Assembly (NCBI RefSeq): GCF_030295765.1
Contig: NZ_AP027292.1
Coordinates: forward strand, 2,790,001 to 2,854,000
Source: Neptuniibacter halophilus
Lineage (GTDB): Bacteria > Pseudomonadota > Gammaproteobacteria > Pseudomonadales > Balneatricaceae
DNA length: 64,000 nucleotides
Direction: 5' to 3'
In this document: positions 1 to 64,000 of the stretch, one piece after another
Numbering within the stretch: position 1 is the first letter of the stretch
Layout: each line of letters opens with the position of its first letter
Position numbers and translations under genes: made by a program
Notes under the pieces: model-generated
The model's database searches: none
Told to the model about the DNA's origin: nothing
What the model saw: only the letters and a program-made list of their open reading frames with translations

Positions 1-1002
1 CTCGAAGGTACCGGTCATGGAGTTAGCGATGACTTTCTCATCGGCACCGACGTAGTTTGGCTGGGAGAGGATCTTCACTGCTTCCGGACGGTTGCTGTTG
101 TTGTTGTCATCCAGCCATTTCGCCGCACGGATCATCGCTTTTACGACACGCAGGTGTGTGTTCGGATTCTCGTCAGCCCAGGATTTAGACACGCCGAATA
201 CTTTCTCCGGGTTGTCTTTCCAGATCTCGTAATCGGTTACAACCGGTACACCAATACCTTTGAATACAGCCTGCTGGTTCCATGGCTCACCTACGCAGTA
301 GCCGTAGATGGTGCCGGCTTCCATTGTCGCGGGCATCTGCGGCGGTGGGGTTACAGAGAGCAGTGCGTCGGCATCGATGGTGCCGGAGGTATCGCCTTTA
401 TGTGGCGCATAGTAGCCCGGGTGAATACCACCCGCTGCCAGCCAGTAGCGCAGCTCATAGTTGTGGGTGGATACCGGGAACACCATGCCCATATTGAACG
501 GCTTGCCTTCTGACTTGTACTTCTCTACAACCGGCTTCAGCGCATCGGCTTTGATCGGATGAACCGGTTTGCCGTCTGCCTGTTTCGGAATGTTAGGTTT
601 CATCTGATCCCAGATGTCGTTGGAAACGGTGATCGCGTTACCGTTCAGGTCCATGCTGAAAGCGGTGATGATATGCGACTGAGTACCAAAACCGATGGTG
701 GCTCCCAGTGGCTGACCGGCCAGCATGTGTGCGCCATCCAACTGACCATCGATAACCCGGTCGAGAAGAACTTTCCAGTTTGCCTGCGCTTCCAGTGTCA
801 CGTACAGGCCTTCGTCCTCGAAGAACCCTTTTTCATAGGCGATGGCCAGAGGTGCCATATCAGTCAGCTTAATAAAGCCGAACTTCAGGTCCTCTTTCTC
901 AGGCTCGCCGATCTCCGCCCAGGCTGGCAGTGTGACCAGAGAGGCCGCCAGAACTGCACCGCTGATTACTTTACTGAGTAGAGCCGTCTTCTTCTTGAGC
1001 AT
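1..1002 (-). CDS. nrtA: Nitrate ABC transporter substrate-binding protein NrtA, C-terminus cut by window edge
   Basis: The frame is open from an ATG at 1002 down to base 1 (334 codons) with no stop, so the C-terminus lies outside. The N-terminus is a Sec signal peptide: a lysine-rich start, a hydrophobic stretch and a likely cleavage after AWA near residue 30. The mature part has NrtA/CmpA family signatures such as [38 protein letters not shown] and WADENPNTH. It should capture nitrate or nitrite in the periplasm for an NrtBC-type transporter encoded further left. GGAGGA lies just upstream of the ATG. The gene follows nasT and nasS on the same strand but has its own sigma-54 type promoter and a structured leader. 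Confidence 0.9.
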
Positions 1003-1018
1003 GGATCGTTCCTCCAAA

Positions 1019-1076
1019 TTAAAAAACAAAAAGGCGCCTGACATAATCACTGAGTAGTGATCTGTAAGGCGCCTTT
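1019..1076 (-). terminator. Intrinsic terminator inside the nrtA leader
   Basis: Bases 1030-1039 and 1067-1076 form a perfect 10-bp inverted repeat (AAAGGCGCCT / AGGCGCCTTT). An inner repeat, ATCACT/AGTGAT around GAGT, lies at 1046-1061. On the minus strand the stem runs directly into a T-rich tract (1029-1021), and the nrtA start codon follows about 20 nt later. A terminator placed between promoter and start codon is the layout of transcription attenuation. With the hexaloop hairpins just upstream, NasT antitermination is the natural reading. Confidence 0.85.
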
Positions 1077-1089
1077 GCCGTTAATCATT

Positions 1090-1139
1090 TCGCTATTTGG
1101 GTAGCGATGAATATTTGTTGTCTCACCGCCATTGGTGAG
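1090..1139 (-). promoter_or_regulatory. Tandem hexaloop hairpins, candidate NasT (ANTAR) RNA target
   Basis: Read on the minus strand, the first hairpin has a CTCACC/GGTGAG stem (1122-1139) with the 6-nt loop AATGGC. The second has a TCGCTA/TAGCGA stem (1090-1107) with the 6-nt loop CCCAAA. They are 14 nt apart and precede the leader terminator. ANTAR proteins (NasR, NasT, EutV) bind two tandem hairpins with six-base loops, usually with A at loop position 1 and G at position 4. The first loop fits this; the second does not. NasT itself is encoded about 1.2 kb away. Confidence 0.75.
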
Positions 1140-1157
1140 TGGGTTAATGTGTATTTA

Positions 1158-1172
1158 GCATGTGCTGTGCCA
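1158..1172 (-). promoter_or_regulatory. Sigma-54 type promoter for nrtA
   Basis: On the minus strand the sequence is TGGCAC-AGCAC-ATGC, matching the -24/-12 consensus TGGCAC-N5-TTGC except for the first base of the -12 block. Transcription would start near 1147, placing both hexaloop hairpins and the terminator in the leader RNA. This fits nitrogen control through NtrC, as known for nas genes in pseudomonads and enterics. Confidence 0.75.
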
Positions 1173-1305
1173 AACATTAAAACCCATTGTTTTTCAGTTA
1201 GTTAATTTGGTTATGGTGCCTTTTAGTGTTATTTTTCTGGTTTTGCGCTGCACAATTTTGCAGCTTTCCCGGTCATTTCGCCTTGTTTGGGTGCACAGTT
1301 TTTGC

Positions 1306-2328
1306 TCAGTCGCACCACTGTGTATAAAGGTCGCTGCGGAAAACCTGCGCAGCTATTCCGGCCAGATCCTGTTCGGTTTCTTTCAACTGCGAACAGGCCT
1401 GCATCTGCAGCAGCAGGAACTCACCCTGTTTCCGGTCGGGCTGGTTAACGTCGGTTCCGGCGAAACGCTGTCCCATGACACAGGGAGGGCTGAACCCTTC
1501 CAGCGCTTCGGCTGCTTTATCCAGATAGGGCGGCAGCGCCAGCAGTTGCAACATTTCGGTCTGATTAGCCGGATCGGCACACCACTGACAGGCATTGTAG
1601 ATTGCCCTGACCAGCGCCTGATGGGTGTGCGGGTGGTTGTCAGCCCAGCTTTGGGTGACACCCAGTACTTTCTCCATATGAGGCCCCCAGATCTGGTAGC
1701 CGGTGGTCAGTAAACCGCCGGTCTGGCGGATCAGCGCCAGACTGTTCCAGGGCTCGCCCACGCAGTAACCGTCAATCAGACCGCTGGCCAGATTGTCCAG
1801 CATTTTGGTGGGCGGCACCGCGACCAGTTCAATATCTTTGCCGGTGTCGATCTGATGCTGATTCAGCCAGTAGCGTAACTGGTAATGGTGGTTGGAGTAG
1901 GGGTAGACAGTGGCGATCACCGGTTTCCGGCTCAGCCCGGCCAGCAGTTGCTTAAACTGACGTCCCAGTTCCTTATCATCCTGCCAGTTCTCAACCTGCT
2001 GGGTCAGGCTGACGTACAGCTCTTTCGAGAGGGTGATTGCTGTGCCGTTCTGACTCAGGGTCAGGGCGGTGAGCATTGGTGTAGGGTTACCATTCAGTCC
2101 CAGTGTCGCGGCCAGGGGCATGGGTGCCAGCATCTGAGCACCATCGAGCAGGCCAAAGCTGACCTTGTCGCGGATCGAAGCCCAGGAACTTTCTTTTTGC
2201 AGAATCACATTCAGACCCTGTTGCTGGAAAAAGCCTTTCTCCCTTGCCACCACCAGGGGAGCGCAGTCCAGCAGCGCGACAAAGCCAAGGCTCAGATCGC
2301 GTTTTTCCGGTAGCTGTGTTGCCGTCAT
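1306..2328 (-). CDS. nasS: Nitrate/nitrite sensor NasS
   Basis: This 340-residue protein is homologous to NrtA-type binding proteins (shared [22 protein letters not shown] and WADNHPHTH segments) but has no signal peptide. Its N-terminus is polar and enters directly at DLSLGFVALLDCAPLVVARE. That is the hallmark of NasS, a cytoplasmic protein that holds NasT in an inactive complex until nitrate or nitrite binds. It lies 16 nt downstream of nasT on the same strand, so the two are surely co-transcribed. The NrtA paralogue one gene further along allows direct comparison of exported and cytoplasmic versions. Confidence 0.88.
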   Translation of the reverse strand: MTATQLPEKRDLSLGFVALLDCAPLVVAREKGFFQQQGLNVILQKESSWASIRDKVSFGLLDGAQMLAPMPLAATLGLNGNPTPMLTALTLSQNGTAITLSKELYVSLTQQVENWQDDKELGRQFKQLLAGLSRKPVIATVYPYSNHHYQLRYWLNQHQIDTGKDIELVAVPPTKMLDNLASGLIDGYCVGEPWNSLALIRQTGGLLTTGYQIWGPHMEKVLGVTQSWADNHPHTHQALVRAIYNACQWCADPANQTEMLQLLALPPYLDKAAEALEGFSPPCVMGQRFAGTDVNQPDRKQGEFLLLQMQACSQLKETEQDLAGIAAQVFRSDLYTQWCD

Positions 2329-2344
2329 ACCTGTTCCTCTATCT

Positions 2345-2950
2345 CTACTTGCTCAGGCCGTTGCTCAGACTCAGAACGTCCACTACGCTGGCGGCCACGT
2401 CCGGAAGCTTCTGCCCCCGGTCCATGGCCAGCTTGCGCAGGGTTTTGTAGGCCTGGTCTTCATCACAACCCTGATGTTTCATCAGCATTCCCTTGGCTTT
2501 TTCTATGATCTTGCGATCCGCGAGCTGAGTCCGTGTTTTTTCCAGCTCTTCGCGCAGTGCGGAGTGCGCGTCAAAATGGGCGATCGCTGTATCCATAATT
2601 GCCCGCACCCTGTCGGGTTGCAGGCCGTCGGCTATATAAGCACTGACACCGGCATTAATCGCATCGGCCATTGTCCGGCGGTCATTCTGTTGTTCGGCAA
2701 AGAACACGATCGGTCGTGGATTGTTCTGGCTCATGGTGGCCATACTTTCCATGGTGTCGCGATCCGGGGAGTCCATATCAATAATCACGATATCCGGGTG
2801 GAAATCACCGACGTATTGATTCAGGTCCGTAGTGTCGGGCAACTGGCAGACAACGTGATGACCCAGTTGGTGCAGCGCTTGTTTCAGCGCGTTAACCCGT
2901 TCCGGTTCATCATCGACCAGCAGCACATTGAGGCGTTTTAAATTACTCAT
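2345..2950 (-). CDS. nasT: Nitrate-responsive antiterminator NasT (REC-ANTAR)
   Basis: The protein has 201 residues. Residues about 8-125 form a receiver domain (LNVLLVDDEPERV, then DIVIIDMDSPDRD with the expected Asp). Residues about 135-190 form an ANTAR RNA-binding domain (ADRKIIEKAKGMLMKHQGC, DEDQAYKTLRKLAMDRGQK). NasT relieves termination in the leaders of nitrate-assimilation genes; NasS restrains it when nitrate is absent. The likely target is the hairpin array upstream of nrtA. The gene is divergent from nasA, with about 250 bp between the start codons. Confidence 0.92.
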   Translation of the reverse strand: MSNLKRLNVLLVDDEPERVNALKQALHQLGHHVVCQLPDTTDLNQYVGDFHPDIVIIDMDSPDRDTMESMATMSQNNPRPIVFFAEQQNDRRTMADAINAGVSAYIADGLQPDRVRAIMDTAIAHFDAHSALREELEKTRTQLADRKIIEKAKGMLMKHQGCDEDQAYKTLRKLAMDRGQKLPDVAASVVDVLSLSNGLSK

Positions 2951-3016
2951 GATCCAGTTCCAGCATTGGATATGCCCGATTATTCAGCAATAACTGTTCC
3001 AAAATTGAGCAGAAGC

Positions 3017-3031
3017 TGGCACGGGGGTTGC
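3017..3031 (+). promoter_or_regulatory. Sigma-54 type promoter for nasA
   Basis: TGGCAC-GGGGG-TTGC is an exact match to the -24/-12 consensus, about 170 bp before the nasA start codon. Expected transcription start is near 3043, leaving a leader of roughly 155 nt. I could not find a convincing NtrC dyad upstream; it may lie within nasT. Confidence 0.85.
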
Positions 3032-3093
3032 TTTTACCTTGTATAAGAAGCGGATCGGCTATGAGAGCAGGTCTGCAAATCGAATACACGCAA

Positions 3094-3167
3094 CGGGGCG
3101 TACTTATCTGGCGTAAGCTTAGGTAGGCGCCCTGTTTTGTTATGGGCGGCAGCAGATAAGTACCCCG
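3094..3167 (+). promoter_or_regulatory. Large stem-loop in the nasA leader
   Basis: CGGGG(CG)TACTTATCTG at 3094-3110 is complementary to CAGATAAGTACCCCG at 3153-3167. The stem is 15 bp with a two-base bulge and encloses 42 nt, which themselves contain GCCC/GGGC complementarity around a U-rich stretch. It lies between the sigma-54 promoter and the nasA ribosome site. I see no paired hexaloops like those in the nrtA leader, so its role (NasT target, mRNA stability or attenuation) is open. Confidence 0.55.
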
Positions 3168-3198
3168 GCAAAGCGAGTTAGATTGTGTGGAGGTCAGA

Positions 3199-5832
3199 AT
3201 GCACAAATTGACGACCTGTCCCTACTGCGGTGTGGGATGCGGTGTTGACGCGGAACTACTGGATCAGACGGTGAGCCAGGTAAAAGGGGATCGGGAACAT
3301 CCATCCAATTTTGGCCGTTTATGCGTAAAGGGTTCCTCATTGCATGAGGTACTCGGCAGTGAGGGGCGCTTGCTTAAACCCCTGTTGGACGGTCAGCCTG
3401 CTGAGTGGAATGATGCGCTAAATCAGGTCGCCGAGCGACTTTTGTGCACCATTAAAGAGCACGGCCCTGACTCGGTGGCGTTCTATCTGTCGGGTCAGTT
3501 ACTGACAGAGGATTATTATGTAGCGAATAAGCTGATGAAGGGCTACATCGGCAGCGCCAATGTGGATACCAACTCCCGGCTCTGTATGTCATCGGCTGTT
3601 GCGGGCTATAAGCGGGCGTTCGGCAGTGACACCGTGCCCTGCTGTTATGAGGATCTGGAGCAGACCGATCTGCTGGTGCTGGTGGGGAGTAATACCGCCT
3701 GGAACCATCCGGTTCTGTTTCAGCGGATGCAGGCCGCGAAGAAAGCCAATCCGGAGCTGCGTGTGGTGGTGATTGATCCCCGGCGTACCGCGACCTGTGA
3801 TCTGGCGGATCTGCATCTGGCCCTGAAGCCGGGCACCGACAGTGAACTGTTTTCCGGGTTGCTCTGTTTTCTGGCGGAATCCGGAGATCTGGATACGGAT
3901 TATATCGCGGCCCACACCGAGGGGTTCGATCAGGCGCTTGCCGCGGCTCAGTCACAGTTTTCCGGCCTCAGTGAGTTAGCAGAATACTGTGATCTGGATG
4001 AAGCACAACTGCGGGCTTTCTATGAGCTGTTTGCTGCTACATCCCGAGTGGTTACCTTTTATTCTCAGGGTGTGAATCAGTCTTCCAGCGGCACTGACAA
4101 CTCCAATGCGATTATCAACTGTCATCTGGCCACCGGGCGCCTTGGTGTTGCCGGTGCGGGGCCTTTCTCGATTACCGGGCAGCCTAATGCGATGGGTGGT
4201 CGCGAGGTTGGGGGGCTCTCTAACCAACTGGCGGCGCATATGGACTTTTCATCGGAGGCTTCCATCGATCGGGTGCAGCGTTTCTGGCAGGCACCCAATA
4301 TTGCGCGCAAAGAGGGACTCAAAGCGGTTGATCTGTTTGCGGCGGTGGACAGTGGCCGGATTAAAGCGGTCTGGATTATGGGAACCAATCCGGTGGTCAG
4401 CCTGCCGGACAGCGAGAGGGTAAGGCGTGCGCTTGAGCAGTGCCCGCTGGTGATCGTCTCCGAATGTATGGCCAGTACAGATACCCTGAAATGCGCGGAT
4501 ATTGCATTGCCGGCCACCGGCTGGAGTGAGAAAAACGGTACCGTTACAAACGCGGAACGACGTATTTCCAGACAGCGCGGGTTATTGCCACCCAGCGGTG
4601 AGGCGAAGCACGACTGGTGGATTGTTTGCGAGGTGGCTAAGCGGATGGGCTTTGCTGAGGGCTTCAGCTTCAGTCATCAGGCTGAGATTTTCGCGGAGCA
4701 TGCTGCCTTGTCCGGGTTTGAAAATCAGGGCAGCCGCGATTTTGATATCAGCCTGTTTGCGGATATCGATATCGCTACCTACGATGCGTTGAAGCCTGTG
4801 CAGTGGCCGGTTACGGCGACATCACCTTACGGCACAGCGCGTCTGTTTGCCGATGGCCAGTTTTATACCGAGTCAGGCAAGGCCCGGTTTATTCCTCTGC
4901 AGAGCAGCGCGCCTAAGCAGCAGCCGGTGCCTGAACTACCTTATATTCTGAATACCGGGCGAATTCGCGATCAGTGGCATACCATGGCCGTCACCGGTCG
5001 GGCACCCCGGTTGTTTCAGCACCGGGATGAACCTTTCGTCGAGATGGCGTTAGTGGATGCAGTTTCAAATAGCATCGAGGAGGGGGATCTGGTGCGGCTT
5101 GGTCATCCTCAGGGGGAGTTTATCGGCCGTGCCCGGATAAGTGATGGGCAGCGCCGGGGCGAGTTGTTTGTTCCTATGCACTGGAATGGTGAGTTCAGCT
5201 CCCGGGCGAGAATGGGGGCTCTGCTGGAGCCGGTGACCGATCCGATCTCCGGACAACCGGAATCTAAGCATGGTCGGGTCAGCATGCAGCCTTACCGACC
5301 GTTATGGCAGGGTTGGCTGATCTGTCGCAAAGAACTGAAACCGCAGTTGCCGGTAGAATACTGGTCGCGGGTACCTAAGGGCGAGGTGGACTTTTATTAT
5401 CTGGCCGATGGTAATGCGCTGGAAGATCCGCTGGCCTGGTGTCGCGATGAGCTGGGTGAAGCTGATCTCTGGCTGGAGGATAAAGGCGAGCATAGTTTCA
5501 GAGCTGCCGGCCTGGATGGGGAGCAGCTATCATGGTGCTTCTTCCAGATGCCCTATGCGCGCATTCCCTCCACCCAGTGGCTGGAGGAGATGTTTCGCGA
5601 GGCGGAGTTAAGTCAGGATCAGCGGCGTTTTCTGCTCAGCGTTACGGGCTGTGAACTGGAAGACCCGGGCGCCATCATCTGTAGCTGTTATCAGGTGGGC
5701 AGCCATGCGATAGAGGATGCCATCAGTCAGGGCTGTGGCAGTGTGGAGGCGTTGGGTGAGCGATTACGTTGCGGTACCAACTGCGGTTCCTGTATACCTG
5801 AGCTGAACGAGATGTTGTGTAAGACATTGTAA
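3199..5832 (+). CDS. nasA: Assimilatory nitrate reductase catalytic subunit
   Basis: The 877-residue protein reduces nitrate to nitrite in the cytoplasm. An N-terminal 4Fe-4S motif (CPYCGVGCG) is followed by a Mo-bisMGD oxidoreductase body (FGRLCVKGSSLHEVLG, STDTLKCADIALPATGWSEKNGT, GQPNAMGGREVGG) and a molydopterin dinucleotide-binding domain at residues about 610-700. The C-terminus ends in a BFD-like 2Fe-2S domain (CSCYQVG and CGTNCGSC), as in Klebsiella NasA. An in-frame GTG at 3187 lies within GTGGAGG, so the ATG at 3199 is the better start, 5 nt after GGAGG. No nitrite reductase is in the window; it probably lies left of nrtA. Confidence 0.93.
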   Translation: MHKLTTCPYCGVGCGVDAELLDQTVSQVKGDREHPSNFGRLCVKGSSLHEVLGSEGRLLKPLLDGQPAEWNDALNQVAERLLCTIKEHGPDSVAFYLSGQLLTEDYYVANKLMKGYIGSANVDTNSRLCMSSAVAGYKRAFGSDTVPCCYEDLEQTDLLVLVGSNTAWNHPVLFQRMQAAKKANPELRVVVIDPRRTATCDLADLHLALKPGTDSELFSGLLCFLAESGDLDTDYIAAHTEGFDQALAAAQSQFSGLSELAEYCDLDEAQLRAFYELFAATSRVVTFYSQGVNQSSSGTDNSNAIINCHLATGRLGVAGAGPFSITGQPNAMGGREVGGLSNQLAAHMDFSSEASIDRVQRFWQAPNIARKEGLKAVDLFAAVDSGRIKAVWIMGTNPVVSLPDSERVRRALEQCPLVIVSECMASTDTLKCADIALPATGWSEKNGTVTNAERRISRQRGLLPPSGEAKHDWWIVCEVAKRMGFAEGFSFSHQAEIFAEHAALSGFENQGSRDFDISLFADIDIATYDALKPVQWPVTATSPYGTARLFADGQFYTESGKARFIPLQSSAPKQQPVPELPYILNTGRIRDQWHTMAVTGRAPRLFQHRDEPFVEMALVDAVSNSIEEGDLVRLGHPQGEFIGRARISDGQRRGELFVPMHWNGEFSSRARMGALLEPVTDPISGQPESKHGRVSMQPYRPLWQGWLICRKELKPQLPVEYWSRVPKGEVDFYYLADGNALEDPLAWCRDELGEADLWLEDKGEHSFRAAGLDGEQLSWCFFQMPYARIPSTQWLEEMFREAELSQDQRRFLLSVTGCELEDPGAIICSCYQVGSHAIEDAISQGCGSVEALGERLRCGTNCGSCIPELNEMLCKTL

Positions 5833-5917
5833 AAGAGATAACGACAACCAGAAAAAGGCCGTAACTCAGCGACTGTTTATTGTGTTGAGTTGAGCCTTTC
5901 CAGAGTAGAGAAGACTC

Positions 5918-5944
5918 AAGGCATCCAAGGATGCCTTTTTTTTT
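5918..5944 (+). terminator. Terminator after nasA
   Basis: The stem GGCATC/GATGCC around loop CAAG (5920-5935) is followed by nine T residues. It closes the nasA transcript about 90 nt after its stop codon. Confidence 0.9.
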
Positions 5945-6031
5945 CGCCGGGGTGCAGTTACCGCAGAATGGTTTCCAATCGGCTGTTTTCCCCCTAATAT
6001 TATCGGTACCTATCTTTTTCCGGGAGTCGGT

Positions 6032-6463
6032 GTGAGGAAAACAGTTATCCGCACGCTTTATCTGATCGCAGGCAGCCTCTGTGTCATTTTGGGGCTGATC
6101 GGTGTGCTCCTGCCCCTGTTACCCACTACCCCTTTTATGCTGCTGGCCGCGTTCTGCTTTTCCCGCAGTTCGGAGCGGTTGCATCAGGCACTTCTGAATA
6201 ACCGTATTGTTGGCAAAATCATTCGTGACTGGGAGGAGAACGGGGTGATTCCCCTGAAAGCGAAGATCCTGGCCAGCAGTATGATGCTGTTGATGGTCAG
6301 TTATCCGCTGATTTTCAGAACCTTCCATATCGGCCTGAAGGCGATGGTGGTGGTAACGATAATTATTGCTCTGGGCTATATCTGGTCACGGCCTTCTGTG
6401 CCACAGCCGAAATCCCCGGCGGGTTCTGTGGCGGGATTTGCGCTACCGAATAAGCGTGTCTGA
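6032..6463 (+). CDS. DUF454 (YbaN-like) inner membrane protein
   Basis: This 143-residue membrane protein starts at a GTG preceded by GGGAG. It has three or four hydrophobic segments, the first with the family signature LGLIGVLLPLLPTTPFMLLAAFCFSRSS. The pattern of a short loop with charged helix (LHQALLNNRIVGKIIRDWEENG) and two further membrane spans is that of the YbaN/DUF454 family. The function of this family is not established. It stands alone between the nasA terminator and an AT-rich gap. Confidence 0.85.
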   Translation: MRKTVIRTLYLIAGSLCVILGLIGVLLPLLPTTPFMLLAAFCFSRSSERLHQALLNNRIVGKIIRDWEENGVIPLKAKILASSMMLLMVSYPLIFRTFHIGLKAMVVVTIIIALGYIWSRPSVPQPKSPAGSVAGFALPNKRV

Positions 6464-6828
6464 ACGCTGATCCGGGTCGGTTTAGCAGATTGCTTTGCCG
6501 GTTTTATAACGGATTTTTTCCTCTGCCGGGCAGCTTTTTTTCCCCTGTTTTAACCTCTCCAACCTGAAAGTTTCTCATTCAATTTTAGCTAAAATTTTAA
6601 TAAAAACTCTTTCGATTTCTCTGAAGCCCAATATTCATGGGCTATGCGGGTTTTTTCAAACACCTGTATTCCGGCAGAAAAATATAGATAAAATTTTAAT
6701 AAAAAGCGGCTTTTTTTATTGAATTTCGGCTCTAGCATAAACTTACAAGTAAGGGCTTTAAGCCACTTTAAAGCACTTGAAACTGGTTCTGCAGTAATGA
6801 TTAACCCAAGAATACGCAGGTAAAGGTC
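6464..6828. other. 365-bp intergenic region upstream of the HDOD gene
   Basis: No coding frame is convincing here. The stretch is AT-rich and contains an exact 17-bp direct repeat, TAAAATTTTAATAAAAA, at 6590-6606 and 6689-6705, 99 bp apart. The first copy overlaps the palindrome TTTTAGCTAAAA. These are candidate binding sites for a regulator or a nucleoid protein controlling the gene at 6829. Confidence 0.5.
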
Positions 6829-8076
6829 ATGGGTACCGAAGCAAAAAATTCGTCATATCAATATAAAGTAGCGATGCTGGATCGGGAGGGCACTTATGCC
6901 CGCTGGAGCCAGGAGATCGCGAAGGCGGGTCTTTACTGGAAGTTTGTCCGCTTCGATACAACTGACAGCCTGATCGATAATCTGGAGCATCAGGTTTTTG
7001 ATGTGGTCATTATTCCCTGCTCTATGCAGGCGCTGATCGATATCGAAAACATGGCGCGGGTTACTCAGCTTCAGCCGCAGTCAATTCGGGTGTTCTTTGG
7101 TTCTGAATTCTGGAATCCGGGTTATAAAGCGAAAGCGGCTGAAGTGGCACACCGGATCTACCCGACCACTACCACATTGCAAGAGATCGGTGAGCAACTG
7201 GATTATCAGGTTAAGCTGGTACGCCTGCTGAATCGTTCCTCGCTGCAGACTTATGTTTCCAATGTCGGTTGTCTGCCGTCACCGCCGCAGATGTATAAAC
7301 AGCTTACTGATGCAATCAACTCCGATGTGGCAGATCTGCGGACTATTGGTGAGATTGTGGCGCAGGACCCGGCAGTCACTGCGCGGATCATGAAACAGGT
7401 GAACTCGGCGTTCTTTGGTTTCAGTCGTGAGATCTCTGATCTGACTGAGGCGATCTCTATGCTCGGCGTGCGTAACCTGCGCAGCATGGCGCTCAGCAGC
7501 CAGTTGCAGCAGCAGTTCCGTCCTGACAATGACTGGAAACAGTTCTCGTTTGATAAGCTGGCAGAACGGTCACTGCTGGTAGGGCGGCTGGCTCAGGCGA
7601 TCAGTCGTCGGGCAGGTGCCAGTAAAGCGATACAGGATCAGGCGTTTCTTGCCGGTCTGCTGCACGATCTGGGTGTGTTGATCATGGCTTCACATGATCC
7701 GGATCAGTATAAAAAGATTCTCAACTACTCGGCGAAAAAGCAGAAGCCAATCTATCTGGTGGAAAAAGCGGCGTTTGGCTTCTTCCATGGCGAAGTGGCC
7801 GGAGCCCTGCTGGCATTGTGGAATCTGCCGCCGCAGGTGGTAGAAGCGGTAATGCTGCACCATGTGCCGCATCTCAGCGAGAACAAAGAGTTTACAGCGC
7901 TGACCGCAGTGCATGTGGCTGATGCGATGCTGCCGTCAATCGATACCGTAGGAAATTGCGATCTGGCCAGTGGCCTGTCGCTGCGATACCTGGATCAGGT
8001 GGGCGTTATGGAAGAGGTCCCACAATGGCGTATTGCCGCCAACGAATACCGTCTGCGTATGGTTTCGAATTCATAA
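6829..8076 (+). CDS. HDOD domain protein with N-terminal receiver-like region
   Basis: The protein has 415 residues. The first 140 or so resemble a degenerate receiver fold (YKVAMLDREG, FDVVIIPCSMQALID) without the usual acidic pocket. Residues about 145-370 form an HDOD domain, with PSPPQMYKQLTDAINSD, IVAQDPAVTARIMKQVNSAF and an HD pair at GLLHDLGVLIMASHD. HDOD proteins commonly serve in signalling networks linked to c-di-GMP, chemotaxis or stress, but I cannot assign a pathway. The long AT-rich region with a direct repeat upstream suggests dedicated control. Confidence 0.82.
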   Translation: MGTEAKNSSYQYKVAMLDREGTYARWSQEIAKAGLYWKFVRFDTTDSLIDNLEHQVFDVVIIPCSMQALIDIENMARVTQLQPQSIRVFFGSEFWNPGYKAKAAEVAHRIYPTTTTLQEIGEQLDYQVKLVRLLNRSSLQTYVSNVGCLPSPPQMYKQLTDAINSDVADLRTIGEIVAQDPAVTARIMKQVNSAFFGFSREISDLTEAISMLGVRNLRSMALSSQLQQQFRPDNDWKQFSFDKLAERSLLVGRLAQAISRRAGASKAIQDQAFLAGLLHDLGVLIMASHDPDQYKKILNYSAKKQKPIYLVEKAAFGFFHGEVAGALLALWNLPPQVVEAVMLHHVPHLSENKEFTALTAVHVADAMLPSIDTVGNCDLASGLSLRYLDQVGVMEEVPQWRIAANEYRLRMVSNS

Positions 8077-8108
8077 ACGAGAGGATCTCATAATTCGCTG
8101 GAAAGTTC

Positions 8109-8170
8109 GCCGGGCCCTGTGGGGAGCATACGTTGGGGTCTGTAACTGATAGGGCCCGGCACTCTTTTCA
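8109..8170 (+). terminator. Probable terminator after the HDOD gene
   Basis: A perfect 10-bp inverted repeat, GCCGGGCCCT at 8109-8118 and AGGGCCCGGC at 8151-8160, encloses 32 nt and is followed by ACTCTTTTC. The long loop and weak T tract make it less certain than a canonical terminator. It also lies in the rlmF leader. Confidence 0.55.
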
Positions 8171-8233
8171 TTCATTTCTTCTGTGCTTTGCTGCCTGTTA
8201 CAATGGGCGTTTTCCTATTTTGCAGGCACCCCC

Positions 8234-9214
8234 GTGGCGAAAACCAGCCCAGCCAATTCCCGCAGCCGTAACGGCCTTCACCCACGCAACCCGCACCGGT
8301 CGGCCTATGATCTGGACCAGCTCTGTCAGTTGCAGCCGGAACTGTCGCAGTTCCTGCGCCTGAACCCCCGTGGCGAGAAAACGCTGGATTTTTCTGAACC
8401 GCTGGCGGTTAAGCGACTGAACCAGGCGCTGCTGGAGCAGCAATACGCAATCCGCTTCTGGGATCTGCCGGAGAACAGTCTTTGTCCGCCGGTACCCGGC
8501 CGGGCTGATTATATCCACCATCTTGCAGATCTGCTGGCAGAGCTGAATCAACAACGGGTACCGGTGGGTAATCGGGTACGGGGGCTGGATATAGGTACCG
8601 GTGCCAGTTGCATCTACCCGATTCTTGGCAGCCAGAGTTATGGCTGGCGTTTTGTTGCAACCGATATCAATGCGGTATCCCTCGCCGCTTCCGGTCAGAT
8701 TGTGGCCGCTAACCCGGTTTTAAAAGGCAAAGTGGAATGCCGCCAGCAGCCGGATGCGAAGCACATTTTCCATCAGGTGATCCGGCCGGATGATCTGTTT
8801 GACTTCACGCTTTGTAACCCGCCGTTTCATGCTTCTGCTGCTGAGGCGGCATCGGGGAGCCTGCGAAAACAGCGCAACCTTCAGCGCAACCAGCCGGGGT
8901 CAGGCAGCAAAGCGCCGCAACTGAATTTTGCCGGGCAGGGAGCTGAGCTCTGGTGTGAAGGCGGCGAGCTGGGTTTTCTGCGCCGGATGATCAAAGAAAG
9001 TTCGGCTTATGCGCAGCAGTGTCTCTGGTTTACCAGTCTGGTTTCAAAGAAAGATAATCTATCCGCGCTGCGTCAGGCACTTAAGCAGGCCCGCGCCCGA
9101 CAGGTCAGGGTGGTCGATATGGCTCAGGGGCAGAAACAGAGTCGCTTTATTGCCTGGAGTTTTCTCAGTACCACAGAGCAGCAAGCCTTCGCCGATCAGC
9201 GCTGGAAGCGCTGA
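8234..9214 (+). CDS. rlmF: 23S rRNA (adenine-1618 N6)-methyltransferase RlmF
   Basis: The protein closely follows E. coli RlmF (YbiN): [14 protein letters not shown] near the start, [21 protein letters not shown], the SAM-binding [13 protein letters not shown], the catalytic NPPF motif ([10 protein letters not shown]), [11 protein letters not shown] and [12 protein letters not shown]. The frame is open from 8183, but the added N-terminus is not family-like. I place the start at the GTG at 8234 (326 residues), which gives the usual short lead before GLHPRN. Its 3' end overlaps the convergent gene at 9196 by 19 bp. Confidence 0.92.
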
Positions 9215-10236
9215 TCTAACTGCTGTCGGTAAGGGCTGATATCGCCGATCTCACGCGCGATCCACTGTGCATTGTAATAGCTGTCCAGATAGCGCTCACC
9301 GCTGTCGCACATCAGGGTGACGATTGAACCCGCTGTTCCAGCAGCTTCCATCGCTTCGGCTACCTGCAGTGCACCCCACAGATTGGTGCCGGTTGATGCG
9401 CCGGCCTTACGCCCGATAATCCCCTCAAGCCAGTGAATACAGGCGATGCTGGCTGCATCCGGCACCTGGAACATCTCGTCAATGACATCCGGTTGAAAGG
9501 AGGCTTCGAGTTGAGGCCGGCCAATTCCCTCGATCCGGCTCGGACGGATATCGGTCAGGCTCCGCCCCTGGTATCCCGGATAAAACGCAGAAAACTCCGG
9601 ATCAACCACCAGTAAACGGGTGTTATGTCCTTTGTAACGGATGTAGCGGCCGAGGGTGGCAGAGGTGCCGCCGGTTCCGGCACTCATCACCAGTGTATGA
9701 GGGATCGGATGCGGCTCGGCGGCCATCTGCTGAAAAATGCTTTCGGCAATATTGTTGTTGCCGCGCCAGTCAGTTGCCCGCTCAGCGTAGGTGAACTGAT
9801 CCATAAAATGCCCCTGATGCTGCCGGGCCAGCTCAACAGCACTGCTGTGCATCCGGGTCGGGCAGTCGACAAAATGGCACTGGCCACCATGAAACTCAAT
9901 CTGGCGTATCTTGCTGCGTGCGGTGGTGCGTGGCATCACCGCAATAAAGGGGACGCCGATCATTCGCGCAAAGTAGGCTTCGGACACTGCGGTACTGCCG
10001 GAAGAGGCTTCGATAACCGGCGTACCTTCGCGGATTTTGCCGTTACACAGGGCATAGAGAAACAGAGAGCGGGCCAGACGATGTTTGAGGCTCCCGGTAG
10101 GGTGGGTGCTTTCATCCTTCAGGTAGATATCCACAGAGCGGAGCTGTGGCAGGTCCAGCCGGATCAGGTGAGTATCGGCAGAGCGCTGGTAGTCGGCCTG
10201 AATTTTCTCGATCGCGTTTTTTACCCATTGAGTCAT
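9196..10236 (-). CDS. PLP-dependent cysteine synthase-family enzyme, probable cysteine desulfhydrase
   Basis: This 346-residue fold-type II PLP enzyme has the Lys site in [13 protein letters not shown], the substrate loop [10 protein letters not shown] and the phosphate-binding [14 protein letters not shown]. It belongs to the divergent cysteine synthase-like group that includes mycobacterial Cds1 rather than to classical CysK or CysM. The divergent neighbour is a DecR-like regulator, and DecR in E. coli controls cysteine detoxification. I therefore infer cysteine breakdown to sulfide, pyruvate and ammonia. Cysteine synthase activity cannot be excluded from sequence alone. Confidence 0.75.
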
Positions 10237-10370
10237 AGCAGTAATCCATATTCTGAAGCAATGGTGAAAATTTTAGAGAGAGAGGCGGGAAAATATTGTG
10301 CTATTTTGTACTGATTAACGCCTTAGTGTGAAAATATTTTCTACAAGATTTGTTTTTTGGGAAAAATCTT
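10237..10370. promoter_or_regulatory. Divergent control region with three A/T-tract sites
   Basis: The 134-bp region between the desulfhydrase-like gene and decR carries GAAAATTTT at 10266, GAAAATATT at 10289 and the perfect palindrome GAAAATATTTTC at 10330-10341. Lrp-family proteins bind several phased A/T-rich sites, so these are good candidates for DecR operators acting on both genes. Confidence 0.5.
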
Positions 10371-10826
10371 ATGGATTCGATAGACAGGCAGATTCTTAAC
10401 CTCCTGCAGGCAGACGCTTCACTCTCGGTGACTGAGCTGGCGGAGCGGGTCAATCTCTCAACGACACCCTGCTGGAAACGGATTAAGCGGCTGGAAGAAA
10501 CGGGCATTATTAAAGCGCGGGTGGCTCTGCTCGACAGTCAGAAGCTCCGGCTGGGGGTTTCAGTATTCGTGCATATTAAAACCCAGCATCACGATACACA
10601 GTGGTTAGAACATTTTGCTGCGGTGATCGCAGGGTTTGACGAAGTGATGGAATGCTACCGTATGGCGGGCGAGTGGGATTACCTGCTACGGGTTGCGGTT
10701 GAGGATATCGCAGCGTTTGATCGTTTCTATAAACAGTTGGTCAAGCAACTGCCGGGACTTTCAGATGTGACTTCCAGCTTTGCCATGGAAGAGATTAAGT
10801 ACAGCACCCGTTTACCGCTTGGATAA
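10371..10826 (+). CDS. decR: Lrp/AsnC-family regulator, DecR-like
   Basis: The 151-residue protein has an N-terminal HTH (QILNLLQADASLSVTELAER, LSTTPCWKRIKRLEETGII) and a C-terminal RAM effector domain. Segments such as STTPCWKR, VHIKTQHH, YRMAGEWDYLLRV and LPGLSDVTSSFAMEEIKY match E. coli DecR (YbaO) nearly word for word. DecR senses cysteine and activates its detoxification. The open frame extends to a TTG at 10350, but the ATG at 10371 matches the family N-terminus. It is divergent from its probable target. Confidence 0.85.
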   Translation: MDSIDRQILNLLQADASLSVTELAERVNLSTTPCWKRIKRLEETGIIKARVALLDSQKLRLGVSVFVHIKTQHHDTQWLEHFAAVIAGFDEVMECYRMAGEWDYLLRVAVEDIAAFDRFYKQLVKQLPGLSDVTSSFAMEEIKYSTRLPLG

Positions 10827-10911
10827 CTGGCAAAAAACGACTTCCGGATAAATACTGAATCGGATCAACTTGTCTTTCAGCCAGATTGCCGTCTTCAACA
10901 GGAGGTATGCC

Positions 10912-11817
10912 ATGTCTTTGCTCCGTCGTATTTTCACACCGCTGCTTATGGGGGTTGTGCTGCACAGTCCGGCCTATGCTGAGGAACATCATCAGCAGAG
11001 TGCCAGTTTCAAAGCGAAGTCATTGACCGGGCAGATTACTATGCTGCAGGGAAAGGGCGGCAATATCGGGATTCTCAGTGGTGAGCAGGGCGTACTGATG
11101 ATCGATGATGATTATCAGCATATGACGCCGGCGTTGCAGCAGGCGCTCACAGAATTCGGTGGCGAGGATAAGCTGACCTATATTATCAACACCCACTGGC
11201 ATGGCGATCATACTCAGGGAAACCTGCATTTTGGTAAGCATGCCCAGATTATCGCGCATGATAATGTGCGTCACCGTCTCCTGACCAGTCAGGAGGTCAA
11301 ACTGTTTAATATGAAGACCGAGCCCTACCCGGAACATGCACTGCCTTCCATTACCTATCAGAAAGCCCTGACATTACATATGAACGGTGAGACGGTGGAA
11401 ATCGTGCATCTGCCGGGCGGCCACACCGACGGAGACTCAGTGGTATTTTTCCGGCAGGCGAACGTGGTGCATATGGGGGATCACTTCTTTAACGGTTTCT
11501 TCCCGTTTGTGGATGTCCAGAATGGTGGCAATGTCAGCCGGATGGCCAAAAACGTGGGCACCGTGCTCGACATGATTGATGACAAAACGATCGTGATTCC
11601 AGGCCATGGGCCGGTTTCAAATAAAGCAGAACTGGCGGCTTTTAAAGCGATGTTGGAAGGTACTCTGGCAGAGGTGAAGGCGATGCGGGTGGCGGGCATG
11701 AATCTTGGTCAGATGCAGGTCAAAGGACTATCGTCTGAGTGGGACGACTGGACCGATGGCTTCCTCTCCAGTCAGGTCTGGATTGGCATCCTCAACAGCA
11801 GTCTGGAAAAGCCGTGA
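10912..11817 (+). CDS. Exported metallo-beta-lactamase-fold hydrolase
   Basis: The start is the ATG at 10912, preceded by AGGAGG. The 301-residue product begins with a signal peptide ending near SPAYA, so it should be periplasmic. Metal-binding motifs are intact: HWHGDHTQGN, the second His in LPGGHTDGDSVVFF, and GHGPVS near the C-terminus. The GGHTDGDSVVFF arrangement is typical of the class B beta-lactamase-like/quinoprotein relay group, which includes many enzymes that are not lactamases. No substrate can be named. It follows decR by 85 bp. Confidence 0.82.
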   Translation: MSLLRRIFTPLLMGVVLHSPAYAEEHHQQSASFKAKSLTGQITMLQGKGGNIGILSGEQGVLMIDDDYQHMTPALQQALTEFGGEDKLTYIINTHWHGDHTQGNLHFGKHAQIIAHDNVRHRLLTSQEVKLFNMKTEPYPEHALPSITYQKALTLHMNGETVEIVHLPGGHTDGDSVVFFRQANVVHMGDHFFNGFFPFVDVQNGGNVSRMAKNVGTVLDMIDDKTIVIPGHGPVSNKAELAAFKAMLEGTLAEVKAMRVAGMNLGQMQVKGLSSEWDDWTDGFLSSQVWIGILNSSLEKP

Positions 11818-11826
11818 GCCGATGAT

Positions 11827-12831
11827 TCAGGATCTGCGATAGAGGCTGGGGGAGACGCCGGTCCAGTTTTTAAAGGCGCGGGTAAAGGCGTTGGGCTCAG
11901 AAAATCCCAGTTGTTGTGAGATCTGTGAGATCGGAATGGCTGGCTGGCTGAGGTAATGGATAGCAGCATCCCGGCGGACTTCATCCTTCAGTGCCTGAAA
12001 GCTGGTGCCTTCCTCTCCCAGTTTACGGCGCAGGGTGCGGGTGGTCAGGTGCAGCGCTTCTGCAACATGCTCCATGCTGGCTTCGGCGAGATTCTGATTC
12101 TGTTCAAAAAAGTCCATCACCCGGCGGGTATAGGTCTGGTAATAAGCCTGACGTTTGAACCAGTCCAGCGGGGCCCTGCGCAGATAAGCGCTGAGGGTGC
12201 GGGGTGTCTGTACCACCGGCTCATCCAGCAGTTCGGTACCAAATACTAGTGCGCAGCGGCTTTGGTTGTAATCAACCCGGCAGGGGTACATCAGGCGATG
12301 TTCTGCCTGATTAACCGGTTCTGCAAAATTCACACTGACAGATTTAAGCGGCACTAACTGACCGATCAGCCAACTGGGGAAGCGGTGCCAGAGCAATAAC
12401 AGAAATTCGCGAAGGATGTTATCCGGATCCTGCGAGGGATCGGTCAGATCCATATAAAAGCGTACTTCATCCTCGGTTATCTCCAGTTCCAGATTGATCG
12501 CCTCTGCCACCAGATTATAGAAATGCTGCAGATGGTGATAAACCTGACGCAGATTGCGACAGCGCACCGCCTGCTTGGCCATCAGAGTGAAGACACCGTG
12601 CCGTGATGGTCGGCTGCCCATACACATAAATTCATCGTCTGATTGCTGCCACATCGCCTGCATCATCCGGCTTAACTGATCCGGGGTGATGCGCAGTCCC
12701 GGATTTTCCAGCATCTGCTCATTCAGCCCTGCATGGCGTAACAGCGGCTGAGGGTCCAGACCATGGCGGTTGGCCGCTGCAACCAGCGTACGGGCAAAGT
12801 GAATGGAGATGGAATAGTGTTCCAGATTCAT
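11827..12831 (-). CDS. AraC-family regulator (OruR/ArgR type)
   Basis: The 334-residue protein has an N-terminal arabinose-binding-like domain typical of the OruR group (ARTLVAAANRHGLDPQPLLRHAG, ITPDQLSRMMQAMW). At residues about 230-334 there is a double HTH (ASMEHVAEALHLTTRTLRRK, ISQISQQLGFSEPNAFTRAF, GVSPSLYRR). It is divergent from the thiolase and fatty-acid oxidation block, about 215 bp apart, and may regulate it. Regulators of this type often control catabolism of amino acids or fatty-acid derivatives; the ligand is unknown. Confidence 0.82.
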   Translation of the reverse strand: MNLEHYSISIHFARTLVAAANRHGLDPQPLLRHAGLNEQMLENPGLRITPDQLSRMMQAMWQQSDDEFMCMGSRPSRHGVFTLMAKQAVRCRNLRQVYHHLQHFYNLVAEAINLELEITEDEVRFYMDLTDPSQDPDNILREFLLLLWHRFPSWLIGQLVPLKSVSVNFAEPVNQAEHRLMYPCRVDYNQSRCALVFGTELLDEPVVQTPRTLSAYLRRAPLDWFKRQAYYQTYTRRVMDFFEQNQNLAEASMEHVAEALHLTTRTLRRKLGEEGTSFQALKDEVRRDAAIHYLSQPAIPISQISQQLGFSEPNAFTRAFKNWTGVSPSLYRRS

Positions 12832-13045
12832 GGAGTGTCCGTTAATGAGCGTTTTGTTAGCCTAAATCAGCCTTAATGCAGCTTAGTTTAATTTATATGT
12901 CCGATTATGTTAAGCATCGGGCTGTTTTCGTTATTGTGAGCCTGGGTTGCTAAGGCCAAACTAAGGGCATAGCAGGTCGCGGTGAATAAAACCTCAGCGG
13001 CATTCATCGGCTAAGCCAGGTAACCCTAAGGAAAGCGAGAATTCC

Positions 13046-14230
13046 ATGCAGAAACGTGAAGTGGTCGTAGTAAGCGGTGTACGTACAGCCATCGGCAGTT
13101 ATGGTGGCAGTCTGAAAAATCATGCGCCGGGTGATCTGGCGGGCATGCTGGTCGCCGAAGCGGTGAAGCGTGCCGGGGTTGAGGCTGAGCGTGTAAAGCA
13201 GTGTGTTTTTGGTAACGTGATTCATTCAGAAGCCGCCGATATGTACATGGCCCGTGTGGCAGCGATCAAAGGCGGCCTGTCGGAAGAAACATCGGCGCTG
13301 ACGGTCAACCGCTTGTGTGGCAGTGGCTTGCAGGCGGTGCTGAGTGCGGCACAACAGATCCAGTTGGGCATCTGCGATACCGTTATCGCAGGTGGTGCGG
13401 AATCCATGACCCGCGCACCCTACCATATTCCGACTGCCCGTTTTGGACAGCGCATGGGGGATGGTGAGCTGATCGACCCGATGGTAGCTGCACTGCATTG
13501 TCCGTTTAACCACATTCATATGGGCATGACAGCAGAAAACGTGGCTGAGAAATATGCCATCAGCCGTGAACAGCAGGATCAACTGGCAGCCCTCAGCCAT
13601 AACCGTGCACAGAATGCGATTGAGCAGGGTTACTTCAAAGAACAGATTGTGCCGGTGGCTCTGAAGAGTCGTAAAGGCGAAACCCTGTTCGATACCGATG
13701 AACATGTACGTTACAACTGCAAGCCGGAAGAGATGGCAGGGTTGCGTCCTGTCTTCAAGAAAGATGGCACAGTGACTGCGGGTAACGCTTCCGGCCTGAA
13801 TGATGCAGCGGCAGCGCTGTTGATGATGGATAAAGAAGCCGCTGAAGCGCAGGGTATTAAGGCGATGGCCCGTCTGGTGGACTACTCCGTGGTGGGGGTT
13901 GATCCGAAGATTATGGGAATCGGGCCGGTGCCTGCGATCCGTGAGGTGCTGGAGCGGAACAACCTGAATGTTAACGATATTGATGTTTACGAAGTTAACG
14001 AAGCGTTTGCCGCACAGGCACTGGCCGTGGTGCAGCAACTGGATCTTCCTGCAGAGCGGGTTAACCCGAATGGCAGCGGAATCTCTCTGGGCCACCCGAT
14101 TGGTGCCACCGGTGCCGTAGTGACGGTAAAGGCATTGCATGAGCTGAACCGTATTCAGGGCCGCTATGCGATGGTCAGTCTGTGTATTGGCGGTGGTCAG
14201 GGTATTGCCGCGCTGTTTGAGCGAGTTTGA
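13046..14230 (+). CDS. Acetyl-CoA C-acyltransferase (thiolase)
   Basis: The 394-residue protein is a complete thiolase. The nucleophilic Cys is in VNRLCGSGLQAV near residue 89, with EVNEAFAAQA, the catalytic His in GHPIGATGAV and the second Cys in SLCIGGGQG. Overall it resembles BktB-type enzymes that accept beta-ketoacyl-CoAs. It should carry out the last step of a beta-oxidation cycle, fitting the acyl-CoA dehydrogenase and ETF genes that follow. AAGGAAAGCGAG precedes the start. Confidence 0.9.
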   Translation: MQKREVVVVSGVRTAIGSYGGSLKNHAPGDLAGMLVAEAVKRAGVEAERVKQCVFGNVIHSEAADMYMARVAAIKGGLSEETSALTVNRLCGSGLQAVLSAAQQIQLGICDTVIAGGAESMTRAPYHIPTARFGQRMGDGELIDPMVAALHCPFNHIHMGMTAENVAEKYAISREQQDQLAALSHNRAQNAIEQGYFKEQIVPVALKSRKGETLFDTDEHVRYNCKPEEMAGLRPVFKKDGTVTAGNASGLNDAAAALLMMDKEAAEAQGIKAMARLVDYSVVGVDPKIMGIGPVPAIREVLERNNLNVNDIDVYEVNEAFAAQALAVVQQLDLPAERVNPNGSGISLGHPIGATGAVVTVKALHELNRIQGRYAMVSLCIGGGQGIAALFERV

Positions 14231-14326
14231 CCGGTCTTGATGCCCCTTCTGCCAGGGAAGGCAGCTTTTTAGAACTGAATTAGCAATCTCCGCTGGTTTT
14301 GCACGCTGTAGGACGAGTGTCCGTTA

Positions 14327-14350
14327 GGGCCAGAAATGGCCCCTTTTTTT
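14327..14350 (+). terminator. Terminator after the thiolase
   Basis: GGGCC-AGAAAT-GGCCC followed by C and seven T residues. It separates the thiolase transcript from the acyl-CoA dehydrogenase gene. Confidence 0.85.
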
Positions 14351-14448
14351 CAGCGAGCGTAGTCCGGGCGGAGTACCAATCCAACATCGAATAATAAGAG
14401 TGTCAGCCGTTGGTACATAAAAAACCGGCTGCCAGGAGTGCAAAAAAG

Positions 14449-16227
14449 ATGAGTGATTACAAACACCCTTACCGCGATACCGAGTTCGTGCTGAATGAAC
14501 TGGTTAACTTTGATGGTCTCTGTGCCGATCTGGGTATGGACGAGATCAATAATGAACTGGCTTCTGTGATTCTGACAGAAGCGGGCAAACTGGGCAGTGA
14601 TGTACTGGCGCCTCTGAACACGGTAGGTGATACCCAGCACCCAAAACTCGGTGAGCAGGGCGTTGAGGAAACCGCCGGTTTTGCCGATGCCTACCAGCAG
14701 TTTATTGAAGGTGGCTGGCTATCGCTGACCCCGGCAGAAGCCTATGGCGGACAGGCGCTGCCGAATGTCCTGGGCACAGCGGTCAATGAGATCTGGCAGT
14801 CCTCGAATCTGGCGTTTGCGCTGTGTCCGCTGCTGACTCAGGGGGCGATCGAATCCATCTCTCATCATGGCTCCGACGAGCTGAAAGAGACCTACCTGCC
14901 CAAAATGGTCAGTGGTGAATGGACCGGTACCATGAACCTCACAGAACCGGATGCAGGTACGGATCTGGCTGCTGTGAAAACCAAAGCGGTACCGAACGGT
15001 GACCATTACCTGATCTCCGGGCAGAAAATCTTTATCACCTGGGGTGACCATCAGATGACCGACAACGTGGTACATCTGGTACTGGCCCGTTTGCCGGATG
15101 CGCCGGCGGGCGTGAAAGGGATCTCTCTGTTTGTGGTGCCAAAATTCCTGCTGGATGAAAACGGCAACCCGGGCCAGCGCAATGATGCCCACTGTGTTTC
15201 TCTGGAGCATAAACTGGGGATTCACGGCAGCCCGACCTGTGTGATGAGCTTTGGTGATAACGGTGGCGCAGTCGGTTATCTGGTCGGTGAGGCCAATAAA
15301 GGTCTGGCCTACATGTTTACCATGATGAACCATGCCCGTCAGGGCGTAGGCCTGCAGGGTCTGGCAATCTCTGAGCGTTCCTACCAGCAGGCGCTGGAAT
15401 ACGCCAAAGAACGCCTTCAGGGTACTAACCGTGATGGCAGTCGCTTTGCGATTATTAAGTTCCCGGATGTACGACGCATGCTGATGCAGATGAAATCCTC
15501 AACGGAAGCGATGCGTGGACTGGCGCTGATTGCCGCCGCCGAGATCGATCGGGCCGGAAATAGTGCAGACCCGGCTGTGGCAGCACAGCATGCTGCCCGG
15601 GTTGAGCTGTTAACGCCGATCGTTAAAGGCTGGCTGACCGAACTGGCACAAGAGGTCACTTATCTGGGGACTCAGGTGCATGGTGGTATGGGCTTTATCG
15701 AAGAGACGGGTTCTGCTCAGCACTACCGTGATGCGCGGATTCTGACGATCTATGAAGGTACAACCGGTATTCAGGCGCTGGATCTGGTTGGCCGTAAAAC
15801 GCTGATGAACCAGGGCGAACATCTGGCAGTGTTGATGCAGGATATTGCTGTAACCGTTGAAGAGCTGCAGGCCAGTGAACAGTTTAAAGCTCAGGGTATG
15901 GCATTAGCCGAAGCCCTTGAAATGGCACAGACGGCGCGTCAGTGGTTGCTGGATAATGCTGCGGCCGATGAGCATGCCGCGGGCAGTGTCAGCGTTAACT
16001 TTATGATGCTGTTCGGCTATCTCTGTGGTGGCTGGGTCATGGGTCAGTCGGCACTGAAAGCACAGCAACTGCTGGATCAGGGAGAAGGGGATCCTGAGTA
16101 CCTGACTGCCAAGCTGCAAACCGCTGCTTTCTTCAGTCAGCATCTGTTACCTCGGGTTAAGGCCAATCTGGCATCAATCCAGGCGGGCAGCGAAAGCATT
16201 ATGGCGCTGGATGAAGCGCTGTTCTGA
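14449..16227 (+). CDS. Acyl-CoA dehydrogenase with C-terminal extension
   Basis: The 592-residue FAD enzyme has the signatures MNLTEPDAGTDLAAVKTKA, LEHKLGIHGSPTCVM and YRDARILTIYEGTTGIQA, the last holding the presumed catalytic Glu in YEGT. A C-terminal extension (about 470-592) places it in the roughly 600-residue group that includes DmdC-like methylthiopropionyl-CoA dehydrogenases and medium/long-chain enzymes. Without DmdB or DmdD nearby I call it only acyl-CoA dehydrogenase. AGGAG and the family N-terminus support the ATG at 14449 over the upstream frame extension. Electrons would pass to the ETF encoded next. Confidence 0.9.
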   Translation: MSDYKHPYRDTEFVLNELVNFDGLCADLGMDEINNELASVILTEAGKLGSDVLAPLNTVGDTQHPKLGEQGVEETAGFADAYQQFIEGGWLSLTPAEAYGGQALPNVLGTAVNEIWQSSNLAFALCPLLTQGAIESISHHGSDELKETYLPKMVSGEWTGTMNLTEPDAGTDLAAVKTKAVPNGDHYLISGQKIFITWGDHQMTDNVVHLVLARLPDAPAGVKGISLFVVPKFLLDENGNPGQRNDAHCVSLEHKLGIHGSPTCVMSFGDNGGAVGYLVGEANKGLAYMFTMMNHARQGVGLQGLAISERSYQQALEYAKERLQGTNRDGSRFAIIKFPDVRRMLMQMKSSTEAMRGLALIAAAEIDRAGNSADPAVAAQHAARVELLTPIVKGWLTELAQEVTYLGTQVHGGMGFIEETGSAQHYRDARILTIYEGTTGIQALDLVGRKTLMNQGEHLAVLMQDIAVTVEELQASEQFKAQGMALAEALEMAQTARQWLLDNAAADEHAAGSVSVNFMMLFGYLCGGWVMGQSALKAQQLLDQGEGDPEYLTAKLQTAAFFSQHLLPRVKANLASIQAGSESIMALDEALF

Positions 16228-16325
16228 AATTGATCAATATATCGGGTCTGATGCCTCCCCGGGGGTAGTGCAAACGTCATAGCGCTGTGATTTTATGGGT
16301 GCTGGCTCGATATAAACAATAATTT

Positions 16326-16350
16326 ACCTGCCGGCGAAGTACCGGCAGGT
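16326..16350 (+). promoter_or_regulatory. Perfect inverted repeat just before etfB
   Basis: ACCTGCCGG-CGAAGTA-CCGGCAGGT is a 9-bp perfect dyad ending 18 bp before the etfB ATG. No T tract follows, so an operator or a 5' mRNA hairpin is more likely than a terminator. Confidence 0.5.
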
Positions 16351-16367
16351 TAGCGAGAGAGGTCACT

Positions 16368-17117
16368 ATGAAAGTTCTGGTAACCGTTAAACGTGTTATC
16401 GACTACAACGTCAAAGTGCGTGTGAAGTCGGACAATACCGATGTGGATCTGGCCAACGTAAAAATGGCCCTGAACCCGTTTTGTGAAATCGCGGTAGAAG
16501 AGGCGGTGCGCCTGAAAGAAGCCGGCACGGCCACTGAAGTCGTGGTTGTTTCGATTGGCCCTAAAGCCTGTCAGGAGCAGATCCGCACTGCACTGGCACT
16601 GGGTGCCGACCGCGGTATTCAGATCGAGACCGAAGATATGCCTGAGTCCCTCAACGTGGCCAAACTGCTGGCGAAAGTCGTTGCAGAGGAACAGCCGGGT
16701 CTGGTGATCATGGGTAAACAGGCGATCGACAGCGATAACAACCAGACCGGCCAGATGCTGGCGGCGCTGACCGATATGCCACAGGGTACCTTTGCTTCTG
16801 AAGTGAAGATCGATGGCGACAAAGTGAATGTCACCCGTGAGGTAGACGGCGGTCTGCAGACCGTAGCCCTGAACCTGCCGGCCATCGTGACCACCGACCT
16901 GCGCCTCAACGAGCCACGCTATGCCTCTCTGCCAAACATCATGAAGGCGAAGAAGAAGCCGCTGGATGTGAAAACCCCGGCGGATCTGGGTGTTGAGCTG
17001 AAAGCGCACAGCAAACTGCTGAAAGTGACGCCGCCGGCGGAACGTCAGGCCGGTATCAAAGTGGCCAGCGTTGATGAGCTGGTCGAAAAACTGAAAAACG
17101 AAGCGAAAGTTATTTAA
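16368..17117 (+). CDS. etfB: Electron transfer flavoprotein beta subunit
   Basis: The 249-residue protein has the canonical ETF-beta start [20 protein letters not shown], the signature [20 protein letters not shown] and [12 protein letters not shown]. With EtfA it forms the soluble flavoprotein that takes electrons from acyl-CoA dehydrogenases. It is followed after 11 nt by etfA, so the two are co-transcribed and translated in balance. Confidence 0.95.
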
Positions 17118-17128
17118 GGGGTGATGAG

Positions 17129-18058
17129 ATGGCTATTCTGGTAATTGCAGAACATGACAACAGCACCCTGAAGGGCGCGACCCTGAATGCGGTGACAGCC
17201 GCAACGCAGATTGGCGGTGACGTTCACCTGCTGGTGGCGGGCGCTAACTGCGCTGCAGTAGCGGATCAGGCGGCAGCGGTTGCAGGCGTATCTAAAGTGC
17301 TGCTGGCAGACAACGCAGCCTACGAACACCAACTGGCGGAGAACCTCTCCAAACTGGTGGCAGAACTGGGTCGTGACTACAGCCACGTGCTGTCGCCGGC
17401 AACCACTACCGGTAAAAACTTCCTGCCACGGGTTGCCGCACTGCTGGATGTCGCGCAGATCTCCGACATTACGGCGGTGGAATCTGAGAACACCTTCCAG
17501 CGTCCGATCTATGCAGGTAACGCGATTGCGACCGTTGAGTCACTGGACCCGATCAAAGTGATCACCGTGCGTGGCACGGCGTTTGATCCGGCGGCGGCTG
17601 AAGGCGGTTCTGCCGCAATCGAAACCGTTGCCAGCGCACACGATGCCGGTCAGTCCAGCTTCGTTGGCGAAGAGATGGCGAAATCGGATCGTCCTGAACT
17701 GACCGCAGCGAAAGTGATCATCTCCGGTGGTCGTGGTATGGGTAACGGCGAGAACTTCTCTATGCTGGAAGCGATCGCAGACAAACTGGGCGCTGCGGTA
17801 GGTGCCTCCCGTGCAGCGGTGGATGCGGGCTTTGTGCCGAACGATATGCAGGTCGGTCAGACCGGTAAGATCGTTGCGCCTGAACTGTACATTGCGGTGG
17901 GTATCTCCGGTGCGATCCAGCATCTGGCCGGTATGAAAGACTCCAAGATCATTGTTGCGATCAACAAGGATGAGGAAGCACCGATCTTCCAGGTGGCCGA
18001 CTATGGCCTGGTAGCAGACCTGTTCGAGGCTGTACCGGAACTGGAAGGCAAGCTGTAA
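17129..18058 (+). CDS. etfA: Electron transfer flavoprotein alpha subunit
   Basis: The 309-residue protein carries the C-terminal FAD-binding domain with [48 protein letters not shown] and [15 protein letters not shown]. It binds the FAD of the EtfAB dimer. A strong terminator closes the etfBA unit, after which the quinone oxidoreductase gene has its own start. Confidence 0.95.
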
Positions 18059-18080
18059 GCGAGTCTGTCTGTACTGAACA

Positions 18081-18108
18081 AGCCCGTCGTCCAGTGACGG
18101 GCTTTTTT
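18081..18108 (+). terminator. Terminator after etfBA
   Basis: AGCCCGTC-GTCCAGT-GACGGGCT with a run of six T residues; placed 22 bp past the etfA stop. Confidence 0.92.
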
Positions 18109-18158
18109 CTATCTGATTATCTGTTCGCAGTCTCCCTGAGACTGTCGGAGGAAACACA

Positions 18159-19811
18159 ATGCGCGAATCCATGGAATTCGATGTTGTTATCGTAGGCGCA
18201 GGCCCGGCGGGCCTGTCCACTGCCTGCCGTCTGGCGCAACTGGCGCAGGAAAAAGAGCAGGAGCTGACCGTCTGCGTGGTGGAGAAAGGCTCTGAAGTCG
18301 GTGCTCATATTCTTTCCGGCGCGGTAATCGAGAGCCGCGCGCTGGATGAACTCTTCCCGGACTGGAAAGAGAAAGGCGCACCGCTGAACACCCCGGTGAC
18401 AGAAGATGAAGTCTTCCTGCTGAAAGATGCTGAGAGCGGCCGCAAGATCCCCAACGGTCTGGTGCCGAAAACCATGCACAACAACGGCAACTACATTGTC
18501 AGTCTGGGTAACGTCTGCCGCTGGCTGGCGGAGCAGGCCGAAGCACTGGGTGTGGAGATCTTCCCCGGCTTTGCCGCCGCAGAAGTCCTCTATAACGACG
18601 ATGGCAGCGTCAAAGGGATCGCCACCGGCGATATGGGCGTGACCGCCGAAGGCGAACAGGGCCCGAACTACATGCCGGGCATGGAGCTGCACGCCAAATA
18701 CACCGTGTTCTCCGAAGGCTGCCGTGGTCATCTGGGTAAAGAGCTGATCGAACGCTTTGATCTTGCCTCCGATGCGGATGCCCAGCACTACGGCATCGGT
18801 ATCAAAGAGCTGTGGGATATCCCGGCTGAACAGCACAAACCCGGTCTGGTGGTGCACGGCTCCGGCTGGCCGCTGGATAAAGGTACCAGCGGTGGTTTCT
18901 TCCTCTACCACACCGACAACAATCAGGTCGTCGTGGGTCTGATTATCGACCTCAACTACGCCAACCCTTACCTCAGCCCGTTCGATGAGTTCCAGCGTCT
19001 GAAGCATCATCCGGTGCTGAAGCAGCATCTGGACGGCGGCACCCGGGTCTCCTACGGTGCCCGTGCGATCACCAAAGGCGGATTTAACTCCCTGCCGAAG
19101 ATGAGCTTCCCGGGCGGTCTGGTCGTGGGCTGTAACGCCGGTACCCTGAACTTCTCCAAGATCAAAGGTACACACACTGCGATGAAATCCGGCATGCTCG
19201 GTGCCGAAGCGATCTTTGAAGCGCTCAGCTCAGGCTGTGAGGGTGGTAAAGAGCTGAGCCGTTATGCGGAACTGTTCGAAAACTCCTGGCTGCACGACGA
19301 GTTGTTCCGCTCGCGCAACTTTGGCCCGGCGATGCATAAATTCGGCGCGATCATGGGCGGTGCGTTCAACTTTATCGACCAGAACATCTTTGGCGGCAAG
19401 ATCCCGGTGACCCTGCACGACGATCACGAAGACTACGCCCAGATGCAACCGGCAAGCAACTTCCAGCCGATCGACTACCCGAAACCGGATGGCAAACTCA
19501 GCTTCGACAAACTCTCCTCGGTGTTCCTGTCGAACACCAACCATGAGGAAGATCAGCCCTGCCACCTGCAACTGAAAGATGCCTCGATCCCGCTGGCGAA
19601 AAACCTGCCGACCTACGCAGAGCCTGCACAGCGCTACTGCCCGGCCGGTGTCTATGAAGTGGTTACCGATGAAGAGAACGGCGGCGAACGCTTCCAGATC
19701 AACAGCCAGAACTGTCTGCACTGCAAAACCTGCGACATCAAAGACCCGGCCCAGAACATCCGCTGGGTCACCCCCGAAGGCATGGGCGGCCCGAACTACC
19801 CGAATATGTAA
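18159..19811 (+). CDS. etfD: Electron transfer flavoprotein-ubiquinone oxidoreductase
   Basis: The 550-residue protein has an N-terminal FAD site (VVIVGAGPAGLSTACRLAQ), the family segment SEGCRGHLGKELIERF and a C-terminal 4Fe-4S region (INSQNCLHCKTCDIKDP and NIRWVTPEGMGGPNYPNM). It sits on the inner membrane and passes electrons from reduced EtfAB to ubiquinone. GGAGG precedes the ATG. With the upstream genes it completes the route from acyl-CoA oxidation to the respiratory chain. Confidence 0.95.
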   Translation: MRESMEFDVVIVGAGPAGLSTACRLAQLAQEKEQELTVCVVEKGSEVGAHILSGAVIESRALDELFPDWKEKGAPLNTPVTEDEVFLLKDAESGRKIPNGLVPKTMHNNGNYIVSLGNVCRWLAEQAEALGVEIFPGFAAAEVLYNDDGSVKGIATGDMGVTAEGEQGPNYMPGMELHAKYTVFSEGCRGHLGKELIERFDLASDADAQHYGIGIKELWDIPAEQHKPGLVVHGSGWPLDKGTSGGFFLYHTDNNQVVVGLIIDLNYANPYLSPFDEFQRLKHHPVLKQHLDGGTRVSYGARAITKGGFNSLPKMSFPGGLVVGCNAGTLNFSKIKGTHTAMKSGMLGAEAIFEALSSGCEGGKELSRYAELFENSWLHDELFRSRNFGPAMHKFGAIMGGAFNFIDQNIFGGKIPVTLHDDHEDYAQMQPASNFQPIDYPKPDGKLSFDKLSSVFLSNTNHEEDQPCHLQLKDASIPLAKNLPTYAEPAQRYCPAGVYEVVTDEENGGERFQINSQNCLHCKTCDIKDPAQNIRWVTPEGMGGPNYPNM

Positions 19812-19834
19812 TCGGCCCGCTTAACCGCGTTCTG

Positions 19835-19872
19835 AAATCCGCAGCTCCTGAAAAGGGGATGCGGATTTTTTT
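19835..19872 (+). terminator. Terminator after etfD
   Basis: AAATCCGCA (19835-19843) pairs with TGCGGATTT (19860-19868), followed by T residues to 19872. Confidence 0.88.
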
Positions 19873-19921
19873 ATGCGCACCGTAGCAGAATTTTGGGGTG
19901 GTGAGGCCTGAGTTAAGATTG

Positions 19922-20042
19922 TTGGATTACGCTGCGCTAATCCAACCTACGCCAGCTCTCTGTTCCGAATGTAGGGTGCAATAACGCAGTGTATTGCACC
20001 GTTTACCGTATTGCACCGTCAGCTTAGGCATATTGCACCGTT
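19922..20042. repeat. Intergenic hairpin repeats
   Basis: Two short perfect hairpins of similar plan lie in tandem: TTGGATTA-CGCTGCGC-TAATCCAA (19922-19945) and GGTGCAATA-ACGCAGTG-TATTGCACC (19975-20000). Two further TATTGCACCG copies follow, giving three direct repeats. From memory, similar GGATTACGC...CTAATCC and GGTGCAATA... elements are scattered through intergenic regions of many gammaproteobacteria, so this is probably a REP-like repeat cluster. Confidence 0.65.
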
Positions 20043-20079
20043 AACTGATGGGTTTTGCAGGTTGCGCAAGGGAAAAGTT

Positions 20080-20835
20080 TTACTGGCCGATACCGAGCTG
20101 CTCGGAGATGCTTCGGGTGCTGGTGAAAAGGGCCTTCTTAGCCTGCGCTTTGGCTTCACGGTTGTTTTCCTGAAGTTTATTCACAAACGGAATGCTCAGT
20201 GCTGCGACGATTTTACCGGAGTGATCGAGTACCGGTGCGCTCAGATCCCAGACTCCTTTGACATGCCGGCTGGGTTCCTCACAAAACGCTTTGTCTTTGA
20301 TCTCATGGAGCTCTTCAAGCAGATCCGGGGTCAGATCGATGATCTCTGAACTGGCCAGTTTTTCCAGTTCTTCCTGACTGAGGTAGGCCATGATAATGCG
20401 CCCGGCGGAGGTATCATGGAAATTGAGGCGGGAGCCAAGGCGTACACTGAAACTGATGCTGCCCGGGCCATCTACCTGAGCCACGACGACCAGATTCTGG
20501 TTGTGCTGCACCACCAGATGGCAGGATTGATCTACCTCGTATGCCAGACGTTCCATAATCGGGACAGAGCGGGAAACCAGACGTTTAATGGGGGAGTGCT
20601 GATGGGACAGTTCGAACATTTTCAGGGAGAGTTCAAACCGGTCACTGCCTTCTGTCTGGGTGATATAACCGCGGTTTTTCAGGCAGACCAGCATGCGGAA
20701 TATCTCATTCACACTGCGACCCAGCGCCTGAGCGATCTCCTTCTGGTTGAGGCCGACCGCCTGAGCCGAAAGAAGCTCCAGAATATCCAGCCCTTTCTCC
20801 AGAGCGGGCGCTTTATACTGTGATTGGTCGGTCAT
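20080..20835 (-). CDS. IclR-family transcriptional regulator
   Basis: The 251-residue protein has an N-terminal winged HTH (LEKGLDILELLSAQAVGLNQ, IAQALGRSVNEIFRMLVCLK) and a C-terminal IclR effector domain (LVVVAQVDGPGSISFSVRLG, FHDTSAGRIIMAYL, GVWDLSAPVLDHSGKIVAALSIPF). Such regulators usually control catabolism of aromatic or sugar acids. The FAH-family gene about 600 bp upstream on the same strand is a possible partner; a direct link is not shown. Confidence 0.88.
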   Translation of the reverse strand: MTDQSQYKAPALEKGLDILELLSAQAVGLNQKEIAQALGRSVNEIFRMLVCLKNRGYITQTEGSDRFELSLKMFELSHQHSPIKRLVSRSVPIMERLAYEVDQSCHLVVQHNQNLVVVAQVDGPGSISFSVRLGSRLNFHDTSAGRIIMAYLSQEELEKLASSEIIDLTPDLLEELHEIKDKAFCEEPSRHVKGVWDLSAPVLDHSGKIVAALSIPFVNKLQENNREAKAQAKKALFTSTRSISEQLGIGQ

Positions 20836-21442
20836 CTTTTGTCCCTGGTAAGCAGTTTAACTCGAGGTACAGAATTTCCTCTTTAAACTTGAGCGCGAGC
20901 AAAAGCTGAGGTCAGTGCTGTGAAAGGTAGCCTTGATTAATCTGTTACTGATGGATTGTAAAACCTTATTCCGACAGATGCATGTGGTTGTGTTTAAAAG
21001 CCATGCAATAATTGCGAATTCACAGCAGACCGTAATTCAGGCGCTGATCTGTCCCGGCGGGCTCTGAACTGGAAAGATAACTGAGCCGGCGCGGGCGAGA
21101 ATAACTGAGCACAGGAGCAGAAGAGGGCTCAGTCGTTCACAACGGTTCAGATAACCTGATAATAAGTCCTTTTCATGCTTCGCCCTCCCTGGGTCAGTCG
21201 TTATAAGGCGATGATCGCCGTGAATGGTTGTTGTTCTCAACCGGATCTGCAGCCGCGCAGATCCGGGCGGCAGGAGATGAGATGACCCTTCTGATGCAGC
21301 TAAAGGGCTGATTCGCCGATCCATATTCGCTGTCAGTAATGGGTTAAGGGCCCGGACGCCTGCAACGTATTTCCCCGATTGTGAATCATCACAAGGGCCA
21401 GGGCGCCGGCGCGCTCTGTGCGCAGGCGCCCTGAAGGGTTGA
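20836..21442. other. 607-bp region without a convincing gene
   Basis: One minus-strand frame of 95 codons spans 21037-21324 but shows no family features. The region holds two strong dyads. CCGGATCTGC-AGCCGC-GCAGATCCGG (21241-21266) is a 10-bp perfect repeat. AGGGCGCC/GGCGCCCT (21400-21432) contains inner GCGC pairs, lies just past the stop of the FAH-family gene, and may end its transcript despite lacking a T tract. Confidence 0.5.
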
Positions 21443-22264
21443 TCAGATGAATTCCTGACAGGCCATCATCTCCAGTATGTGGTTATCCATGCTCAAGTGG
21501 AATCCGGGGAGGCAGGGGGTATCTTCATCTCCCTGCAGGTCGATTCTGGAGATCTTACCCACAGAGATCAGATCACCCGGACGCAGCGTCATATGGTAAC
21601 TCAGGTAACTGATGACTTTAGCCACAGTGAGTTGCATCGATTCACAGATCTGTTGATGCCGGTTGGCAAATTCAAGTGACACCTCCAGTTGTTGTGGTTC
21701 GATCAGCTCATCGGTAGTTACCAGACAGGGGCCAACCGTTGAATGCCCGTAGTGAATTTTTGTCTCCTGCCATGCCGGTTCCGGCTCATCAGCATCTGCT
21801 GTGTTGCTCAGGGTGCAGTAGCCTGCGATATGTTCAAGTGCAAACTGCTCGGCTATATAACGCCCCGCCCTGCCGATCACTACTGCCAGATCGGTTTCCC
21901 ATGTTTCAGTGAATGATCGGGTCAATAACAGAGGACAGTCGATTCCCGCTTCTGCGTTTGAATAGGGATTAAATACCACCGGTTCAATGGGAGTGATGTA
22001 GGGCTTGTCTGCCTGCCTGACATTGTTGCTGAGACCTATGCATATGAACTTCTTAAGCTGACTGACACAAGGGCCCAGACGGGGGCTGCCAAGCACCTGT
22101 GGCTGACGCTTCAGGTCCGTATTGCGTATCTCGTTGAGTACCGCTGGAGTCAGCGTTTTACCAGTAATTCTGGCAGTAATCGAGGAGATATCACGGAGGA
22201 TTCCATCCTGGTCGATAACACCCGGCTTTTCCTTTCCTGCAGGGCCATATTGTACTAGCTTCAT
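21443..22264 (-). CDS. Divergent fumarylacetoacetate hydrolase-family protein
   Basis: The 273-residue protein keeps the FAH fold layout: a short N-terminal domain (MKLVQYGPAGKEKPGVID), KKFICIGLSNNVRQADK, LAVVIGRAGRYI, VGPCLVTTDEL and YLSYHMTLRPGDLISVGK. Several positions normally used for metal or catalysis differ. The usual E-V-E-L is E-T-D-L here, the Asp of the usual VND motif is not obvious in TLSNTADAD, and the Lys-rich KGK-type segment is replaced by ETKIHYGHS. It may have shifted substrate or lost activity. An IclR regulator lies downstream on the same strand. Confidence 0.72.
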   Translation of the reverse strand: MKLVQYGPAGKEKPGVIDQDGILRDISSITARITGKTLTPAVLNEIRNTDLKRQPQVLGSPRLGPCVSQLKKFICIGLSNNVRQADKPYITPIEPVVFNPYSNAEAGIDCPLLLTRSFTETWETDLAVVIGRAGRYIAEQFALEHIAGYCTLSNTADADEPEPAWQETKIHYGHSTVGPCLVTTDELIEPQQLEVSLEFANRHQQICESMQLTVAKVISYLSYHMTLRPGDLISVGKISRIDLQGDEDTPCLPGFHLSMDNHILEMMACQEFI

Positions 22265-22545
22265 GACTTGGCCTATTTATAAAAGTGATTTTCATATATG
22301 AGTTTATGGCAGGTTAGTGGAATTCTCAAATATAAATACGTTTTTTGTATATGGTTTATTTTCATGTTTGAAACTGTGTGTTATCTGCTTGTCTGATCCG
22401 GGTAGTTGGCTGCAGAGGTCACAGAACAGCAGAAAGGGTGTATGGTCAGGGCTGAACAGCAGCTTTACTCAGCCTAAACAGATCGCAAGCAGGGCCTGTG
22501 GAAGGCATGCAAGTGGACGCAGAAGCGTGTCAGGGAGTTTTACAG

Positions 22546-23196
22546 ATGACGTTTTTCTTCGCAGCGGTAGCGATTATTGCGGGTTTATATCTGGTGAATC
22601 GGCAGCGTCGCTCACGGCAACGCCGGTTTATTGAGCGTTACCGGTTTAATTCAGCCATAACCGGCCGGGTACAGAAACACTACCCACATCTGACTGAAGA
22701 ACAGCTTGATCAGGTGATGGAAGGGTTACGTGAATATTTTTATATCTGTCATCAGGCTCGCCGCCGTATGGTGGCGATGCCATCACAGGTGGTGGATGTC
22801 GCCTGGCACGAATTTATTCTGTTTACCCGCCCTTATGAGCAGTTCTGTCATAAAGCCTTTGGCCGTTTCCTGCACCATACGCCAACCGAAATGATGCGCT
22901 CGCCAACCATCGCGCAGGAGGGAATTAAACGCGCCTGGAGGCTGGCCTGTGCACGGCATCAGATCAATCCGGCGGAACCGGCTGCACTGCCCCTGCTGTT
23001 TGCGATTGATGGCCTGCTCAACATCGAGGATGGCTTTACCTACGTGCTCGACTGCAAAGATAAAAGTTCTCCCCATTACGGCAGCGGTTACTGCGCAGGT
23101 CACATCAGTTGCACATCCGGGTGCAGTGGAGATTCAGGTGGCCCGTCCTGTGGGGGGAGTTCCGGCTGCGGTTCAGGTTGTGGCGGCGGTGATTAA
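22546..23196 (+). CDS. Membrane-anchored protein with Cys/Gly/Ser-rich tail
   Basis: I start at the ATG at 22546 (GGGAG upstream), giving 216 residues; the frame is open to 22498. A single N-terminal membrane segment (FFFAAVAIIAGLYLV) is followed by a basic stretch. A conserved-looking domain then carries PSQVVDVAWHEFILFTRPYEQFCHKAFGRFLHH, of the type found in glycine-rich domain-containing (GRDP-like) proteins. The last 35 or so residues are almost only Gly, Ser and Cys, with at least six cysteines. Function is unknown; the tail might bind metal or be disulfide-linked. Confidence 0.7.
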   Translation: MTFFFAAVAIIAGLYLVNRQRRSRQRRFIERYRFNSAITGRVQKHYPHLTEEQLDQVMEGLREYFYICHQARRRMVAMPSQVVDVAWHEFILFTRPYEQFCHKAFGRFLHHTPTEMMRSPTIAQEGIKRAWRLACARHQINPAEPAALPLLFAIDGLLNIEDGFTYVLDCKDKSSPHYGSGYCAGHISCTSGCSGDSGGPSCGGSSGCGSGCGGGD

Positions 23197-23225
23197 TTTG
23201 CTATGACAGATCCACATCAATCCTG

Positions 23226-24566
23226 TTACAGCCCGTAAGCCTGCTGCTCGATCACCCGGCGCACGGTCTCCAGTGCTACCCGCAATGTGGCCAGATCCAC
23301 AGAGCCCAGTGCCAGTCGCAGGGCATGAGGAACGTGCGGGCTGACGGCGTAAGGTTCTGCAGTAGAAACTGAAATGCCGGTTTGCTGTAACTCGGCGGCC
23401 ACCTGATCGGCACGTACCTCTTCGGGCAGGGTGAGCCATATAAAATAGGCGTTCGGGTGGCTGCGGTAGTTCAGCCCCCTGAGAATCTCTCTGGCCAGAG
23501 CCTGCCGTGTTTGAGCATCCTTACGTTTTTCGTGTTCCAGCCGGGCTACTGTGCCATCTTCAATCCATTGGCAACCCAGCGCTGTCAGCAGGCCCGGTGT
23601 ATTCCAGGTGGTAGCGCGTATGCTGCGTTCAAGCTGCCCGACCTGGTGTGGCGGCGCAACCAGAAAACCCAGCCGCAAACCGGTGGCGACACTTTTGGAC
23701 AGACCTGAACAGTACAGGGTGCGTTCCGGGGCGAGGGCGGCCAGCGGTGCGGGTGCATCGTCTTCAAGATAGGCATAGGCTGCATCTTCAATAATCAGCA
23801 GATCGTAAGTTCTGGCCAGTTGTACCAGATGTTCACGCTGCTCCAGCGGCATCACCCAGCCCAGAGGGTTATGCAGCGTCGGCATGGTGTAGATCGCCTT
23901 CAGATTGCGTTGCTGGCAGAGCTGTTCAAGCTGATCAAGATCCGGGCCCTGCTGTGCCGGGTTCAGCGCAGTGATCTGCAGATGGCAGGCTTCGCACACT
24001 GCTTTAAAACCGGGGTAGATCAGACTGTCACAAGCAATCAGTTCGCCCGGCTGTAGCAGCGTCATGGCGCTCAGAGCCAGCGCATGCTGGGCGCCGCTGA
24101 CCAGAAGTACCTGATCGGCAGAGGGGCTGAGCCCTCGTTGTCTGAGGTGGCTGGCAACTATCGCCCTTTCATGGTCGCGGCCAGCATGGGGTTGATAGTG
24201 TAACAGGGCCTCCAGATCGCCACCGCTGATTAACCGGCGTAACCCGTCGCGCAAAAGCTCAGTCTGTTCTGGTAACGCCGGTGAGTTGAAATTCAGGTCG
24301 ATGCTACCGGCGATATTGGCATGCTGGTCGATACCGTGAGTAAGGGGCAGGGAACGATCACGCACAAAGGTTCCGCGACCGGTTTCGCTGCTGACTAAGC
24401 CAATTTTTTCCAGCTCAGCGTAGGCACGGGAAGCGGTAACCAGCGCGACCCCCTGATCTGTTGCGAGTTGGCGATGAGTGGGTAAGCGGCTGCCGGGAGG
24501 TCTCTCTCCGCTGCGGATCTGTTCTGCCAGTTGCTCAACGATGGCCTGATAGCGGCGGTTTCCCAT
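23226..24566 (-). CDS. MocR-type GntR regulator with aminotransferase domain
   Basis: The 446-residue protein joins an N-terminal GntR winged HTH (YQAIVEQLAEQIRSGERPPG, LPTHRQLATDQGVALVTASR) to a fold-type I aminotransferase-like domain. PLP-site segments are present: SGAQHALALS, YTMPTLHNPLG, IIEDAAYAYL and the Lys motif SGLSKSVATGLRLGF. MocR proteins sense PLP or amino compounds. It is divergent from a DJ-1/PfpI gene across a 91-bp gap containing a clear palindrome, so that gene is the likely target. Confidence 0.9.
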   Translation of the reverse strand: MGNRRYQAIVEQLAEQIRSGERPPGSRLPTHRQLATDQGVALVTASRAYAELEKIGLVSSETGRGTFVRDRSLPLTHGIDQHANIAGSIDLNFNSPALPEQTELLRDGLRRLISGGDLEALLHYQPHAGRDHERAIVASHLRQRGLSPSADQVLLVSGAQHALALSAMTLLQPGELIACDSLIYPGFKAVCEACHLQITALNPAQQGPDLDQLEQLCQQRNLKAIYTMPTLHNPLGWVMPLEQREHLVQLARTYDLLIIEDAAYAYLEDDAPAPLAALAPERTLYCSGLSKSVATGLRLGFLVAPPHQVGQLERSIRATTWNTPGLLTALGCQWIEDGTVARLEHEKRKDAQTRQALAREILRGLNYRSHPNAYFIWLTLPEEVRADQVAAELQQTGISVSTAEPYAVSPHVPHALRLALGSVDLATLRVALETVRRVIEQQAYGL

Positions 24567-24581
24567 AGTTTCATTGTATCC

Positions 24582-24603
24582 ATGACAATTTTTTTATTGT
24601 CAT
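24582..24603. promoter_or_regulatory. Palindrome between the MocR and DJ-1 genes
   Basis: ATGACAAT-TTTTTT-ATTGTCAT is a perfect 8-bp dyad with a 6-bp spacer, centred in the divergent promoter region. It is the best candidate operator for the MocR protein. Confidence 0.55.
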
Positions 24604-24657
24604 AATTCTAAGCCATAGAATGGTACGCATCCATTTCATTTATACCGGAGCACGCTG

Positions 24658-25263
24658 ATGCATATTGCCATTCTTACGTTTGATCAGTTTAACGAACTGG
24701 ATTCGCTGATCGCACTGGGGGTCCTGAATCGGATCAAACAACCGGGCTGGCGGGTTTCCATCGCCAGCCCTGAGCCTCAGATCTGCTCGATGAACGGGGT
24801 TGTGATGCAGCGGCATATCTCTCTGGAAGAGGCGAGCAGGGCCGATGCTGTGATCGCCGGTAGCGGTATGAAGACCCGGGAGATAGTGGAAGACCCGGGC
24901 ATTATGCAGCAGTTGCAACTGGACCCGACACGCCAGTTAATCGCCGGGCAGTGTTCCGGTACGCTGCTGCTGGCCAGGTTGGGGCTCCTTGGGCAGGTAC
25001 CTGCCTGTACGGATCTGACCACGCGTCCGTGGGTAGAGGAGGGAGGGGTAGAGGTTCTTAACCAGCCGTTTTTTGCAGCAGGTAATCTGGCAACGGCCGG
25101 AGGTTGTCTGGCATCCAAGTATCTGGCCTTCTGGCTGATTGCCCGTCTTGTGGGCCGGACTCAGGCAGAGGAGGCACTGCACTATGTGGCGCCGGTGGGC
25201 GAAAAGGAGGCATATGTCAGCAGGGCGCTGCACCAGGTTGGCCCGTACCTGGAGCGGGCTTAA
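24658..25263 (+). CDS. DJ-1/PfpI family protein
   Basis: The 201-residue protein is a class I glutamine amidotransferase-like fold with the nucleophile elbow IAGQCSGTLLLARLG and the N-terminal MHIAILTFDQFNELDSLIALG. Members act as chaperones, glyoxalases, isonitrile hydratases or peptidases; the sequence does not decide between these. Divergence from a MocR regulator suggests induction by an amine, aldehyde or vitamin B6-related signal. A terminator follows directly. Confidence 0.82.
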   Translation: MHIAILTFDQFNELDSLIALGVLNRIKQPGWRVSIASPEPQICSMNGVVMQRHISLEEASRADAVIAGSGMKTREIVEDPGIMQQLQLDPTRQLIAGQCSGTLLLARLGLLGQVPACTDLTTRPWVEEGGVEVLNQPFFAAGNLATAGGCLASKYLAFWLIARLVGRTQAEEALHYVAPVGEKEAYVSRALHQVGPYLERA

Positions 25264-25264
25264 T

Positions 25265-25289
25265 AAACCTGAGCTCAGTTCAGGTTTTT
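25265..25289 (+). terminator. Terminator after the DJ-1 gene
   Basis: AAACCTGA-GCTCAGT-TCAGGTTT followed by TT; begins just after the tandem stop codons. Confidence 0.85.
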
Positions 25290-25499
25290 GCTGCGCCGCC
25301 AAAAATCGCAATTTTTTGGCTGAATGCCCTGTTATTATTGGCTTTTTCAGGGGTTTGTGTGGTCTTTGAATAGGTGAAATTAATTCACTAATATGAATAG
25401 AATAGCTCGTTTGTTAGACAAAGGTATAAGCACTAAAATGGCGCACATCAACTGCCAAAACAAACAAGGGGTAGTTAAATTTTTTTGAGGGTAAACATT

Positions 25500-25715
25500 A
25501 TGCACATCCGTGATCCGTACTACATCATTCCATCATTCAGAGTTTCTGTACGTGAAACCGAAGCTCAGTATTTTGAGCGTCTGGTGCGTGAGCAGGCTGA
25601 AATGAAAAAAGCTGAAGCACGTAAGCAGCGTTACCAGCGAGTAGTGAGGTTTCTGGAGAACACGGGTAAAAAGCTGCGTAATGATGCTAACCCTTTCTAC
25701 TCTAAGTGCGCCTGA
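25500..25715 (+). CDS. Small basic protein of unknown function
   Basis: This 71-residue protein begins at an ATG preceded by GAGGG and is followed by a strong terminator, which supports it being expressed. It opens with MHIRDPYYIIPSFRVSVRET. The middle is a charged helix rich in Glu, Lys and Arg (residues about 22-55), probably a coiled coil, and the tail is NPFYSKCA. I do not recognise a family. Confidence 0.65.
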   Translation: MHIRDPYYIIPSFRVSVRETEAQYFERLVREQAEMKKAEARKQRYQRVVRFLENTGKKLRNDANPFYSKCA

Positions 25716-25741
25716 AACCCAGACCTCTCAGTGTAGAGATT

Positions 25742-25771
25742 AAAAAAGGCGAACTCAGGTTCGCCTTTTTT
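25742..25771 (+). terminator. Bidirectional terminator
   Basis: GGCGAAC-TCAG-GTTCGCC flanked by six A residues and six T residues. It serves the small gene on the plus strand and the oxygenase gene on the minus strand. Confidence 0.92.
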
Positions 25772-25804
25772 GTGTCCGCAATATACCCCCGCACGGGGTG
25801 AAGG

Positions 25805-26479
25805 TTATAGCGGCGGGTCTACCCGATCAGTTACCGAACCGTTAATACGGAACCAGCCTGCGATAGAGTAGCGGTCACGTCTGGCGGGAAGGACTTCATG
25901 GGGAAACTCTTCACTGAGAAAGACGGCAATGGTGCCCATTAAAGGAACCACTTTAATGCCTTCGCGGTCGTTGTCATCCCGGTAGAGCACCAGCTCGCCA
26001 TTATCCTGTTCGGTCCAGCCCGGATTCAGGTAGACCACCAGAGAAAGCACCCGGTTTGCCTGACCTTTAAACGCATCGTAATGGCGTTTGTAGTAATCGC
26101 CCGGGCGATAGTGGGCAAAGTGGCTTTCAAATGAAAACAGGCCGAGAAACAGGCGCCGGTTAAGGTAGCGCTGCAGAGCGCCTGTCCAGTTCAGCCAGTC
26201 GCGTCCGGCTTCAGATTCACCGTTAATCCAGCAGATCTCATCGGTGCGCACAAAATCGTTCTTGATGAAATTATCGCCGCGACCGATACCGGCATCGACA
26301 AACATCGATTCATCCATTGCGCGTTGATGCAGATGCAGAGAGTTAGTCAGCTTTTCCGGCAGAGCGGCGGGAAGTATAGAGAAACCTTGTTGTTCCATAT
26401 CCTGTGCGATACGGGCAAACAGGGTTTCATCGACGGTATTATCGTTATCAAACGACAATAATGACTTAGCTGTGGCCAA
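25805..26479 (-). CDS. 2OG-Fe(II) oxygenase (prolyl 4-hydroxylase-like)
   Basis: The 224-residue protein has the iron-binding triad in YKRHYDAF (His and Asp) and EEFPHEVLPA (second His). A 2-oxoglutarate-binding Arg follows in RRDRYSIAGWFRING. The jelly-roll core includes RVLSLVVYLNPGWTEQDNGE. The start is TTG at 26479, preceded by AAAGGA; no upstream ATG fits. Such enzymes hydroxylate proline or other residues in proteins, or small molecules; the substrate is unknown. It is not of the PhnY* type used in phosphonate degradation. Confidence 0.8.
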   Translation of the reverse strand: MATAKSLLSFDNDNTVDETLFARIAQDMEQQGFSILPAALPEKLTNSLHLHQRAMDESMFVDAGIGRGDNFIKNDFVRTDEICWINGESEAGRDWLNWTGALQRYLNRRLFLGLFSFESHFAHYRPGDYYKRHYDAFKGQANRVLSLVVYLNPGWTEQDNGELVLYRDDNDREGIKVVPLMGTIAVFLSEEFPHEVLPARRDRYSIAGWFRINGSVTDRVDPPL

Positions 26480-26610
26480 GCGCGTGTCCTTTAAAATGGT
26501 TAACGCCGCATAGTAAACCTTTGTCGGGCCACCGGATAGAAAAATTTATCCTGAAACGCTTATATCAGCCTGAGGTTATCATCTCGGGCGACTAAGGATA
26601 GGGGAGCAGG

Positions 26611-26811
26611 TCAAACTGAGCATTTGTTGCTCTGAAGGGCGAGCAGATTGCTCAGGGTGCCGGCAACAATTTCATTGATAATCGGATGCTCATGTTGCAG
26701 TCCCAGCAGGTCTGAGCAGAATTCCAGTTTATCTTCAGCCCGGTCCCAGGCGCTGGCGTTGGTAGCATTAACCAGAGGCCGGATAACCCGGGAGTACTTA
26801 ACAACATTCAT
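26611..26811 (-). CDS. Small unknown protein, paralogue A
   Basis: The 66-residue protein MNVVKYSRVI... ends in IINEIVAGTLSNLLAL.... It aligns without gaps with the 66-residue product at 28422-28622; by my count 35 of 66 positions are identical, concentrated in KYS, LVN, AW, FC and the EHPII-EIV-GTL-NLL block. That conservation shows a real protein family, although I do not know its name. It is predicted to be helical and cytoplasmic. An inverted repeat ATAGGAA-AAA-TTCCTAT lies about 65 bp upstream. Confidence 0.72.
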   Translation of the reverse strand: MNVVKYSRVIRPLVNATNASAWDRAEDKLEFCSDLLGLQHEHPIINEIVAGTLSNLLALQSNKCSV

Positions 26812-26874
26812 TGAAAATCTCCATTGAACGACATGTTGTGCAGGGCATTCTAGGTCGGGAGGCTGGCATCGGCT

Positions 26875-26891
26875 ATAGGAAAAATTCCTAT
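26875..26891. promoter_or_regulatory. ATAGGAA/TTCCTAT dyad upstream of paralogue A
   Basis: Perfect 7-bp inverted repeat with a 3-bp spacer, located 64 bp upstream of the small gene. The same heptamers recur in the 26-bp palindrome at 27041. Confidence 0.4.
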
Positions 26892-27040
26892 TTTTACAAC
26901 TCGGGATGGCCTGGTGTCGTGGGGTGTGAGGAAGGCGATGATACGTTGGGATATAAATATATTAATTGTTCCGGAAATAAATAAAGATCGTTCGGTAAAT
27001 TAATATAAATAAAAGTCGGTTTTTTTATTTAGAAAGTACG

Positions 27041-27066
27041 TTTCCTATTATTTAAATAATAGGAAA
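27041..27066. repeat. Perfect 26-bp palindrome
   Basis: The half-site TTTCCTATTATTT is followed immediately by its exact complement, with no spacer. It lies in AT-rich DNA between the porin gene terminator and paralogue A. It could be a regulator site, or a second hairpin ending the porin transcript. Confidence 0.55.
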
Positions 27067-27103
27067 TTATGCCCGGCCCTGAAGGGGGGAGGCCAGGCAT
27101 AAT
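27066..27103 (-). terminator. Probable terminator of the porin gene
   Basis: ATTATGCC (27066-27073) pairs with GGCATAAT (27096-27103), with further GGCC pairing inside. On the minus strand it begins 10 nt after the porin stop and runs into TTTCCTATTATT. Confidence 0.65.
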
Positions 27104-27113
27104 CCAGCGGCGA

Positions 27114-28064
27114 TTAGAATTTAATCTGCAGGCCGGTCATATAACCCAGACTGACGTCTGTTTCATCGGTATCTGCAATTTCAGCAAACAGAGAAACATT
27201 TTTCTGTCCGGCAAAGGTGTAGGTGGCATTGGCATACCATTCCTGAGCATCGTTGTTGCCTTCTTCGCTCCAGACAACACCAACGGAAGTTTTAACCTGA
27301 TCACTGAACTTGTAGCTCGCTACCAGGTTGGTGACTTCGGCATCCTGACTGCCGGTGTCTGTGGTACTGTAATCCGCTGCCAGTTTCAGGCTGCCAAAGT
27401 TGTAAGCTGCACTGACACCCCAGGTCTGCTGATCTTCGGAACCCGGCAGGTTGTCATTATAGTTCTGATACGCGGCTGCCAGTTTGAGGCCGGAAAGATC
27501 GGTGCTGGCAAACAGATCGATCGCTTCACCAGCGGCGTTGTTGCTGGTTTCTGCTCCGACCAGCGCGGAACCGATCAGGGTGACCTGTCCCAGTTGGGTT
27601 TCAACGCGGATCACGTCGTCGCCTTTGTCGGCTACCTGTTCAAAGCGGTCTTCAGCAGTATGGGTTTCATACGCGGCTTCTACACCGAACTCGTCGCCTG
27701 CCAGATTCTGGCGGCCGATGGAGACCCGGGTACCGTCAAAGTCCAGACCTACATAAGCTTCTTCAAGCTTAGAGCTGTCTTTGGACTGGTCGTTACCTTC
27801 GGAGTCAAAGCTGAAGTCAAGCTGGCCGAACGCGCTTAGCTGTTCATCAATCTTGTAAACAATGGAGTTTTTCAGTTCCAGATCGTCGAATTCAACATCC
27901 AGTTTCTGATCGTTACCGGCTTTTTTTCTGAGCTGAATCTGGAAGTCACCCTTTACGTTGTAAGTGACTTTATCGTTGGAATAAATCGTAGCGGCGTTGG
28001 TCTGAGCGGCGATGCTGCATGCCAGTACAGCCAGTGCAAGAGAAGACTTTCTCGCAAATGTCAT
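27114..28064 (-). CDS. Gram-negative outer membrane porin
   Basis: The ATG at 28064 follows AAGGAA, giving 316 residues; the frame is open further upstream. A signal peptide ends near QTNAA. The mature part has the general trimeric porin pattern: alternating beta-strands, GFQIQLRKK-type first strand (KGDFQIQLRKKAGND), YVGLDFDGTRVSIGRQ, the eyelet-like acidic loop region, and a C-terminal strand ending LGYMTGLQIKF with a terminal Phe. It should allow passive uptake of small anions or cations. Its upstream region is long and AT-rich. Confidence 0.88.
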   Translation of the reverse strand: MTFARKSSLALAVLACSIAAQTNAATIYSNDKVTYNVKGDFQIQLRKKAGNDQKLDVEFDDLELKNSIVYKIDEQLSAFGQLDFSFDSEGNDQSKDSSKLEEAYVGLDFDGTRVSIGRQNLAGDEFGVEAAYETHTAEDRFEQVADKGDDVIRVETQLGQVTLIGSALVGAETSNNAAGEAIDLFASTDLSGLKLAAAYQNYNDNLPGSEDQQTWGVSAAYNFGSLKLAADYSTTDTGSQDAEVTNLVASYKFSDQVKTSVGVVWSEEGNNDAQEWYANATYTFAGQKNVSLFAEIADTDETDVSLGYMTGLQIKF

Positions 28065-28421
28065 ATTCGGTTCCTTAATTTTATAGTTTTGTTTAGGGGC
28101 AGATATTCGAATAACGTCAATTGACAGCGGAAACGAAAATAACACTCTGGTTTTGGTTTTTAACTAATTTGAAAATAATAAACTTTAAGAACATATTGTT
28201 TATATTGTTGATAAAGTTTACGAAAAATTAGATTTTTATTAATTAGCTTTGTCTGAGGTATAAAGCGGGATTTGTAAACTGTAAGGGTTAATAGTTGAGA
28301 GAAAATCTGGCAGTTTCGGAAGGGCAGCAGGATTAAAACCAGTCAGCGGCCAACAGGCATGAAAGATAAAGCTGACTGGTCTTGCTAAGGGGGGATCTGA
28401 TCAGAAGAGGGATCAGGGGAT
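28065..28421. other. 357-bp region between the porin and paralogue B
   Basis: No gene is apparent. The part next to the porin is AT-rich with several TATATT/TTGATA-like elements suited to a porin promoter. At the far end lies the terminator of paralogue B. Confidence 0.5.
28334..28380 (-). terminator. Terminator after paralogue B
   Basis: ACCAGTCAGC (28338-28347) pairs with GCTGACTGGT (28371-28380) over 10 bp. On the minus strand the stem ends in GGTTTTAAT. Confidence 0.7.
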
Positions 28422-28622
28422 TCAGGCAATCGGATTGCTGTAGCGATGTGAAAGCAGGTTATTAAGCGTGCCGGAGACAATCTCCTGAATAATCGGATGT
28501 TCCTGCTGCATATCCAGAAGTTTGTTGCAAAAATCCTGTTTATTCCGGGCCTTGTACCAGGCCATTGCATTGTGCTGATTCACCAGTACACGGAGTACGG
28601 TTGAGTATTTACCAACATCCAT
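28422..28622 (-). CDS. Small unknown protein, paralogue B
   Basis: The frame is open to 28676. I start at the ATG at 28622 because it gives 66 residues and aligns from the first Met with paralogue A. The ATG at 28634 sits only one base after AAGG and adds MSIN. The protein begins MDVGKYSTVLRVLVN and has the conserved EHPIIQEIVSGTLNNLLS block. The two copies lie on the same strand on either side of the porin gene. Function unknown. Confidence 0.72.
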   Translation of the reverse strand: MDVGKYSTVLRVLVNQHNAMAWYKARNKQDFCNKLLDMQQEHPIIQEIVSGTLNNLLSHRYSNPIA

Positions 28623-28835
28623 ATTTATCGACATACCTTCTATAGAGCATTGTTTCAGAGCGCGGCATTCTAGCACCCTGAAATATTACAGAAATAAGAA
28701 AGTTTCCGGGTTTCAGGTGGATAGTTGTTGTATCTGATCTGGGTCAATAAAAGTGAGCCGGCCGCACCGGTGCTGCTACATGGGGGAAACAGGCGAGGGT
28801 AGCGGCTGGCCTGTAGCGGGTGCGGGGGTGGAGAA

Positions 28836-28861
28836 GCCCCTGACCGGTCTGGTTCAGGGGC
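28836..28861 (-). terminator. Hairpin after the chemoreceptor gene
   Basis: CCCCTGA/TCAGGGG dyad (28837-28843 and 28854-28860), beginning 14 nt past the stop codon. It lacks a strong T tract, so termination efficiency is uncertain. Confidence 0.5.
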
Positions 28862-28874
28862 CGGGCAGGTTATA

Positions 28875-30905
28875 TCAGACCTGAAACTGGGTCAGGATCG
28901 AACGCAGTTGTAATGCCTGATTCTCAAGGTGCTGGCTGATGTCGCTGCTGCTGCGTGCTTTATCAGCGGTTTCCAGTGCAGCACCGCCGATACGCTGCAG
29001 GTTATCCCGGGTCAGGCTGGTGACCTGAGCCTGCTCCTCGGTTGCGGTAGCGATCAGCAGGTTTAACTGGTTTATCTGGTCGATCTCCTGCGAGACCCTG
29101 GCGATCAGTTGATGCACCTGTTCCGACAGGCTGACATTTTCCCCGGCGAGGGTTTGTCCCTGCTGCATGGCGGTAACGGCAAGATCAGCTTTGGCTTTCA
29201 GGGTATCCAGCAGCACTTTTATCTCCTCTGTCGCCTGCTGGGTACTGTGAGATAGGGCACGGACTTCATCGGCAACGACCGCAAAACCACGTCCCTGATC
29301 CCCGGCGCGGGCTGCCTCGATGGCGGCATTCAGGGCGAGCAGGTTGGTCTGTTCAGCAATGCCCTGAATGACGCTGATAATACTGCTGACTTTCGAGCTC
29401 TCTTCCGCCAGATTCGCAATCACCGCCGTGGCAGACTGAATCTCTTCTGATAACCGTTCGGTCGCCAGACGGTTTTGCTCAACGATGCGGCAGCCTTCAT
29501 CTGCACTCTGTTTGACCTCTTCACTGCAGCGCGCGGCCTGACTCGCATTTCCGGCGATATCATTAACCGTGGTATTGATCTCGACCATGGCCGTGACTGC
29601 CCGGTCACACTCCTGATTCTGAGTTTCTACTGCGGTCTGCGTAGTAGAGGAGTTAGCCTTTAATGTTTCTGAGGTGTGGGCCAGACTGGCGGCATTTTCC
29701 GCAACGGCAGAGACCGTTCCGCCGATCTTTTCGACAAAGCGGTTAAAGTTGCCGGCGAGTTCGGCTATTTCATCCCCACCTTTAACCGGCAGGCGTACCC
29801 GCAGATCGCCTTCGCCGTAAGCGATATCCGCCATCTGTGCACTGGCCTGTTTTACCGGGCTGATCACCATACGGTAACTGAGCCAGATCGCCAGCAGGGT
29901 CAGCGCTATCCCCAGAGGCAGGCTTGATGCCAGTGTTGTACTGAGAAATCCGGCGTCTTTTACCGCTACAGCGGTCTGGTTCTGTACCTGTTGCTTGATA
30001 CGGCTGCTGAGGGCTGCGGTATGTTTTTCCAGTGCATCGGAGAGCGCCAGAAGCTGATCGCGGGTGGCAATAAACGCCTGCTGTAACTGCTGAACTTTCT
30101 CAACCCCGGCCCGGTGTCGTTGCAGCATCGCTTTTGAGGCATCGGCGTAGGAACGTCCCTTCCATTCGCCTGCGGTAATGTTGCTTTTAGCCAGTGGAGA
30201 GCTGATGATCTCTGAGAGATGATCGGAGAGGTTTTCCAGTGAGCCAGCCACTTTCTCCGCAACGTTTTCCGGGGCGGAGGAGCGCAGTTGCTGTTGCAGC
30301 GCGACCACCGTATTCCCCAGCGCGATCTGGGAACTGTAGATACTGATCACCAGTTCCCATTTGTCCTCGATATCGCCACTCCATGAGGTGACCTGATTAC
30401 GCTGGAATGCATCTTCCAGACTGGAGATCTGGTAGTTGGCATAAAAGCCGAGCCGTTTCATCAGTTTCTCAAACGAGAGGACATGCTGATCTGCCTGTTG
30501 AATGGCTGCAGTAAAGTCGCTGTGTTGCTCAAGTACTTGCTGCTTCTGTGCCTGCAACTGCGTCATCATCGCTTTCAGGGCGATGCTCTCTGACTGATAT
30601 TCGCTTTGCTCCAGTTGCTGCAGCGCACTCAGAGAGTGTTGCAGGTGGCCGTCGATCCGCGACAGGGCCTGCTCCGGGATCGGTTCCTGAAACAGCAGAC
30701 TGCTGTTCAGCAACTGGGTGCTCTGGCTTACATTCAGGCTCAGGCTACCGGAGCTTTCTGAACTGCTCCAGGCTTCGCCGGCGATATATTCCAGAGAATC
30801 GCGGATGGTGGTGATGCCTGTCAGGGAGAACAGGCTGACAAGCATAAGAACGATAAAGGTCAGGGCGAAACAGGCCCCCATCTTCAGGCCGATTGTCAAT
30901 TTCAT
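28875..30905 (-). CDS. Methyl-accepting chemotaxis protein with large periplasmic sensor
   Basis: The 676-residue protein has TM1 at about residues 10-32, a long helical periplasmic region of nearly 290 residues and TM2 near 325-348 ([20 protein letters not shown]). A HAMP domain follows, then a signalling domain with the tip [20 protein letters not shown] and [18 protein letters not shown]. The all-helical sensor of this size suits the HBM (helical bimodular) class, which senses organic acids and similar compounds. It probably guides swimming; the ligand is unknown. No che genes are nearby. Confidence 0.9.
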
Positions 30906-31086
30906 GATGCACTCTGCTGGTTTGTTATTTTAGTGGATAACAGTTCAGCAAAAATGAAGCCAAGAGTGCTGCAATGGGAGTAAATACCTGAGACTTAAGT
31001 CGCATAAGGGCTGTGGGGATATGTCTGATTTGAACGACTATTCAAAATGTGTGGAAACTGACCCATTCGCCCCGAAAAGATGGGTG

Positions 31087-31108
31087 TAAAACGGGACAAA
31101 GGTCCCGT
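31087..31108 (-). terminator. Terminator after the GGDEF-EAL gene
   Basis: ACGGGAC-AAAG-GTCCCGT; on the minus strand the stem leads into TTTT. It starts 13 nt after the stop. Confidence 0.8.
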
Positions 31109-31120
31109 GGTTAATCGTAT

Positions 31121-33058
31121 TTATCGGCCGGGAATCGGCGGAAGCGAATTCAGGTTCTGCGGATTGACCTCAAAACCGTGTGCTTCATACTCGCTGATAA
31201 AACTGAGCAGATCATCCCAGTGCAGTGGACGTGACAGGTAATACCCCTGTACCCAGTCGCAGCCGATCTCCTGCAGATATTCAAGCTGGGCCTGAGTTTC
31301 TACGCCTTCTGCGATCACTTTGATCTGATAAAGACGGGCCAGGTTCTCGATGATGCCGACCATGTTGTGCCGTGATTTATCCGTTGAGAACAGATCACTG
31401 ACAAAAGTGCGGTCTATTTTCAGTGAGTCGGCAGGGTAATGAATCAACTGGTTGAAGGCCGTAAAACCGGTGCCAAAATCATCCAGTGCCAGAGAAACAC
31501 CCAGCTCTCTGAGCTCCTGAAGAATCGTTCTGCTGCGGTCATCGTTGAGCACAAATGCGGTTTCGGTAATCTCAAACTCAATAGATTCGGGCGCAACACC
31601 GTAACGGTCGATACTCTGTTTCACCTGCGTCGTAAACTGCTCGTTGCTTAGTTCTACGCCGGAGATATTGATACAAAACAGACCACTGAAACCGGTTTCC
31701 TGTTGCAGGCGAAGTAGCTGTTTCAGCGCATTATCGATCACCCACAGGTCAATCTCTTTAATCAGGTTGGTTTTCTCCGCCACCGGAATAAAACGCTCAG
31801 GGCCGATACCATCCATCTGCAGGTTTTCGGCTCGCAGCAGCACCTCCACCCCGACAATCGACATTGAGTGGCAATCGAAGATAGGCATATAAACCAGCGA
31901 AAACAGGTTTTCACGCAGCGCCAGCCGCAGACGGTTTTCGATCTGTTCCTGATCGCGCAGTTCGCGGGCCAGCTCAGCAGAGTAATATTCATAGCGATTG
32001 CGGCCGCCGTCTTTAGCCTGATACATCGCCAGATCGGCTCTGTGAATCAGATCCCCGGCGGAGTTGGCGTGTTCCGGGTAGAGTGCGATACCGATACTGG
32101 CGAAGACGGAGTGGTTAATATTCTCAACCTCCAGACCGTCTTTAAAGAGCCGCAGAATCTGTTCGGCCATCTCGATCGACCGGGCGCTGTGATCGGGCGC
32201 ATCAATGACGACGACAAACTCATCCCCGGCCATGCGCGCCAGTTCTATACGCGAGGGTTTGGGGAAGTTCTGCGCCAGTTGCTGGAGCTTGTTGCTGAAG
32301 ATGGTTAACAGCTTGTCTCCCATATCATGGCCATAGTTATCGTTAACCTTCTTGAAGTTATCCAGATCGATATACAGCAGGCCGATGTTACGGGGTTTTT
32401 TCCGGGCTTTTTTAACCAGCAGGGTGAGCCGGTTTTTAATATTCCAGCGGTTGGGCAGCCCGGTCAGGGTGTCGAAAAACGCCATCTTATGCATATCATC
32501 ATCATGCATTTTGATCAGCAAATTGTTAGCCAGCTCCTCAGAATTCAGGGTAGCCAGACAGATCAGGTACAGTGCCAGCAGGGTGAACTCAATGCGCAGT
32601 GCTTCGGTGAAGGAATAACTGGCAACCATCAGTTCAGAGAGGGGTGTCAGCAGCAACAGGGCACAGACAATCAGAAAGCCGCCGTAGAGTATGACGGCTT
32701 GCCAGAACCGGTTAATAAAGATATTGATCGCTAGAATGGGGTAGATCCAGTAAACCCCCGTGTTTTCCCGCCCGCCGGTCACCAGCAGGGTAAGCGAGAG
32801 GAAGATACTCACCGTGTTCAGGACTCTGACCGCAAAGCGGGAATTATGATGCTGAATAAGTTGATGCAGAGCGATGCAGCAACCCAGCATACAGCTCATC
32901 AGTACACCGCCGAGCAGATATTTCTCATCCAGCAGGGAAAGGCCACCGAATATCAGCAGAAAGACAATGCCTATAATCAACAGCAGCTTACACAAGCGGT
33001 TATAGCGGTTTGTGCGTACGGCTAAAAATTCATCGCTGTTCTGGGCGGGATAGATCAT
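31121..33058 (-). CDS. Membrane GGDEF-EAL protein (c-di-GMP turnover)
   Basis: The 645-residue protein has about six N-terminal membrane segments (residues 25-170), then GGDEF at about 190-355 with the active site as MAGDEFVVV. The EAL domain at about 375-625 shows EVLLRAEN, DDFGTGFTAFNQL, KIDRTFVSDL, AEGVETQAQLEYL and GYYLSRPL. The AGDEF variant is often still active, and the EAL metal ligands appear intact. The protein could therefore make or, more likely, degrade c-di-GMP in response to a membrane cue. It lies upstream of the chemoreceptor on the same strand, with 215 bp between. Confidence 0.9.
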   Translation of the reverse strand: MIYPAQNSDEFLAVRTNRYNRLCKLLLIIGIVFLLIFGGLSLLDEKYLLGGVLMSCMLGCCIALHQLIQHHNSRFAVRVLNTVSIFLSLTLLVTGGRENTGVYWIYPILAINIFINRFWQAVILYGGFLIVCALLLLTPLSELMVASYSFTEALRIEFTLLALYLICLATLNSEELANNLLIKMHDDDMHKMAFFDTLTGLPNRWNIKNRLTLLVKKARKKPRNIGLLYIDLDNFKKVNDNYGHDMGDKLLTIFSNKLQQLAQNFPKPSRIELARMAGDEFVVVIDAPDHSARSIEMAEQILRLFKDGLEVENINHSVFASIGIALYPEHANSAGDLIHRADLAMYQAKDGGRNRYEYYSAELARELRDQEQIENRLRLALRENLFSLVYMPIFDCHSMSIVGVEVLLRAENLQMDGIGPERFIPVAEKTNLIKEIDLWVIDNALKQLLRLQQETGFSGLFCINISGVELSNEQFTTQVKQSIDRYGVAPESIEFEITETAFVLNDDRSRTILQELRELGVSLALDDFGTGFTAFNQLIHYPADSLKIDRTFVSDLFSTDKSRHNMVGIIENLARLYQIKVIAEGVETQAQLEYLQEIGCDWVQGYYLSRPLHWDDLLSFISEYEAHGFEVNPQNLNSLPPIPGR

Positions 33059-33369
33059 TTAACGCTTCCGTAAGAGTTCAGGCGGATAGCCATAGTCTCG
33101 TCCTTAGTGCGACGGCTCTGCCGGGGTGATCTTTTCCCCAACAATCTGAGTGCCACTGATTGCTAAGTATAAAGGAGTTCTGCGGCTTTAGGACCCGAAC
33201 AGGCGGAAAATCAGCAGATTGGCGTGATTGAGCAAAAAGTGAACGATTTCTGGCAGGTCATAATCGGGGTTGATTTCATCCTGATAAGACTGTTGGTCTA
33301 TACCAGATTTGTTTCGCTCGTTATGATAAACCGCAGAAAACAGCGAGAGCGACATACAGAGAGCGATTT
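33059..33369. other. 311-bp divergent region upstream of pdxJ
   Basis: Separates the GGDEF-EAL gene from pdxJ. The main feature is the HutC-like palindrome at 33294-33305. I see no gene. Confidence 0.5.
33294..33305 (+). promoter_or_regulatory. HutC/GntR-like operator upstream of pdxJ
   Basis: TGGTCTATACCA, followed by GATTTG, 64 bp before the pdxJ start. Its reverse complement, TGGTATAGACCA, occurs upstream of the EamA gene at 55308. From memory this core matches operators of HutC-subfamily GntR regulators such as PhnF and NagR. No HutC-type regulator is encoded in the window. Confidence 0.5.
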
Positions 33370-34104
33370 ATGACCCGATTGAGTGTAAACCTGAACAAAG
33401 TAGCACTGATGAGAAATGCCCGGCTCTCCGGTACGCCCAGTGTACTGGAGCTGGCGAAGATTGCGGTGCTGGCCGGTGCCGATGGCATTACCGTGCATCC
33501 CCGCCCCGATCAACGGCACATCCGGCCAGAAGACTGTTATCAACTGGCGGCGATGCTCGATGTTGAATTCAATATTGAGGGTAATCCGTTTGAAACCGAA
33601 CTGGCCGGTTACCCCGGCTTTATGAATCTGGTTCGCAAGGCCCGTCCGCAGCAGTGCACACTGGTACCGGACAGCCCCGATCAGCTCACCTCCGATCACG
33701 GCTGGAACCTGACAGCAGACGGCGAACGGCTCAGACCGGTGATTGCGGAGCTGAAGGCACTGGGCTGCCGGGTCAGCCTGTTTATGGATGCAGATTCAGA
33801 ACAGATCGCCAGAGCTGCCGAGTTGGGGGCCGACCGGATTGAGCTTTACACCGAGTCCTATGCCGACGCTTTTGGCACCGGGCAGGAGGCAGAGGTCTTT
33901 ACTCGCTTCCGCAAGGCGGCGGAAACCGCACGAGAGGCCGGGCTGGGCGTCAATGCCGGGCACGATCTGAATCTTAAAAATCTGGCCACAATGGCCACGC
34001 TGCCCGGGCTGGAAGAGGTATCGATTGGCCATGCACTGATCGCCGATGCACTGGTGATGGGGCTGGAGAGAACCGTTAAAGCCTACAAAGCCCAATTGAG
34101 CTGA
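33370..34104 (+). CDS. pdxJ: Pyridoxine 5'-phosphate synthase
   Basis: The 244-residue TIM-barrel protein has LSVNLNKVALMRNAR, ADGITVHPRPDQRHI, EFNIEGNPFE, GVNAGHDLNLKNL and EVSIGHALIADAL, all PdxJ signatures. It condenses 1-deoxyxylulose phosphate with aminoacetone phosphate in de novo vitamin B6 synthesis. It commonly sits in an era-recO-pdxJ-acpS cluster; here it stands alone beside phosphonate genes. PhnW and the PbfA-like enzyme both need PLP, so cofactor supply could explain the location. Confidence 0.93.
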   Translation: MTRLSVNLNKVALMRNARLSGTPSVLELAKIAVLAGADGITVHPRPDQRHIRPEDCYQLAAMLDVEFNIEGNPFETELAGYPGFMNLVRKARPQQCTLVPDSPDQLTSDHGWNLTADGERLRPVIAELKALGCRVSLFMDADSEQIARAAELGADRIELYTESYADAFGTGQEAEVFTRFRKAAETAREAGLGVNAGHDLNLKNLATMATLPGLEEVSIGHALIADALVMGLERTVKAYKAQLS

Positions 34105-34401
34105 CCGTTTCAGTTACACGTCTGCACCCCGGCTTCTGTATCATTGGAGCCGGAAGATTCCCCCGCACAGATTCATCGCGCTCGTCTGCTCTCATTTTTT
34201 ATATAAATCAGCCGCACGCTTTTCTGCTTTGGTGTTCAGCGACCCCAGACCTGATCAGACGTCAGATATTCATATAGATTTTGCCTATATTACAAATAAA
34301 AACTATCGAATTGTTCGAGATATTGGCCGCGTATATAAAGTCCTTACTGACCTTCTGGATCAGCTTACATCCAGCCATCTTAACAATGTGAGAGTTCAAC
34401 G
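34105..34401. other. 297-bp region between pdxJ and phnA
   Basis: Noncoding; it contains the phnA promoter and the two-part LysR-type operator listed separately. I saw no tandem CTGTCAT-like PhoB box. Confidence 0.5.
34274..34338 (+). promoter_or_regulatory. phnA promoter with two-part LysR-type operator
   Basis: Element A, ATAGATTTTGCCTAT (34274-34288), is followed after 12 nt by element B, AACTATCGAATTGT (34301-34314). The end of B doubles as a -35 element (TTGTTC), and ATATAA (34333-34338) follows at 16 nt. The same A-12-B layout occurs upstream of the MFS gene, phnS and the oxidoreductase. LysR proteins typically bind a distal recognition site and a second site near -35, as seen here. 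Confidence 0.72.
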
Positions 34402-35652
34402 ATGACCGAACAAAAAAAGACTATCAGTGTTAACGGACGTACCTACAAATGGCCACAGTGTCCTGTCGTTGCCGTGTGTGTAGACGGTTCACAGCCTGAG
34501 TATATCGAAGAGGCGATTAAAGCCGGTGTCATGCCCTGGACTGCCAAAGTCGTGGCTGAGCAGGGCAGTGACCTGCGTGCGGATTGTGTGGTACCGAGCT
34601 TCACCAACCCGAACAACATCTCCATTGTGACCGGCGTGCCACCGCGTGTTCACGGTATCTGCGGTAACTTCTACTACGACCGCGAAAACGACAAAGAGGT
34701 GATGATGAATGAACCCTCTCTGCTGCGTACCGACACCATCTTCAAAGCGTTTCAGGATGCCGGTGCCAAAATCGCAATTGTCACGGCAAAAGACAAACTG
34801 CGCCGCCTGCTGGGTAACGGCCTGACCTACGGAAAAGAGGGTGCGATCTGCTTCTCTTCCGAAAAAGCGGATCAGGTGACCTACGAAGAACACGGCATCG
34901 AAGGCGTACTGGATATGGTTGGCATGGAAGTGCCTTCGGTTTACAGCGGCGAGCTGTCTGAGTTTATCTTCGCGGCCGGTGTGAAACTGATGGAGCGTGA
35001 GCGTCCGGACATCATGTACCTGTCGACCACCGACTACATTCAGCACAAGTTTGCACCGGGCTCTGAAGGGGCTAATAAGTTCTACGCCATGATGGATAAA
35101 TACTGGGCACAGTTGGATGCACTGGGGGCGATTGTCGCTCTGACTGCCGACCACGGTATGAACGCCAAACACCACAACGATGGCACGCCGGACGTGATCT
35201 TCCTGCAGAGCCTGCTGGATGAGAAATTCGGTGCCGGTAACACCCGCGTAATCCTGCCGATTACCGACCCTTACGTAGTTCACCACGGCGCGCTGGGCTC
35301 CTTCGCGACCATCTATCTGGATGAAGCGATGAAAGGCCCAGTGCTGGATTACCTGACTACGGTTCCTGGTCTTGAGGAAGTACTGACTAACGCGCAGGCC
35401 TGCGACAAGTTTGGTCTGGCACCGGATCGCACCGGCGACATCATTGTTGTCTCTGATCAGCAGAAAGTGCTGGGAACGACCGAAGAGCGCCATGACCTGT
35501 CTGGTCTGGAAGTGCCTCTGCGCTCCCACGGTGGCATCACCGAGCAGTGCGTACCGCTGATCGTCAGCCAGCCTGTAGGTGGGGTTGATCCGGCCCGTCG
35601 TCTGCGCAATTTCGATATCTACGACATCGCGCTCAACCACACCGCCGCGTAA
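34402..35652 (+). CDS. phnA: Phosphonoacetate hydrolase
   Basis: The 416-residue protein of the alkaline phosphatase superfamily cleaves the C-P bond of phosphonoacetate to acetate and phosphate using two zinc ions. Visible motifs are the nucleophile region [52 protein letters not shown] and the distal [11 protein letters not shown]. Length and motifs match characterised PhnA. It is the first gene of phnA-phnY-phnW; phnY starts 22 nt after its stop. Control by the LysR-type operator upstream is likely. Confidence 0.94.
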
Positions 35653-35674
35653 TCGCCTGAACGGGAGACGAAGC

Positions 35675-37126
35675 ATGAATATGCCTGAAAATGCCCTGCA
35701 GCAGCGCCATGAGCTGATGCGTATTGCCGGCAAAAAGGTTGATGGTGCCACCGGTAAACGGATCGAAGTGATCTACCCTTACACCGGTCAGGTGATCGGT
35801 ACAGTGCCCCGCGCCAGCAAAGAACAGGCGGCGGAAGCATTTAAGATTGCTGCGGAGTACGAACCCACGCTGACGCGCTATGAGCGTCAGCAGATTCTCA
35901 GCAAAACCGCCGCGCTGATCAATGAAAGACGTGAACAACTGTCCGAGCTGATCACGCTGGAAACCGGTCTGTCGAAGAAGGACTCTCTGTATGAGTGTGG
36001 TCGTGCCTTTGACGTTTACACCCTGGCCGCGGCGATGTGTCTGCATGACGACGGAGAAGTTTTCTCCTGCGACCTGACCCCGCACGGTCAGAAGCGCAAG
36101 ATCTTCACCCAGCGTCATCCGCTGCGGGCGATCTCAGCGATTACCCCGTTCAACCACCCGTTGAACATGGTCTCGCACAAGATCGCACCGGCGATTGCCA
36201 CCAACAACTGCGTGGTGTGTAAGCCGACCGAGCTGACCCCGCTGACCGCACTGGCGCTGGCTGACATCCTCTATGAGGCCGGTCTGCCACCGGAGATGCT
36301 GTCGATGATCACCGGCCTGCCGGAGGATCTGGGGGATGAGATGATCACCAACGATCATATCGATCTGGTGACCTTTACCGGCAGCGTCCGGGTGGGCAAA
36401 TACATCGCCAACACCTGCGGTTACCGGCGCAAAATTCTCGAGCTGGGGGGCAATGCTCCGCTGATCGTTATGGAAGATGCGGATCTGGAACGGGCGGCCA
36501 CCCTCGCGGTAACCGGCGCGACTAAAAACTCCGGTCAGCGCTGTACCGCCGTGAAGCGAATCCTCTGTGTCGAATCCGTGGCCGATGAGTTTGCCGATCT
36601 GGTCGCCAGCAAAGCCCGCGAGATTCGCTACGGCGATCCGATGGACCCGGAAACCGACCTCGGTACGGTGATCCACGAAGAGGCGGCGAAGCAGTTCCAG
36701 ACCCGGGTGGAAGATGCGATCTCGAAAGGCGCAAAACTGCTCTACGGCAACGAGCGCAAGGGCGCGCTGTATTCGCCAACCGTGCTCGATCATGTGCCTT
36801 TTGATTGCGAACTGGTACGTGAGGAGACCTTCGGGCCGCCGATTCCGATCATCCGGGTGAAGGATATCAATGACGCGATCCGGGTATCTAACTCGACCGC
36901 CTTTGGTCTCTCCTCCGGTATCTGTACCTATCGGATGGATTACATCACCCGTTTTATCAACGAGCTGCAGACCGGCACGGTGAATATCTGGGAAGTACCG
37001 GGCTACCGGATCGAGATGTCCCCGTTCGGCGGCATCAAAGATTCCGGCCTGGGTGATAAAGAGGGCGTGATCGAAGCGATGAAGGGTTACACCTACGTGA
37101 AAACCTTCTCACTGCCCTGGCAGTAG
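35675..37126 (+). CDS. phnY: Phosphonoacetaldehyde dehydrogenase
   Basis: The 483-residue aldehyde dehydrogenase oxidises phosphonoacetaldehyde to phosphonoacetate with NAD+. It has the fold's [30 protein letters not shown], the base Glu in [11 protein letters not shown] and the nucleophilic Cys in [11 protein letters not shown]. The frame is open to 35579, overlapping phnA. The ATG at 35675, 8 nt after GGGAG, is the better start. Its place between phnA and phnW completes the three-step route. Confidence 0.93.
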
Positions 37127-37145
37127 TCGCGCTATCGCAACCCAC

Positions 37146-37165
37146 CGGCGGGGGTAACCCCGCCG
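37146..37165 (+). promoter_or_regulatory. GNRA-type hairpin between phnY and phnW
   Basis: CGGCGGGG-GTAA-CCCCGCCG is a perfect 8-bp GC stem with a GUAA tetraloop, 20 nt after phnY. No T tract follows. It may stabilise the phnAY message or partly reduce read-through into phnW, 155 nt further on. Confidence 0.55.
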
Positions 37166-37320
37166 ACATTCCAACACCCGGCAGAGCGCCAGAGGCGAAC
37201 GCCGGAACCAGAACAACAGAATCGGTACTTTATTAGTGGGCAGAGCAGCCCGGTACCGGACCCAAGACAGCGCGTGCGAATTTTTGGCCTGACGGGCGCA
37301 TGCAAACCAGGAGTAAAGTC

Positions 37321-38466
37321 ATGACAACAACAATTACACTGCCTGAAAACCCATACCTTCTGTTAACCCCCGGTCCACTGAGCACCTCGCACAGCGTCAA
37401 GGCGGCGATGCTCAAAGACTGGTGCACCTGGGACGATGACTACAACAACATCGTTCAGGATGTACGTCAGCAACTGGTCAGACTGGCGACGCCATCTGAA
37501 GGCTACACCTCCATCCTGATGCAGGGCAGCGGCACGGCCAGCGTTGAATCCGTCATCGGCTCAGTAATCCCTGAAACGGGCAAACTGGCGGTACTGACCA
37601 ACGGTGTTTACGGTAATCGTATCGTCGAGATTGCTGAATACCTGAAGATTCCGGTCGTCACCGTCGACAGTGGCGAGCTGGGGGCTTCCGACCTGACCGC
37701 GCTGTCGGCCAAACTGGAATCCGACCCGGCGATTACCCACGTTGCCGTGGTTCACTGCGAAACCACCACCGGCATGCTCAACCCCATTGAAGCGGTCAGC
37801 AAGGTGGTTAAAGCGCACAATAAAGTCTTTATCGTTGATGCCATGAGCAGCTTCGCCGGTGTAGAGATGGATATGGCCGCACTGGATATCGACTACCTGA
37901 TCAGCAGCGCCAACAAATGTATTCAGGGTGTGCCGGGCTTTGGTTTTGTGATCGCTAAACGCAGCCGTATGGAAGAGATTAAAGGCTTTGCCCGCTCGTT
38001 GAGCCTCGACCTTTATGACCAGTGGCACTGCATGGAAGCGAACAACGGCAAATGGCGTTTCACCTCGCCAACTCACGTAGTACGTGCCTTTGCGCAGGCC
38101 CTGACCGAGTTGCAGGAGGAGGGCGGTGTTGCCGCACGTGCAGAGCGTTACCGTATTAACCAGCGCACGCTGGTGGCCGGTATGCGCGAGCTGGGCTTTG
38201 AAACCCTGCTGACCGATGCCAATCAGTCACCGATTATCACCTCCTTCTACAGCCCGGATGATGCGAAATACAACTTTAAACAGTTCTATGCCCTGTTGAA
38301 GAGCAAAGGTTTCGTGATCTATCCGGGTAAGGTCTCCAAAGCAGACTGCTTCCGTATCGGTAATATCGGTGAGGTCTATCCGCAGGATATGCAGGCACTG
38401 GTGAAAGCGATCGGCGAGTCGATGTACTGGACAGACGAAACTGTAAACAGCGAAGCGGTAGCCTGA
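37321..38466 (+). CDS. phnW: 2-aminoethylphosphonate:pyruvate aminotransferase
   Basis: The 381-residue fold-type I PLP enzyme converts 2-aminoethylphosphonate and pyruvate to phosphonoacetaldehyde and alanine. Family features are [57 protein letters not shown] and the Schiff-base Lys in [15 protein letters not shown]. The start is the ATG at 37321, preceded by AGGAG. It supplies the substrate of PhnY. The gap of 194 bp to phnY is larger than usual and contains a tight hairpin. Confidence 0.95.
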
Positions 38467-38472
38467 TGGCCG

Positions 38473-38510
38473 GGGCAGGCCGGTAACCAACCCGGTCTGC
38501 CCGACGTTTT
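38473..38510 (+). terminator. Terminator after phnW
   Basis: GGGCAGGCCGG (38473-38483) pairs with CCGGTCTGCCC (38492-38502) over 11 positions with one G-T pair, followed by GACGTTTT. It ends the phnAYW unit just after the phnW stop. Confidence 0.72.
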
Positions 38511-38534
38511 GCACAGCGTGATTCAGGAGCCACC

Positions 38535-38732
38535 ATGTACCACATAACCTGTCCCAGTTGCGGCCGTTTAACCACCCGAAGCAGTTGCCCGGAATGGTGG
38601 AATCAGAATGTTCGTGCCCGTTGCACCGCCAGGCTCAGCAGCGGTCCGGGTTATCAGAAAGGCTGTGGCTACGAGCAGGCCAGCCTGCAGGAACGAAAGC
38701 AGGCCGACCGCTTTATTAACAGCGCCCGTTAG
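38535..38732 (+). CDS. Small cysteine-containing protein, possible zinc ribbon
   Basis: A 65-residue frame starts at an ATG 6 nt after AGGAG. It has CPSCG near the N-terminus and isolated cysteines further on (CP, CT, GCGYEQ). The layout loosely resembles Ogr/Delta-type zinc fingers, but the second Cys pair is not clean. A strong ribosome site argues for translation; the preceding terminator argues against simple phnW co-transcription. No function assigned. Confidence 0.4.
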   Translation: MYHITCPSCGRLTTRSSCPEWWNQNVRARCTARLSSGPGYQKGCGYEQASLQERKQADRFINSAR

Positions 38733-38861
38733 CCGGTGTAGCGAAAATGAGAGCCCGCCGCCTGATCACCGATCTGGCTGGCACTTTTCTACAATTGCTG
38801 CTGCATCGTTACCGGAACGCCTGAATAGCCCGACTGATAAAAAAACGCAGGACCAACTGCT

Positions 38862-39599
38862 ATGTGCCGCCCCGCCGAAGCCCAGCACTCCCCACGTGCG
38901 AATCGATACCGCTATCCGTTTAAGGTCGACGTGGAAGTCACACAGCGTTGCAAGAGGGTGGCGATCATCGGTGCACAACCACCACTGCGCGAGGTGGTTG
39001 CCAGACTTTGCCAGCAAAACCAGACGCGGGTGCAGGTCACGCAGTTTACTGACCTGAACGAGTTTCAGAGCAAAGCGAAAGGCGGGGCCTACCCACTCAC
39101 AGTGATCTTTCGCCATGTGAATGAGCTGACTTTTCATCAGCAACTGCAATCACTTTTGCAAGATCGCTCTCTTAACAACGGTGGCCGAATACTGATCCTC
39201 TCCGAACTGCTGGGCGAGCAGGATCGGGCATACCTGCGACAGCATCAGGCAGACCTGTTACTGCCCATGAAAACCGAACCGGTATTACTTAAAGGTTTAC
39301 TCCGCGAACTGCTGCAATCAGGCGCGGTACTCCCCAGCCACTGGCACCGCTGGACCGACCGTCTGCAACCGCAGTTTCAACCAGACCTCAGCGAGTGCTG
39401 CCCGCGGGATCTGAGATTGCTGACTCTCCTGCAACAGGGCCTCGCCAATAAACAGATCGCGTACCGCATGAACCTCTCCGAATCCACCGTAAAGCAACAT
39501 CTGGGTGCTTTGTTCAGGCGCTGGAACATCAAAGGCCGGTTGCAACTGGCACTACTGGCCAGGTATCAGGCCGGGGGGATTTCAGATCGGCTCCGGTAA
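38862..39599 (+). CDS. LuxR-type regulator with degenerate receiver
   Basis: The 245-residue protein has a receiver-like N-terminal region (KRVAIIGAQPPLREVVARL, GGRILILSELLG), but no Asp sits where phosphorylation would occur. The C-terminal GerE/LuxR HTH is clear: LLTLLQQGLANKQIAYRMNL followed by SESTVKQHLGALFRRWNIKG. It is therefore probably controlled by other means than a histidine kinase. It lies downstream of phnW; the target genes are not evident. The start at 38862 is the best available (AGGA upstream) but not certain. Confidence 0.75.
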   Translation: MCRPAEAQHSPRANRYRYPFKVDVEVTQRCKRVAIIGAQPPLREVVARLCQQNQTRVQVTQFTDLNEFQSKAKGGAYPLTVIFRHVNELTFHQQLQSLLQDRSLNNGGRILILSELLGEQDRAYLRQHQADLLLPMKTEPVLLKGLLRELLQSGAVLPSHWHRWTDRLQPQFQPDLSECCPRDLRLLTLLQQGLANKQIAYRMNLSESTVKQHLGALFRRWNIKGRLQLALLARYQAGGISDRLR

Positions 39600-39711
39600 C
39601 GATACGGGAACGAAAAACGTACAGCGAAATGTTAGATGAAAAAGGGCTGTGCTTCCTCGGGAAGGAAGCCAGGGATTATGAGCCATTGTCATGTGTTTAT
39701 ATTGCTAAAGG

Positions 39712-39717
39712 TATAAT
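39712..39717 (+). promoter_or_regulatory. -10 element of the brnTA operon
   Basis: TATAAT at 39712-39717, 19 bp before the brnT start. A TTGTCA at 39686 is spaced 20 bp away, longer than ideal, so the -35 is uncertain. The short leader fits an autoregulated toxin-antitoxin promoter. Confidence 0.45.
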
Positions 39718-39736
39718 AAAGGTATGTTTTTGGTGT

Positions 39737-40000
39737 ATGAATGGTTTTGAATATGACCCTAAAAAGAGCCAAAGTAATCTGGATAAGCACGGTATTGATT
39801 TCGAAACCGCTCAGGGAATTTGGCAAGATGCAGATTTGATTGAGGTTGCTGTAAATACCCCGGATGAGCCAATATCTTTAGTGATTGGCAAAATAGGCAA
39901 TAAGCACTGGTCCGCTGTCATCACGCACAGAACTCCAAATATCCGCATCATTTCTGTTCGACGGTCTCGCAAAGCGGAGGTGGCCTTATATGAAAGCTAA
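39737..40000 (+). CDS. brnT: BrnT-family toxin
   Basis: The 87-residue protein begins MNGFEYDPKKSQSNLDKHGI and contains DFETAQGIWQDADLIEV, VIGKIGNKHWSAVITHR and IRIISVRRSRKAEVALYE. This is the BrnT (DUF497) pattern, a RelE-like ribonuclease fold. The frame extends to 39629, but the ATG at 39737 gives the family N-terminus. It overlaps the antitoxin gene by 11 bp, the usual brnT-brnA order. It presumably inhibits translation when released from BrnA. Confidence 0.9.
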   Translation: MNGFEYDPKKSQSNLDKHGIDFETAQGIWQDADLIEVAVNTPDEPISLVIGKIGNKHWSAVITHRTPNIRIISVRRSRKAEVALYES

Positions 40001-40229
40001 AGATTTTGATCAAAAATTCGATGCCAATGAAGAAGATATTATTAATGATCTTGACCTCACAACCGCCCGGCGAGTGAATCAGGAACAGAAAAGGGTGAAT
40101 GTCGACTTCCCTGTTTGGATGATCGAGTCTCTGGATAAAGAAGCCTCCAGATTGGGTGTGACACGCCAGTCGATTATCAAAGTTTGGCTGGCCGAGCGTC
40201 TGGAAAAACAACAATCGCATCAGGCTTAG
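39990..40229 (+). CDS. brnA: BrnA-family antitoxin
   Basis: The 79-residue protein has an N-terminal toxin-binding helix and a C-terminal ribbon-helix-helix (KRVNVDFPVWMIESLDKEAS, RLGVTRQSIIKVWLAERLE). It should bind BrnT and repress the operon. Translation is coupled to brnT by the overlap. Confidence 0.9.
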   Translation: MKAKDFDQKFDANEEDIINDLDLTTARRVNQEQKRVNVDFPVWMIESLDKEASRLGVTRQSIIKVWLAERLEKQQSHQA

Positions 40230-40405
40230 CTGCTAACAAGGTGTCGCGCAGCAGAGGAGGTTCTTCCGGGGAGCCTGCGCTTTAGTCCCGTCTTCTGAGC
40301 TGTTTTGCTGATAACGTCACTACTCAATCCATCTGATCCTCAGACAGGGAAGTTTCGTACAACCGGGAGTTATTCACAGGCAATCAGTAAACTCACGGAA
40401 CTTCC

Positions 40406-40621
40406 ATGAACCGTATTAACCCTGCAAAATTACACAACAGTAAATGGACCGCCGTAAAACCGCTGAACCGGGAAAAGCATTTTCTGGTTACAGAGATGGA
40501 TTTCGATGAGGAGGGGGTGGTACTTTCCTGTGTGATAGAAGCGGTGCTGACCCGGAAGGAGTACCCGATTGACTGGACGGAACTGAAGAACAGTGAGCAG
40601 TGGATTCAGGGCTGGAAGTAG
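40406..40621 (+). CDS. TIGR02450-type Trp-rich small protein
   Basis: The 71-residue protein MNRINPAKLHNSKWTAVKPL... carries KHFLVTEMDFDEEGVVLSC, VLTRKEYPIDWTEL and WIQGWK. This matches my memory of the short Trp-rich TIGR02450 family. The function is unknown. It lies alone between brnA and an OsmC-family gene. Confidence 0.75.
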   Translation: MNRINPAKLHNSKWTAVKPLNREKHFLVTEMDFDEEGVVLSCVIEAVLTRKEYPIDWTELKNSEQWIQGWK

Positions 40622-40747
40622 CCGTGGCGCTGGGAAGCCGTTCAGCCTCTCACTTAATCAACCGCGTTTTTAACTTTGGCCTGTCCCGGCCAACCCATTC
40701 TTAAGCTTATCCATATGTCCGATCTGTCCGGACCTGAGTGAGTGTTA

Positions 40748-41155
40748 ATGAGTATCCAGGTGAAGTGGAACGGTGACTGCCGTTTTAAGGTAACAACTGA
40801 GCAGGGTTTCAGTTTCGATATTGATTCCACAAGTGAGCAGGCTCCCTGTCCAACCGAAGTGCTGCTGTCTGCGCTGGGTGGCTGCAGTGCAACCGATGTG
40901 GTTTTAATCCTTCAGGAGCAGGGATTCGAGGTCACCGGTTTAGAAAACAGCGTGACGTTTACCCTGACCGAAACCGAGCCACGTTTATACCAGTCAGCTA
41001 ATCTGCATTTTGTGGTTGAGGGGCGTGGCTTTTCAGCAGCAGACGTTCTGGTTGCTGCCCGGGAAGCGGTGGCGAAACACTGCCATGTTTGTCTTATGTT
41101 GAGTCCGGCTATGGATATTACCTGCACAGCGGCGTTTCTTGAGGCAGGTATTTAA
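40748..41155 (+). CDS. OsmC/Ohr-family protein (YhfA type)
   Basis: The 135-residue protein has the two OsmC cysteines in SALGGCSATDVVLILQEQG and AVAKHCHVCLMLSPAMD, the latter within CHVC. OsmC proteins reduce organic hydroperoxides using such a Cys pair; the YhfA subgroup is less well understood. The ATG at 40748 is used in place of the upstream in-frame TTG at 40742. Confidence 0.82.
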   Translation: MSIQVKWNGDCRFKVTTEQGFSFDIDSTSEQAPCPTEVLLSALGGCSATDVVLILQEQGFEVTGLENSVTFTLTETEPRLYQSANLHFVVEGRGFSAADVLVAAREAVAKHCHVCLMLSPAMDITCTAAFLEAGI

Positions 41156-41320
41156 CCCGTTCAGCAGAGGAAGGATAACCGCTGGCGCAGCTTCCCTCTG
41201 TGGTGTGGCGTTGCTATTCTCTTTTGCCTGAAGGGGCTGTATACCCATTACCGATTGAAGCCATTAGCGCCTTCGCCTGAAATTTAACCTGAGCGGGTTT
41301 ATTGCCAGAGGTAAGGGTCA

Positions 41321-41917
41321 TTGGAAAGACCAACAAAAGAACAGATTAATGAACTCCCTCTGTTTGAGGGTATGGCGTTAGACAATATAAAACTGGTGAC
41401 CAATCCTGAAGAGTCGGCTGCCGCCGTTGCTGAACTGACTCAGTGTGCTGTCGTTGGGTTCGATACGGAAAGTAAACCTGTTTTTAAGAAAGGCGAGGTC
41501 AGTGATGGCCCGCATCTGATTCAGTTCTCAAACAGCGAAAAAGCGTTTCTGTTTCCTACGCAGTTTACTTCTACCCTTGCGGATATCGAGCGGTTGCTCA
41601 GTGATCCGGATCTGAAGAAAGTCGGCTTTGGGTTATCTGACGACAAAAAGGTGCTGCAACGGAAGTTTGCTATCAAAATCGCTAATGCAGAAGAGCTTTC
41701 CACCCGGGTTAAGCACTTTACCGGGGTGAAGCAAAACGTGGGTGCCAGAGCGGCGGTTGCGATGTTGCTCAATCAGCGCCTGTCTAAAGGGGCGCAACGA
41801 TCAAACTGGTCGAAACTGCCGTTGCAGCCTCATCAGCTAAAGTATGCAGCTAATGATGCCTACTCTGCTCTGCTGGTCTATATGAAGCTCGAACAGGGCG
41901 AATCATCGCTGTCTTGA
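41321..41917 (+). CDS. DEDDy 3'-5' exonuclease-domain protein
   Basis: The 198-residue protein has the RNase D-like exonuclease motifs: VVGFDTESKP (Asp and Glu of ExoI), GFGLSDDKKVL (ExoII Asp) and LKYAANDAYSALLVY (Tyr and Asp of ExoIII). It lacks the HRDC domain of RNase D. It probably trims RNA or DNA 3' ends. The start is TTG at 41321, preceded by AGAGGTAAGGG; no ATG precedes the conserved region at a better place. Confidence 0.82.
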   Translation: MERPTKEQINELPLFEGMALDNIKLVTNPEESAAAVAELTQCAVVGFDTESKPVFKKGEVSDGPHLIQFSNSEKAFLFPTQFTSTLADIERLLSDPDLKKVGFGLSDDKKVLQRKFAIKIANAEELSTRVKHFTGVKQNVGARAAVAMLLNQRLSKGAQRSNWSKLPLQPHQLKYAANDAYSALLVYMKLEQGESSLS

Positions 41918-41941
41918 AAAAGAGCTGGCAGCAATCAGACG

Positions 41942-41976
41942 AAAAAAAACGAGGGTACCGAAAGGTAGCCTCGTTA
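41942..41976. terminator. Bidirectional terminator
   Basis: ACGAGG-G-TACC-GAAA-GGTA-G-CCTCGT (41949-41974) with one internal mismatch. A run of eight A residues lies on the left, so on the minus strand it ends in T residues and can stop the MFS gene transcript. On the plus strand it follows the exonuclease gene. Confidence 0.8.
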
Positions 41977-42065
41977 AAATCTGCTCGACAGAGTAGAAAG
42001 TGGGTCGCAGCCCGCCTTGTGGGCCGGCTGTGCTTTCTTAAGCAGATCGCCTCACATTAGTACGG

Positions 42066-43418
42066 TTAAGCTATAGCCGCTTCAGGCTGGGTTTGTTTCT
42101 CGCCCCGGTCGTCGTTTTTGTCATTAGAGCCGGGTGTCAGGTTCCAGAATGGCAGCAGGAGCAGGCCGGCAATAAAGGTCGCCATGGCAAAGCCCATGAA
42201 TACGGTTTCAGAGTCGAAGTAACCGGGCAGCAGACCGCCAAGTACCGCACCCACCGAACCACAGCCATTGACAAAACCGGTCGCGGTGCCGGCACCTTTA
42301 CGGGTACCGAAGTCAACGGCGGCAGAGCCGGAGAGCATGGAGTCAGGGCCATACAGGGTCAGGCCGATCAGAAACAGCATGCCAACCACCATATAGACAT
42401 TGCCGCTGTGAACCACCGGTATAAAGCCGGCGAGGACTACGGTCAGAATCAGCAGGCTGAGGGCACAGACCGGCATACGCTTGGCCTTAAACATCTTGTC
42501 GGAGGCAAAACCGAGAATAATCGGGCCAAACAGGCCGGCAAACTCAAAGGCCGCCGGAATGATCACTGCTTCTGCCTTAGAGATACCGGTCATCTCTTTG
42601 TAGACGATGTACGGGCCCCAGAGCAGAATGGCATATCGGGCAGGTTTCAGCAGGAAGTAGAGCGCACCCAGCAGCAGAACCACTTTGTTTTTCAGTACCG
42701 CCTTACTCTCTTTCCAGCCATGGCCTTCGCCGCGTTCGGCGATCTCATCATCGAGACTTGCCAGCAGGGTCTCTTTCTCCTCACCGTGATATTGCTCGAT
42801 CGGTTCCAGACCGACACAGCCCGGTGTATTGCGTTGCAGGATAAAGAACAGCAGCCAGACTACGGCGACCACCACGGCGGTGGCGAAGAAAGCGATGCGC
42901 CAGTCGTTGAACACATCGTAGGCCATCCAGCCGGCAAACGGCGAAGCGACCAGACCACCAAACGCATAGTTAGTGCTCCACATGCCCATAACACGCCCAC
43001 GTTCGTTGCGGGAGAAAAAGTTACCGACGTTTTTACACAGGGCCGACCAGCCGGTGGACTGGCCCAGTCCCTGTATAAAGATAAAGATCATAAAGATGGC
43101 CGCGCCATGGAACAGGCCCATGGATACGGCTGCGACAACCGAGGCCAGCAGACCACTGAGAATCATCACCCGGGTACCGAATCGGTCAGCAAACATCCCC
43201 CACATAAACTGGCCGATCGCGTATGCGATCAGATAGGCCGCATCCATATTCGCCATCATCTCGGTGGTGATGGAGAAGTTCGGGTCCTCTTCCATACCCA
43301 CTTTAGCCACAGCAAAAGCCTTGCGGGTGAAATAGAAAGACGCGTATGCGAGCCAGGTGATGCCGAATATCTGCCAGCGCCAGCGCTCATAACGCGGATT
43401 CTTGATCATAGTTGTCAT
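42066..43418 (-). CDS. MFS transporter of the organophosphate:phosphate antiporter family
   Basis: The 450-residue protein has 12 predicted membrane segments and OPA-family (GlpT/UhpT/PgtP) features: FYFTRKAFAVAKVGM, GQFMWGMFADRFGTR, STGWSALCKNVGNFFSRNER and GPDSMLSGSAAVDFGTRKGA. Relatives import phosphorylated sugars or glycerol-3-phosphate in exchange for phosphate. Its promoter has the same two-part operator as phnA and phnS, so I infer that it carries a phosphonate, for instance phosphonoacetate or aminoethylphosphonate. The substrate is not shown by sequence. Confidence 0.85.
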   Translation of the reverse strand: MTTMIKNPRYERWRWQIFGITWLAYASFYFTRKAFAVAKVGMEEDPNFSITTEMMANMDAAYLIAYAIGQFMWGMFADRFGTRVMILSGLLASVVAAVSMGLFHGAAIFMIFIFIQGLGQSTGWSALCKNVGNFFSRNERGRVMGMWSTNYAFGGLVASPFAGWMAYDVFNDWRIAFFATAVVVAVVWLLFFILQRNTPGCVGLEPIEQYHGEEKETLLASLDDEIAERGEGHGWKESKAVLKNKVVLLLGALYFLLKPARYAILLWGPYIVYKEMTGISKAEAVIIPAAFEFAGLFGPIILGFASDKMFKAKRMPVCALSLLILTVVLAGFIPVVHSGNVYMVVGMLFLIGLTLYGPDSMLSGSAAVDFGTRKGAGTATGFVNGCGSVGAVLGGLLPGYFDSETVFMGFAMATFIAGLLLLPFWNLTPGSNDKNDDRGEKQTQPEAAIA

Positions 43419-43492
43419 TTAACAGCCTCATTTTTATTTATGTTTATTTTGTTTGGGCCCGTATCGATCATAGAGAAATTTGAATGATAACT

Positions 43493-43533
43493 ACAATTCG
43501 ATAGTTCTTATCTTAAATATAGGTTGAGTCTAT
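43493..43533 (-). promoter_or_regulatory. MFS gene operator, two-part LysR type
   Basis: On the minus strand, element A is ATAGACTCAACCTAT (43533-43519) and element B is AACTATCGAATTGT (43506-43493), 12 nt apart. Element B is identical over all 14 bases to that of phnA. B ends 74 bp before the start codon and overlaps a potential -35. Confidence 0.72.
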
Positions 43534-43854
43534 GCACTGGCTGTACCAGTCAGAGCGTCTGTCTGGCGGGGCTATGACCGCTTTGTTCCCCGCTAAGTGA
43601 CTGTTTATCCCACGTATTGCTTAAGATCCCGAGCGGTTACTTCTTTATAACGGCTTCTGTCTCAAACGGCAGTGAGTGCGCTCTTCTCCGGGAAAAGCGC
43701 TTTGGGCTGTTGTCTGCACCCGCTGCGTGCGGGCAAAAGTTGATTGTTTTCTGATCAGGCTGTTTTGCTTTTGCCGCAGGTTTGCCCCGGAATTGGCGGG
43801 ATTTCTGCGCCTTTAAAGTGCGCGCTGAACCCTGATAGTGCAGGCATTTTACTA

Positions 43855-43919
43855 ATAGTCTCAACCTATGTTTGGTATTTGATATATCGATTTGTTGCGG
43901 GTTTGGGGCGGGTATATAA
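43855..43919 (+). promoter_or_regulatory. phnS promoter with two-part LysR-type operator
   Basis: Element A is ATAGTCTCAACCTAT (43855-43869) and element B is ATATATCGATTTGT (43882-43895), again 12 nt apart. TTGTTG at the end of B is a possible -35, and ATATAA (43914-43919) follows at 16 nt, exactly as at phnA. Confidence 0.72.
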
Positions 43920-44008
43920 CGAATGGGCACACCTGAAAAGTTCTTATCCATCCAGCCTGTGAAGACTGGTTCTCTCTTTGACCTAATAACGACAAAAAGG
44001 GGCGCAAG

Positions 44009-45052
44009 ATGAAGAAACAAGGTTTTGTCCGATCAGTAAAAATCACCGTCCAGACACTGACCCTCAGTGCACTCTCGATGGCGGTACTCAATGCCGGTGC
44101 GGCGACTGAACTCACCGTGTATACCGGCCTTGAGGCCAATGATCTGAAAAAGTATGCCGAGCGGTTTAATGAAGATTACCCGGATATCAAGCTCAACTGG
44201 GTACGTGACTCGACCGGTGTTATTACGGCGAAGTTGCTGGCGGAGAAGGAAAACCCACGGGCGGATGTGGTCTGGGGGCTGGCGGGTACCAGCCTGTTGC
44301 TGCTGGATAAAGAAGGGATGCTGGAGCCTTATGCTCCGGTGGGTGTCGAGAAGCTGAGTAAGGGCTTCCGGGATGTGAATAACCCGCCCACCTGGACCGG
44401 CATGAACGCCTGGGTTGCCTCCATCTGTTTTAATACCTACGAAGCCGAAAAATATAACCTGCCTAAACCCACCTCCTGGAAAGACCTTCACAATCCGATT
44501 TATCAGGGCCATCTGGTGATGCCGAATCCGGGCTCCTCCGGCACCGGTTATCTGGATGTTTCCAGTTGGTTGCAGATGTTCGGCACTGAAGGGGGCTGGG
44601 CCTATATGGATGGCCTGCACAAGAATATCAGCCGCTATACCCACTCCGGTTCCAAACCCTGCAAGCTCGCTGCCGCAGGTGAGATTCCGATCGGCATCTC
44701 CTATGCCTATCGTGCCGCCAAGCTGAAAAACAAAGGTGCACCCCTGGATGTGATTGTACCGGCAGAAGGCGTCGGCTGGGAGCTGGAGGCGGGCGGCATC
44801 ATCAAAGGCACGCCGAAGATGGACGCGGCGAAAAAACTGATGGACTGGTCGGTCACCCATAAAGCCAACACCCTCTACAACGAGAGCTTTGCGGTGGTTG
44901 CGATGCCCGGTGTCGCGAAACCGGTGAAGAACTTCCCGGCTGAGATTACACAGCGGATGATCGATAACGATCTGGCCTGGGCGGCTGCAAACCGGGCAGA
45001 GATTCTGAAGGAGTGGAACAACCGGTACAACTCAAAATCGGACCCGAAATAA
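44009..45052 (+). CDS. phnS: 2-aminoethylphosphonate ABC transporter, periplasmic binding protein
   Basis: The 347-residue protein has a signal peptide ending near NAGAA. The mature part is a family 1 binding protein (TELTVYTGLEANDLKKYAER, RADVVWGLAGTSLLLLDKEG, NPGSSGTGYLDVSSWLQMFG), matching the type associated with 2-aminoethylphosphonate uptake. It delivers substrate to the permease encoded two genes downstream. The gene order binding protein, ATPase, permease and the shared operator with phnA support this. Confidence 0.88.
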   Translation: MKKQGFVRSVKITVQTLTLSALSMAVLNAGAATELTVYTGLEANDLKKYAERFNEDYPDIKLNWVRDSTGVITAKLLAEKENPRADVVWGLAGTSLLLLDKEGMLEPYAPVGVEKLSKGFRDVNNPPTWTGMNAWVASICFNTYEAEKYNLPKPTSWKDLHNPIYQGHLVMPNPGSSGTGYLDVSSWLQMFGTEGGWAYMDGLHKNISRYTHSGSKPCKLAAAGEIPIGISYAYRAAKLKNKGAPLDVIVPAEGVGWELEAGGIIKGTPKMDAAKKLMDWSVTHKANTLYNESFAVVAMPGVAKPVKNFPAEITQRMIDNDLAWAAANRAEILKEWNNRYNSKSDPK

Positions 45053-45126
45053 GAGCGCGGGTCAGGCTTCGTTGTTGAGCACAGCGAAGCCTTTTTGAGC
45101 ATGAAAATAATAAGAGTGAGGTTGCT

Positions 45127-46278
45127 ATGGGCGATTTAGCGAAGAAACGCTTTGGCCATGAGTCATTGCACCGGGTGGATGGCAAGGGGCGTAAGGTTAC
45201 TGAAGTCAGACCGCAGAAGAAGTATCTGGAAATAAAAGACGTTATCAAAGAGTACGGCAATTTCACCGCGTTGAAGGGGATCTCTCTGGATATTAACGAG
45301 GGCGAATTTATCAGTTTCCTCGGTCCTTCCGGGTGCGGTAAAACCACGTTGCTGCGGGCAATCGCCGGGCTGGATATTCAGACCTCCGGTACCGTGCTGC
45401 AGGGCGGTGAGGATATCTCGGCGCTGCCGCCGAATATGCGTGACTTCGGCATAGTGTTTCAGTCCTATGCGCTGTTCCCCAATCTGACGGTGGCGCAGAA
45501 CGTGGCGTATGGTCTGGAGAGCCGCAAAACCGAAAAAGATGAGATTGCACGGATTATCTCCGGCCTGCTGGTTACGGTGGGTCTGCCGGGATCGCAGCAT
45601 AAATACCCTTCCCAGCTTTCTGGTGGTCAGCAGCAGCGTGTGGCACTGGCCCGTGCTCTGGCAACCTCGCCGGGCTTACTGCTGCTGGATGAGCCGCTCT
45701 CGGCACTGGATGCTCAGGTACGCATTCACCTGCGTAAGGAGATCAAAGCGCTGCAGCACAAGCTGGGGGTAACCACCATTATGGTGACCCATGATCAGGA
45801 GGAGGCGATGACCATGGCCGACCGGATTGTGGTGATGAATCACGGGGTGATCGAGCAGGTGGGTACGCCCCAGGAGATCTACCAGCGTCCGGCCAGTGCC
45901 TTTGTGGCGAACTTTGTCGGCACCATCAATCTGATGCCGTGCTTTGCCAGCAGCGAGGACTCGATCGATATGATCGGTGTGCAGCTTAAGTGTCAGTGTG
46001 ATGCCGGGCTGGTGGGGCAGAAAGCGGTGGTGGCGATCCGGCCGGAAGATGTGGTGATCCGTAATGTAGCAGACGGGGACACCAACAGTCTGGATGTGGT
46101 GATTGATGAGCTTGAGTTCCTCGGCTCGTTTGCCCGCGCGACCCTGAGCCATGGGCGCGGTATGTCACTGATCGCCGAGTTCTCGATGAACGTGATGCGG
46201 GATTTCAGCATTCAGGTGGGCAAGGCGGTTAAGATCGCGCTGCCGGTTGAGCATCTGCGCTTATTCCCGGAACAGTAA
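45127..46278 (+). CDS. phnT: 2-aminoethylphosphonate ABC transporter, ATP-binding protein
   Basis: The 383-residue ATPase has Walker A (LGPSGCGKTTLLRAIAG), the signature LSGGQQQRVALARAL, Walker B (LLLLDEPLSALDAQ) and a C-terminal TOBE-like regulatory domain. It energises uptake together with PhnS and PhnU. About 30 residues precede the usual ATPase start, which is longer than average but has no in-frame alternative ATG before the conserved domain. Confidence 0.9.
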   Translation: MGDLAKKRFGHESLHRVDGKGRKVTEVRPQKKYLEIKDVIKEYGNFTALKGISLDINEGEFISFLGPSGCGKTTLLRAIAGLDIQTSGTVLQGGEDISALPPNMRDFGIVFQSYALFPNLTVAQNVAYGLESRKTEKDEIARIISGLLVTVGLPGSQHKYPSQLSGGQQQRVALARALATSPGLLLLDEPLSALDAQVRIHLRKEIKALQHKLGVTTIMVTHDQEEAMTMADRIVVMNHGVIEQVGTPQEIYQRPASAFVANFVGTINLMPCFASSEDSIDMIGVQLKCQCDAGLVGQKAVVAIRPEDVVIRNVADGDTNSLDVVIDELEFLGSFARATLSHGRGMSLIAEFSMNVMRDFSIQVGKAVKIALPVEHLRLFPEQ

Positions 46279-46305
46279 TCGGCTAATGCGTGACAGGAGT
46301 TTTCT

Positions 46306-48024
46306 ATGCAATCGGTAATTCCAGGCGCTGCTGCGCCGATCGTCCGGGTTAAACCCAAACTCAGTGCTGATGACTGGACCATGCGGGTTCTGATCGTAAT
46401 CGCCGTGCTTGGCCTGACCGTGGCCATTGTGCTGCCACTCTACAGCATGCTGATCAAGAGTGTTCAGAGTGCCTTAGGTGAGTTTGTCGGTTTTGCTAAC
46501 TTTGTCGCTTACTTTGAGAGCCCGACCCTGTTCAGGTCGATCTGGCACTCGCTGTTTGTCGCCGCAACCGCGACCCTGATCGCACTGACGCTGGCGTTTC
46601 TCTATGCTTATGGCCTGACGCGAACCTGCATGCCGCTGAAGGGCGTGTTCAAAATCGTTGCGCTGATTCCGCTGCTGGCACCTTCACTGCTGCCGGCAAT
46701 CAGCCTGGTATATATCTTCGGCAGTCAGGGCGTCGCCAAAGAGCTGCTGATGGGGCACAGTATCTACGGCCCGATCGGGATCATTATGGGGCTGGTGATC
46801 TGGGTATTTCCTCCCTCGTTGATGATTCTGCGCACCTCCCTGCAGATGACCGATGCCCGGTTGTATGAGGCGGCGGATGTACTTCGCTCTAACCCGCTGC
46901 GTACCTTCTTTGTGGTGACCCTGCCGGGGATTAAGTACGGCCTGATCAGCGCCTTCTTTGTGGTCTTTACCCTGACGGTAACGGATTTCGGTGTAGCCAA
47001 GGTAATTGGCGGACAGTACAGCGTACTGGCAACCGACCTGTTCAAGCAGGTGATTGGCCAGCAGAACTTCCAGATGGGCGCGGTGGTTGGTCTGGTGCTG
47101 CTGATTCCGGCGGTGGTGGCGTTTGCCGTGGATCGTATCGTACAGCGTAAACAGGTCTCAATGCTGAATGCACGCTCAGTGCCATATACCCCGAAGCCCA
47201 ATCCGCTGAAGGACAGTCTGTTCTTTATCTACTGCTGTCTGGTCGCGGCGGTGCTGATCGGTATGCTGGGGATGGCGGCCTATGCATCCTTTGTAACATT
47301 CTGGCCTTATGATCAGACGTTGTCGTTGAACAACTATCAGTTTGACCAGATGGATGGCGGTGGCTGGGAGGCGTTTTTCAACTCCCTGCGTATGGCGCTG
47401 TATACCGCACTGTTCGGCACGATCTTTATCTTTATCACCGCATATGTGAATGAAAAGTGTCGTGGTTTCGAACGGGTGCGCAGCCTGATTCAGATGCTGA
47501 CCCTGCTGCCGATGGCGGTGCCGGGTATGGTGCTGGGCCTTTCCTACATCTTCTTCTTTAACGATCCGGGTAATCCGCTCAACGCCCTCTACGGCGGGAT
47601 GGCGATTATGGTGGTTTGTACCGTGGTGCACTTTTACACCGTGAGTCATATCACGGCGGTGACCGCGCTGAAGCAGATGGATCCTGAGTATGAATCGGTG
47701 GGCGCATCCCTTAAGGTGCCTGTGTATAAAACCTTCTTCCGGGTGACTCTGCCGGTGTGTCTGCCAGCGGTACTGGATATCTCGACCTACCTGTTTACCA
47801 CCGCAATGACCACGGTATCGGCCGTAATATTCCTCTACTCCACCGATACCAAGCTGGCTGCGGTGGCGGTGCTGAACATGGAAGGGGCCGGCGATATTGC
47901 TCCGGCAGCGGCGATGGCGATGGTGATTGTGGCAACCTCCACAACGGTGCGTCTGTTGCACTGGTTCCTGACCCGCAGGCTCAGGGCGCGGGTGTTGAGC
48001 TGGCGCCGGGGAGCAGCGTCGTGA
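46306..48024 (+). CDS. phnU: 2-aminoethylphosphonate ABC transporter, fused permease
   Basis: The 572-residue protein carries two FbpB/ThiP-like permease halves in one chain, each with about six membrane segments. An EAA-type loop appears in each half (YEAADVLRSNPLRTFFVVTL near 185 and YESVGASLKVPVYKTFFRVT near 465). One polypeptide therefore supplies the complete membrane channel, as in PhnU2-type proteins. It follows phnT by 27 bp. Confidence 0.88.
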   Translation: MQSVIPGAAAPIVRVKPKLSADDWTMRVLIVIAVLGLTVAIVLPLYSMLIKSVQSALGEFVGFANFVAYFESPTLFRSIWHSLFVAATATLIALTLAFLYAYGLTRTCMPLKGVFKIVALIPLLAPSLLPAISLVYIFGSQGVAKELLMGHSIYGPIGIIMGLVIWVFPPSLMILRTSLQMTDARLYEAADVLRSNPLRTFFVVTLPGIKYGLISAFFVVFTLTVTDFGVAKVIGGQYSVLATDLFKQVIGQQNFQMGAVVGLVLLIPAVVAFAVDRIVQRKQVSMLNARSVPYTPKPNPLKDSLFFIYCCLVAAVLIGMLGMAAYASFVTFWPYDQTLSLNNYQFDQMDGGGWEAFFNSLRMALYTALFGTIFIFITAYVNEKCRGFERVRSLIQMLTLLPMAVPGMVLGLSYIFFFNDPGNPLNALYGGMAIMVVCTVVHFYTVSHITAVTALKQMDPEYESVGASLKVPVYKTFFRVTLPVCLPAVLDISTYLFTTAMTTVSAVIFLYSTDTKLAAVAVLNMEGAGDIAPAAAMAMVIVATSTTVRLLHWFLTRRLRARVLSWRRGAAS

Positions 48025-48057
48025 TCTGAAAGCACGGCACCAGACAACCTGTAACAC

Positions 48058-48083
48058 AGCCCTCAGTTTACTGAGGGCTTTTC
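48058..48083 (+). terminator. Terminator after phnSTU
   Basis: AGCCCTCAG-TTTA-CTGAGGGCT with a short T tract; a 9-bp perfect stem located between phnU and the lysR gene. Confidence 0.88.
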
Positions 48084-48108
48084 TGTTGACGGAATTGATG
48101 AGCACAAC

Positions 48109-48981
48109 ATGAAACATAAGCAACTCAAGGCGTTTGATGCCGTGGCCCGTGAGGGGAGCTTCTCCCGTGCGGCGCAGCGTCTTTGCGTAACCCAGCCCGC
48201 GCTGACGGTACAGGTAAAAAGTCTGGAGAAAGATTACGGGGTACAAATGTTTATCCGCTCGGCCCAGGGGGTGCGACTGACCCGTGAGGGAGAGCGTTTG
48301 TTCCGGCTGACCCGGCAGCTTTTCTCGGTGGAGGAGGAGATCAGGGATGTACTGGACAGCAACTACCAGCAACTCACCGGTGATCTGAAACTGGGTGTGG
48401 ATAACCCGCTGGTGGCGATGCCGCTGGTAAAAGCCTACCGCGAGCGGTACCCCGGTGTGCGCCTTGATCTGGTGGCGGGTAACAGTCAGGGGGTCTGGCT
48501 GGATCTGATCGAACAGCGGGTGGATATGGCGATGGTTACCAATCCGGATGATGATCCCCGGCTGAAGTTTGTGCCACTGTACGAAACCCGCCTGCTGATT
48601 GCCGTGTCCCGGAATCACCTCTGGGCCGGGCGGCAGAGTCTGGGATTGGCTGAGTTGCAGGATCAACCGCTGATCAGCCGCGAAGACGGGTCTAACACCC
48701 AGCGTTTTATTGAGGAGGTGCTGGCAGAGCAGGGCGGATGCTTTGATCGCAGTCTGAGAGTGGGCAGCCGCGAGATGATGAAAGAAGCGGTAGCGGCGGG
48801 CCTCGGTGTTGGTTTTGTGATGTCCGGCGAGTGCGGTGATGATCCAAGGCTGCATCTGCTTGAGGTGGAGGGGGTCAGCCGCCGCAGTATCGACACCCTG
48901 ATCTATCAGCACAGTCAGGTGCAGCGCCGGGTGGTGAGTGGCTTTCTTGAACTGGTTAAGGAAACGCTTCATCTGGTATAA
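48109..48981 (+). CDS. LysR-family regulator (aminoethylphosphonate-associated type), copy 1
   Basis: The 290-residue protein has an N-terminal HTH (LKAFDAVAREGSFSRAAQRL, CVTQPALTVQVKSLEKDYG) and a LysR effector domain. It is recognisably related to the regulator at 50630, including the SREMMKEAVAAGLGVGFV segment, and resembles the LysR group tied to aminoethylphosphonate catabolism. It lies directly downstream of phnSTU but after a terminator. Whether it or its paralogue reads the shared operator is not decided by sequence. Confidence 0.87.
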   Translation: MKHKQLKAFDAVAREGSFSRAAQRLCVTQPALTVQVKSLEKDYGVQMFIRSAQGVRLTREGERLFRLTRQLFSVEEEIRDVLDSNYQQLTGDLKLGVDNPLVAMPLVKAYRERYPGVRLDLVAGNSQGVWLDLIEQRVDMAMVTNPDDDPRLKFVPLYETRLLIAVSRNHLWAGRQSLGLAELQDQPLISREDGSNTQRFIEEVLAEQGGCFDRSLRVGSREMMKEAVAAGLGVGFVMSGECGDDPRLHLLEVEGVSRRSIDTLIYQHSQVQRRVVSGFLELVKETLHLV

Positions 48982-49021
48982 GGCTGACACGGCGGGCCAT
49001 AACGACCCGCATCGGCAGGAG

Positions 49022-50419
49022 TCAGATCAGGCCCAGTTCCTGTTCCACTTCGGTGAGCGATTCATCGATGATCGCCAGGGCGCGATCCATCTCTTCACGT
49101 CCGGCGATCAGCGGTGGTGTAAAGGTCAGGACATTGCCCATAGTGGTTTTAAAACTCAGCCCCCGGCTGAGGGCTTTATACAGCACCCGGTCGGCCGCTT
49201 CAGTGGCGGGTTCGCGGCTCTCCCGATCCATCACCAGCTCGGCCCCGAACAACATGCCCCGGCCGCGGACATCGCCGATCAGAGGGTGATGTCTCTGTAA
49301 TGCCTCCAGCCCGGTCAGCGCCTGCTGGCCGACTCTGGCGGCATTCTCGACCAGCCCTTCCTCTTCAATAATCTGAATCGTGGTCAGGGCGGCGCGGCTG
49401 GTTACCGGGTTTTTCTCATGGGTGTAGTGCCCGATGGCGAAATGCCCGGCTACATTCAGCTCCGGCTGACAGACCACCGCCGAGATCGGCAGCATGCCAC
49501 CCCCAAGGGCTTTGCCCAGCACCAGAATATCCGGCACCACTTCATCATGGTTGCAGGAGAACATCTGCCCGGTTTTACCCAGCCCGGTGGGGATCTCATC
49601 AAAAATCAGCAGCGCGCCGTGCTGATTACAGAGTTCGCGAACCCGCTTCCAGAACCCCGGAGCGGCAATGTAAGGCACGGCACGGCTGGGCTCGGCGATT
49701 ACCGCACCGATATCACCCTCTTTTTCCAGCAGGTAACGGATCTGGTTCAGGCACAGCTCGTCACTGCCTTCCGTCACACCCCAGGCGTTACGGTAGTCAC
49801 CAAAGGGCGGCACGTGCAGCGCACCGGCCAGCGGGGCATGGCGCTCGTTTTGTGACGTGCGCTGTTACTTGTTCCCCCGTGGCCGCTCGGTGCCGCGGGC
49901 AACGGCGCCGAGCCCGGGACATGAAGCCGGGAAGGAGAGGGTTTTAAAGCGACCGGTCGCGATACGGGCGATCTTCATGGCGATCTCCACCGCATCGGAG
50001 CCGCCGGTGGCGAACAGTACCCGGCTCAGGTTGCCGGGAGTGATATCGGCCAGCTTTTCTGCCAGTTCTACGGCGACATCACAGGCATAACGGCGCGGGG
50101 CAAACGGCAGGTCATGCATCTGCCGGGTGACCGCTTCGATCAGGCGCGGGTGGCCATGGCCGATGTGGTGGACGTTATTACCGTGGAAATCCATATAGCG
50201 TTTGCCGGCGGTATCTTCAATCCACAAGCCTTCCACTTTGCGCACGCCCATCAGACAGGGGGTGGATACGGACTGATGCAGAAAACTGTCGGCATCGCGT
50301 TGCAGCAACTGCCGAGAAGCCGGGTCCAGATGTTGCTGCTGCCAGTGCTGACGGTTGCTGGAGTGGTTAACATCCCCTTCGGCTCCGGAAGGGACTGTGT
50401 TGTAGGCACTTTTAAGCAT
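49022..50419 (-). pseudogene. pbfA: PbfA-like PLP enzyme with in-frame stop, probably inactive
   Basis: The reading frame from ATG 50419 meets a TAA at 49867-49865 (codon 185) and continues in the same frame to 49022, where the downstream part starts again as VPPFGDYRNAWGVTEG. Both parts match class III aminotransferases in aminoethylphosphonate clusters: FHGNNVHHIGHGHPRLIEAV before the stop, LIFDEIPTGLGKTGQMF and the PLP Lys in LVLGKALGGGMLP after it. PbfA releases ammonia from 1-hydroxy-2-aminoethylphosphonate. About 38 codons around the stop look scrambled, and the expected aromatic-His-Gly PLP-contact motif is missing. This could be true decay or an assembly error. Confidence 0.72.
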
Positions 50420-50629
50420 GGTTATTTCTCAATCCAGTGGGTTTTTCGGCATCTTAGGTGGTGTTGGTTACCTCCGGCCAATCACTTAAATTATTTTTTT
50501 TCAGGCAAAAATTTATAGCCCTGCGAGGGCCTGTAAATAAAGGCCTGAAACACTTTATTCAGGACTTTATCCGGGCGTGGGTTATCCAGTAAGATGCTAT
50601 ATATAAAACCAATAAAATAGGTTTAATCT
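50420..50629. other. 210-bp divergent region between pbfA and lysR copy 2
   Basis: Noncoding. It carries AT-rich promoter-like sequence and, at the lysR end, the operator described at 50591-50631. Confidence 0.5.
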
Positions 50630-50631
50630 AT
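50591..50631 (-). promoter_or_regulatory. pbfA/lysR operator, weak two-part LysR type
   Basis: On the minus strand element A is ATAGATTAAACCTAT (50631-50617), a strong match. At 12 nt distance lies ATATATAGCATCTT (50604-50591), only partly like element B. Element A overlaps the first two bases of the ATG of the lysR gene at 50630, which suggests autoregulation as well as control of pbfA. Confidence 0.55.
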
Positions 50632-51514
50632 GAATCATGCGCAGATCCGGGCCTTTCATGCGGTGGCCAGCCAGGGTAGTTACACCAAGGCTGCACAGAC
50701 CCTGCATGTCAGCCAGCCTACCCTTTCCGACCATGTAAAAGCACTCGAAGAACGTTACGGGGTGAAGCTGTTCAAGCGTCAGGGCAGGGGTGTGGCACTG
50801 ACCAGTCTGGGGCATGCGTTGCTGGAGATCACCCGGCGTAAGTTCAGTCTCGAAGCCGAAGCGGAGCAGTTGCTCTCCATGGCTAAGGGGATGATGAGCG
50901 GTAAACTGCGGGTGGCTGCGGATGGCCCCTATCTGGTGGTACCGCTACTGGGCGCATTCTGCCGCCGCTATCCGGGGATTAATATCTCGATGAACTTCGG
51001 TAACACCGAACGGGTGTTGCAGGACCTGCTGGAGATGCGTGCAGATATCGCGGTGCTGCCTGACTTTAATAACGATGAGCGGATGTTTGCGCTGGCTTAC
51101 CGTACTACAAAGCTGGTGGTGATTGTGAACCGTGAGCATGAGTGGAGCCGGCGGCGCAGTATCAAGCTCAGCGAGCTGTCTGAGCAGAGGCTGGTCTCGC
51201 GAGAGCAGGGCTCGGTGACCCGTTCTCAGTTTGAGCAGGCATTGCGGCAGAAGCGTGTCACGCCGGCCTCAGTGCTGGAGATCGGCAGCCGTGAGGGGGT
51301 GCGTGAAGCGGTGGCCGCGGGGTTGGGGATAGGCGTTATCGCGGAATCCGAACTCGGCAACGATGATCGGCTGGTACCGCTGGACGTAAAAGATGCAGAA
51401 CTGAACGTAACCGAGTATCTGACCTGTCTTAAGGAGGCTCGTCCCATCCCGGTGGTGCAGGCTTTTTTTGAGCTTTTTGGTAACCCTCAGGGGCCGATGC
51501 TGACTGAGCTTTGA
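50630..51514 (+). CDS. LysR-family regulator (aminoethylphosphonate-associated type), copy 2
   Basis: The 294-residue protein has the HTH (IRAFHAVASQGSYTKAAQTL, HVSQPTLSDHVKALEERYGV) and an effector domain with SREGVREAVAAGLGIGVIAE. It is divergent from pbfA, the classical LysR layout. A full operator element A covers its own start codon, making it the first candidate for the regulator of the whole phosphonate set. Its HTH resembles the LysR group linked to aminoethylphosphonate use. Confidence 0.88.
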   Translation: MNHAQIRAFHAVASQGSYTKAAQTLHVSQPTLSDHVKALEERYGVKLFKRQGRGVALTSLGHALLEITRRKFSLEAEAEQLLSMAKGMMSGKLRVAADGPYLVVPLLGAFCRRYPGINISMNFGNTERVLQDLLEMRADIAVLPDFNNDERMFALAYRTTKLVVIVNREHEWSRRRSIKLSELSEQRLVSREQGSVTRSQFEQALRQKRVTPASVLEIGSREGVREAVAAGLGIGVIAESELGNDDRLVPLDVKDAELNVTEYLTCLKEARPIPVVQAFFELFGNPQGPMLTEL

Positions 51515-51610
51515 GGTTGGTTTTGCGACAGGTGCAGTGTTATCCGTGATTTGTGCTTTACGCTGCGTATATGCATGCGCATAATCAGAGGTGTAGTTCA
51601 GGAGGTTATG

Positions 51611-51856
51611 ATGGAACCTATTTTTGATGTTAATGCACCTAAAAAAGCCACAAATCTGAGTATTAACAGTGACTTGCTGATCAAGTGCCGTGCAATGAAA
51701 GTCAATCTGTCAGCGACTCTGGAGAAGGCATTGGCCGAAAAGCTGGCTCAGACGGAAGCTGAAAAATGGGCTCAAGAGAACAAACATGCGATCAAAGCTT
51801 ATAACGAGTTTGTAGAAGAGCATGGTTGCTTCGGAGATGAATTCAGGGAGTTTTAA
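51611..51856 (+). CDS. ccdA: CcdA-family antitoxin
   Basis: GGAGG at 51601-51605 is followed by ATG at 51608 and 51611; the second has the better spacing (81 residues). The product has the CcdA ribbon-helix-helix start (KKATNLSINSDLLIKCRAMK, VNLSATLEKALAEKL) and a C-terminal toxin-binding tail (WAQENKHAIKAYNEFVEEHG). It should neutralise CcdB and repress the operon. The stop and the ccdB start overlap as TAATG. Confidence 0.9.
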   Translation: MEPIFDVNAPKKATNLSINSDLLIKCRAMKVNLSATLEKALAEKLAQTEAEKWAQENKHAIKAYNEFVEEHGCFGDEFREF

Positions 51857-52173
51857 TGGCTCAGTTTGATGTGTACTCAAATCCCCGCCGTACAACTCAG
51901 AAGATTTTTCCCTACCTTGTTGATATTCAGAATCCTGTTATTGAGCATCTGGCCACGCGGATTGTGATCCCCTTGGGCATGCTCGATCGATTTAAACATC
52001 AGACCCTAAAAGGCTTAGCCCCTGAAATCGATTACAAAGGCGTTAAGTATATTCTGCTGGTACCTCAGTTAGCCTCTATTCCTGCAAAGAGTTTGAAAAA
52101 TCCCATAGGTTCATTGAGCCATCTGAGAGATGAAATTATTGCTTCTCTCGACTTTGCTATTACCGGTATCTGA
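51856..52173 (+). CDS. ccdB: CcdB-family toxin
   Basis: The 105-residue protein begins MAQFDVYSNPRRTTQKIFPY and contains LVDIQNPVIEHLATRIVIPL and a C-terminal SLSHLRDEIIASLDFAITGI ending in Gly-Ile. CcdB poisons DNA gyrase, and the C-terminal residues make the key contact. It is translationally coupled to ccdA. Chromosomal ccdAB pairs are common in gammaproteobacteria. Confidence 0.9.
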   Translation: MAQFDVYSNPRRTTQKIFPYLVDIQNPVIEHLATRIVIPLGMLDRFKHQTLKGLAPEIDYKGVKYILLVPQLASIPAKSLKNPIGSLSHLRDEIIASLDFAITGI

Positions 52174-52194
52174 CGTGATGACTTTAGCGTAAAT

Positions 52195-52219
52195 CCCCGG
52201 TCGGTTATCCGGACCGGGG
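52195..52219. terminator. Convergent hairpin between ccdB and the cupin gene
   Basis: CCCCGGT (52195-52201) pairs with ACCGGGG (52213-52219), with inner CGG/CCG pairing. It lies between the convergent genes; no long T tract. Confidence 0.55.
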
Positions 52220-52239
52220 GGGAGTTTGGCAGGCGGGTT

Positions 52240-52596
52240 TTATTCGTAGATCACATACTGCTTTCTTACTTTGCCGATAGATTCCCAGACACCGTCAAAA
52301 CCCGGTGCGATCACAAACGCATCTCCCGCTTTGAACAGGCTGCTGTTGCCGGTATTGTCGGTCAGCCGGACCTCACCTTCCAGCAGGTGGACGAACTCCA
52401 CTTTGTCCGGGCTCTGCTTTATCTTGCGGTAGGGCTCACACTCCCAGAAACCGACACTCAGCTTGCTGTCGGTACTGGTAAAGACCGGCCAGGTCGTGGT
52501 TTCCGGGTTACCTTCCAGCATCACCTCTGCGGAGGCTGCACTGCGGATACCCGTGGACAGGGGAATGCTGTCAAAGGCGACGACGTGACTTACCAT
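52240..52596 (-). CDS. Cupin protein (DUF861/EutQ-like)
   Basis: The 118-residue single-domain beta-barrel has LSVGFWECEPYRKIKQSPDK, EFVHLLEGEVRLTDNTGN and FKAGDAFVIAPGFDGVWESI, the pattern of the small DUF861 cupins found beside amine oxidases. It follows the aminophosphonate oxidoreductase by 45 bp and is surely in its operon. A role in handling an unstable product or binding a ligand is plausible but unproven. Confidence 0.8.
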   Translation of the reverse strand: MVSHVVAFDSIPLSTGIRSAASAEVMLEGNPETTTWPVFTSTDSKLSVGFWECEPYRKIKQSPDKVEFVHLLEGEVRLTDNTGNSSLFKAGDAFVIAPGFDGVWESIGKVRKQYVIYE

Positions 52597-52641
52597 GGTT
52601 TAGTTCCTTTGTTATTTCTTGAATAAGGGGAGCAGCAGGGA

Positions 52642-54048
52642 CTAGCCTTTATCGGATTTGCCCGCCGCATTGGCAAATTTGGCCAGTTGCTTATCGATCC
52701 ACCAGGGTTTATTACCCGCATCTTCAGCGTTTTCCTTACGCCGGATTGCGTTGCGCACGGTCATGGCACCGAGCCAGCGAATCGGCTCAGGCGGGAAGGT
52801 GGCCAGCGGGCCTTTGACCAGACCGCTGCGGGTCCACTCGTTATCCAGCCCCAGCACCAGCGAAGCGAGAATTTCTCCGCCCATATAGCTCTGGCAGACA
52901 CCATTGCCGGAGTAGCCCAGACCGTAAAAGATATTGCTCTGGTTATTCAGCCGGCCAAAAAACGGAAAGCCGGTGGCCGAGCGGTCCGAAGGGCCGGTCC
53001 AGGTGCGCTCGATCGGAGTGTCTTTCAGGTAGGGGAAAAATTTGTTCAGTGCACCCTGAAGCTGGGTCTGATAGCGACTTGGCTGGTCAAACGCCGGATA
53101 AACCTGATTGTTAAAGGCAAACATATTGCCGCCTTTACCCAGCATCAGGCGGCCGTCCGGTGTGGTGCGGTAGTAGTGGACAAAGATACGTGAATCGACC
53201 ACGGCTTTACCATCGTCCAGCCCGGCGGCGGCCAGCTTTTCTGGCACCGGTTCAGTGATCGCCATATCTGAGGAGACCAGTACCACCGTGTTGTTGAACT
53301 GGGGGTACTTCTTCGGTGTCCAGGCGTTGATGGCGAGCACCACCTGGCGTGCTTTGACCTCGCCATGCGGGGTTTTAACCCGTGCCGGATGGCCCTCTTC
53401 AATGGAATCCATCGCGGTGTTTTCGTAGATCCGCACGCCCATCGCTTCGGCAACCCGCTTCATGCCACGTACCAGCAGGCCGGGTTGCAGGCTTCCGGCC
53501 GCCGGGGAGTAGTAGCCATCAATATGCTGCTGTGACCCGGCTGCCTGCTTAACCTGCTCCGGTGACCAGTGCATCCAACTGTTGAGGCGGCGTTCAGTCA
53601 GGGCCTTGATGGTGGGTTCCATGCCGCCCAGTTGGGCTTCGTTGGTTGAGGTATAGAGTGTGCCGTCGAGCCGGACCTGAGCATCGATATTGTGTTCGCG
53701 GCAGAAGTTACGGATCTGGTAGGGCGCTTCTTCGGAGGCGCGCACCAGTCGGCAGGCTTCCTCCTCGCCAAACAGACGTCGCAGGGAGAAATACTTAGTG
53801 GACCAGGTCAGCATGCAACCGCCGTTACGGCCAGAGGCGCCACTGCCACACAACCCCTTGTCGATAATGACGATCTCCATTTCAGGTTTCTGCTGTTTTA
53901 GTTTTATGGCAGTCCATAATCCGGTGTAGCCACCACCGATAATGCAGAGGTCAGCAGAGCAATCGCCGGACAGAGGCTGCGGCGTGCTGTCCGCTTCCTG
54001 TGACAGCGCTTCGGAATACCAGAAAGGTTGGTAATAGGGTTTTGACAC
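52642..54048 (-). CDS. FAD-dependent aminophosphonate oxidoreductase (PbfD-like)
   Basis: The 468-residue protein of the DAO/glycine oxidase fold has the dinucleotide site DLCIIGGGYTGLWTAIKLKQ, GASGRNGGCMLTW, and a C-terminal FYGLGYSGNGVCQSYMGGEI that closes the FAD site. It resembles the oxidoreductases repeatedly found in aminoethylphosphonate clusters, reported to oxidise N-methylated aminoethylphosphonate to phosphonoacetaldehyde. That would feed PhnY and PhnA. Its promoter has the two-part LysR-type operator. A general amine oxidase role (PuuB-like) is the main alternative. Confidence 0.82.
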   Translation of the reverse strand: MSKPYYQPFWYSEALSQEADSTPQPLSGDCSADLCIIGGGYTGLWTAIKLKQQKPEMEIVIIDKGLCGSGASGRNGGCMLTWSTKYFSLRRLFGEEEACRLVRASEEAPYQIRNFCREHNIDAQVRLDGTLYTSTNEAQLGGMEPTIKALTERRLNSWMHWSPEQVKQAAGSQQHIDGYYSPAAGSLQPGLLVRGMKRVAEAMGVRIYENTAMDSIEEGHPARVKTPHGEVKARQVVLAINAWTPKKYPQFNNTVVLVSSDMAITEPVPEKLAAAGLDDGKAVVDSRIFVHYYRTTPDGRLMLGKGGNMFAFNNQVYPAFDQPSRYQTQLQGALNKFFPYLKDTPIERTWTGPSDRSATGFPFFGRLNNQSNIFYGLGYSGNGVCQSYMGGEILASLVLGLDNEWTRSGLVKGPLATFPPEPIRWLGAMTVRNAIRRKENAEDAGNKPWWIDKQLAKFANAAGKSDKG

Positions 54049-54201
54049 GTGGTTGTCTCCCTCTATGGGGTCAGCCCCACAGATCTGAATTTATAAGCGG
54101 GCAGGGCCGCCGGTTTTTCCGTTATCCAGAGGTTGTTTACTGCGCTGTAACTGCCGCAACCTCTCCATAAGCAGGTACAGTAACGGTCTGTTATTATTCG
54201 A

Positions 54202-54242
54202 ACAAATCGATAGATTCTATTTTTTATATCGGTTTGGTCTAT
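54202..54242 (-). promoter_or_regulatory. Oxidoreductase operator, two-part LysR type
   Basis: On the minus strand element A is ATAGACCAAACCGAT (54242-54228) and element B is ATCTATCGATTTGT (54215-54202), 12 nt apart. B leads into TTGTTC as a possible -35. The distance to the start codon is 153 bp, the second longest in the set after the weak pbfA copy. Confidence 0.68.
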
Positions 54243-54310
54243 TTGATATGGAGGCCAGCAGAGCTCATCCGGGGTTATCCATTTAGCCAATGCCGGCGCC
54301 GAGAGGGATC

Positions 54311-55216
54311 TTAGAGGCTGATCATGACAATACCGGTAAAGGTGGCCGCGGTACCGATCAGTTTGAAGGGGCTTCGGTATTCGTTAAACAGGTAGATGCC
54401 CAGCAGCACCGCAATCGGGATACTCAGTTGGCGAAAGCCCACCACATAACTGACGTTGTCGACATAGGCCATGCTGATCAGTACCAGATAGTAGGTGGCG
54501 ATCATCGCCAGTCCGGTAATGGTAGTAGTCCCCGGCTGAACGCTGATTACCTGACGCAGGTCGGTTTTGCCGTTCGCTTCGGTCAGAACAAACATCAGTA
54601 ACCAGAGTGAGCAACTGATACTTTCCAGCAGCAGGTAGAGCAGACTGAGCTCTGCCGTGCTCAGCCCCGATTCCTGAGTATTCCGCAACAGTGCCAGTGC
54701 CCGGTCATCGGTGAGGGTGTAACCGACAGTGCCTGCTGCACTGATCAGCGCGAACAGACAGGAGCGATTTACAAAGGTCGATACCTGAATATGTCGCAAC
54801 GTGGGTATCGGAATCAGAAAACAACCGCTGGCAATCAGCAGCATGCCGAAGCAGGTACTCAGGCTCAGTTCGCTGCCCTGATTCAGCATTGATGCGAAGA
54901 GGGCGACAAACAGAATGGGCAGTGAGCGCAGCAGCGGATAGGCAACAGAGATTGCGCCATGCCGGTAAGCGCCTGCCAGCCCCCACATATACACCGCCTG
55001 AAATGCCCCGGTGAGCAGAATTAACCACCAGACCTCAAACGGAAAGTCAGCAAAGCTGGGGTAATAGATCAGCAGTAGCGGACTGACGGCCAGACAGGCA
55101 GCGCTGTTCGCCAGCAGAAAGAACGCGGTAGAAGGCTGAACCTTTTTCCCCAGCAGATTCCAGCCGGCATGCAGCAATGCAGAGACGGTCAGTAACAGCG
55201 CAGCTAACAGACTCAT
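54311..55216 (-). CDS. EamA/DMT-family transporter
   Basis: The 301-residue protein has ten predicted membrane segments in two similar halves, with typical EamA sequences (LHAGWNLLGKKVQPSTAFFL, AYRHGAISVAYPLLRSLPIL, VVGFRQLSIPIAVLLGIYLF). Such proteins export or import amino acids and metabolites. It ends 262 bp upstream of the oxidoreductase start. A HutC-like palindrome lies 92 bp upstream of its start. A link to phosphonate metabolism is suggested by position only. Confidence 0.85.
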   Translation of the reverse strand: MSLLAALLLTVSALLHAGWNLLGKKVQPSTAFFLLANSAACLAVSPLLLIYYPSFADFPFEVWWLILLTGAFQAVYMWGLAGAYRHGAISVAYPLLRSLPILFVALFASMLNQGSELSLSTCFGMLLIASGCFLIPIPTLRHIQVSTFVNRSCLFALISAAGTVGYTLTDDRALALLRNTQESGLSTAELSLLYLLLESISCSLWLLMFVLTEANGKTDLRQVISVQPGTTTITGLAMIATYYLVLISMAYVDNVSYVVGFRQLSIPIAVLLGIYLFNEYRSPFKLIGTAATFTGIVMISL

Positions 55217-55518
55217 GCGGGTTGGCCGAGGGGTTTAAGGGATAAAGTCGTGCTGAGCGGGGGCATAGTTATTCGCCGTGTACAGAAAGCTTCCGGGATA
55301 TGGATTTTGGTATAGACCAGATTGCGATGCAATAACTATCTGTGGAATCTGGGGTTTAGGTTGTCTCAGTGACTGGCCTGTCACAGATAATATCCTGCTT
55401 ACCTGAAGGTAATTTTAGTGGGACTTTTCGGCGATAACGCCTGTGTATAATGAGTAGTTCAATGAACTACACGGCTCCTGAAGCGGGGCAGGAAACCGGG
55501 TTGAAGGGAGGTGCCTTA
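55217..55518. other. 302-bp divergent region between EamA and luxR genes
   Basis: No gene is evident. It contains the TGGTATAGACCA palindrome listed separately. The plus-strand frame is open from 55450, but the LuxR start is better placed at 55519. Confidence 0.5.
55308..55319. promoter_or_regulatory. HutC/GntR-like operator upstream of the EamA gene
   Basis: TGGTATAGACCA, the reverse complement of the pdxJ site TGGTCTATACCA; both continue with GATT on the plus strand. It lies between the divergent EamA and luxR genes. Confidence 0.5.
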
Positions 55519-56316
55519 ATGTTTAATCCGCCGGTGGAAGAATCATGTGCGGGCCTTTCCGAATTGATCCATCACATTCGTCTGCAGAGCTTTCCCCGGG
55601 TTCTGGCTGAGTACCTGTATTCCCTTTGTCGCTATGATGATGTCACGATGCTGGCTTGTTCTGCCGGGAAAAAGCCCAATCTGGTTTACCCTCAGGGCAG
55701 CGAAAATCACTCCCCCTGCTTCAATAATTACCTTCTGGAAGAATACCTGTTAGATCTCTCGCTGCATGAAGAGGTGACTGCCGGGAAAAAGGTCTTCCGC
55801 TACTCCGAGCTGCTTAACGGCGCGATTACTGAGACCGAGTATTACCAGCGTTATTACCGATTCCTGGCGTTTGTGGATGAGGTGGTGATCCGGATTCAGG
55901 TGTCTGAGGAGATTGCTTTCTTTATCGGTCTGGGACGTCGGGAAGAGCTGGGTGAAGTCTATCGGGAGGAGATGAGCCGGCTGCAGCAGATGTTTCCGCT
56001 GATTGAAGCGTTGTGTCAGCAGTTCTGGATCAGTCAGGGTGAACATTATATCCCCACCACTGCCCGACATGGTCTGCTGGACAGCGCCATGGGCTCATTT
56101 GGTCATGGCATCCTCACCCCTCGGGAGCAGGAGATTGCGGCCATGTTGTTGCAGGGCTACAGCTCCAAAATGATCGCTCAGGAGCTGAGCATCAGTGTGG
56201 CTACCGTGAAAGTGCATCGTAAGCATATCAACGCCCGGTTAAACACCTCGACCCACTTCGGTCTGTTTAATGCGTTCCTGAACTATCTGGATGATTATCT
56301 GACCCGGGCCGCCTGA
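55519..56316 (+). CDS. LuxR-family transcriptional regulator
   Basis: The 265-residue protein has a C-terminal GerE HTH (LTPREQEIAAMLLQGYSSKM, IAQELSISVATVKVHRKHIN). The N-terminal 180 residues form an unassigned sensory region, without a clear receiver or autoinducer-binding signature. I start at 55519 because GGGAGG lies 7-8 nt upstream; the frame continues to 55450. It precedes the Ldh2-family dehydrogenase and may control it or the divergent EamA transporter. Confidence 0.82.
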   Translation: MFNPPVEESCAGLSELIHHIRLQSFPRVLAEYLYSLCRYDDVTMLACSAGKKPNLVYPQGSENHSPCFNNYLLEEYLLDLSLHEEVTAGKKVFRYSELLNGAITETEYYQRYYRFLAFVDEVVIRIQVSEEIAFFIGLGRREELGEVYREEMSRLQQMFPLIEALCQQFWISQGEHYIPTTARHGLLDSAMGSFGHGILTPREQEIAAMLLQGYSSKMIAQELSISVATVKVHRKHINARLNTSTHFGLFNAFLNYLDDYLTRAA

Positions 56317-56416
56317 GAAGATCGCAGGTTTATACAGAGGGCGCTGATGTGTCTGGTTTGATTAGCCTCTTACCTTCGGGGTGTGTAGCATCAGGGCAGA
56401 ATCAGTTGGAGAGCCT

Positions 56417-57472
56417 ATGACAACGTATCGATACGAAGATCTACTGGCGTTTGCCACCCGTTTGCTCGAGCAGACCGGATTAAACCGGGAGCGTGCCGGA
56501 GTGCTCGCTGAAGTATTTCTGGAAGCAGACTTGCTGGGTTTCAGTACCCACGGGCTGAACCGGATAAAGAGCAATATAGACTGGTTGTTAAGTGGCGAAA
56601 CCCGCTGTGACGGAGAGCCCGAGGTGCTGGTGGACCGGGGTGCGGTTATAAGCTGGGACGGGAACAATTTACCGGGGCCCTATCTGGTCAGGTCTGCACT
56701 CAGCCTCGCCTGCGAGCGTGCAAAACAGTTTGGTCAGGTGAGTATGGTGATCCGCCATGCCCAGCACATTGCCTGCCTTGCTGCCTACCTCTTGCAGGCG
56801 GTGGAGCAGGGGTTGGTGGTGCAGATGATCTGTTCTTCGCCGGGGGATCGGTGTGTCTCACCGCATGGGAGCCATGAGCCGGTGTTCTCGCCAAACCCGT
56901 TCGCCTTTGCTGCACCGACGAAGGGGCTGCCGATCCTGATCGATATGAGTCTGTCAGTGGTAGCCGAAGGCAAAGTGGCTCAGGCACAGCGTGACGGGGT
57001 GCTGCTGGATGAGGCGATTCTCAAGGATGCCGCCGGAAACCCCAGCCGTGATCCGGCGGCATACTGGTCAGACCCCAAAGGGGCGATTATGCCGCTGGGT
57101 GGTTTGGGGCATGGCTATAAGGGATATGGGTTATGCCTCTGGAGTGAGGTAATGACGATGGCTCTGGCTAATTATGGCCGGGCCGATAACCCGGATTACA
57201 GCGAAGAAAACTCGGTGTTTATTCAGGTATGGGACCCGGCGGCCTTTGGCAGCCTCGAAGGCTTTATACGTGAATCTGAAAAATTGGTATCGCTCTGTCG
57301 TCGGGCTGAGGTTGCGGAATCCGACCCGCCAGTGAGAGTACCCGGAGAGCAGGCTATGCAAAGGCGTGAGCGCCAGTTGCAGGAAGGATTAACGCTTAAG
57401 CCAGCCATTATTGAGGATTTGATCGCACTGGCGGATCAACTGAAGGTGGATCACCCCTTCAGGGCTGGCTGA
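56417..57472 (+). CDS. Ldh2-family (malate/L-lactate-type) dehydrogenase
   Basis: The 351-residue NAD(P)-dependent oxidoreductase has RAGVLAEVFLEADLLGFSTH, GLNRIKSNIDWLLSG, the cofactor-binding FSPNPFAFAAPTKGLPILID and GGLGHGYKGYGLCLWSEVM. This family includes malate, ureidoglycolate, delta1-piperideine-2-carboxylate and sulfolactate dehydrogenases, and the sequence does not decide among them. GGAG precedes the ATG at 56417. It lies 100 bp after the LuxR gene. Confidence 0.82.
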   Translation: MTTYRYEDLLAFATRLLEQTGLNRERAGVLAEVFLEADLLGFSTHGLNRIKSNIDWLLSGETRCDGEPEVLVDRGAVISWDGNNLPGPYLVRSALSLACERAKQFGQVSMVIRHAQHIACLAAYLLQAVEQGLVVQMICSSPGDRCVSPHGSHEPVFSPNPFAFAAPTKGLPILIDMSLSVVAEGKVAQAQRDGVLLDEAILKDAAGNPSRDPAAYWSDPKGAIMPLGGLGHGYKGYGLCLWSEVMTMALANYGRADNPDYSEENSVFIQVWDPAAFGSLEGFIRESEKLVSLCRRAEVAESDPPVRVPGEQAMQRRERQLQEGLTLKPAIIEDLIALADQLKVDHPFRAG

Positions 57473-57638
57473 AATCGGCTTTGAATTCAGAGCGTTTTAA
57501 AAGGTAGTTATCTCGATACGTTGGATACTCGGGTGGTTTAACCAGATGCGTGGACAGCGTTTTACGCCAGAACCTCAGTCCAGCAGCCCATAGCTAAAGT
57601 GCGAGATTCTACTAACTCTTTACAGCGACTTCGTAGTG

Positions 57639-58337
57639 TTAATGAGGTTTAAGCACTGCTTCTTCTTTATGAATCTCTTTAATCGCTTGATCGATGACCG
57701 GGAAAAGCTTTTCATATTTCTTATTAAGGTAGTGATACAGCACGCCCTCGAAAAGTACCTTGCCATTGGCATATATCCCACTTCCGGCAAAATCACGCTT
57801 CAGCAGCTCTTCAGCTATATCAGACTCTGTAATCGCGTAATCAATTCGTCCAGCTATCAATAGCTTAAACAAATGCACATTATCATGTGCGGTGATGATT
57901 GTGTTTACCCTGTTTTCCACGCCTTTTTTAGAATAAATGACCCCGCGCACAATCCCTACATGGTAGTCATGCAGATCGGCCCACTGGTTGATTTCGGGCA
58001 GTTCAGGCCGGAGAGAAAAAGCGCGCCCTCTTATGTAGAAGACGGGTGTAGGAAGCGGGACTAAATTCGGGTATTCCTTGTCAATGCCGGCGACCCGGCC
58101 CACATCGCCCGCTAAGGTTCCCCGGTTTGCTGAAGATAAAGAACGGCGTACAGGCACCTCAATGAAGGTCACAGGAATCTCCGCACGTCCATATACCCTG
58201 GTTAAGAACTTAACCATTTTTTGACTTGTTCGGTTGTCCTTTAAAAATCCAATCTCAAGAACAGGCATATCATCGCCGTGCGCATTCATCATCAGAAGCG
58301 CCAGCAAAAAAGGTATGTTCTTTATAAGTTTAAACAT
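57639..58337 (-). CDS. Family 3-type solute-binding protein
   Basis: I start at the ATG at 58337 (232 residues) because a signal peptide follows directly (KLIKNIPFLLALLMMNAHGD). The mature part has the periplasmic binding fold common to small orphan SBP_bac_3-like proteins: PVTFIEVPVRRSLSSANRGT, GDVGRVAGIDKEYPNLVPLP and GRIDYAITESDIAEELL. No permease genes adjoin it, so it may serve signalling rather than transport. GC content looks a little lower than in neighbouring genes. Confidence 0.75.
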   Translation of the reverse strand: MFKLIKNIPFLLALLMMNAHGDDMPVLEIGFLKDNRTSQKMVKFLTRVYGRAEIPVTFIEVPVRRSLSSANRGTLAGDVGRVAGIDKEYPNLVPLPTPVFYIRGRAFSLRPELPEINQWADLHDYHVGIVRGVIYSKKGVENRVNTIITAHDNVHLFKLLIAGRIDYAITESDIAEELLKRDFAGSGIYANGKVLFEGVLYHYLNKKYEKLFPVIDQAIKEIHKEEAVLKPH

Positions 58338-58478
58338 TGAATAGAACCCAAAGCGGCAGAGATGCTCCATGCAACTCCCAAATGTGGCTATCCATGCCTT
58401 TACAGTTTATACCGGTTCGGAGCGGGCGTGAGATTTTCCACCGCTGGAGGTGTAAAGCACGTTGATATAGCCTGTGAA

Positions 58479-58504
58479 CAAAAAACGGGCCATCAGGCCC
58501 GTTT
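58479..58504 (-). terminator. Terminator after gcvP
   Basis: ACGGGCC-ATCA-GGCCCGT; on the minus strand the stem ends in a run of T residues (58484-58479). Confidence 0.88.
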
Positions 58505-58550
58505 GTGCGTTTTGTCAGAACTTTTATTCTAAGTCGACAAGAATGCGGAA

Positions 58551-61451
58551 TTACTCCCCGTACTCCTCAACCGGAATGCAGGAGCAGAACAGGTTGCGGT
58601 CGCCGTAGACGTTGTCGATACGGTTCACCGTTGGCCACACCTTACTTTCTTTAAGGCGGGCAACCGGGAATGCACCCTGAGCAACGCTGTATGGGCGATC
58701 CCATGCCGGGTCGATCAGGTCGGCCAGGGTGTGCGGAGCGTGTTTCAGTGGGTTGTTTTCCGGATCGATATCGCCGTCTTCAACCTGACCGATCTCTTCG
58801 CGGATCTGGGCCATCGCTTCGATAAAGCGATCCAGTTCAGCTTTGGATTCAGACTCCGTTGGTTCGATCATCAAAGTGCCGGCTACCGGGAAGGACATGG
58901 TGGGCGCATGGAAACCAAAGTCCATCAGACGCTTGGCCACATCTTCTTCGGTGATGCCGGAGGTTTCTTTCAGCGGGCGAATGTCGATGATGCACTCATG
59001 GGCAACACGGTCGTTACGGCCGGTGTAGAGCACCGGGAAGTGTTCGCCCAGTTTCTTCGCCATGTAGTTGGCATTCAGAATCGCCAGCTCAGTCGCTTTA
59101 CGCAGGCCATTTCCTCCCATCAGGGCGATGTAAACCCAGGAGATTGGCAGGATAGAAGCGCTGCCCCAGGGTGCTGCAGATACCGCGCCGTTTTCCGGGT
59201 CAGGGCCTTCGATGCTCTGTACCGGGTGGTTGGCAACAAAGGGTGCCAGATGGGCTTTTATGCCGATCGGGCCCATGCCCGGGCCGCCGCCACCGTGCGG
59301 GATACAGAAGGTTTTGTGCAGGTTCATATGAGAGACGTCAGCACCAATCGCGGCAGGCTGGCTGATCGCCACCTGAGCGTTGAGGTTGGCGCCGTCCATG
59401 TATACCTGACCGCCGTTATCGTGAACGATCTGGCAGATCTCTTTAATGCTCTCTTCATACACACCGTGGGTAGACGGGTAGGTGATCATCAGGCAGGACA
59501 GCTCATCTTTGTGCTGTTCGGCTTTCTCTTTCAGATCGGCTACGTCAACGTTACCTTTGCTGTCGCAGGCAACCAGAACCACTTTCATATCCGCCAGTGC
59601 CGCAGACGCCGGGTTGGTGCCGTGGGCGGAGGTCGGGATCAGGCAGATATTACGATGTGCATCGCCACGGGACTGGTGATACTTACGGATCGCCAGCAGG
59701 CCCGCGTACTCGCCCTGTGCGCCGGAGTTTGGCTGCATGCAGACGGCGTCGAAACCGGTGATCGCTTTGAGCTGTTCTTCCAGCTCATCGATCAGTTGTT
59801 TGTAGCCCTGAGCCTGATCGATCGGCGCGAAGGGGTGTAACTGACCAAACTCAGGCCAGGTCACCGGGATCATCTCGGCGGTAGCGTTGAGCTTCATGGT
59901 GCAGGAGCCCAGCGCGATCATGCTGTGGGTCAGGGAGATATCTTTGTTTTCCAGACGCTTCAGGTAGCGCAGCATTTCGGTTTCGCTGTGGTAGCTGTTG
60001 AAAACCGGGTGCTGCAGGATCTCGCTTTCGCGGATCAAAGATGCGGGGTAGCTGGTTTCGCCGGACGCGGCGATCTCTGCATCGATCTGGTCCAGATCAA
60101 GGCCATGGCCTGCGCCCAGAATCAGATCCCAGAGCTGGTTGATGGTGTCGCGGCTGGTGCACTCGTCACAGGTCATGCCCAGTTGTTTGTCGTCGATCCG
60201 GCGCAGGTTGATGCCCGCATCCAGCGCAGCCTGATAGACCGCGTCGGCGTTATCCAGTTGGATGCTCAGGGTATCGAACCAGCTTTCATTAACCAGCTCT
60301 ACGCCTTTCGCCTGCAGGCCTTTAGCCAGAATTGTGGTCAGACGGTTGATACGACCGGCGATGGTCTTCAGGCCTTGCGGCCCATGATAAACCGCGTAGA
60401 AACCGGCCATGTTCGCCAGCAGTACCTGCGCAGTACAGATGTTGGAGGTCGCTTTTTCACGGCGGATATGCTGCTCACGGGTCTGCATCGCCATACGCAG
60501 GGCTTTGTTGCCGCGGGTATCTACAGAAACACCGATGATACGACCCGGTACGGAGCGCTTATAAGCATCGCGGGTAGCAAAGAAAGCCGCGTGCGGGCCG
60601 CCGTAACCCATGGGTACACCAAAGCGTTGCGCTGAGCCGAATACGATATCGGCACCCAGCTCACCCGGTGATTTCAGTTGTACCAGACTCATAATGTCAG
60701 CGGCGGCACAGAACAGGGCTTTCTTGTCGTGTACTTTGTTGATCAGCTCGGCGTAGTCGTTTACATCGCCGTAAGTGCCCGGGTACTGAACCAGTACACC
60801 GAAGACTTCGTGCTGGTCGAGCAGCTCGGTCACATCGCCAACCACAACCTCGTAACCGAGGGGTTCCGCGCGGGTCTGGATCACGCTGATGTTCTGTGGG
60901 TGAACGTTTTTATCAACCAGGAAGGTGTTGGCTTTTTTCGCTTTAGCCATACGCTTACACAGGGTCATGGCTTCGGCTGCTGCGGTGGACTCATCCAGCA
61001 GTGAGGCGTTGGCCAGATCCAGACCGGTCAGGTCGAGGATCATGGTCTGAAAGTTCAGGATCGCTTCCAGACGTCCCTGAGAAACTTCCGGCTGGTAAGG
61101 GGTGTAAGCGGTGTACCAGCCCGGGTTTTCCAGCACATTACGCAGGATAACATTCGGCACGATGGTATCGGTGTAACCCATGCCGATCATGGAGGTGTTG
61201 ATCTTGTTCTTAGCGGCAACAGCTTTAAGGTAAGCGAGCACTTCATCTTCAGAGCGGCTGTCAGCCAGATCGATCGGCTGTTTTACCTGAATCGCACCGG
61301 GTACGGTCTGTTCAATCAAAGTGTCCAGGTCAGCTACGCCGAGTTCCGCCAGCATAGCCTGTTGTTCCGATTCGGAAGGACCGATATGGCGCGCGACAAA
61401 CGCATCCTTTTGCTCAAGTACAGAGAGAGGAGCCTGATTCTGTGAAGGCAT
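58551..61451 (-). CDS. gcvP: Glycine dehydrogenase (decarboxylating), P protein
   Basis: The 966-residue full-length single-chain P protein carries the PLP-binding Lys in [20 protein letters not shown]. Other signatures include [40 protein letters not shown] and [20 protein letters not shown]. It decarboxylates glycine and passes the aminomethyl group to GcvH. GcvT and GcvH are not next to it in this window, so the system is split. Nothing like a glycine riboswitch was recognised in the 330 bp upstream. Confidence 0.96.
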
Positions 61452-61781
61452 CTTAGTGTTACCTGTATATTTTCAGACCGTCTTCGTGCTGCGCGACAGC
61501 ATCGCTGCGGTCCTGGTTATCAATGGTGTGCTTTAGGTGTTCAAAAAAGAGCCTAATGATACCGGTTTTTTGACGTTTTTGTGATAGAAAATAGTCAAAA
61601 GTTTATTTTAGGAAACTGTTATTTCTTATCGTGCGCTTTTGTGCGTTGCCGTTTGAATGTGCCAACCGGCATGGCCTCCTTGCGACGACTTGTCGCGCGT
61701 CACTGTGTCACATCCCGTTCTGCTGGCCCGGCCATTAGAATCTGCGCCCATTCAGTTTTAGCTTATTGATGGAGGGTGTGC
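61452..61781. other. 330-bp divergent region between gcvP and the TonB receptor gene
   Basis: No gene is apparent. A small dyad, GCGAC-GACTT-GTCGC (61682-61696), lies about 85 bp upstream of the receptor gene and is a weak candidate for a metal-responsive site. Confidence 0.4.
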
Positions 61782-63776
61782 ATGAACAGGCAGATACTTT
61801 CCCTCGCCGTGGCAGCAGTGGTTTCGGATGTTGCTCTGGCGGAGGTGGATACGGATCACTCAATGGTGATTGAGATCAACCGGGGCTTACCCTATCTGGA
61901 AACTGCAGTCCGCGAACGCACAACCGGGGTCAAGGCAGCACCGGTGGCCGATGGGGGAGAGCTGCTGCAGAGCCTGACCGGTGTTTCCGCAGTGCGTATG
62001 GGGGGGCGGGCGCTGGATCCGGTGATTCGCGGTCAGAGCCAGACCCAGTTAAACATTCTGCTGGATGGCGGCTATATCCATGGCGGATGCCCCAACCGGA
62101 TGGACCCGCCGACGGCCTATACCTCAGTGGACAGTTATGACCGGGTAACCGTGATTAAAGGCAACCGCACGGTGGTTTATGGGGGCGGTGGTTCCGGCGG
62201 CACGGTGTTGTTTGAACGCGACTGGCTGATGATCGATGAAAAGGGCTACAACGCGGAACTGGCAGGCAGTTACCGCGCCAACGGCGAGCAGTGGGAGCTG
62301 GGCGCTGACCTGATGCTGGGCGGTGATCAGGGCTATCTGCGGTTTATCGCCCACGAAGGGGAATCGGAAAACTACAAAGACGGCGATGGAAATGAGGTCA
62401 ACTCGAAGTATGACAGCCAGTCGAATGCGTTGTTAGCCGGTATCCGGCTGGGTGCGAACACCACCCTGCAGGCCAGTTTTGAAAAAGCCGATGAAGAGGA
62501 TGTACTGTTTCCCGGTGCGGCGATGGACAGCCCTTACGCCGATGCAGAAAACACGCGAATAAAACTGGAGCATCAGTTTACCCGGAGCAGCCTGCGTCAG
62601 CTCAGAGTGGAAGCCTATCAGTCGGATGTGGTTCACCTGATGGAGAACGCGATGATGACCTCTCCGTCGAGTTCTGACACAGAAGGGATGCGGATTGTTG
62701 TGGATGCACATGCGGCCGATATCGACTGGACTTTTGGGGCCGATCTGCAGAATAACGATCGCACGGCTGTGGCTTATAGTACCTCTTCCGGGATGGCGGC
62801 ATTTTCCCAGTGGCCGGGGGTTGAGATCGATCAGACCGGATTCTTTGTTGAGGGCGAGAAAGCCCTGAATCAGAACAATGTGCTCAAGGCCGGAATGCGC
62901 TACGACCGGGTTGAAGCCAGCGCTTCACGTGCCTCAGAGACCTTTGGCGGTTCGACGCCCCTGAGCCGCTACACCCACTTTTATGGCGTTACTGAAACCG
63001 CCAGTGATGAGAACAATCTGGGCGGGTTCGCTACATGGACCCACCGCCTGAATCCGCAGTACACCCTCGAGACCACATTATCCCGCAGCGTGCGGACAGC
63101 AGATGCGACCGAACGGTATATCGCCAAAGCGCCGATGATGGGGGCTAAGTGGATCGGTAATCCGCAGTTGGAGCCGGAGAAACACCATCAACTGGAACTG
63201 GTACTGGCCACTCAGCGGGAGCAACTCAACGGCTCCCTGAGCGTCTGGTATAACCGGGTGGATGACTACATTCTGCGCTACCGCTCGGCGGGCAATGACC
63301 TCTACCGTAATGTGGAGGCTACCCTTTATGGGATTGAAGCCGAAATCAGCTATCAGTTGAGCCCGGTCTGGACGCTGGGCAGTGCACTGGTGTGGATGGA
63401 GGGTGAGAACAGCGATACTGATCAGCCTCTGTCACGGATCTCGCCGCTGGAACTGACCACCTCACTGGATTATCAGCGCGCTCAATGGAAGGCCGGAGTG
63501 GAATGGAAGCTGGTCGCCGGGCAAAACTCGGTGTGTCTGAGTTCAGATCCTGAGTGCGGCGGTCAGGATGTGCGCAAAACACCGGGTTACGGTCTGGTAA
63601 ATCTGCATACCGAGTATCAGGCCAGTAGTGGCCTGATCGTAGCGCTGGGCGTGGATAACCTGTTCGACCGCGCCTATAGCCTGCATGAGAGCCGTGATTA
63701 CCTGCTTGATCCGGATCCGGTTCAGGTGCGTGAGCCGGGGCAGAATATCTGGCTGCGTCTCAGTGGCCGGTTCTGA
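61782..63776 (+). CDS. TonB-dependent copper receptor, OprC/NosA type
   Basis: The 664-residue outer membrane receptor starts at the ATG at 61782, 6 nt after GGAGG; the in-frame GTG at 61776 abuts GGAGG. A signal peptide ends near ALA. The plug has TTGVKAAPVADGGELLQSL, LDPVIRGQSQTQLNILLDGG and HGGCPNRMDPPTAYTSVDSY; the C-terminal strand ends WLRLSGRF. Copper ligands known in OprC (C-x3-M and H-x-M) appear here as C103/M107 and H285/M287. It should import copper with TonB energy. No nos genes are in view. Confidence 0.9.
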   Translation: MNRQILSLAVAAVVSDVALAEVDTDHSMVIEINRGLPYLETAVRERTTGVKAAPVADGGELLQSLTGVSAVRMGGRALDPVIRGQSQTQLNILLDGGYIHGGCPNRMDPPTAYTSVDSYDRVTVIKGNRTVVYGGGGSGGTVLFERDWLMIDEKGYNAELAGSYRANGEQWELGADLMLGGDQGYLRFIAHEGESENYKDGDGNEVNSKYDSQSNALLAGIRLGANTTLQASFEKADEEDVLFPGAAMDSPYADAENTRIKLEHQFTRSSLRQLRVEAYQSDVVHLMENAMMTSPSSSDTEGMRIVVDAHAADIDWTFGADLQNNDRTAVAYSTSSGMAAFSQWPGVEIDQTGFFVEGEKALNQNNVLKAGMRYDRVEASASRASETFGGSTPLSRYTHFYGVTETASDENNLGGFATWTHRLNPQYTLETTLSRSVRTADATERYIAKAPMMGAKWIGNPQLEPEKHHQLELVLATQREQLNGSLSVWYNRVDDYILRYRSAGNDLYRNVEATLYGIEAEISYQLSPVWTLGSALVWMEGENSDTDQPLSRISPLELTTSLDYQRAQWKAGVEWKLVAGQNSVCLSSDPECGGQDVRKTPGYGLVNLHTEYQASSGLIVALGVDNLFDRAYSLHESRDYLLDPDPVQVREPGQNIWLRLSGRF

Positions 63777-63823
63777 TGAGAACAGAAGGCGGAATAGCGG
63801 TGTGCTCCGGTAGCGCTGTGCTG

Positions 63824-64000
63824 TCAGTGGGCACTGGTTTCGCCGATTGGGCTGCGGAACCAGTGGATTCTGCCCGGTGAGAGCGCCGAGGAGAGGGTGA
63901 GTTTGTTCTCCTTCAGCCAGTGGACAATATCCTGACCCTGATCAGGATATTGTCCCGCGTCACAACCGGTAGTGGCTTCAAGACCGATCCAGGTGTTGCG
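63824..64000 (-). CDS. C-terminal fragment of an unidentified gene, cut by window edge
   Basis: On the minus strand a frame is open from base 64000 to a TGA at 63826-63824 (58 codons). The product reads RNTWIGLEATTGCDAG..., then GQDIVHWLKENKLTLSSALS and ends PIGETSAH. It is convergent with the copper receptor gene, with 47 bp between. I do not recognise the family. A 14-bp perfect inverted repeat lies inside the frame. Confidence 0.55.
   Translation of the reverse strand, partial: RNTWIGLEATTGCDAGQYPDQGQDIVHWLKENKLTLSSALSPGRIHWFRSPIGETSAH
63922..63955. repeat. 14-bp perfect inverted repeat within the right-edge gene
   Basis: GGACAATATCCTGA (63922-63935) and TCAGGATATTGTCC (63942-63955) are exact complements with a 6-nt spacer. 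On the coding strand it spans the codons for GQYPDQGQDIVH. Confidence 0.7.

Follow-up and report, generated by a model that had tools for sequence, protein, structure and literature searches.

AepR proteins are reported as LysR-type regulators of 2-aminoethylphosphonate genes in Pseudomonas putida BIRD-1 and in marine Alphaproteobacteria (PMC9311074, PMC8316502). In BIRD-1, AepR is described as necessary for the full induction of phnWX by 2-aminoethylphosphonate (PMC9311074), and AepR genes have been reported in many 2-aminoethylphosphonate gene clusters (PMC8316502). A literature search over titles and abstract openings, with few subscription papers covered, returned no mapped AepR operator; the terms 'operator' and 'binding site' do not occur in the main text of PMC9311074, nor does 'operator' in PMC8316502. 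Two other LysR-type proteins, PhnR of P. fluorescens 23F and PalR of Variovorax Pal2, are described as substrate-dependent activators of phosphonate hydrolase genes (PMC10574752), and are reported to be phylogenetically distinct from the AepR forms (PMC8316502). For BenM and CatM, the published account gives Site 1 as the dyad ATAC-N7-GTAT (T-N11-A) and, in the PbenA model, a Site 2 that is degenerate and overlaps the -35, with the tetramer occupying Sites 1 and 3 without effector and Sites 1 and 2 with effector (PMC6628147).

Here we analysed a 64,000-nucleotide stretch of Neptuniibacter halophilus DNA (the window) in which a LysR-type gene, lysR2 (50630..51514, + strand), lies beside 2-aminoethylphosphonate catabolism and transporter genes. 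The same setting is described for AepR, and it is by this setting, not by sequence comparison with AepR, that we liken the two. The BIRD-1 authors are reported to speculate that each AepR serves its adjacent operon only; in the present case, by contrast, four scattered promoters seem to share one regulator. One of these belongs to phnA, also served by PhnR as reported, a likeness to PhnR and PalR that comes from their descriptions and not from sequences or operators. The layout is BenM-like in combining a T-N11-A dyad with a second, weaker dyad at the predicted -35, but the consensus is ATMG-N7-CKAT instead of ATAC-N7-GTAT, which makes BenM and CatM functional analogues only; no convincing counterpart of their Site 3 was found in the window. 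We consider it very likely, from the comparisons below, that a 41-bp element of this island is the operator of the AepR-like LysR2 and defines a phosphonate regulon. What is added to the already published function of AepR is the operator, resolved to the base, together with a named regulator, the targets to be expected and a rule for the register.

A paired element in the window and the genome

A preliminary description of this DNA had placed an element A at five promoter regions, and we found matches at all five positions: 34274 (+), 43533 (-), 43855 (+), 50631 (-) and 54242 (-). The window holds 15 A-like matches at up to 3 mismatches, several of them both strands of a single dyad and some lying elsewhere in the window, where 4.28 would be expected; none of 100 shuffles reached 15. 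Element B is present at 34303 (+), 43504 (-), 43884 (+) and 54213 (-), and its distance from A is identical in all four cases. The fixed distance that had been claimed is thus real, with a value that depends on how B is written: 14 nt between the 15-mer A and a 12-mer B, or the original 12 nt with the 14-mer form. This 14-mer, AACTATCGAATTGT, is the same at phnA and at the MFS gene, as had been noted. By itself, B is about as frequent in the window as chance predicts, with 7 matches against 6.49 expected at up to 2 mismatches; the rarity is a property of the A+B combination. In the whole 4,113,600-base genome, the combined pattern gave four matches at up to 3 mismatches, all in the window and upstream of phosphonate-island genes. 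A second combined pattern, written like the first from the four window sites, returned the same four, and a reversed control pattern returned none. Random matches elsewhere in the genome, which would have spoken against the element, were therefore not seen at this stringency.

The four full operators lie before genes of the phosphonate island. The operator of phnA (34274..34314, +) precedes the phosphonoacetate hydrolase gene (34402..35652, +; TIGR02335), with phnY, for phosphonoacetaldehyde dehydrogenase (35579..37126; TIGR03250), and phnW, for 2-aminoethylphosphonate:pyruvate transaminase (37300..38466; TIGR02326), downstream on the same strand. The true start of phnY is probably inside the open reading frame, since the TIGR03250 profile begins at residue 43. 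The second operator (43493..43533, -) serves a PgtP/GlpT-related MFS transporter gene (42066..43418, -), which scores 210.2 bits against TIGR00881, below the cut-off of 407.75. The third (43855..43895, +) precedes genes for a phnS2-type substrate-binding protein (44009..45052, +; TIGR03261), a phnT2-type ATPase (45127..46278, +; TIGR03265) and a phnU2-type permease (46306..48024, +; TIGR03262), followed on the same strand by a second LysR-type gene, lysR1 (48109..48981). The fourth (54202..54242, -) belongs to a putative, PbfD-like aminophosphonate oxidoreductase gene (52642..54048, -; TIGR03329).

Towards pbfA (49022..50419, -) we found element A alone (50617..50631, -). As had been pointed out, it overlaps the start codon of lysR2 (ATG, 50630-50632). 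No good B follows within the gaps tried (0-40 nt), the best scoring 4.3 bits against 16.0 to 19.3 at the other four promoters, and a shifted or differently spaced B was rejected on this basis. The pbfA gene carries an in-frame stop, and the profile match of its upstream part ends 15 codons before the TAA; its promoter would either have lost B or never had it.

Candidate regulators and their relatives

The lysR2 product has the two LysR-type domains, HTH_1 (PF00126; 79.9 bits, cut-off 26.6) and the LysR substrate-binding domain (PF03466; 141.7 bits, cut-off 28). Within the window, its gene adjoins 2-aminoethylphosphonate catabolism genes, the linkage that characterises the AepR group. Against TIGR03339, a LysR subfamily associated with aminoethylphosphonate, it scores 337.7 bits, 3.4 short of the cut-off of 341.1, so it is TIGR03339-like and no formal member; across the class, none of 369 genomes exceeded this cut-off. 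Among solved LysR structures, the nearest in sequence, 5y2v (123.9 bits), gave no help with the DNA site.

We built a matrix from the four window sites, excluding the one at lysR2, and tested it on the start codons of 40 relatives of lysR2 from Gamma- and Alphaproteobacteria, 45-68% identical to lysR2. They comprised nine gammaproteobacterial loci, seven Kiloniella-type loci and 24 of 26 further rows (the other two being the same Kiloniella genomes). A site over the regulator start codon, reading divergently, ranked first in 30 of the 40 and among the first three in 35, out of 3354-5922 positions per relative. The preliminary proposal of this protein as the regulator thus gains comparative support from a site at a fixed register, and the A-B spacing it described recurs in most relatives of both classes, with a matrix that imposes that spacing and would turn any other into a miss. 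The register also holds at loci in which phnW or phnA takes the place of pbfA as divergent neighbour, and a phn gene lies within the examined locus in 35 of the 40.

Some relatives depart from this rule. Two (L100 and L104) have a full site 25 nt upstream of the start, L113 has one 166 nt upstream and L114 a version one base shorter; L115 and L117 rank first and second with low scores (1.9 and 1.0), and L119 has no site. No site was found in the start regions of seven control LysR genes, from which L093 was left out. These controls include G042 (37% identity), and G382 and G167 (43%), which passed the E-value limit but were moved to this group; in the latter pair the start codon is free of a site, and roughly 80 nt upstream there is no more than a weak candidate (15.4 bits).

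Further sites precede phnA in G012, G027 and G320, phnS2 in G027 and G456, and the MFS gene in G027. The G012 MFS gene has a weak site, scoring 13.7 by the window matrix where another match in the same stretch reaches 11.7. None was found in the gap before pbfD of G012, nor hidden at the joint of two sequence stretches there, nor before phnS2 in four Kiloniella-type loci (L036, L037, L040 and L041). Among genomes with extra TIGR03339 matches, G279 and G409 showed no site and G283 a weak one (11.0 bits). G283 and G409 were scanned only with a second matrix; its 23 sites do not include the weak G012 MFS site, one additional Kiloniella site or three other lysR2 sites from Kiloniella.

One could argue that lysR1 reads these operators, as it lies in the island, downstream of one of them, and is also TIGR03339-like (287.6 bits). 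We regard this as very improbable. In the nine site-bearing gammaproteobacterial genomes, some of them 87-90% complete, no separate lysR1 ortholog was found at a limit of 1e-30: the best match to lysR1 is the lysR2 ortholog (35-39% identity), and otherwise there is only a 30% identical LysR protein in G149. The Kiloniella-type genomes have further LysR genes, 33-45% identical to lysR1, and so are not decisive on its absence. The starts of lysR1-type genes (the window, G010 and a third homolog in the same genome) bear no site, and L046 and L047 gave no match above their own shuffles. The recognition helix differs as well: it is QPALT in the three lysR1-type proteins and QPTLS in 23 of the 25 regulators with sites that were listed, a set that includes LysR2 of the window. 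Given the missing orthologs and the site-free lysR1-type starts and loci, lysR1 seems unneeded for this operator and, by comparison, would not be its reader.

A global regulator of phosphate or nitrogen starvation would be another candidate, phosphonate genes elsewhere being reported under such control (PMC9311074). We find this extremely unlikely for a site with only four copies in the genome, all in the island at the stringency searched, and tied in relatives to lysR2 start codons; LysR2 remains the preferred regulator.

Dyads and predicted promoters

Taken together, A and B make up a pair of T-N11-A dyads whose centres lie 22 bp apart, with half-sites at 11-bp steps and the second dyad abutting the predicted -35. 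At phnA, dyad 1 spans 34274-34288 (centre 34281) and dyad 2 34296-34310 (centre 34303), followed by a predicted -35 TTGT (34311-34314) and a predicted -10 TATAAA (34334-34339), all on the + strand. As had been observed, ATATAA is equally placed at phnA and phnS: it follows TTGT after 18 nt, or the hexamer TTGTTC/TTGTTG after 16 nt. The spacer is 17 if the -10 is taken as TATAAA at phnA and TATAAC at phnS2 (43915-43920, +).

Near-identical sites were thinned to 41 for the dyad, spacer and T-N11-A counts. In this set, dyad complementarity peaks at centres 8, 19 and 30 (0.89, 0.66 and 0.57), and T-N11-A is found in 41 of 41 sites for dyad 1 and 39 of 41 for dyad 2, counts that, like the spacing, are partly circular as the matrix contains those bases. 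In most sites, dyad 1 has the consensus ATMG-N7-CKAT. A -10-like hexamer (at least 4 of 6 bases) is commonest at spacers of 17 (11/41) and 18 (8/41), with 4 or fewer at the other offsets examined. The centre of dyad 1 would fall near -65 of the predicted start, provided that the predicted -10 elements are right. The weaker dyad centred at 30, with TTGT at 38-41, fits an LTTR activation site next to a predicted -35. The LysR reading first suggested, a recognition site plus an activation site, is strongly supported by comparison, with one amendment: B is more aptly seen as the distal portion of another T-N11-A dyad.

On another reading, A alone would be the LysR2 site, B would be just a promoter element or be bound by some other protein, and there would be no single two-dyad operator. 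B ends in a -35-like TTGT, so some conservation is expected on promoter grounds, and it shows no enrichment in the window by itself. We hold this to be unlikely, given that the CGAT of B, at positions 34-37, is not part of the -35 hexamer and keeps an 11-bp phase with A and with a near-invariant AT at 23-24. These four bases are kept in 20, 20, 20 and 17 of 20 sites, and in 39, 36, 48 and 45 of the 48 used for base frequencies. Moreover, a single A-B spacing is enough to recover the site in most of the relatives, across two classes, and the only one of the five window promoters that lacks B is that of pbfA, a gene with an in-frame stop.

In the set of 48, an in-phase AT is also frequent at 45-46 (36 and 35 sites). 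A third dyad, similar to BenM Site 3, was considered, but this AT is absent from all four window sites, and its frequency is simply noted.

Proposed mechanism and the lysR2 start codon

In the two-dyad reading, a LysR2 tetramer would place one pair of DNA-binding domains on the strong dyad, ATMG-N7-CKAT, centred near -65, and the other on the weaker dyad (positions 23-37, AT...CGAT), centred near -43 and abutting the -35 TTGT. An inducer from 2-aminoethylphosphonate breakdown may then shift or relax the tetramer; phosphonoacetaldehyde is the published guess for AepR. RNA polymerase could thereby use an otherwise weak promoter (at phnA, TTGTTC, 17 bp, TATAAA). The regulon would comprise phnA-phnY-phnW, the phnSTU ABC transporter, the MFS gene and the PbfD-like oxidoreductase, with predicted operon extents. 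It would also include lysR2, by way of the dyad 1 copy at the lysR2 start codon, where LysR2 may limit its own expression.

At this start codon, half-site 1 of the recognition dyad contains the AT of the lysR2 ATG, and half-site 2 (CCTAT) reads ATAGG on the other strand, a likely Shine-Dalgarno sequence 8 nt before the ATG. In both Gamma- and Alphaproteobacteria the register is kept at protein identities as low as about 45%; the CC at positions 11-12 varies in some Alphaproteobacteria. It is an evenly balanced proposal that the dyad is at the same time the region where translation of its regulator starts, uniting divergent activation, self-repression and translation in one short sequence, and that the operator travels with the lysR gene between phosphonate islands, capturing the adjoining catabolic gene (phnW, phnA or pbfA).

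Regulator and targets can be checked directly with one protein and two promoter fragments, and the operator and register rule predict substrate-induced phosphonate genes in other genomes. The targets also suggest that phosphate-moving transporters belong to the same response: the PgtP/GlpT-like MFS protein here, and a Na+/Pi cotransporter in one Kiloniella.

Operator sites in the phosphonate island and their anatomy

NCBIfam and Pfam matches in the window gave a gene set of phnA, phnY, phnW, an MFS transporter, phnS2-T2-U2, lysR1 (48109..48981, +), pbfA with a stop, lysR2 (50630..51514, +) and a PbfD-like oxidoreductase; the names PbfD and AepR come from papers, with no tool label behind them. 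The preliminary description had placed an element A at five promoters, and a pattern search found it in all five positions. It had also reported an element B following A at a single fixed distance in four of the five, which held true except for the gap: the 12 nt given had counted two A's into B, and 14 nt separate a 15-mer A from B read as CTATCGAWTTGT. The resulting 41-bp operators belong to phnA (34274..34314, +), the MFS gene (43493..43533, -), phnS2 (43855..43895, +) and the oxidoreductase gene (54202..54242, -), and a lone A lies at 50617..50631 (-), on the pbfA side of lysR2 and overlapping its start codon. A 41-bp pattern joining both elements, searched at up to 3 mismatches, gave 4 matches in the 4,113,600-base genome (the four window sites) and 0 with the reversed pattern as a control, and a second pattern returned the identical four sites genome-wide; both patterns were derived from these sites, so that the scans show rarity rather than discovery. 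Any weaker sites elsewhere would escape such patterns, as the pbfA/lysR2 site itself does. The gene immediately 5' of the phnA promoter region is pdxJ (pyridoxine phosphate synthesis; 33370-34104, +), which runs in the same direction.

Across 41 thinned sites, complementarity of the four outermost base pairs in a 15-bp dyad showed maxima at centres 8, 19 and 30 (0.89, 0.66 and 0.57, with no more than 0.45 elsewhere), corresponding to four half-sites in an 11-bp phase. T-N11-A is present in dyad 1 (element A, positions 1-15) of 41/41 sites and in dyad 2 of 39/41, counts that are, like the spacing, partly circular because the sites were selected by a fixed-spacing matrix. Dyad 1 is mostly ATMG-N7-CKAT. 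Since dyad 2 carries AT at positions 23-24 and, in most sites, CGAT at 34-37, B is the distal half of this weaker second dyad plus TTGT. Measuring from the hexamer at 38-43, the commonest spacers to a -10-like hexamer (at least 4/6 matches) were 17 and 18 (11/41 and 8/41 sites), while every other offset from 10 to 33 gave 0-4 sites. More than half of the 41 sites have no good -10 at these two spacers, and hence the promoter assignment is firmest for phnA, the MFS gene and phnS2 of the window. Given the predicted -10 elements, the centres of dyads 1 and 2 would fall near -65 and -43, respectively. According to PMC6628147, the BenM/CatM operators have a similar layout with different bases. An in-phase AT at 45-46 (36/48 and 35/48 sites), 22 bp past the AT at 23-24, is possibly a further half-site like BenM Site 3; it is absent from all four window sites.

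The operator in related genomes

We built a matrix from the four window sites only, excluding the lysR2/pbfA site. In two genomes of the same family, G012 and G027, it finds sites 5' of phnA, and in G027 also 5' of phnS2 and of the MFS gene, each outscoring the best hit in three shuffled versions of its stretch. In G012 the MFS site scored 13.7, above its shuffles (at most 6.7) and by a small margin above an unrelated match in that stretch (11.7). Sites were also detected 5' of phnS2 in G456 and 5' of phnA in G320. Regarding the first 16 relatives (nine gammaproteobacterial, seven Kiloniella-type), a full site covers the lysR2 start codon in all of them. The divergent gene is phnW in 12/16 and phnA in 4/16, the latter all from one genus, unlike the window, where it is pbfA.

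Of 385 genomes searched in Kiloniella's class (E up to 1e-75), 23 contributed a total of 26 LysR genes; 24 of these genes were new. Over all 40 lysR2 relatives, the start-codon site (register within 3 nt, divergent strand, ranked among 3354-5922 positions) was the best-ranked position in 30, one of the two best in 33 and one of the three best in 35, including loci L115 and L117 with low scores of 1.9 and 1.0. L100 and L104 have a strong site 25 nt upstream of the start, L113 has one 166 nt upstream, and L114, read by eye, shows the same layout with an A-B spacing one base shorter; L119 is the sole case among the 40 with no site. With the window matrix, seven control LysR starts (window lysR1, its G010 relative, a third own homolog, and those of G382, G167, G042 and G279) showed no site, with ranks of 36 to 792. 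The G382 and G167 genes, 43% identical to lysR2 and within the limit of the homolog search, were assigned to the controls; they present just a weak candidate (15.4 bits, ~80 nt upstream). A phn gene lies within the locus stretch in 35/40 relatives; the short stretches of L107, L115, L117, L118 and L120 contain none, save a 24% PbfD match in L118.

The 41-bp element is very likely a real, conserved LysR operator whose predicted targets form a regulon, as the preliminary description had in substance proposed.

lysR2 as the probable regulator

The preliminary description had pointed to lysR2, and comparison with relatives supports this. Searching 18 genomes with lysR1 (E up to 1e-30), we found no separate lysR1 in the nine gammaproteobacterial genomes with the site and lysR2: the top match was the lysR2 ortholog itself (35-39%), and the only further one a 30% LysR in G149. 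Some of these nine are 87-90% complete, so lysR1 could be missed in single cases, but it was hardly overlooked in all nine. Kiloniella-type genomes carry additional LysR genes, 33-45% identical to lysR1, and do not settle the question. The recognition helix is QPTLS in 23 of the 25 site-bearing regulators compared (exceptions: QPTIS in L098, QPAVT in L105) and in L114, with its one-base-shorter site; it is QPAIT in site-less L119 and QPALT in three lysR1-type proteins. A third TIGR03339-like LysR (G000:C1:54741-56560, locus L047), 51% identical to lysR1, lies elsewhere in the genome without this operator, adjoining another LysR gene, with a gene for an ABC ATPase ~3 kb away; it may serve a second system.

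At lysR2, the start codon's AT, read from the opposite strand, supplies positions 1-2 of dyad 1; a CC at 11-12 gives an AGG 8 nt before the ATG, a plausible Shine-Dalgarno. CC is frequent also at promoters with no start codon involved, and thus is not there solely for translation. Given the overlap, lysR2 likely limits itself.

PMC9311074 reports that in P. putida BIRD-1 the LysR-type AepR is needed for full phnWX induction by 2-aminoethylphosphonate, with phosphonoacetaldehyde as the proposed inducer, and PMC8316502 and PMC10574752 describe LysR-type regulators in many 2-aminoethylphosphonate-type clusters. As lysR2 scores 3.4 bits under the curated TIGR03339 cut-off, we term it AepR-like. 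No mapped AepR operator was found in the literature searched, which covers few subscription papers. The operator described here is well defined and has a conserved overlap with the start codon of its predicted regulator.

pbfA and possible further targets

One in-frame TAA interrupts pbfA (49022-50419, -), and the upstream ORF (184 residues) matches the family profile only up to residue 169, 15 codons short of this stop. At its promoter dyad 1 is retained (20.8 bits), and the remainder scores -4.0 and -2.1. Most likely pbfA is a pseudogene, or else its coding part contains an assembly fault. The missing operator half may either have decayed along with the gene or have been cut off by a rearrangement that placed pbfA beside lysR2.

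In Kiloniella sp. EL199 (L035), a second matrix built from 23 sites gave a second full site at 20330 (-; 40.9 bits). The gene that follows this site after 378 nt (18264-19952, -) encodes Na+/Pi cotransporter and PhoU domains and adjoins phnS2. A site 5' of phnS2 was not found in L036, L037, L040 and L041. Together, the EL199 gene and the window's PgtP/GlpT-like MFS gene suggest that the regulon includes the handling of released phosphate.

A weakly CcdB-like gene (51551-52173, +; 39.3 bits against a cut-off of 147) separates lysR2 from the oxidoreductase gene; with the small ORF that precedes it, it may form a toxin-antitoxin pair within the island.
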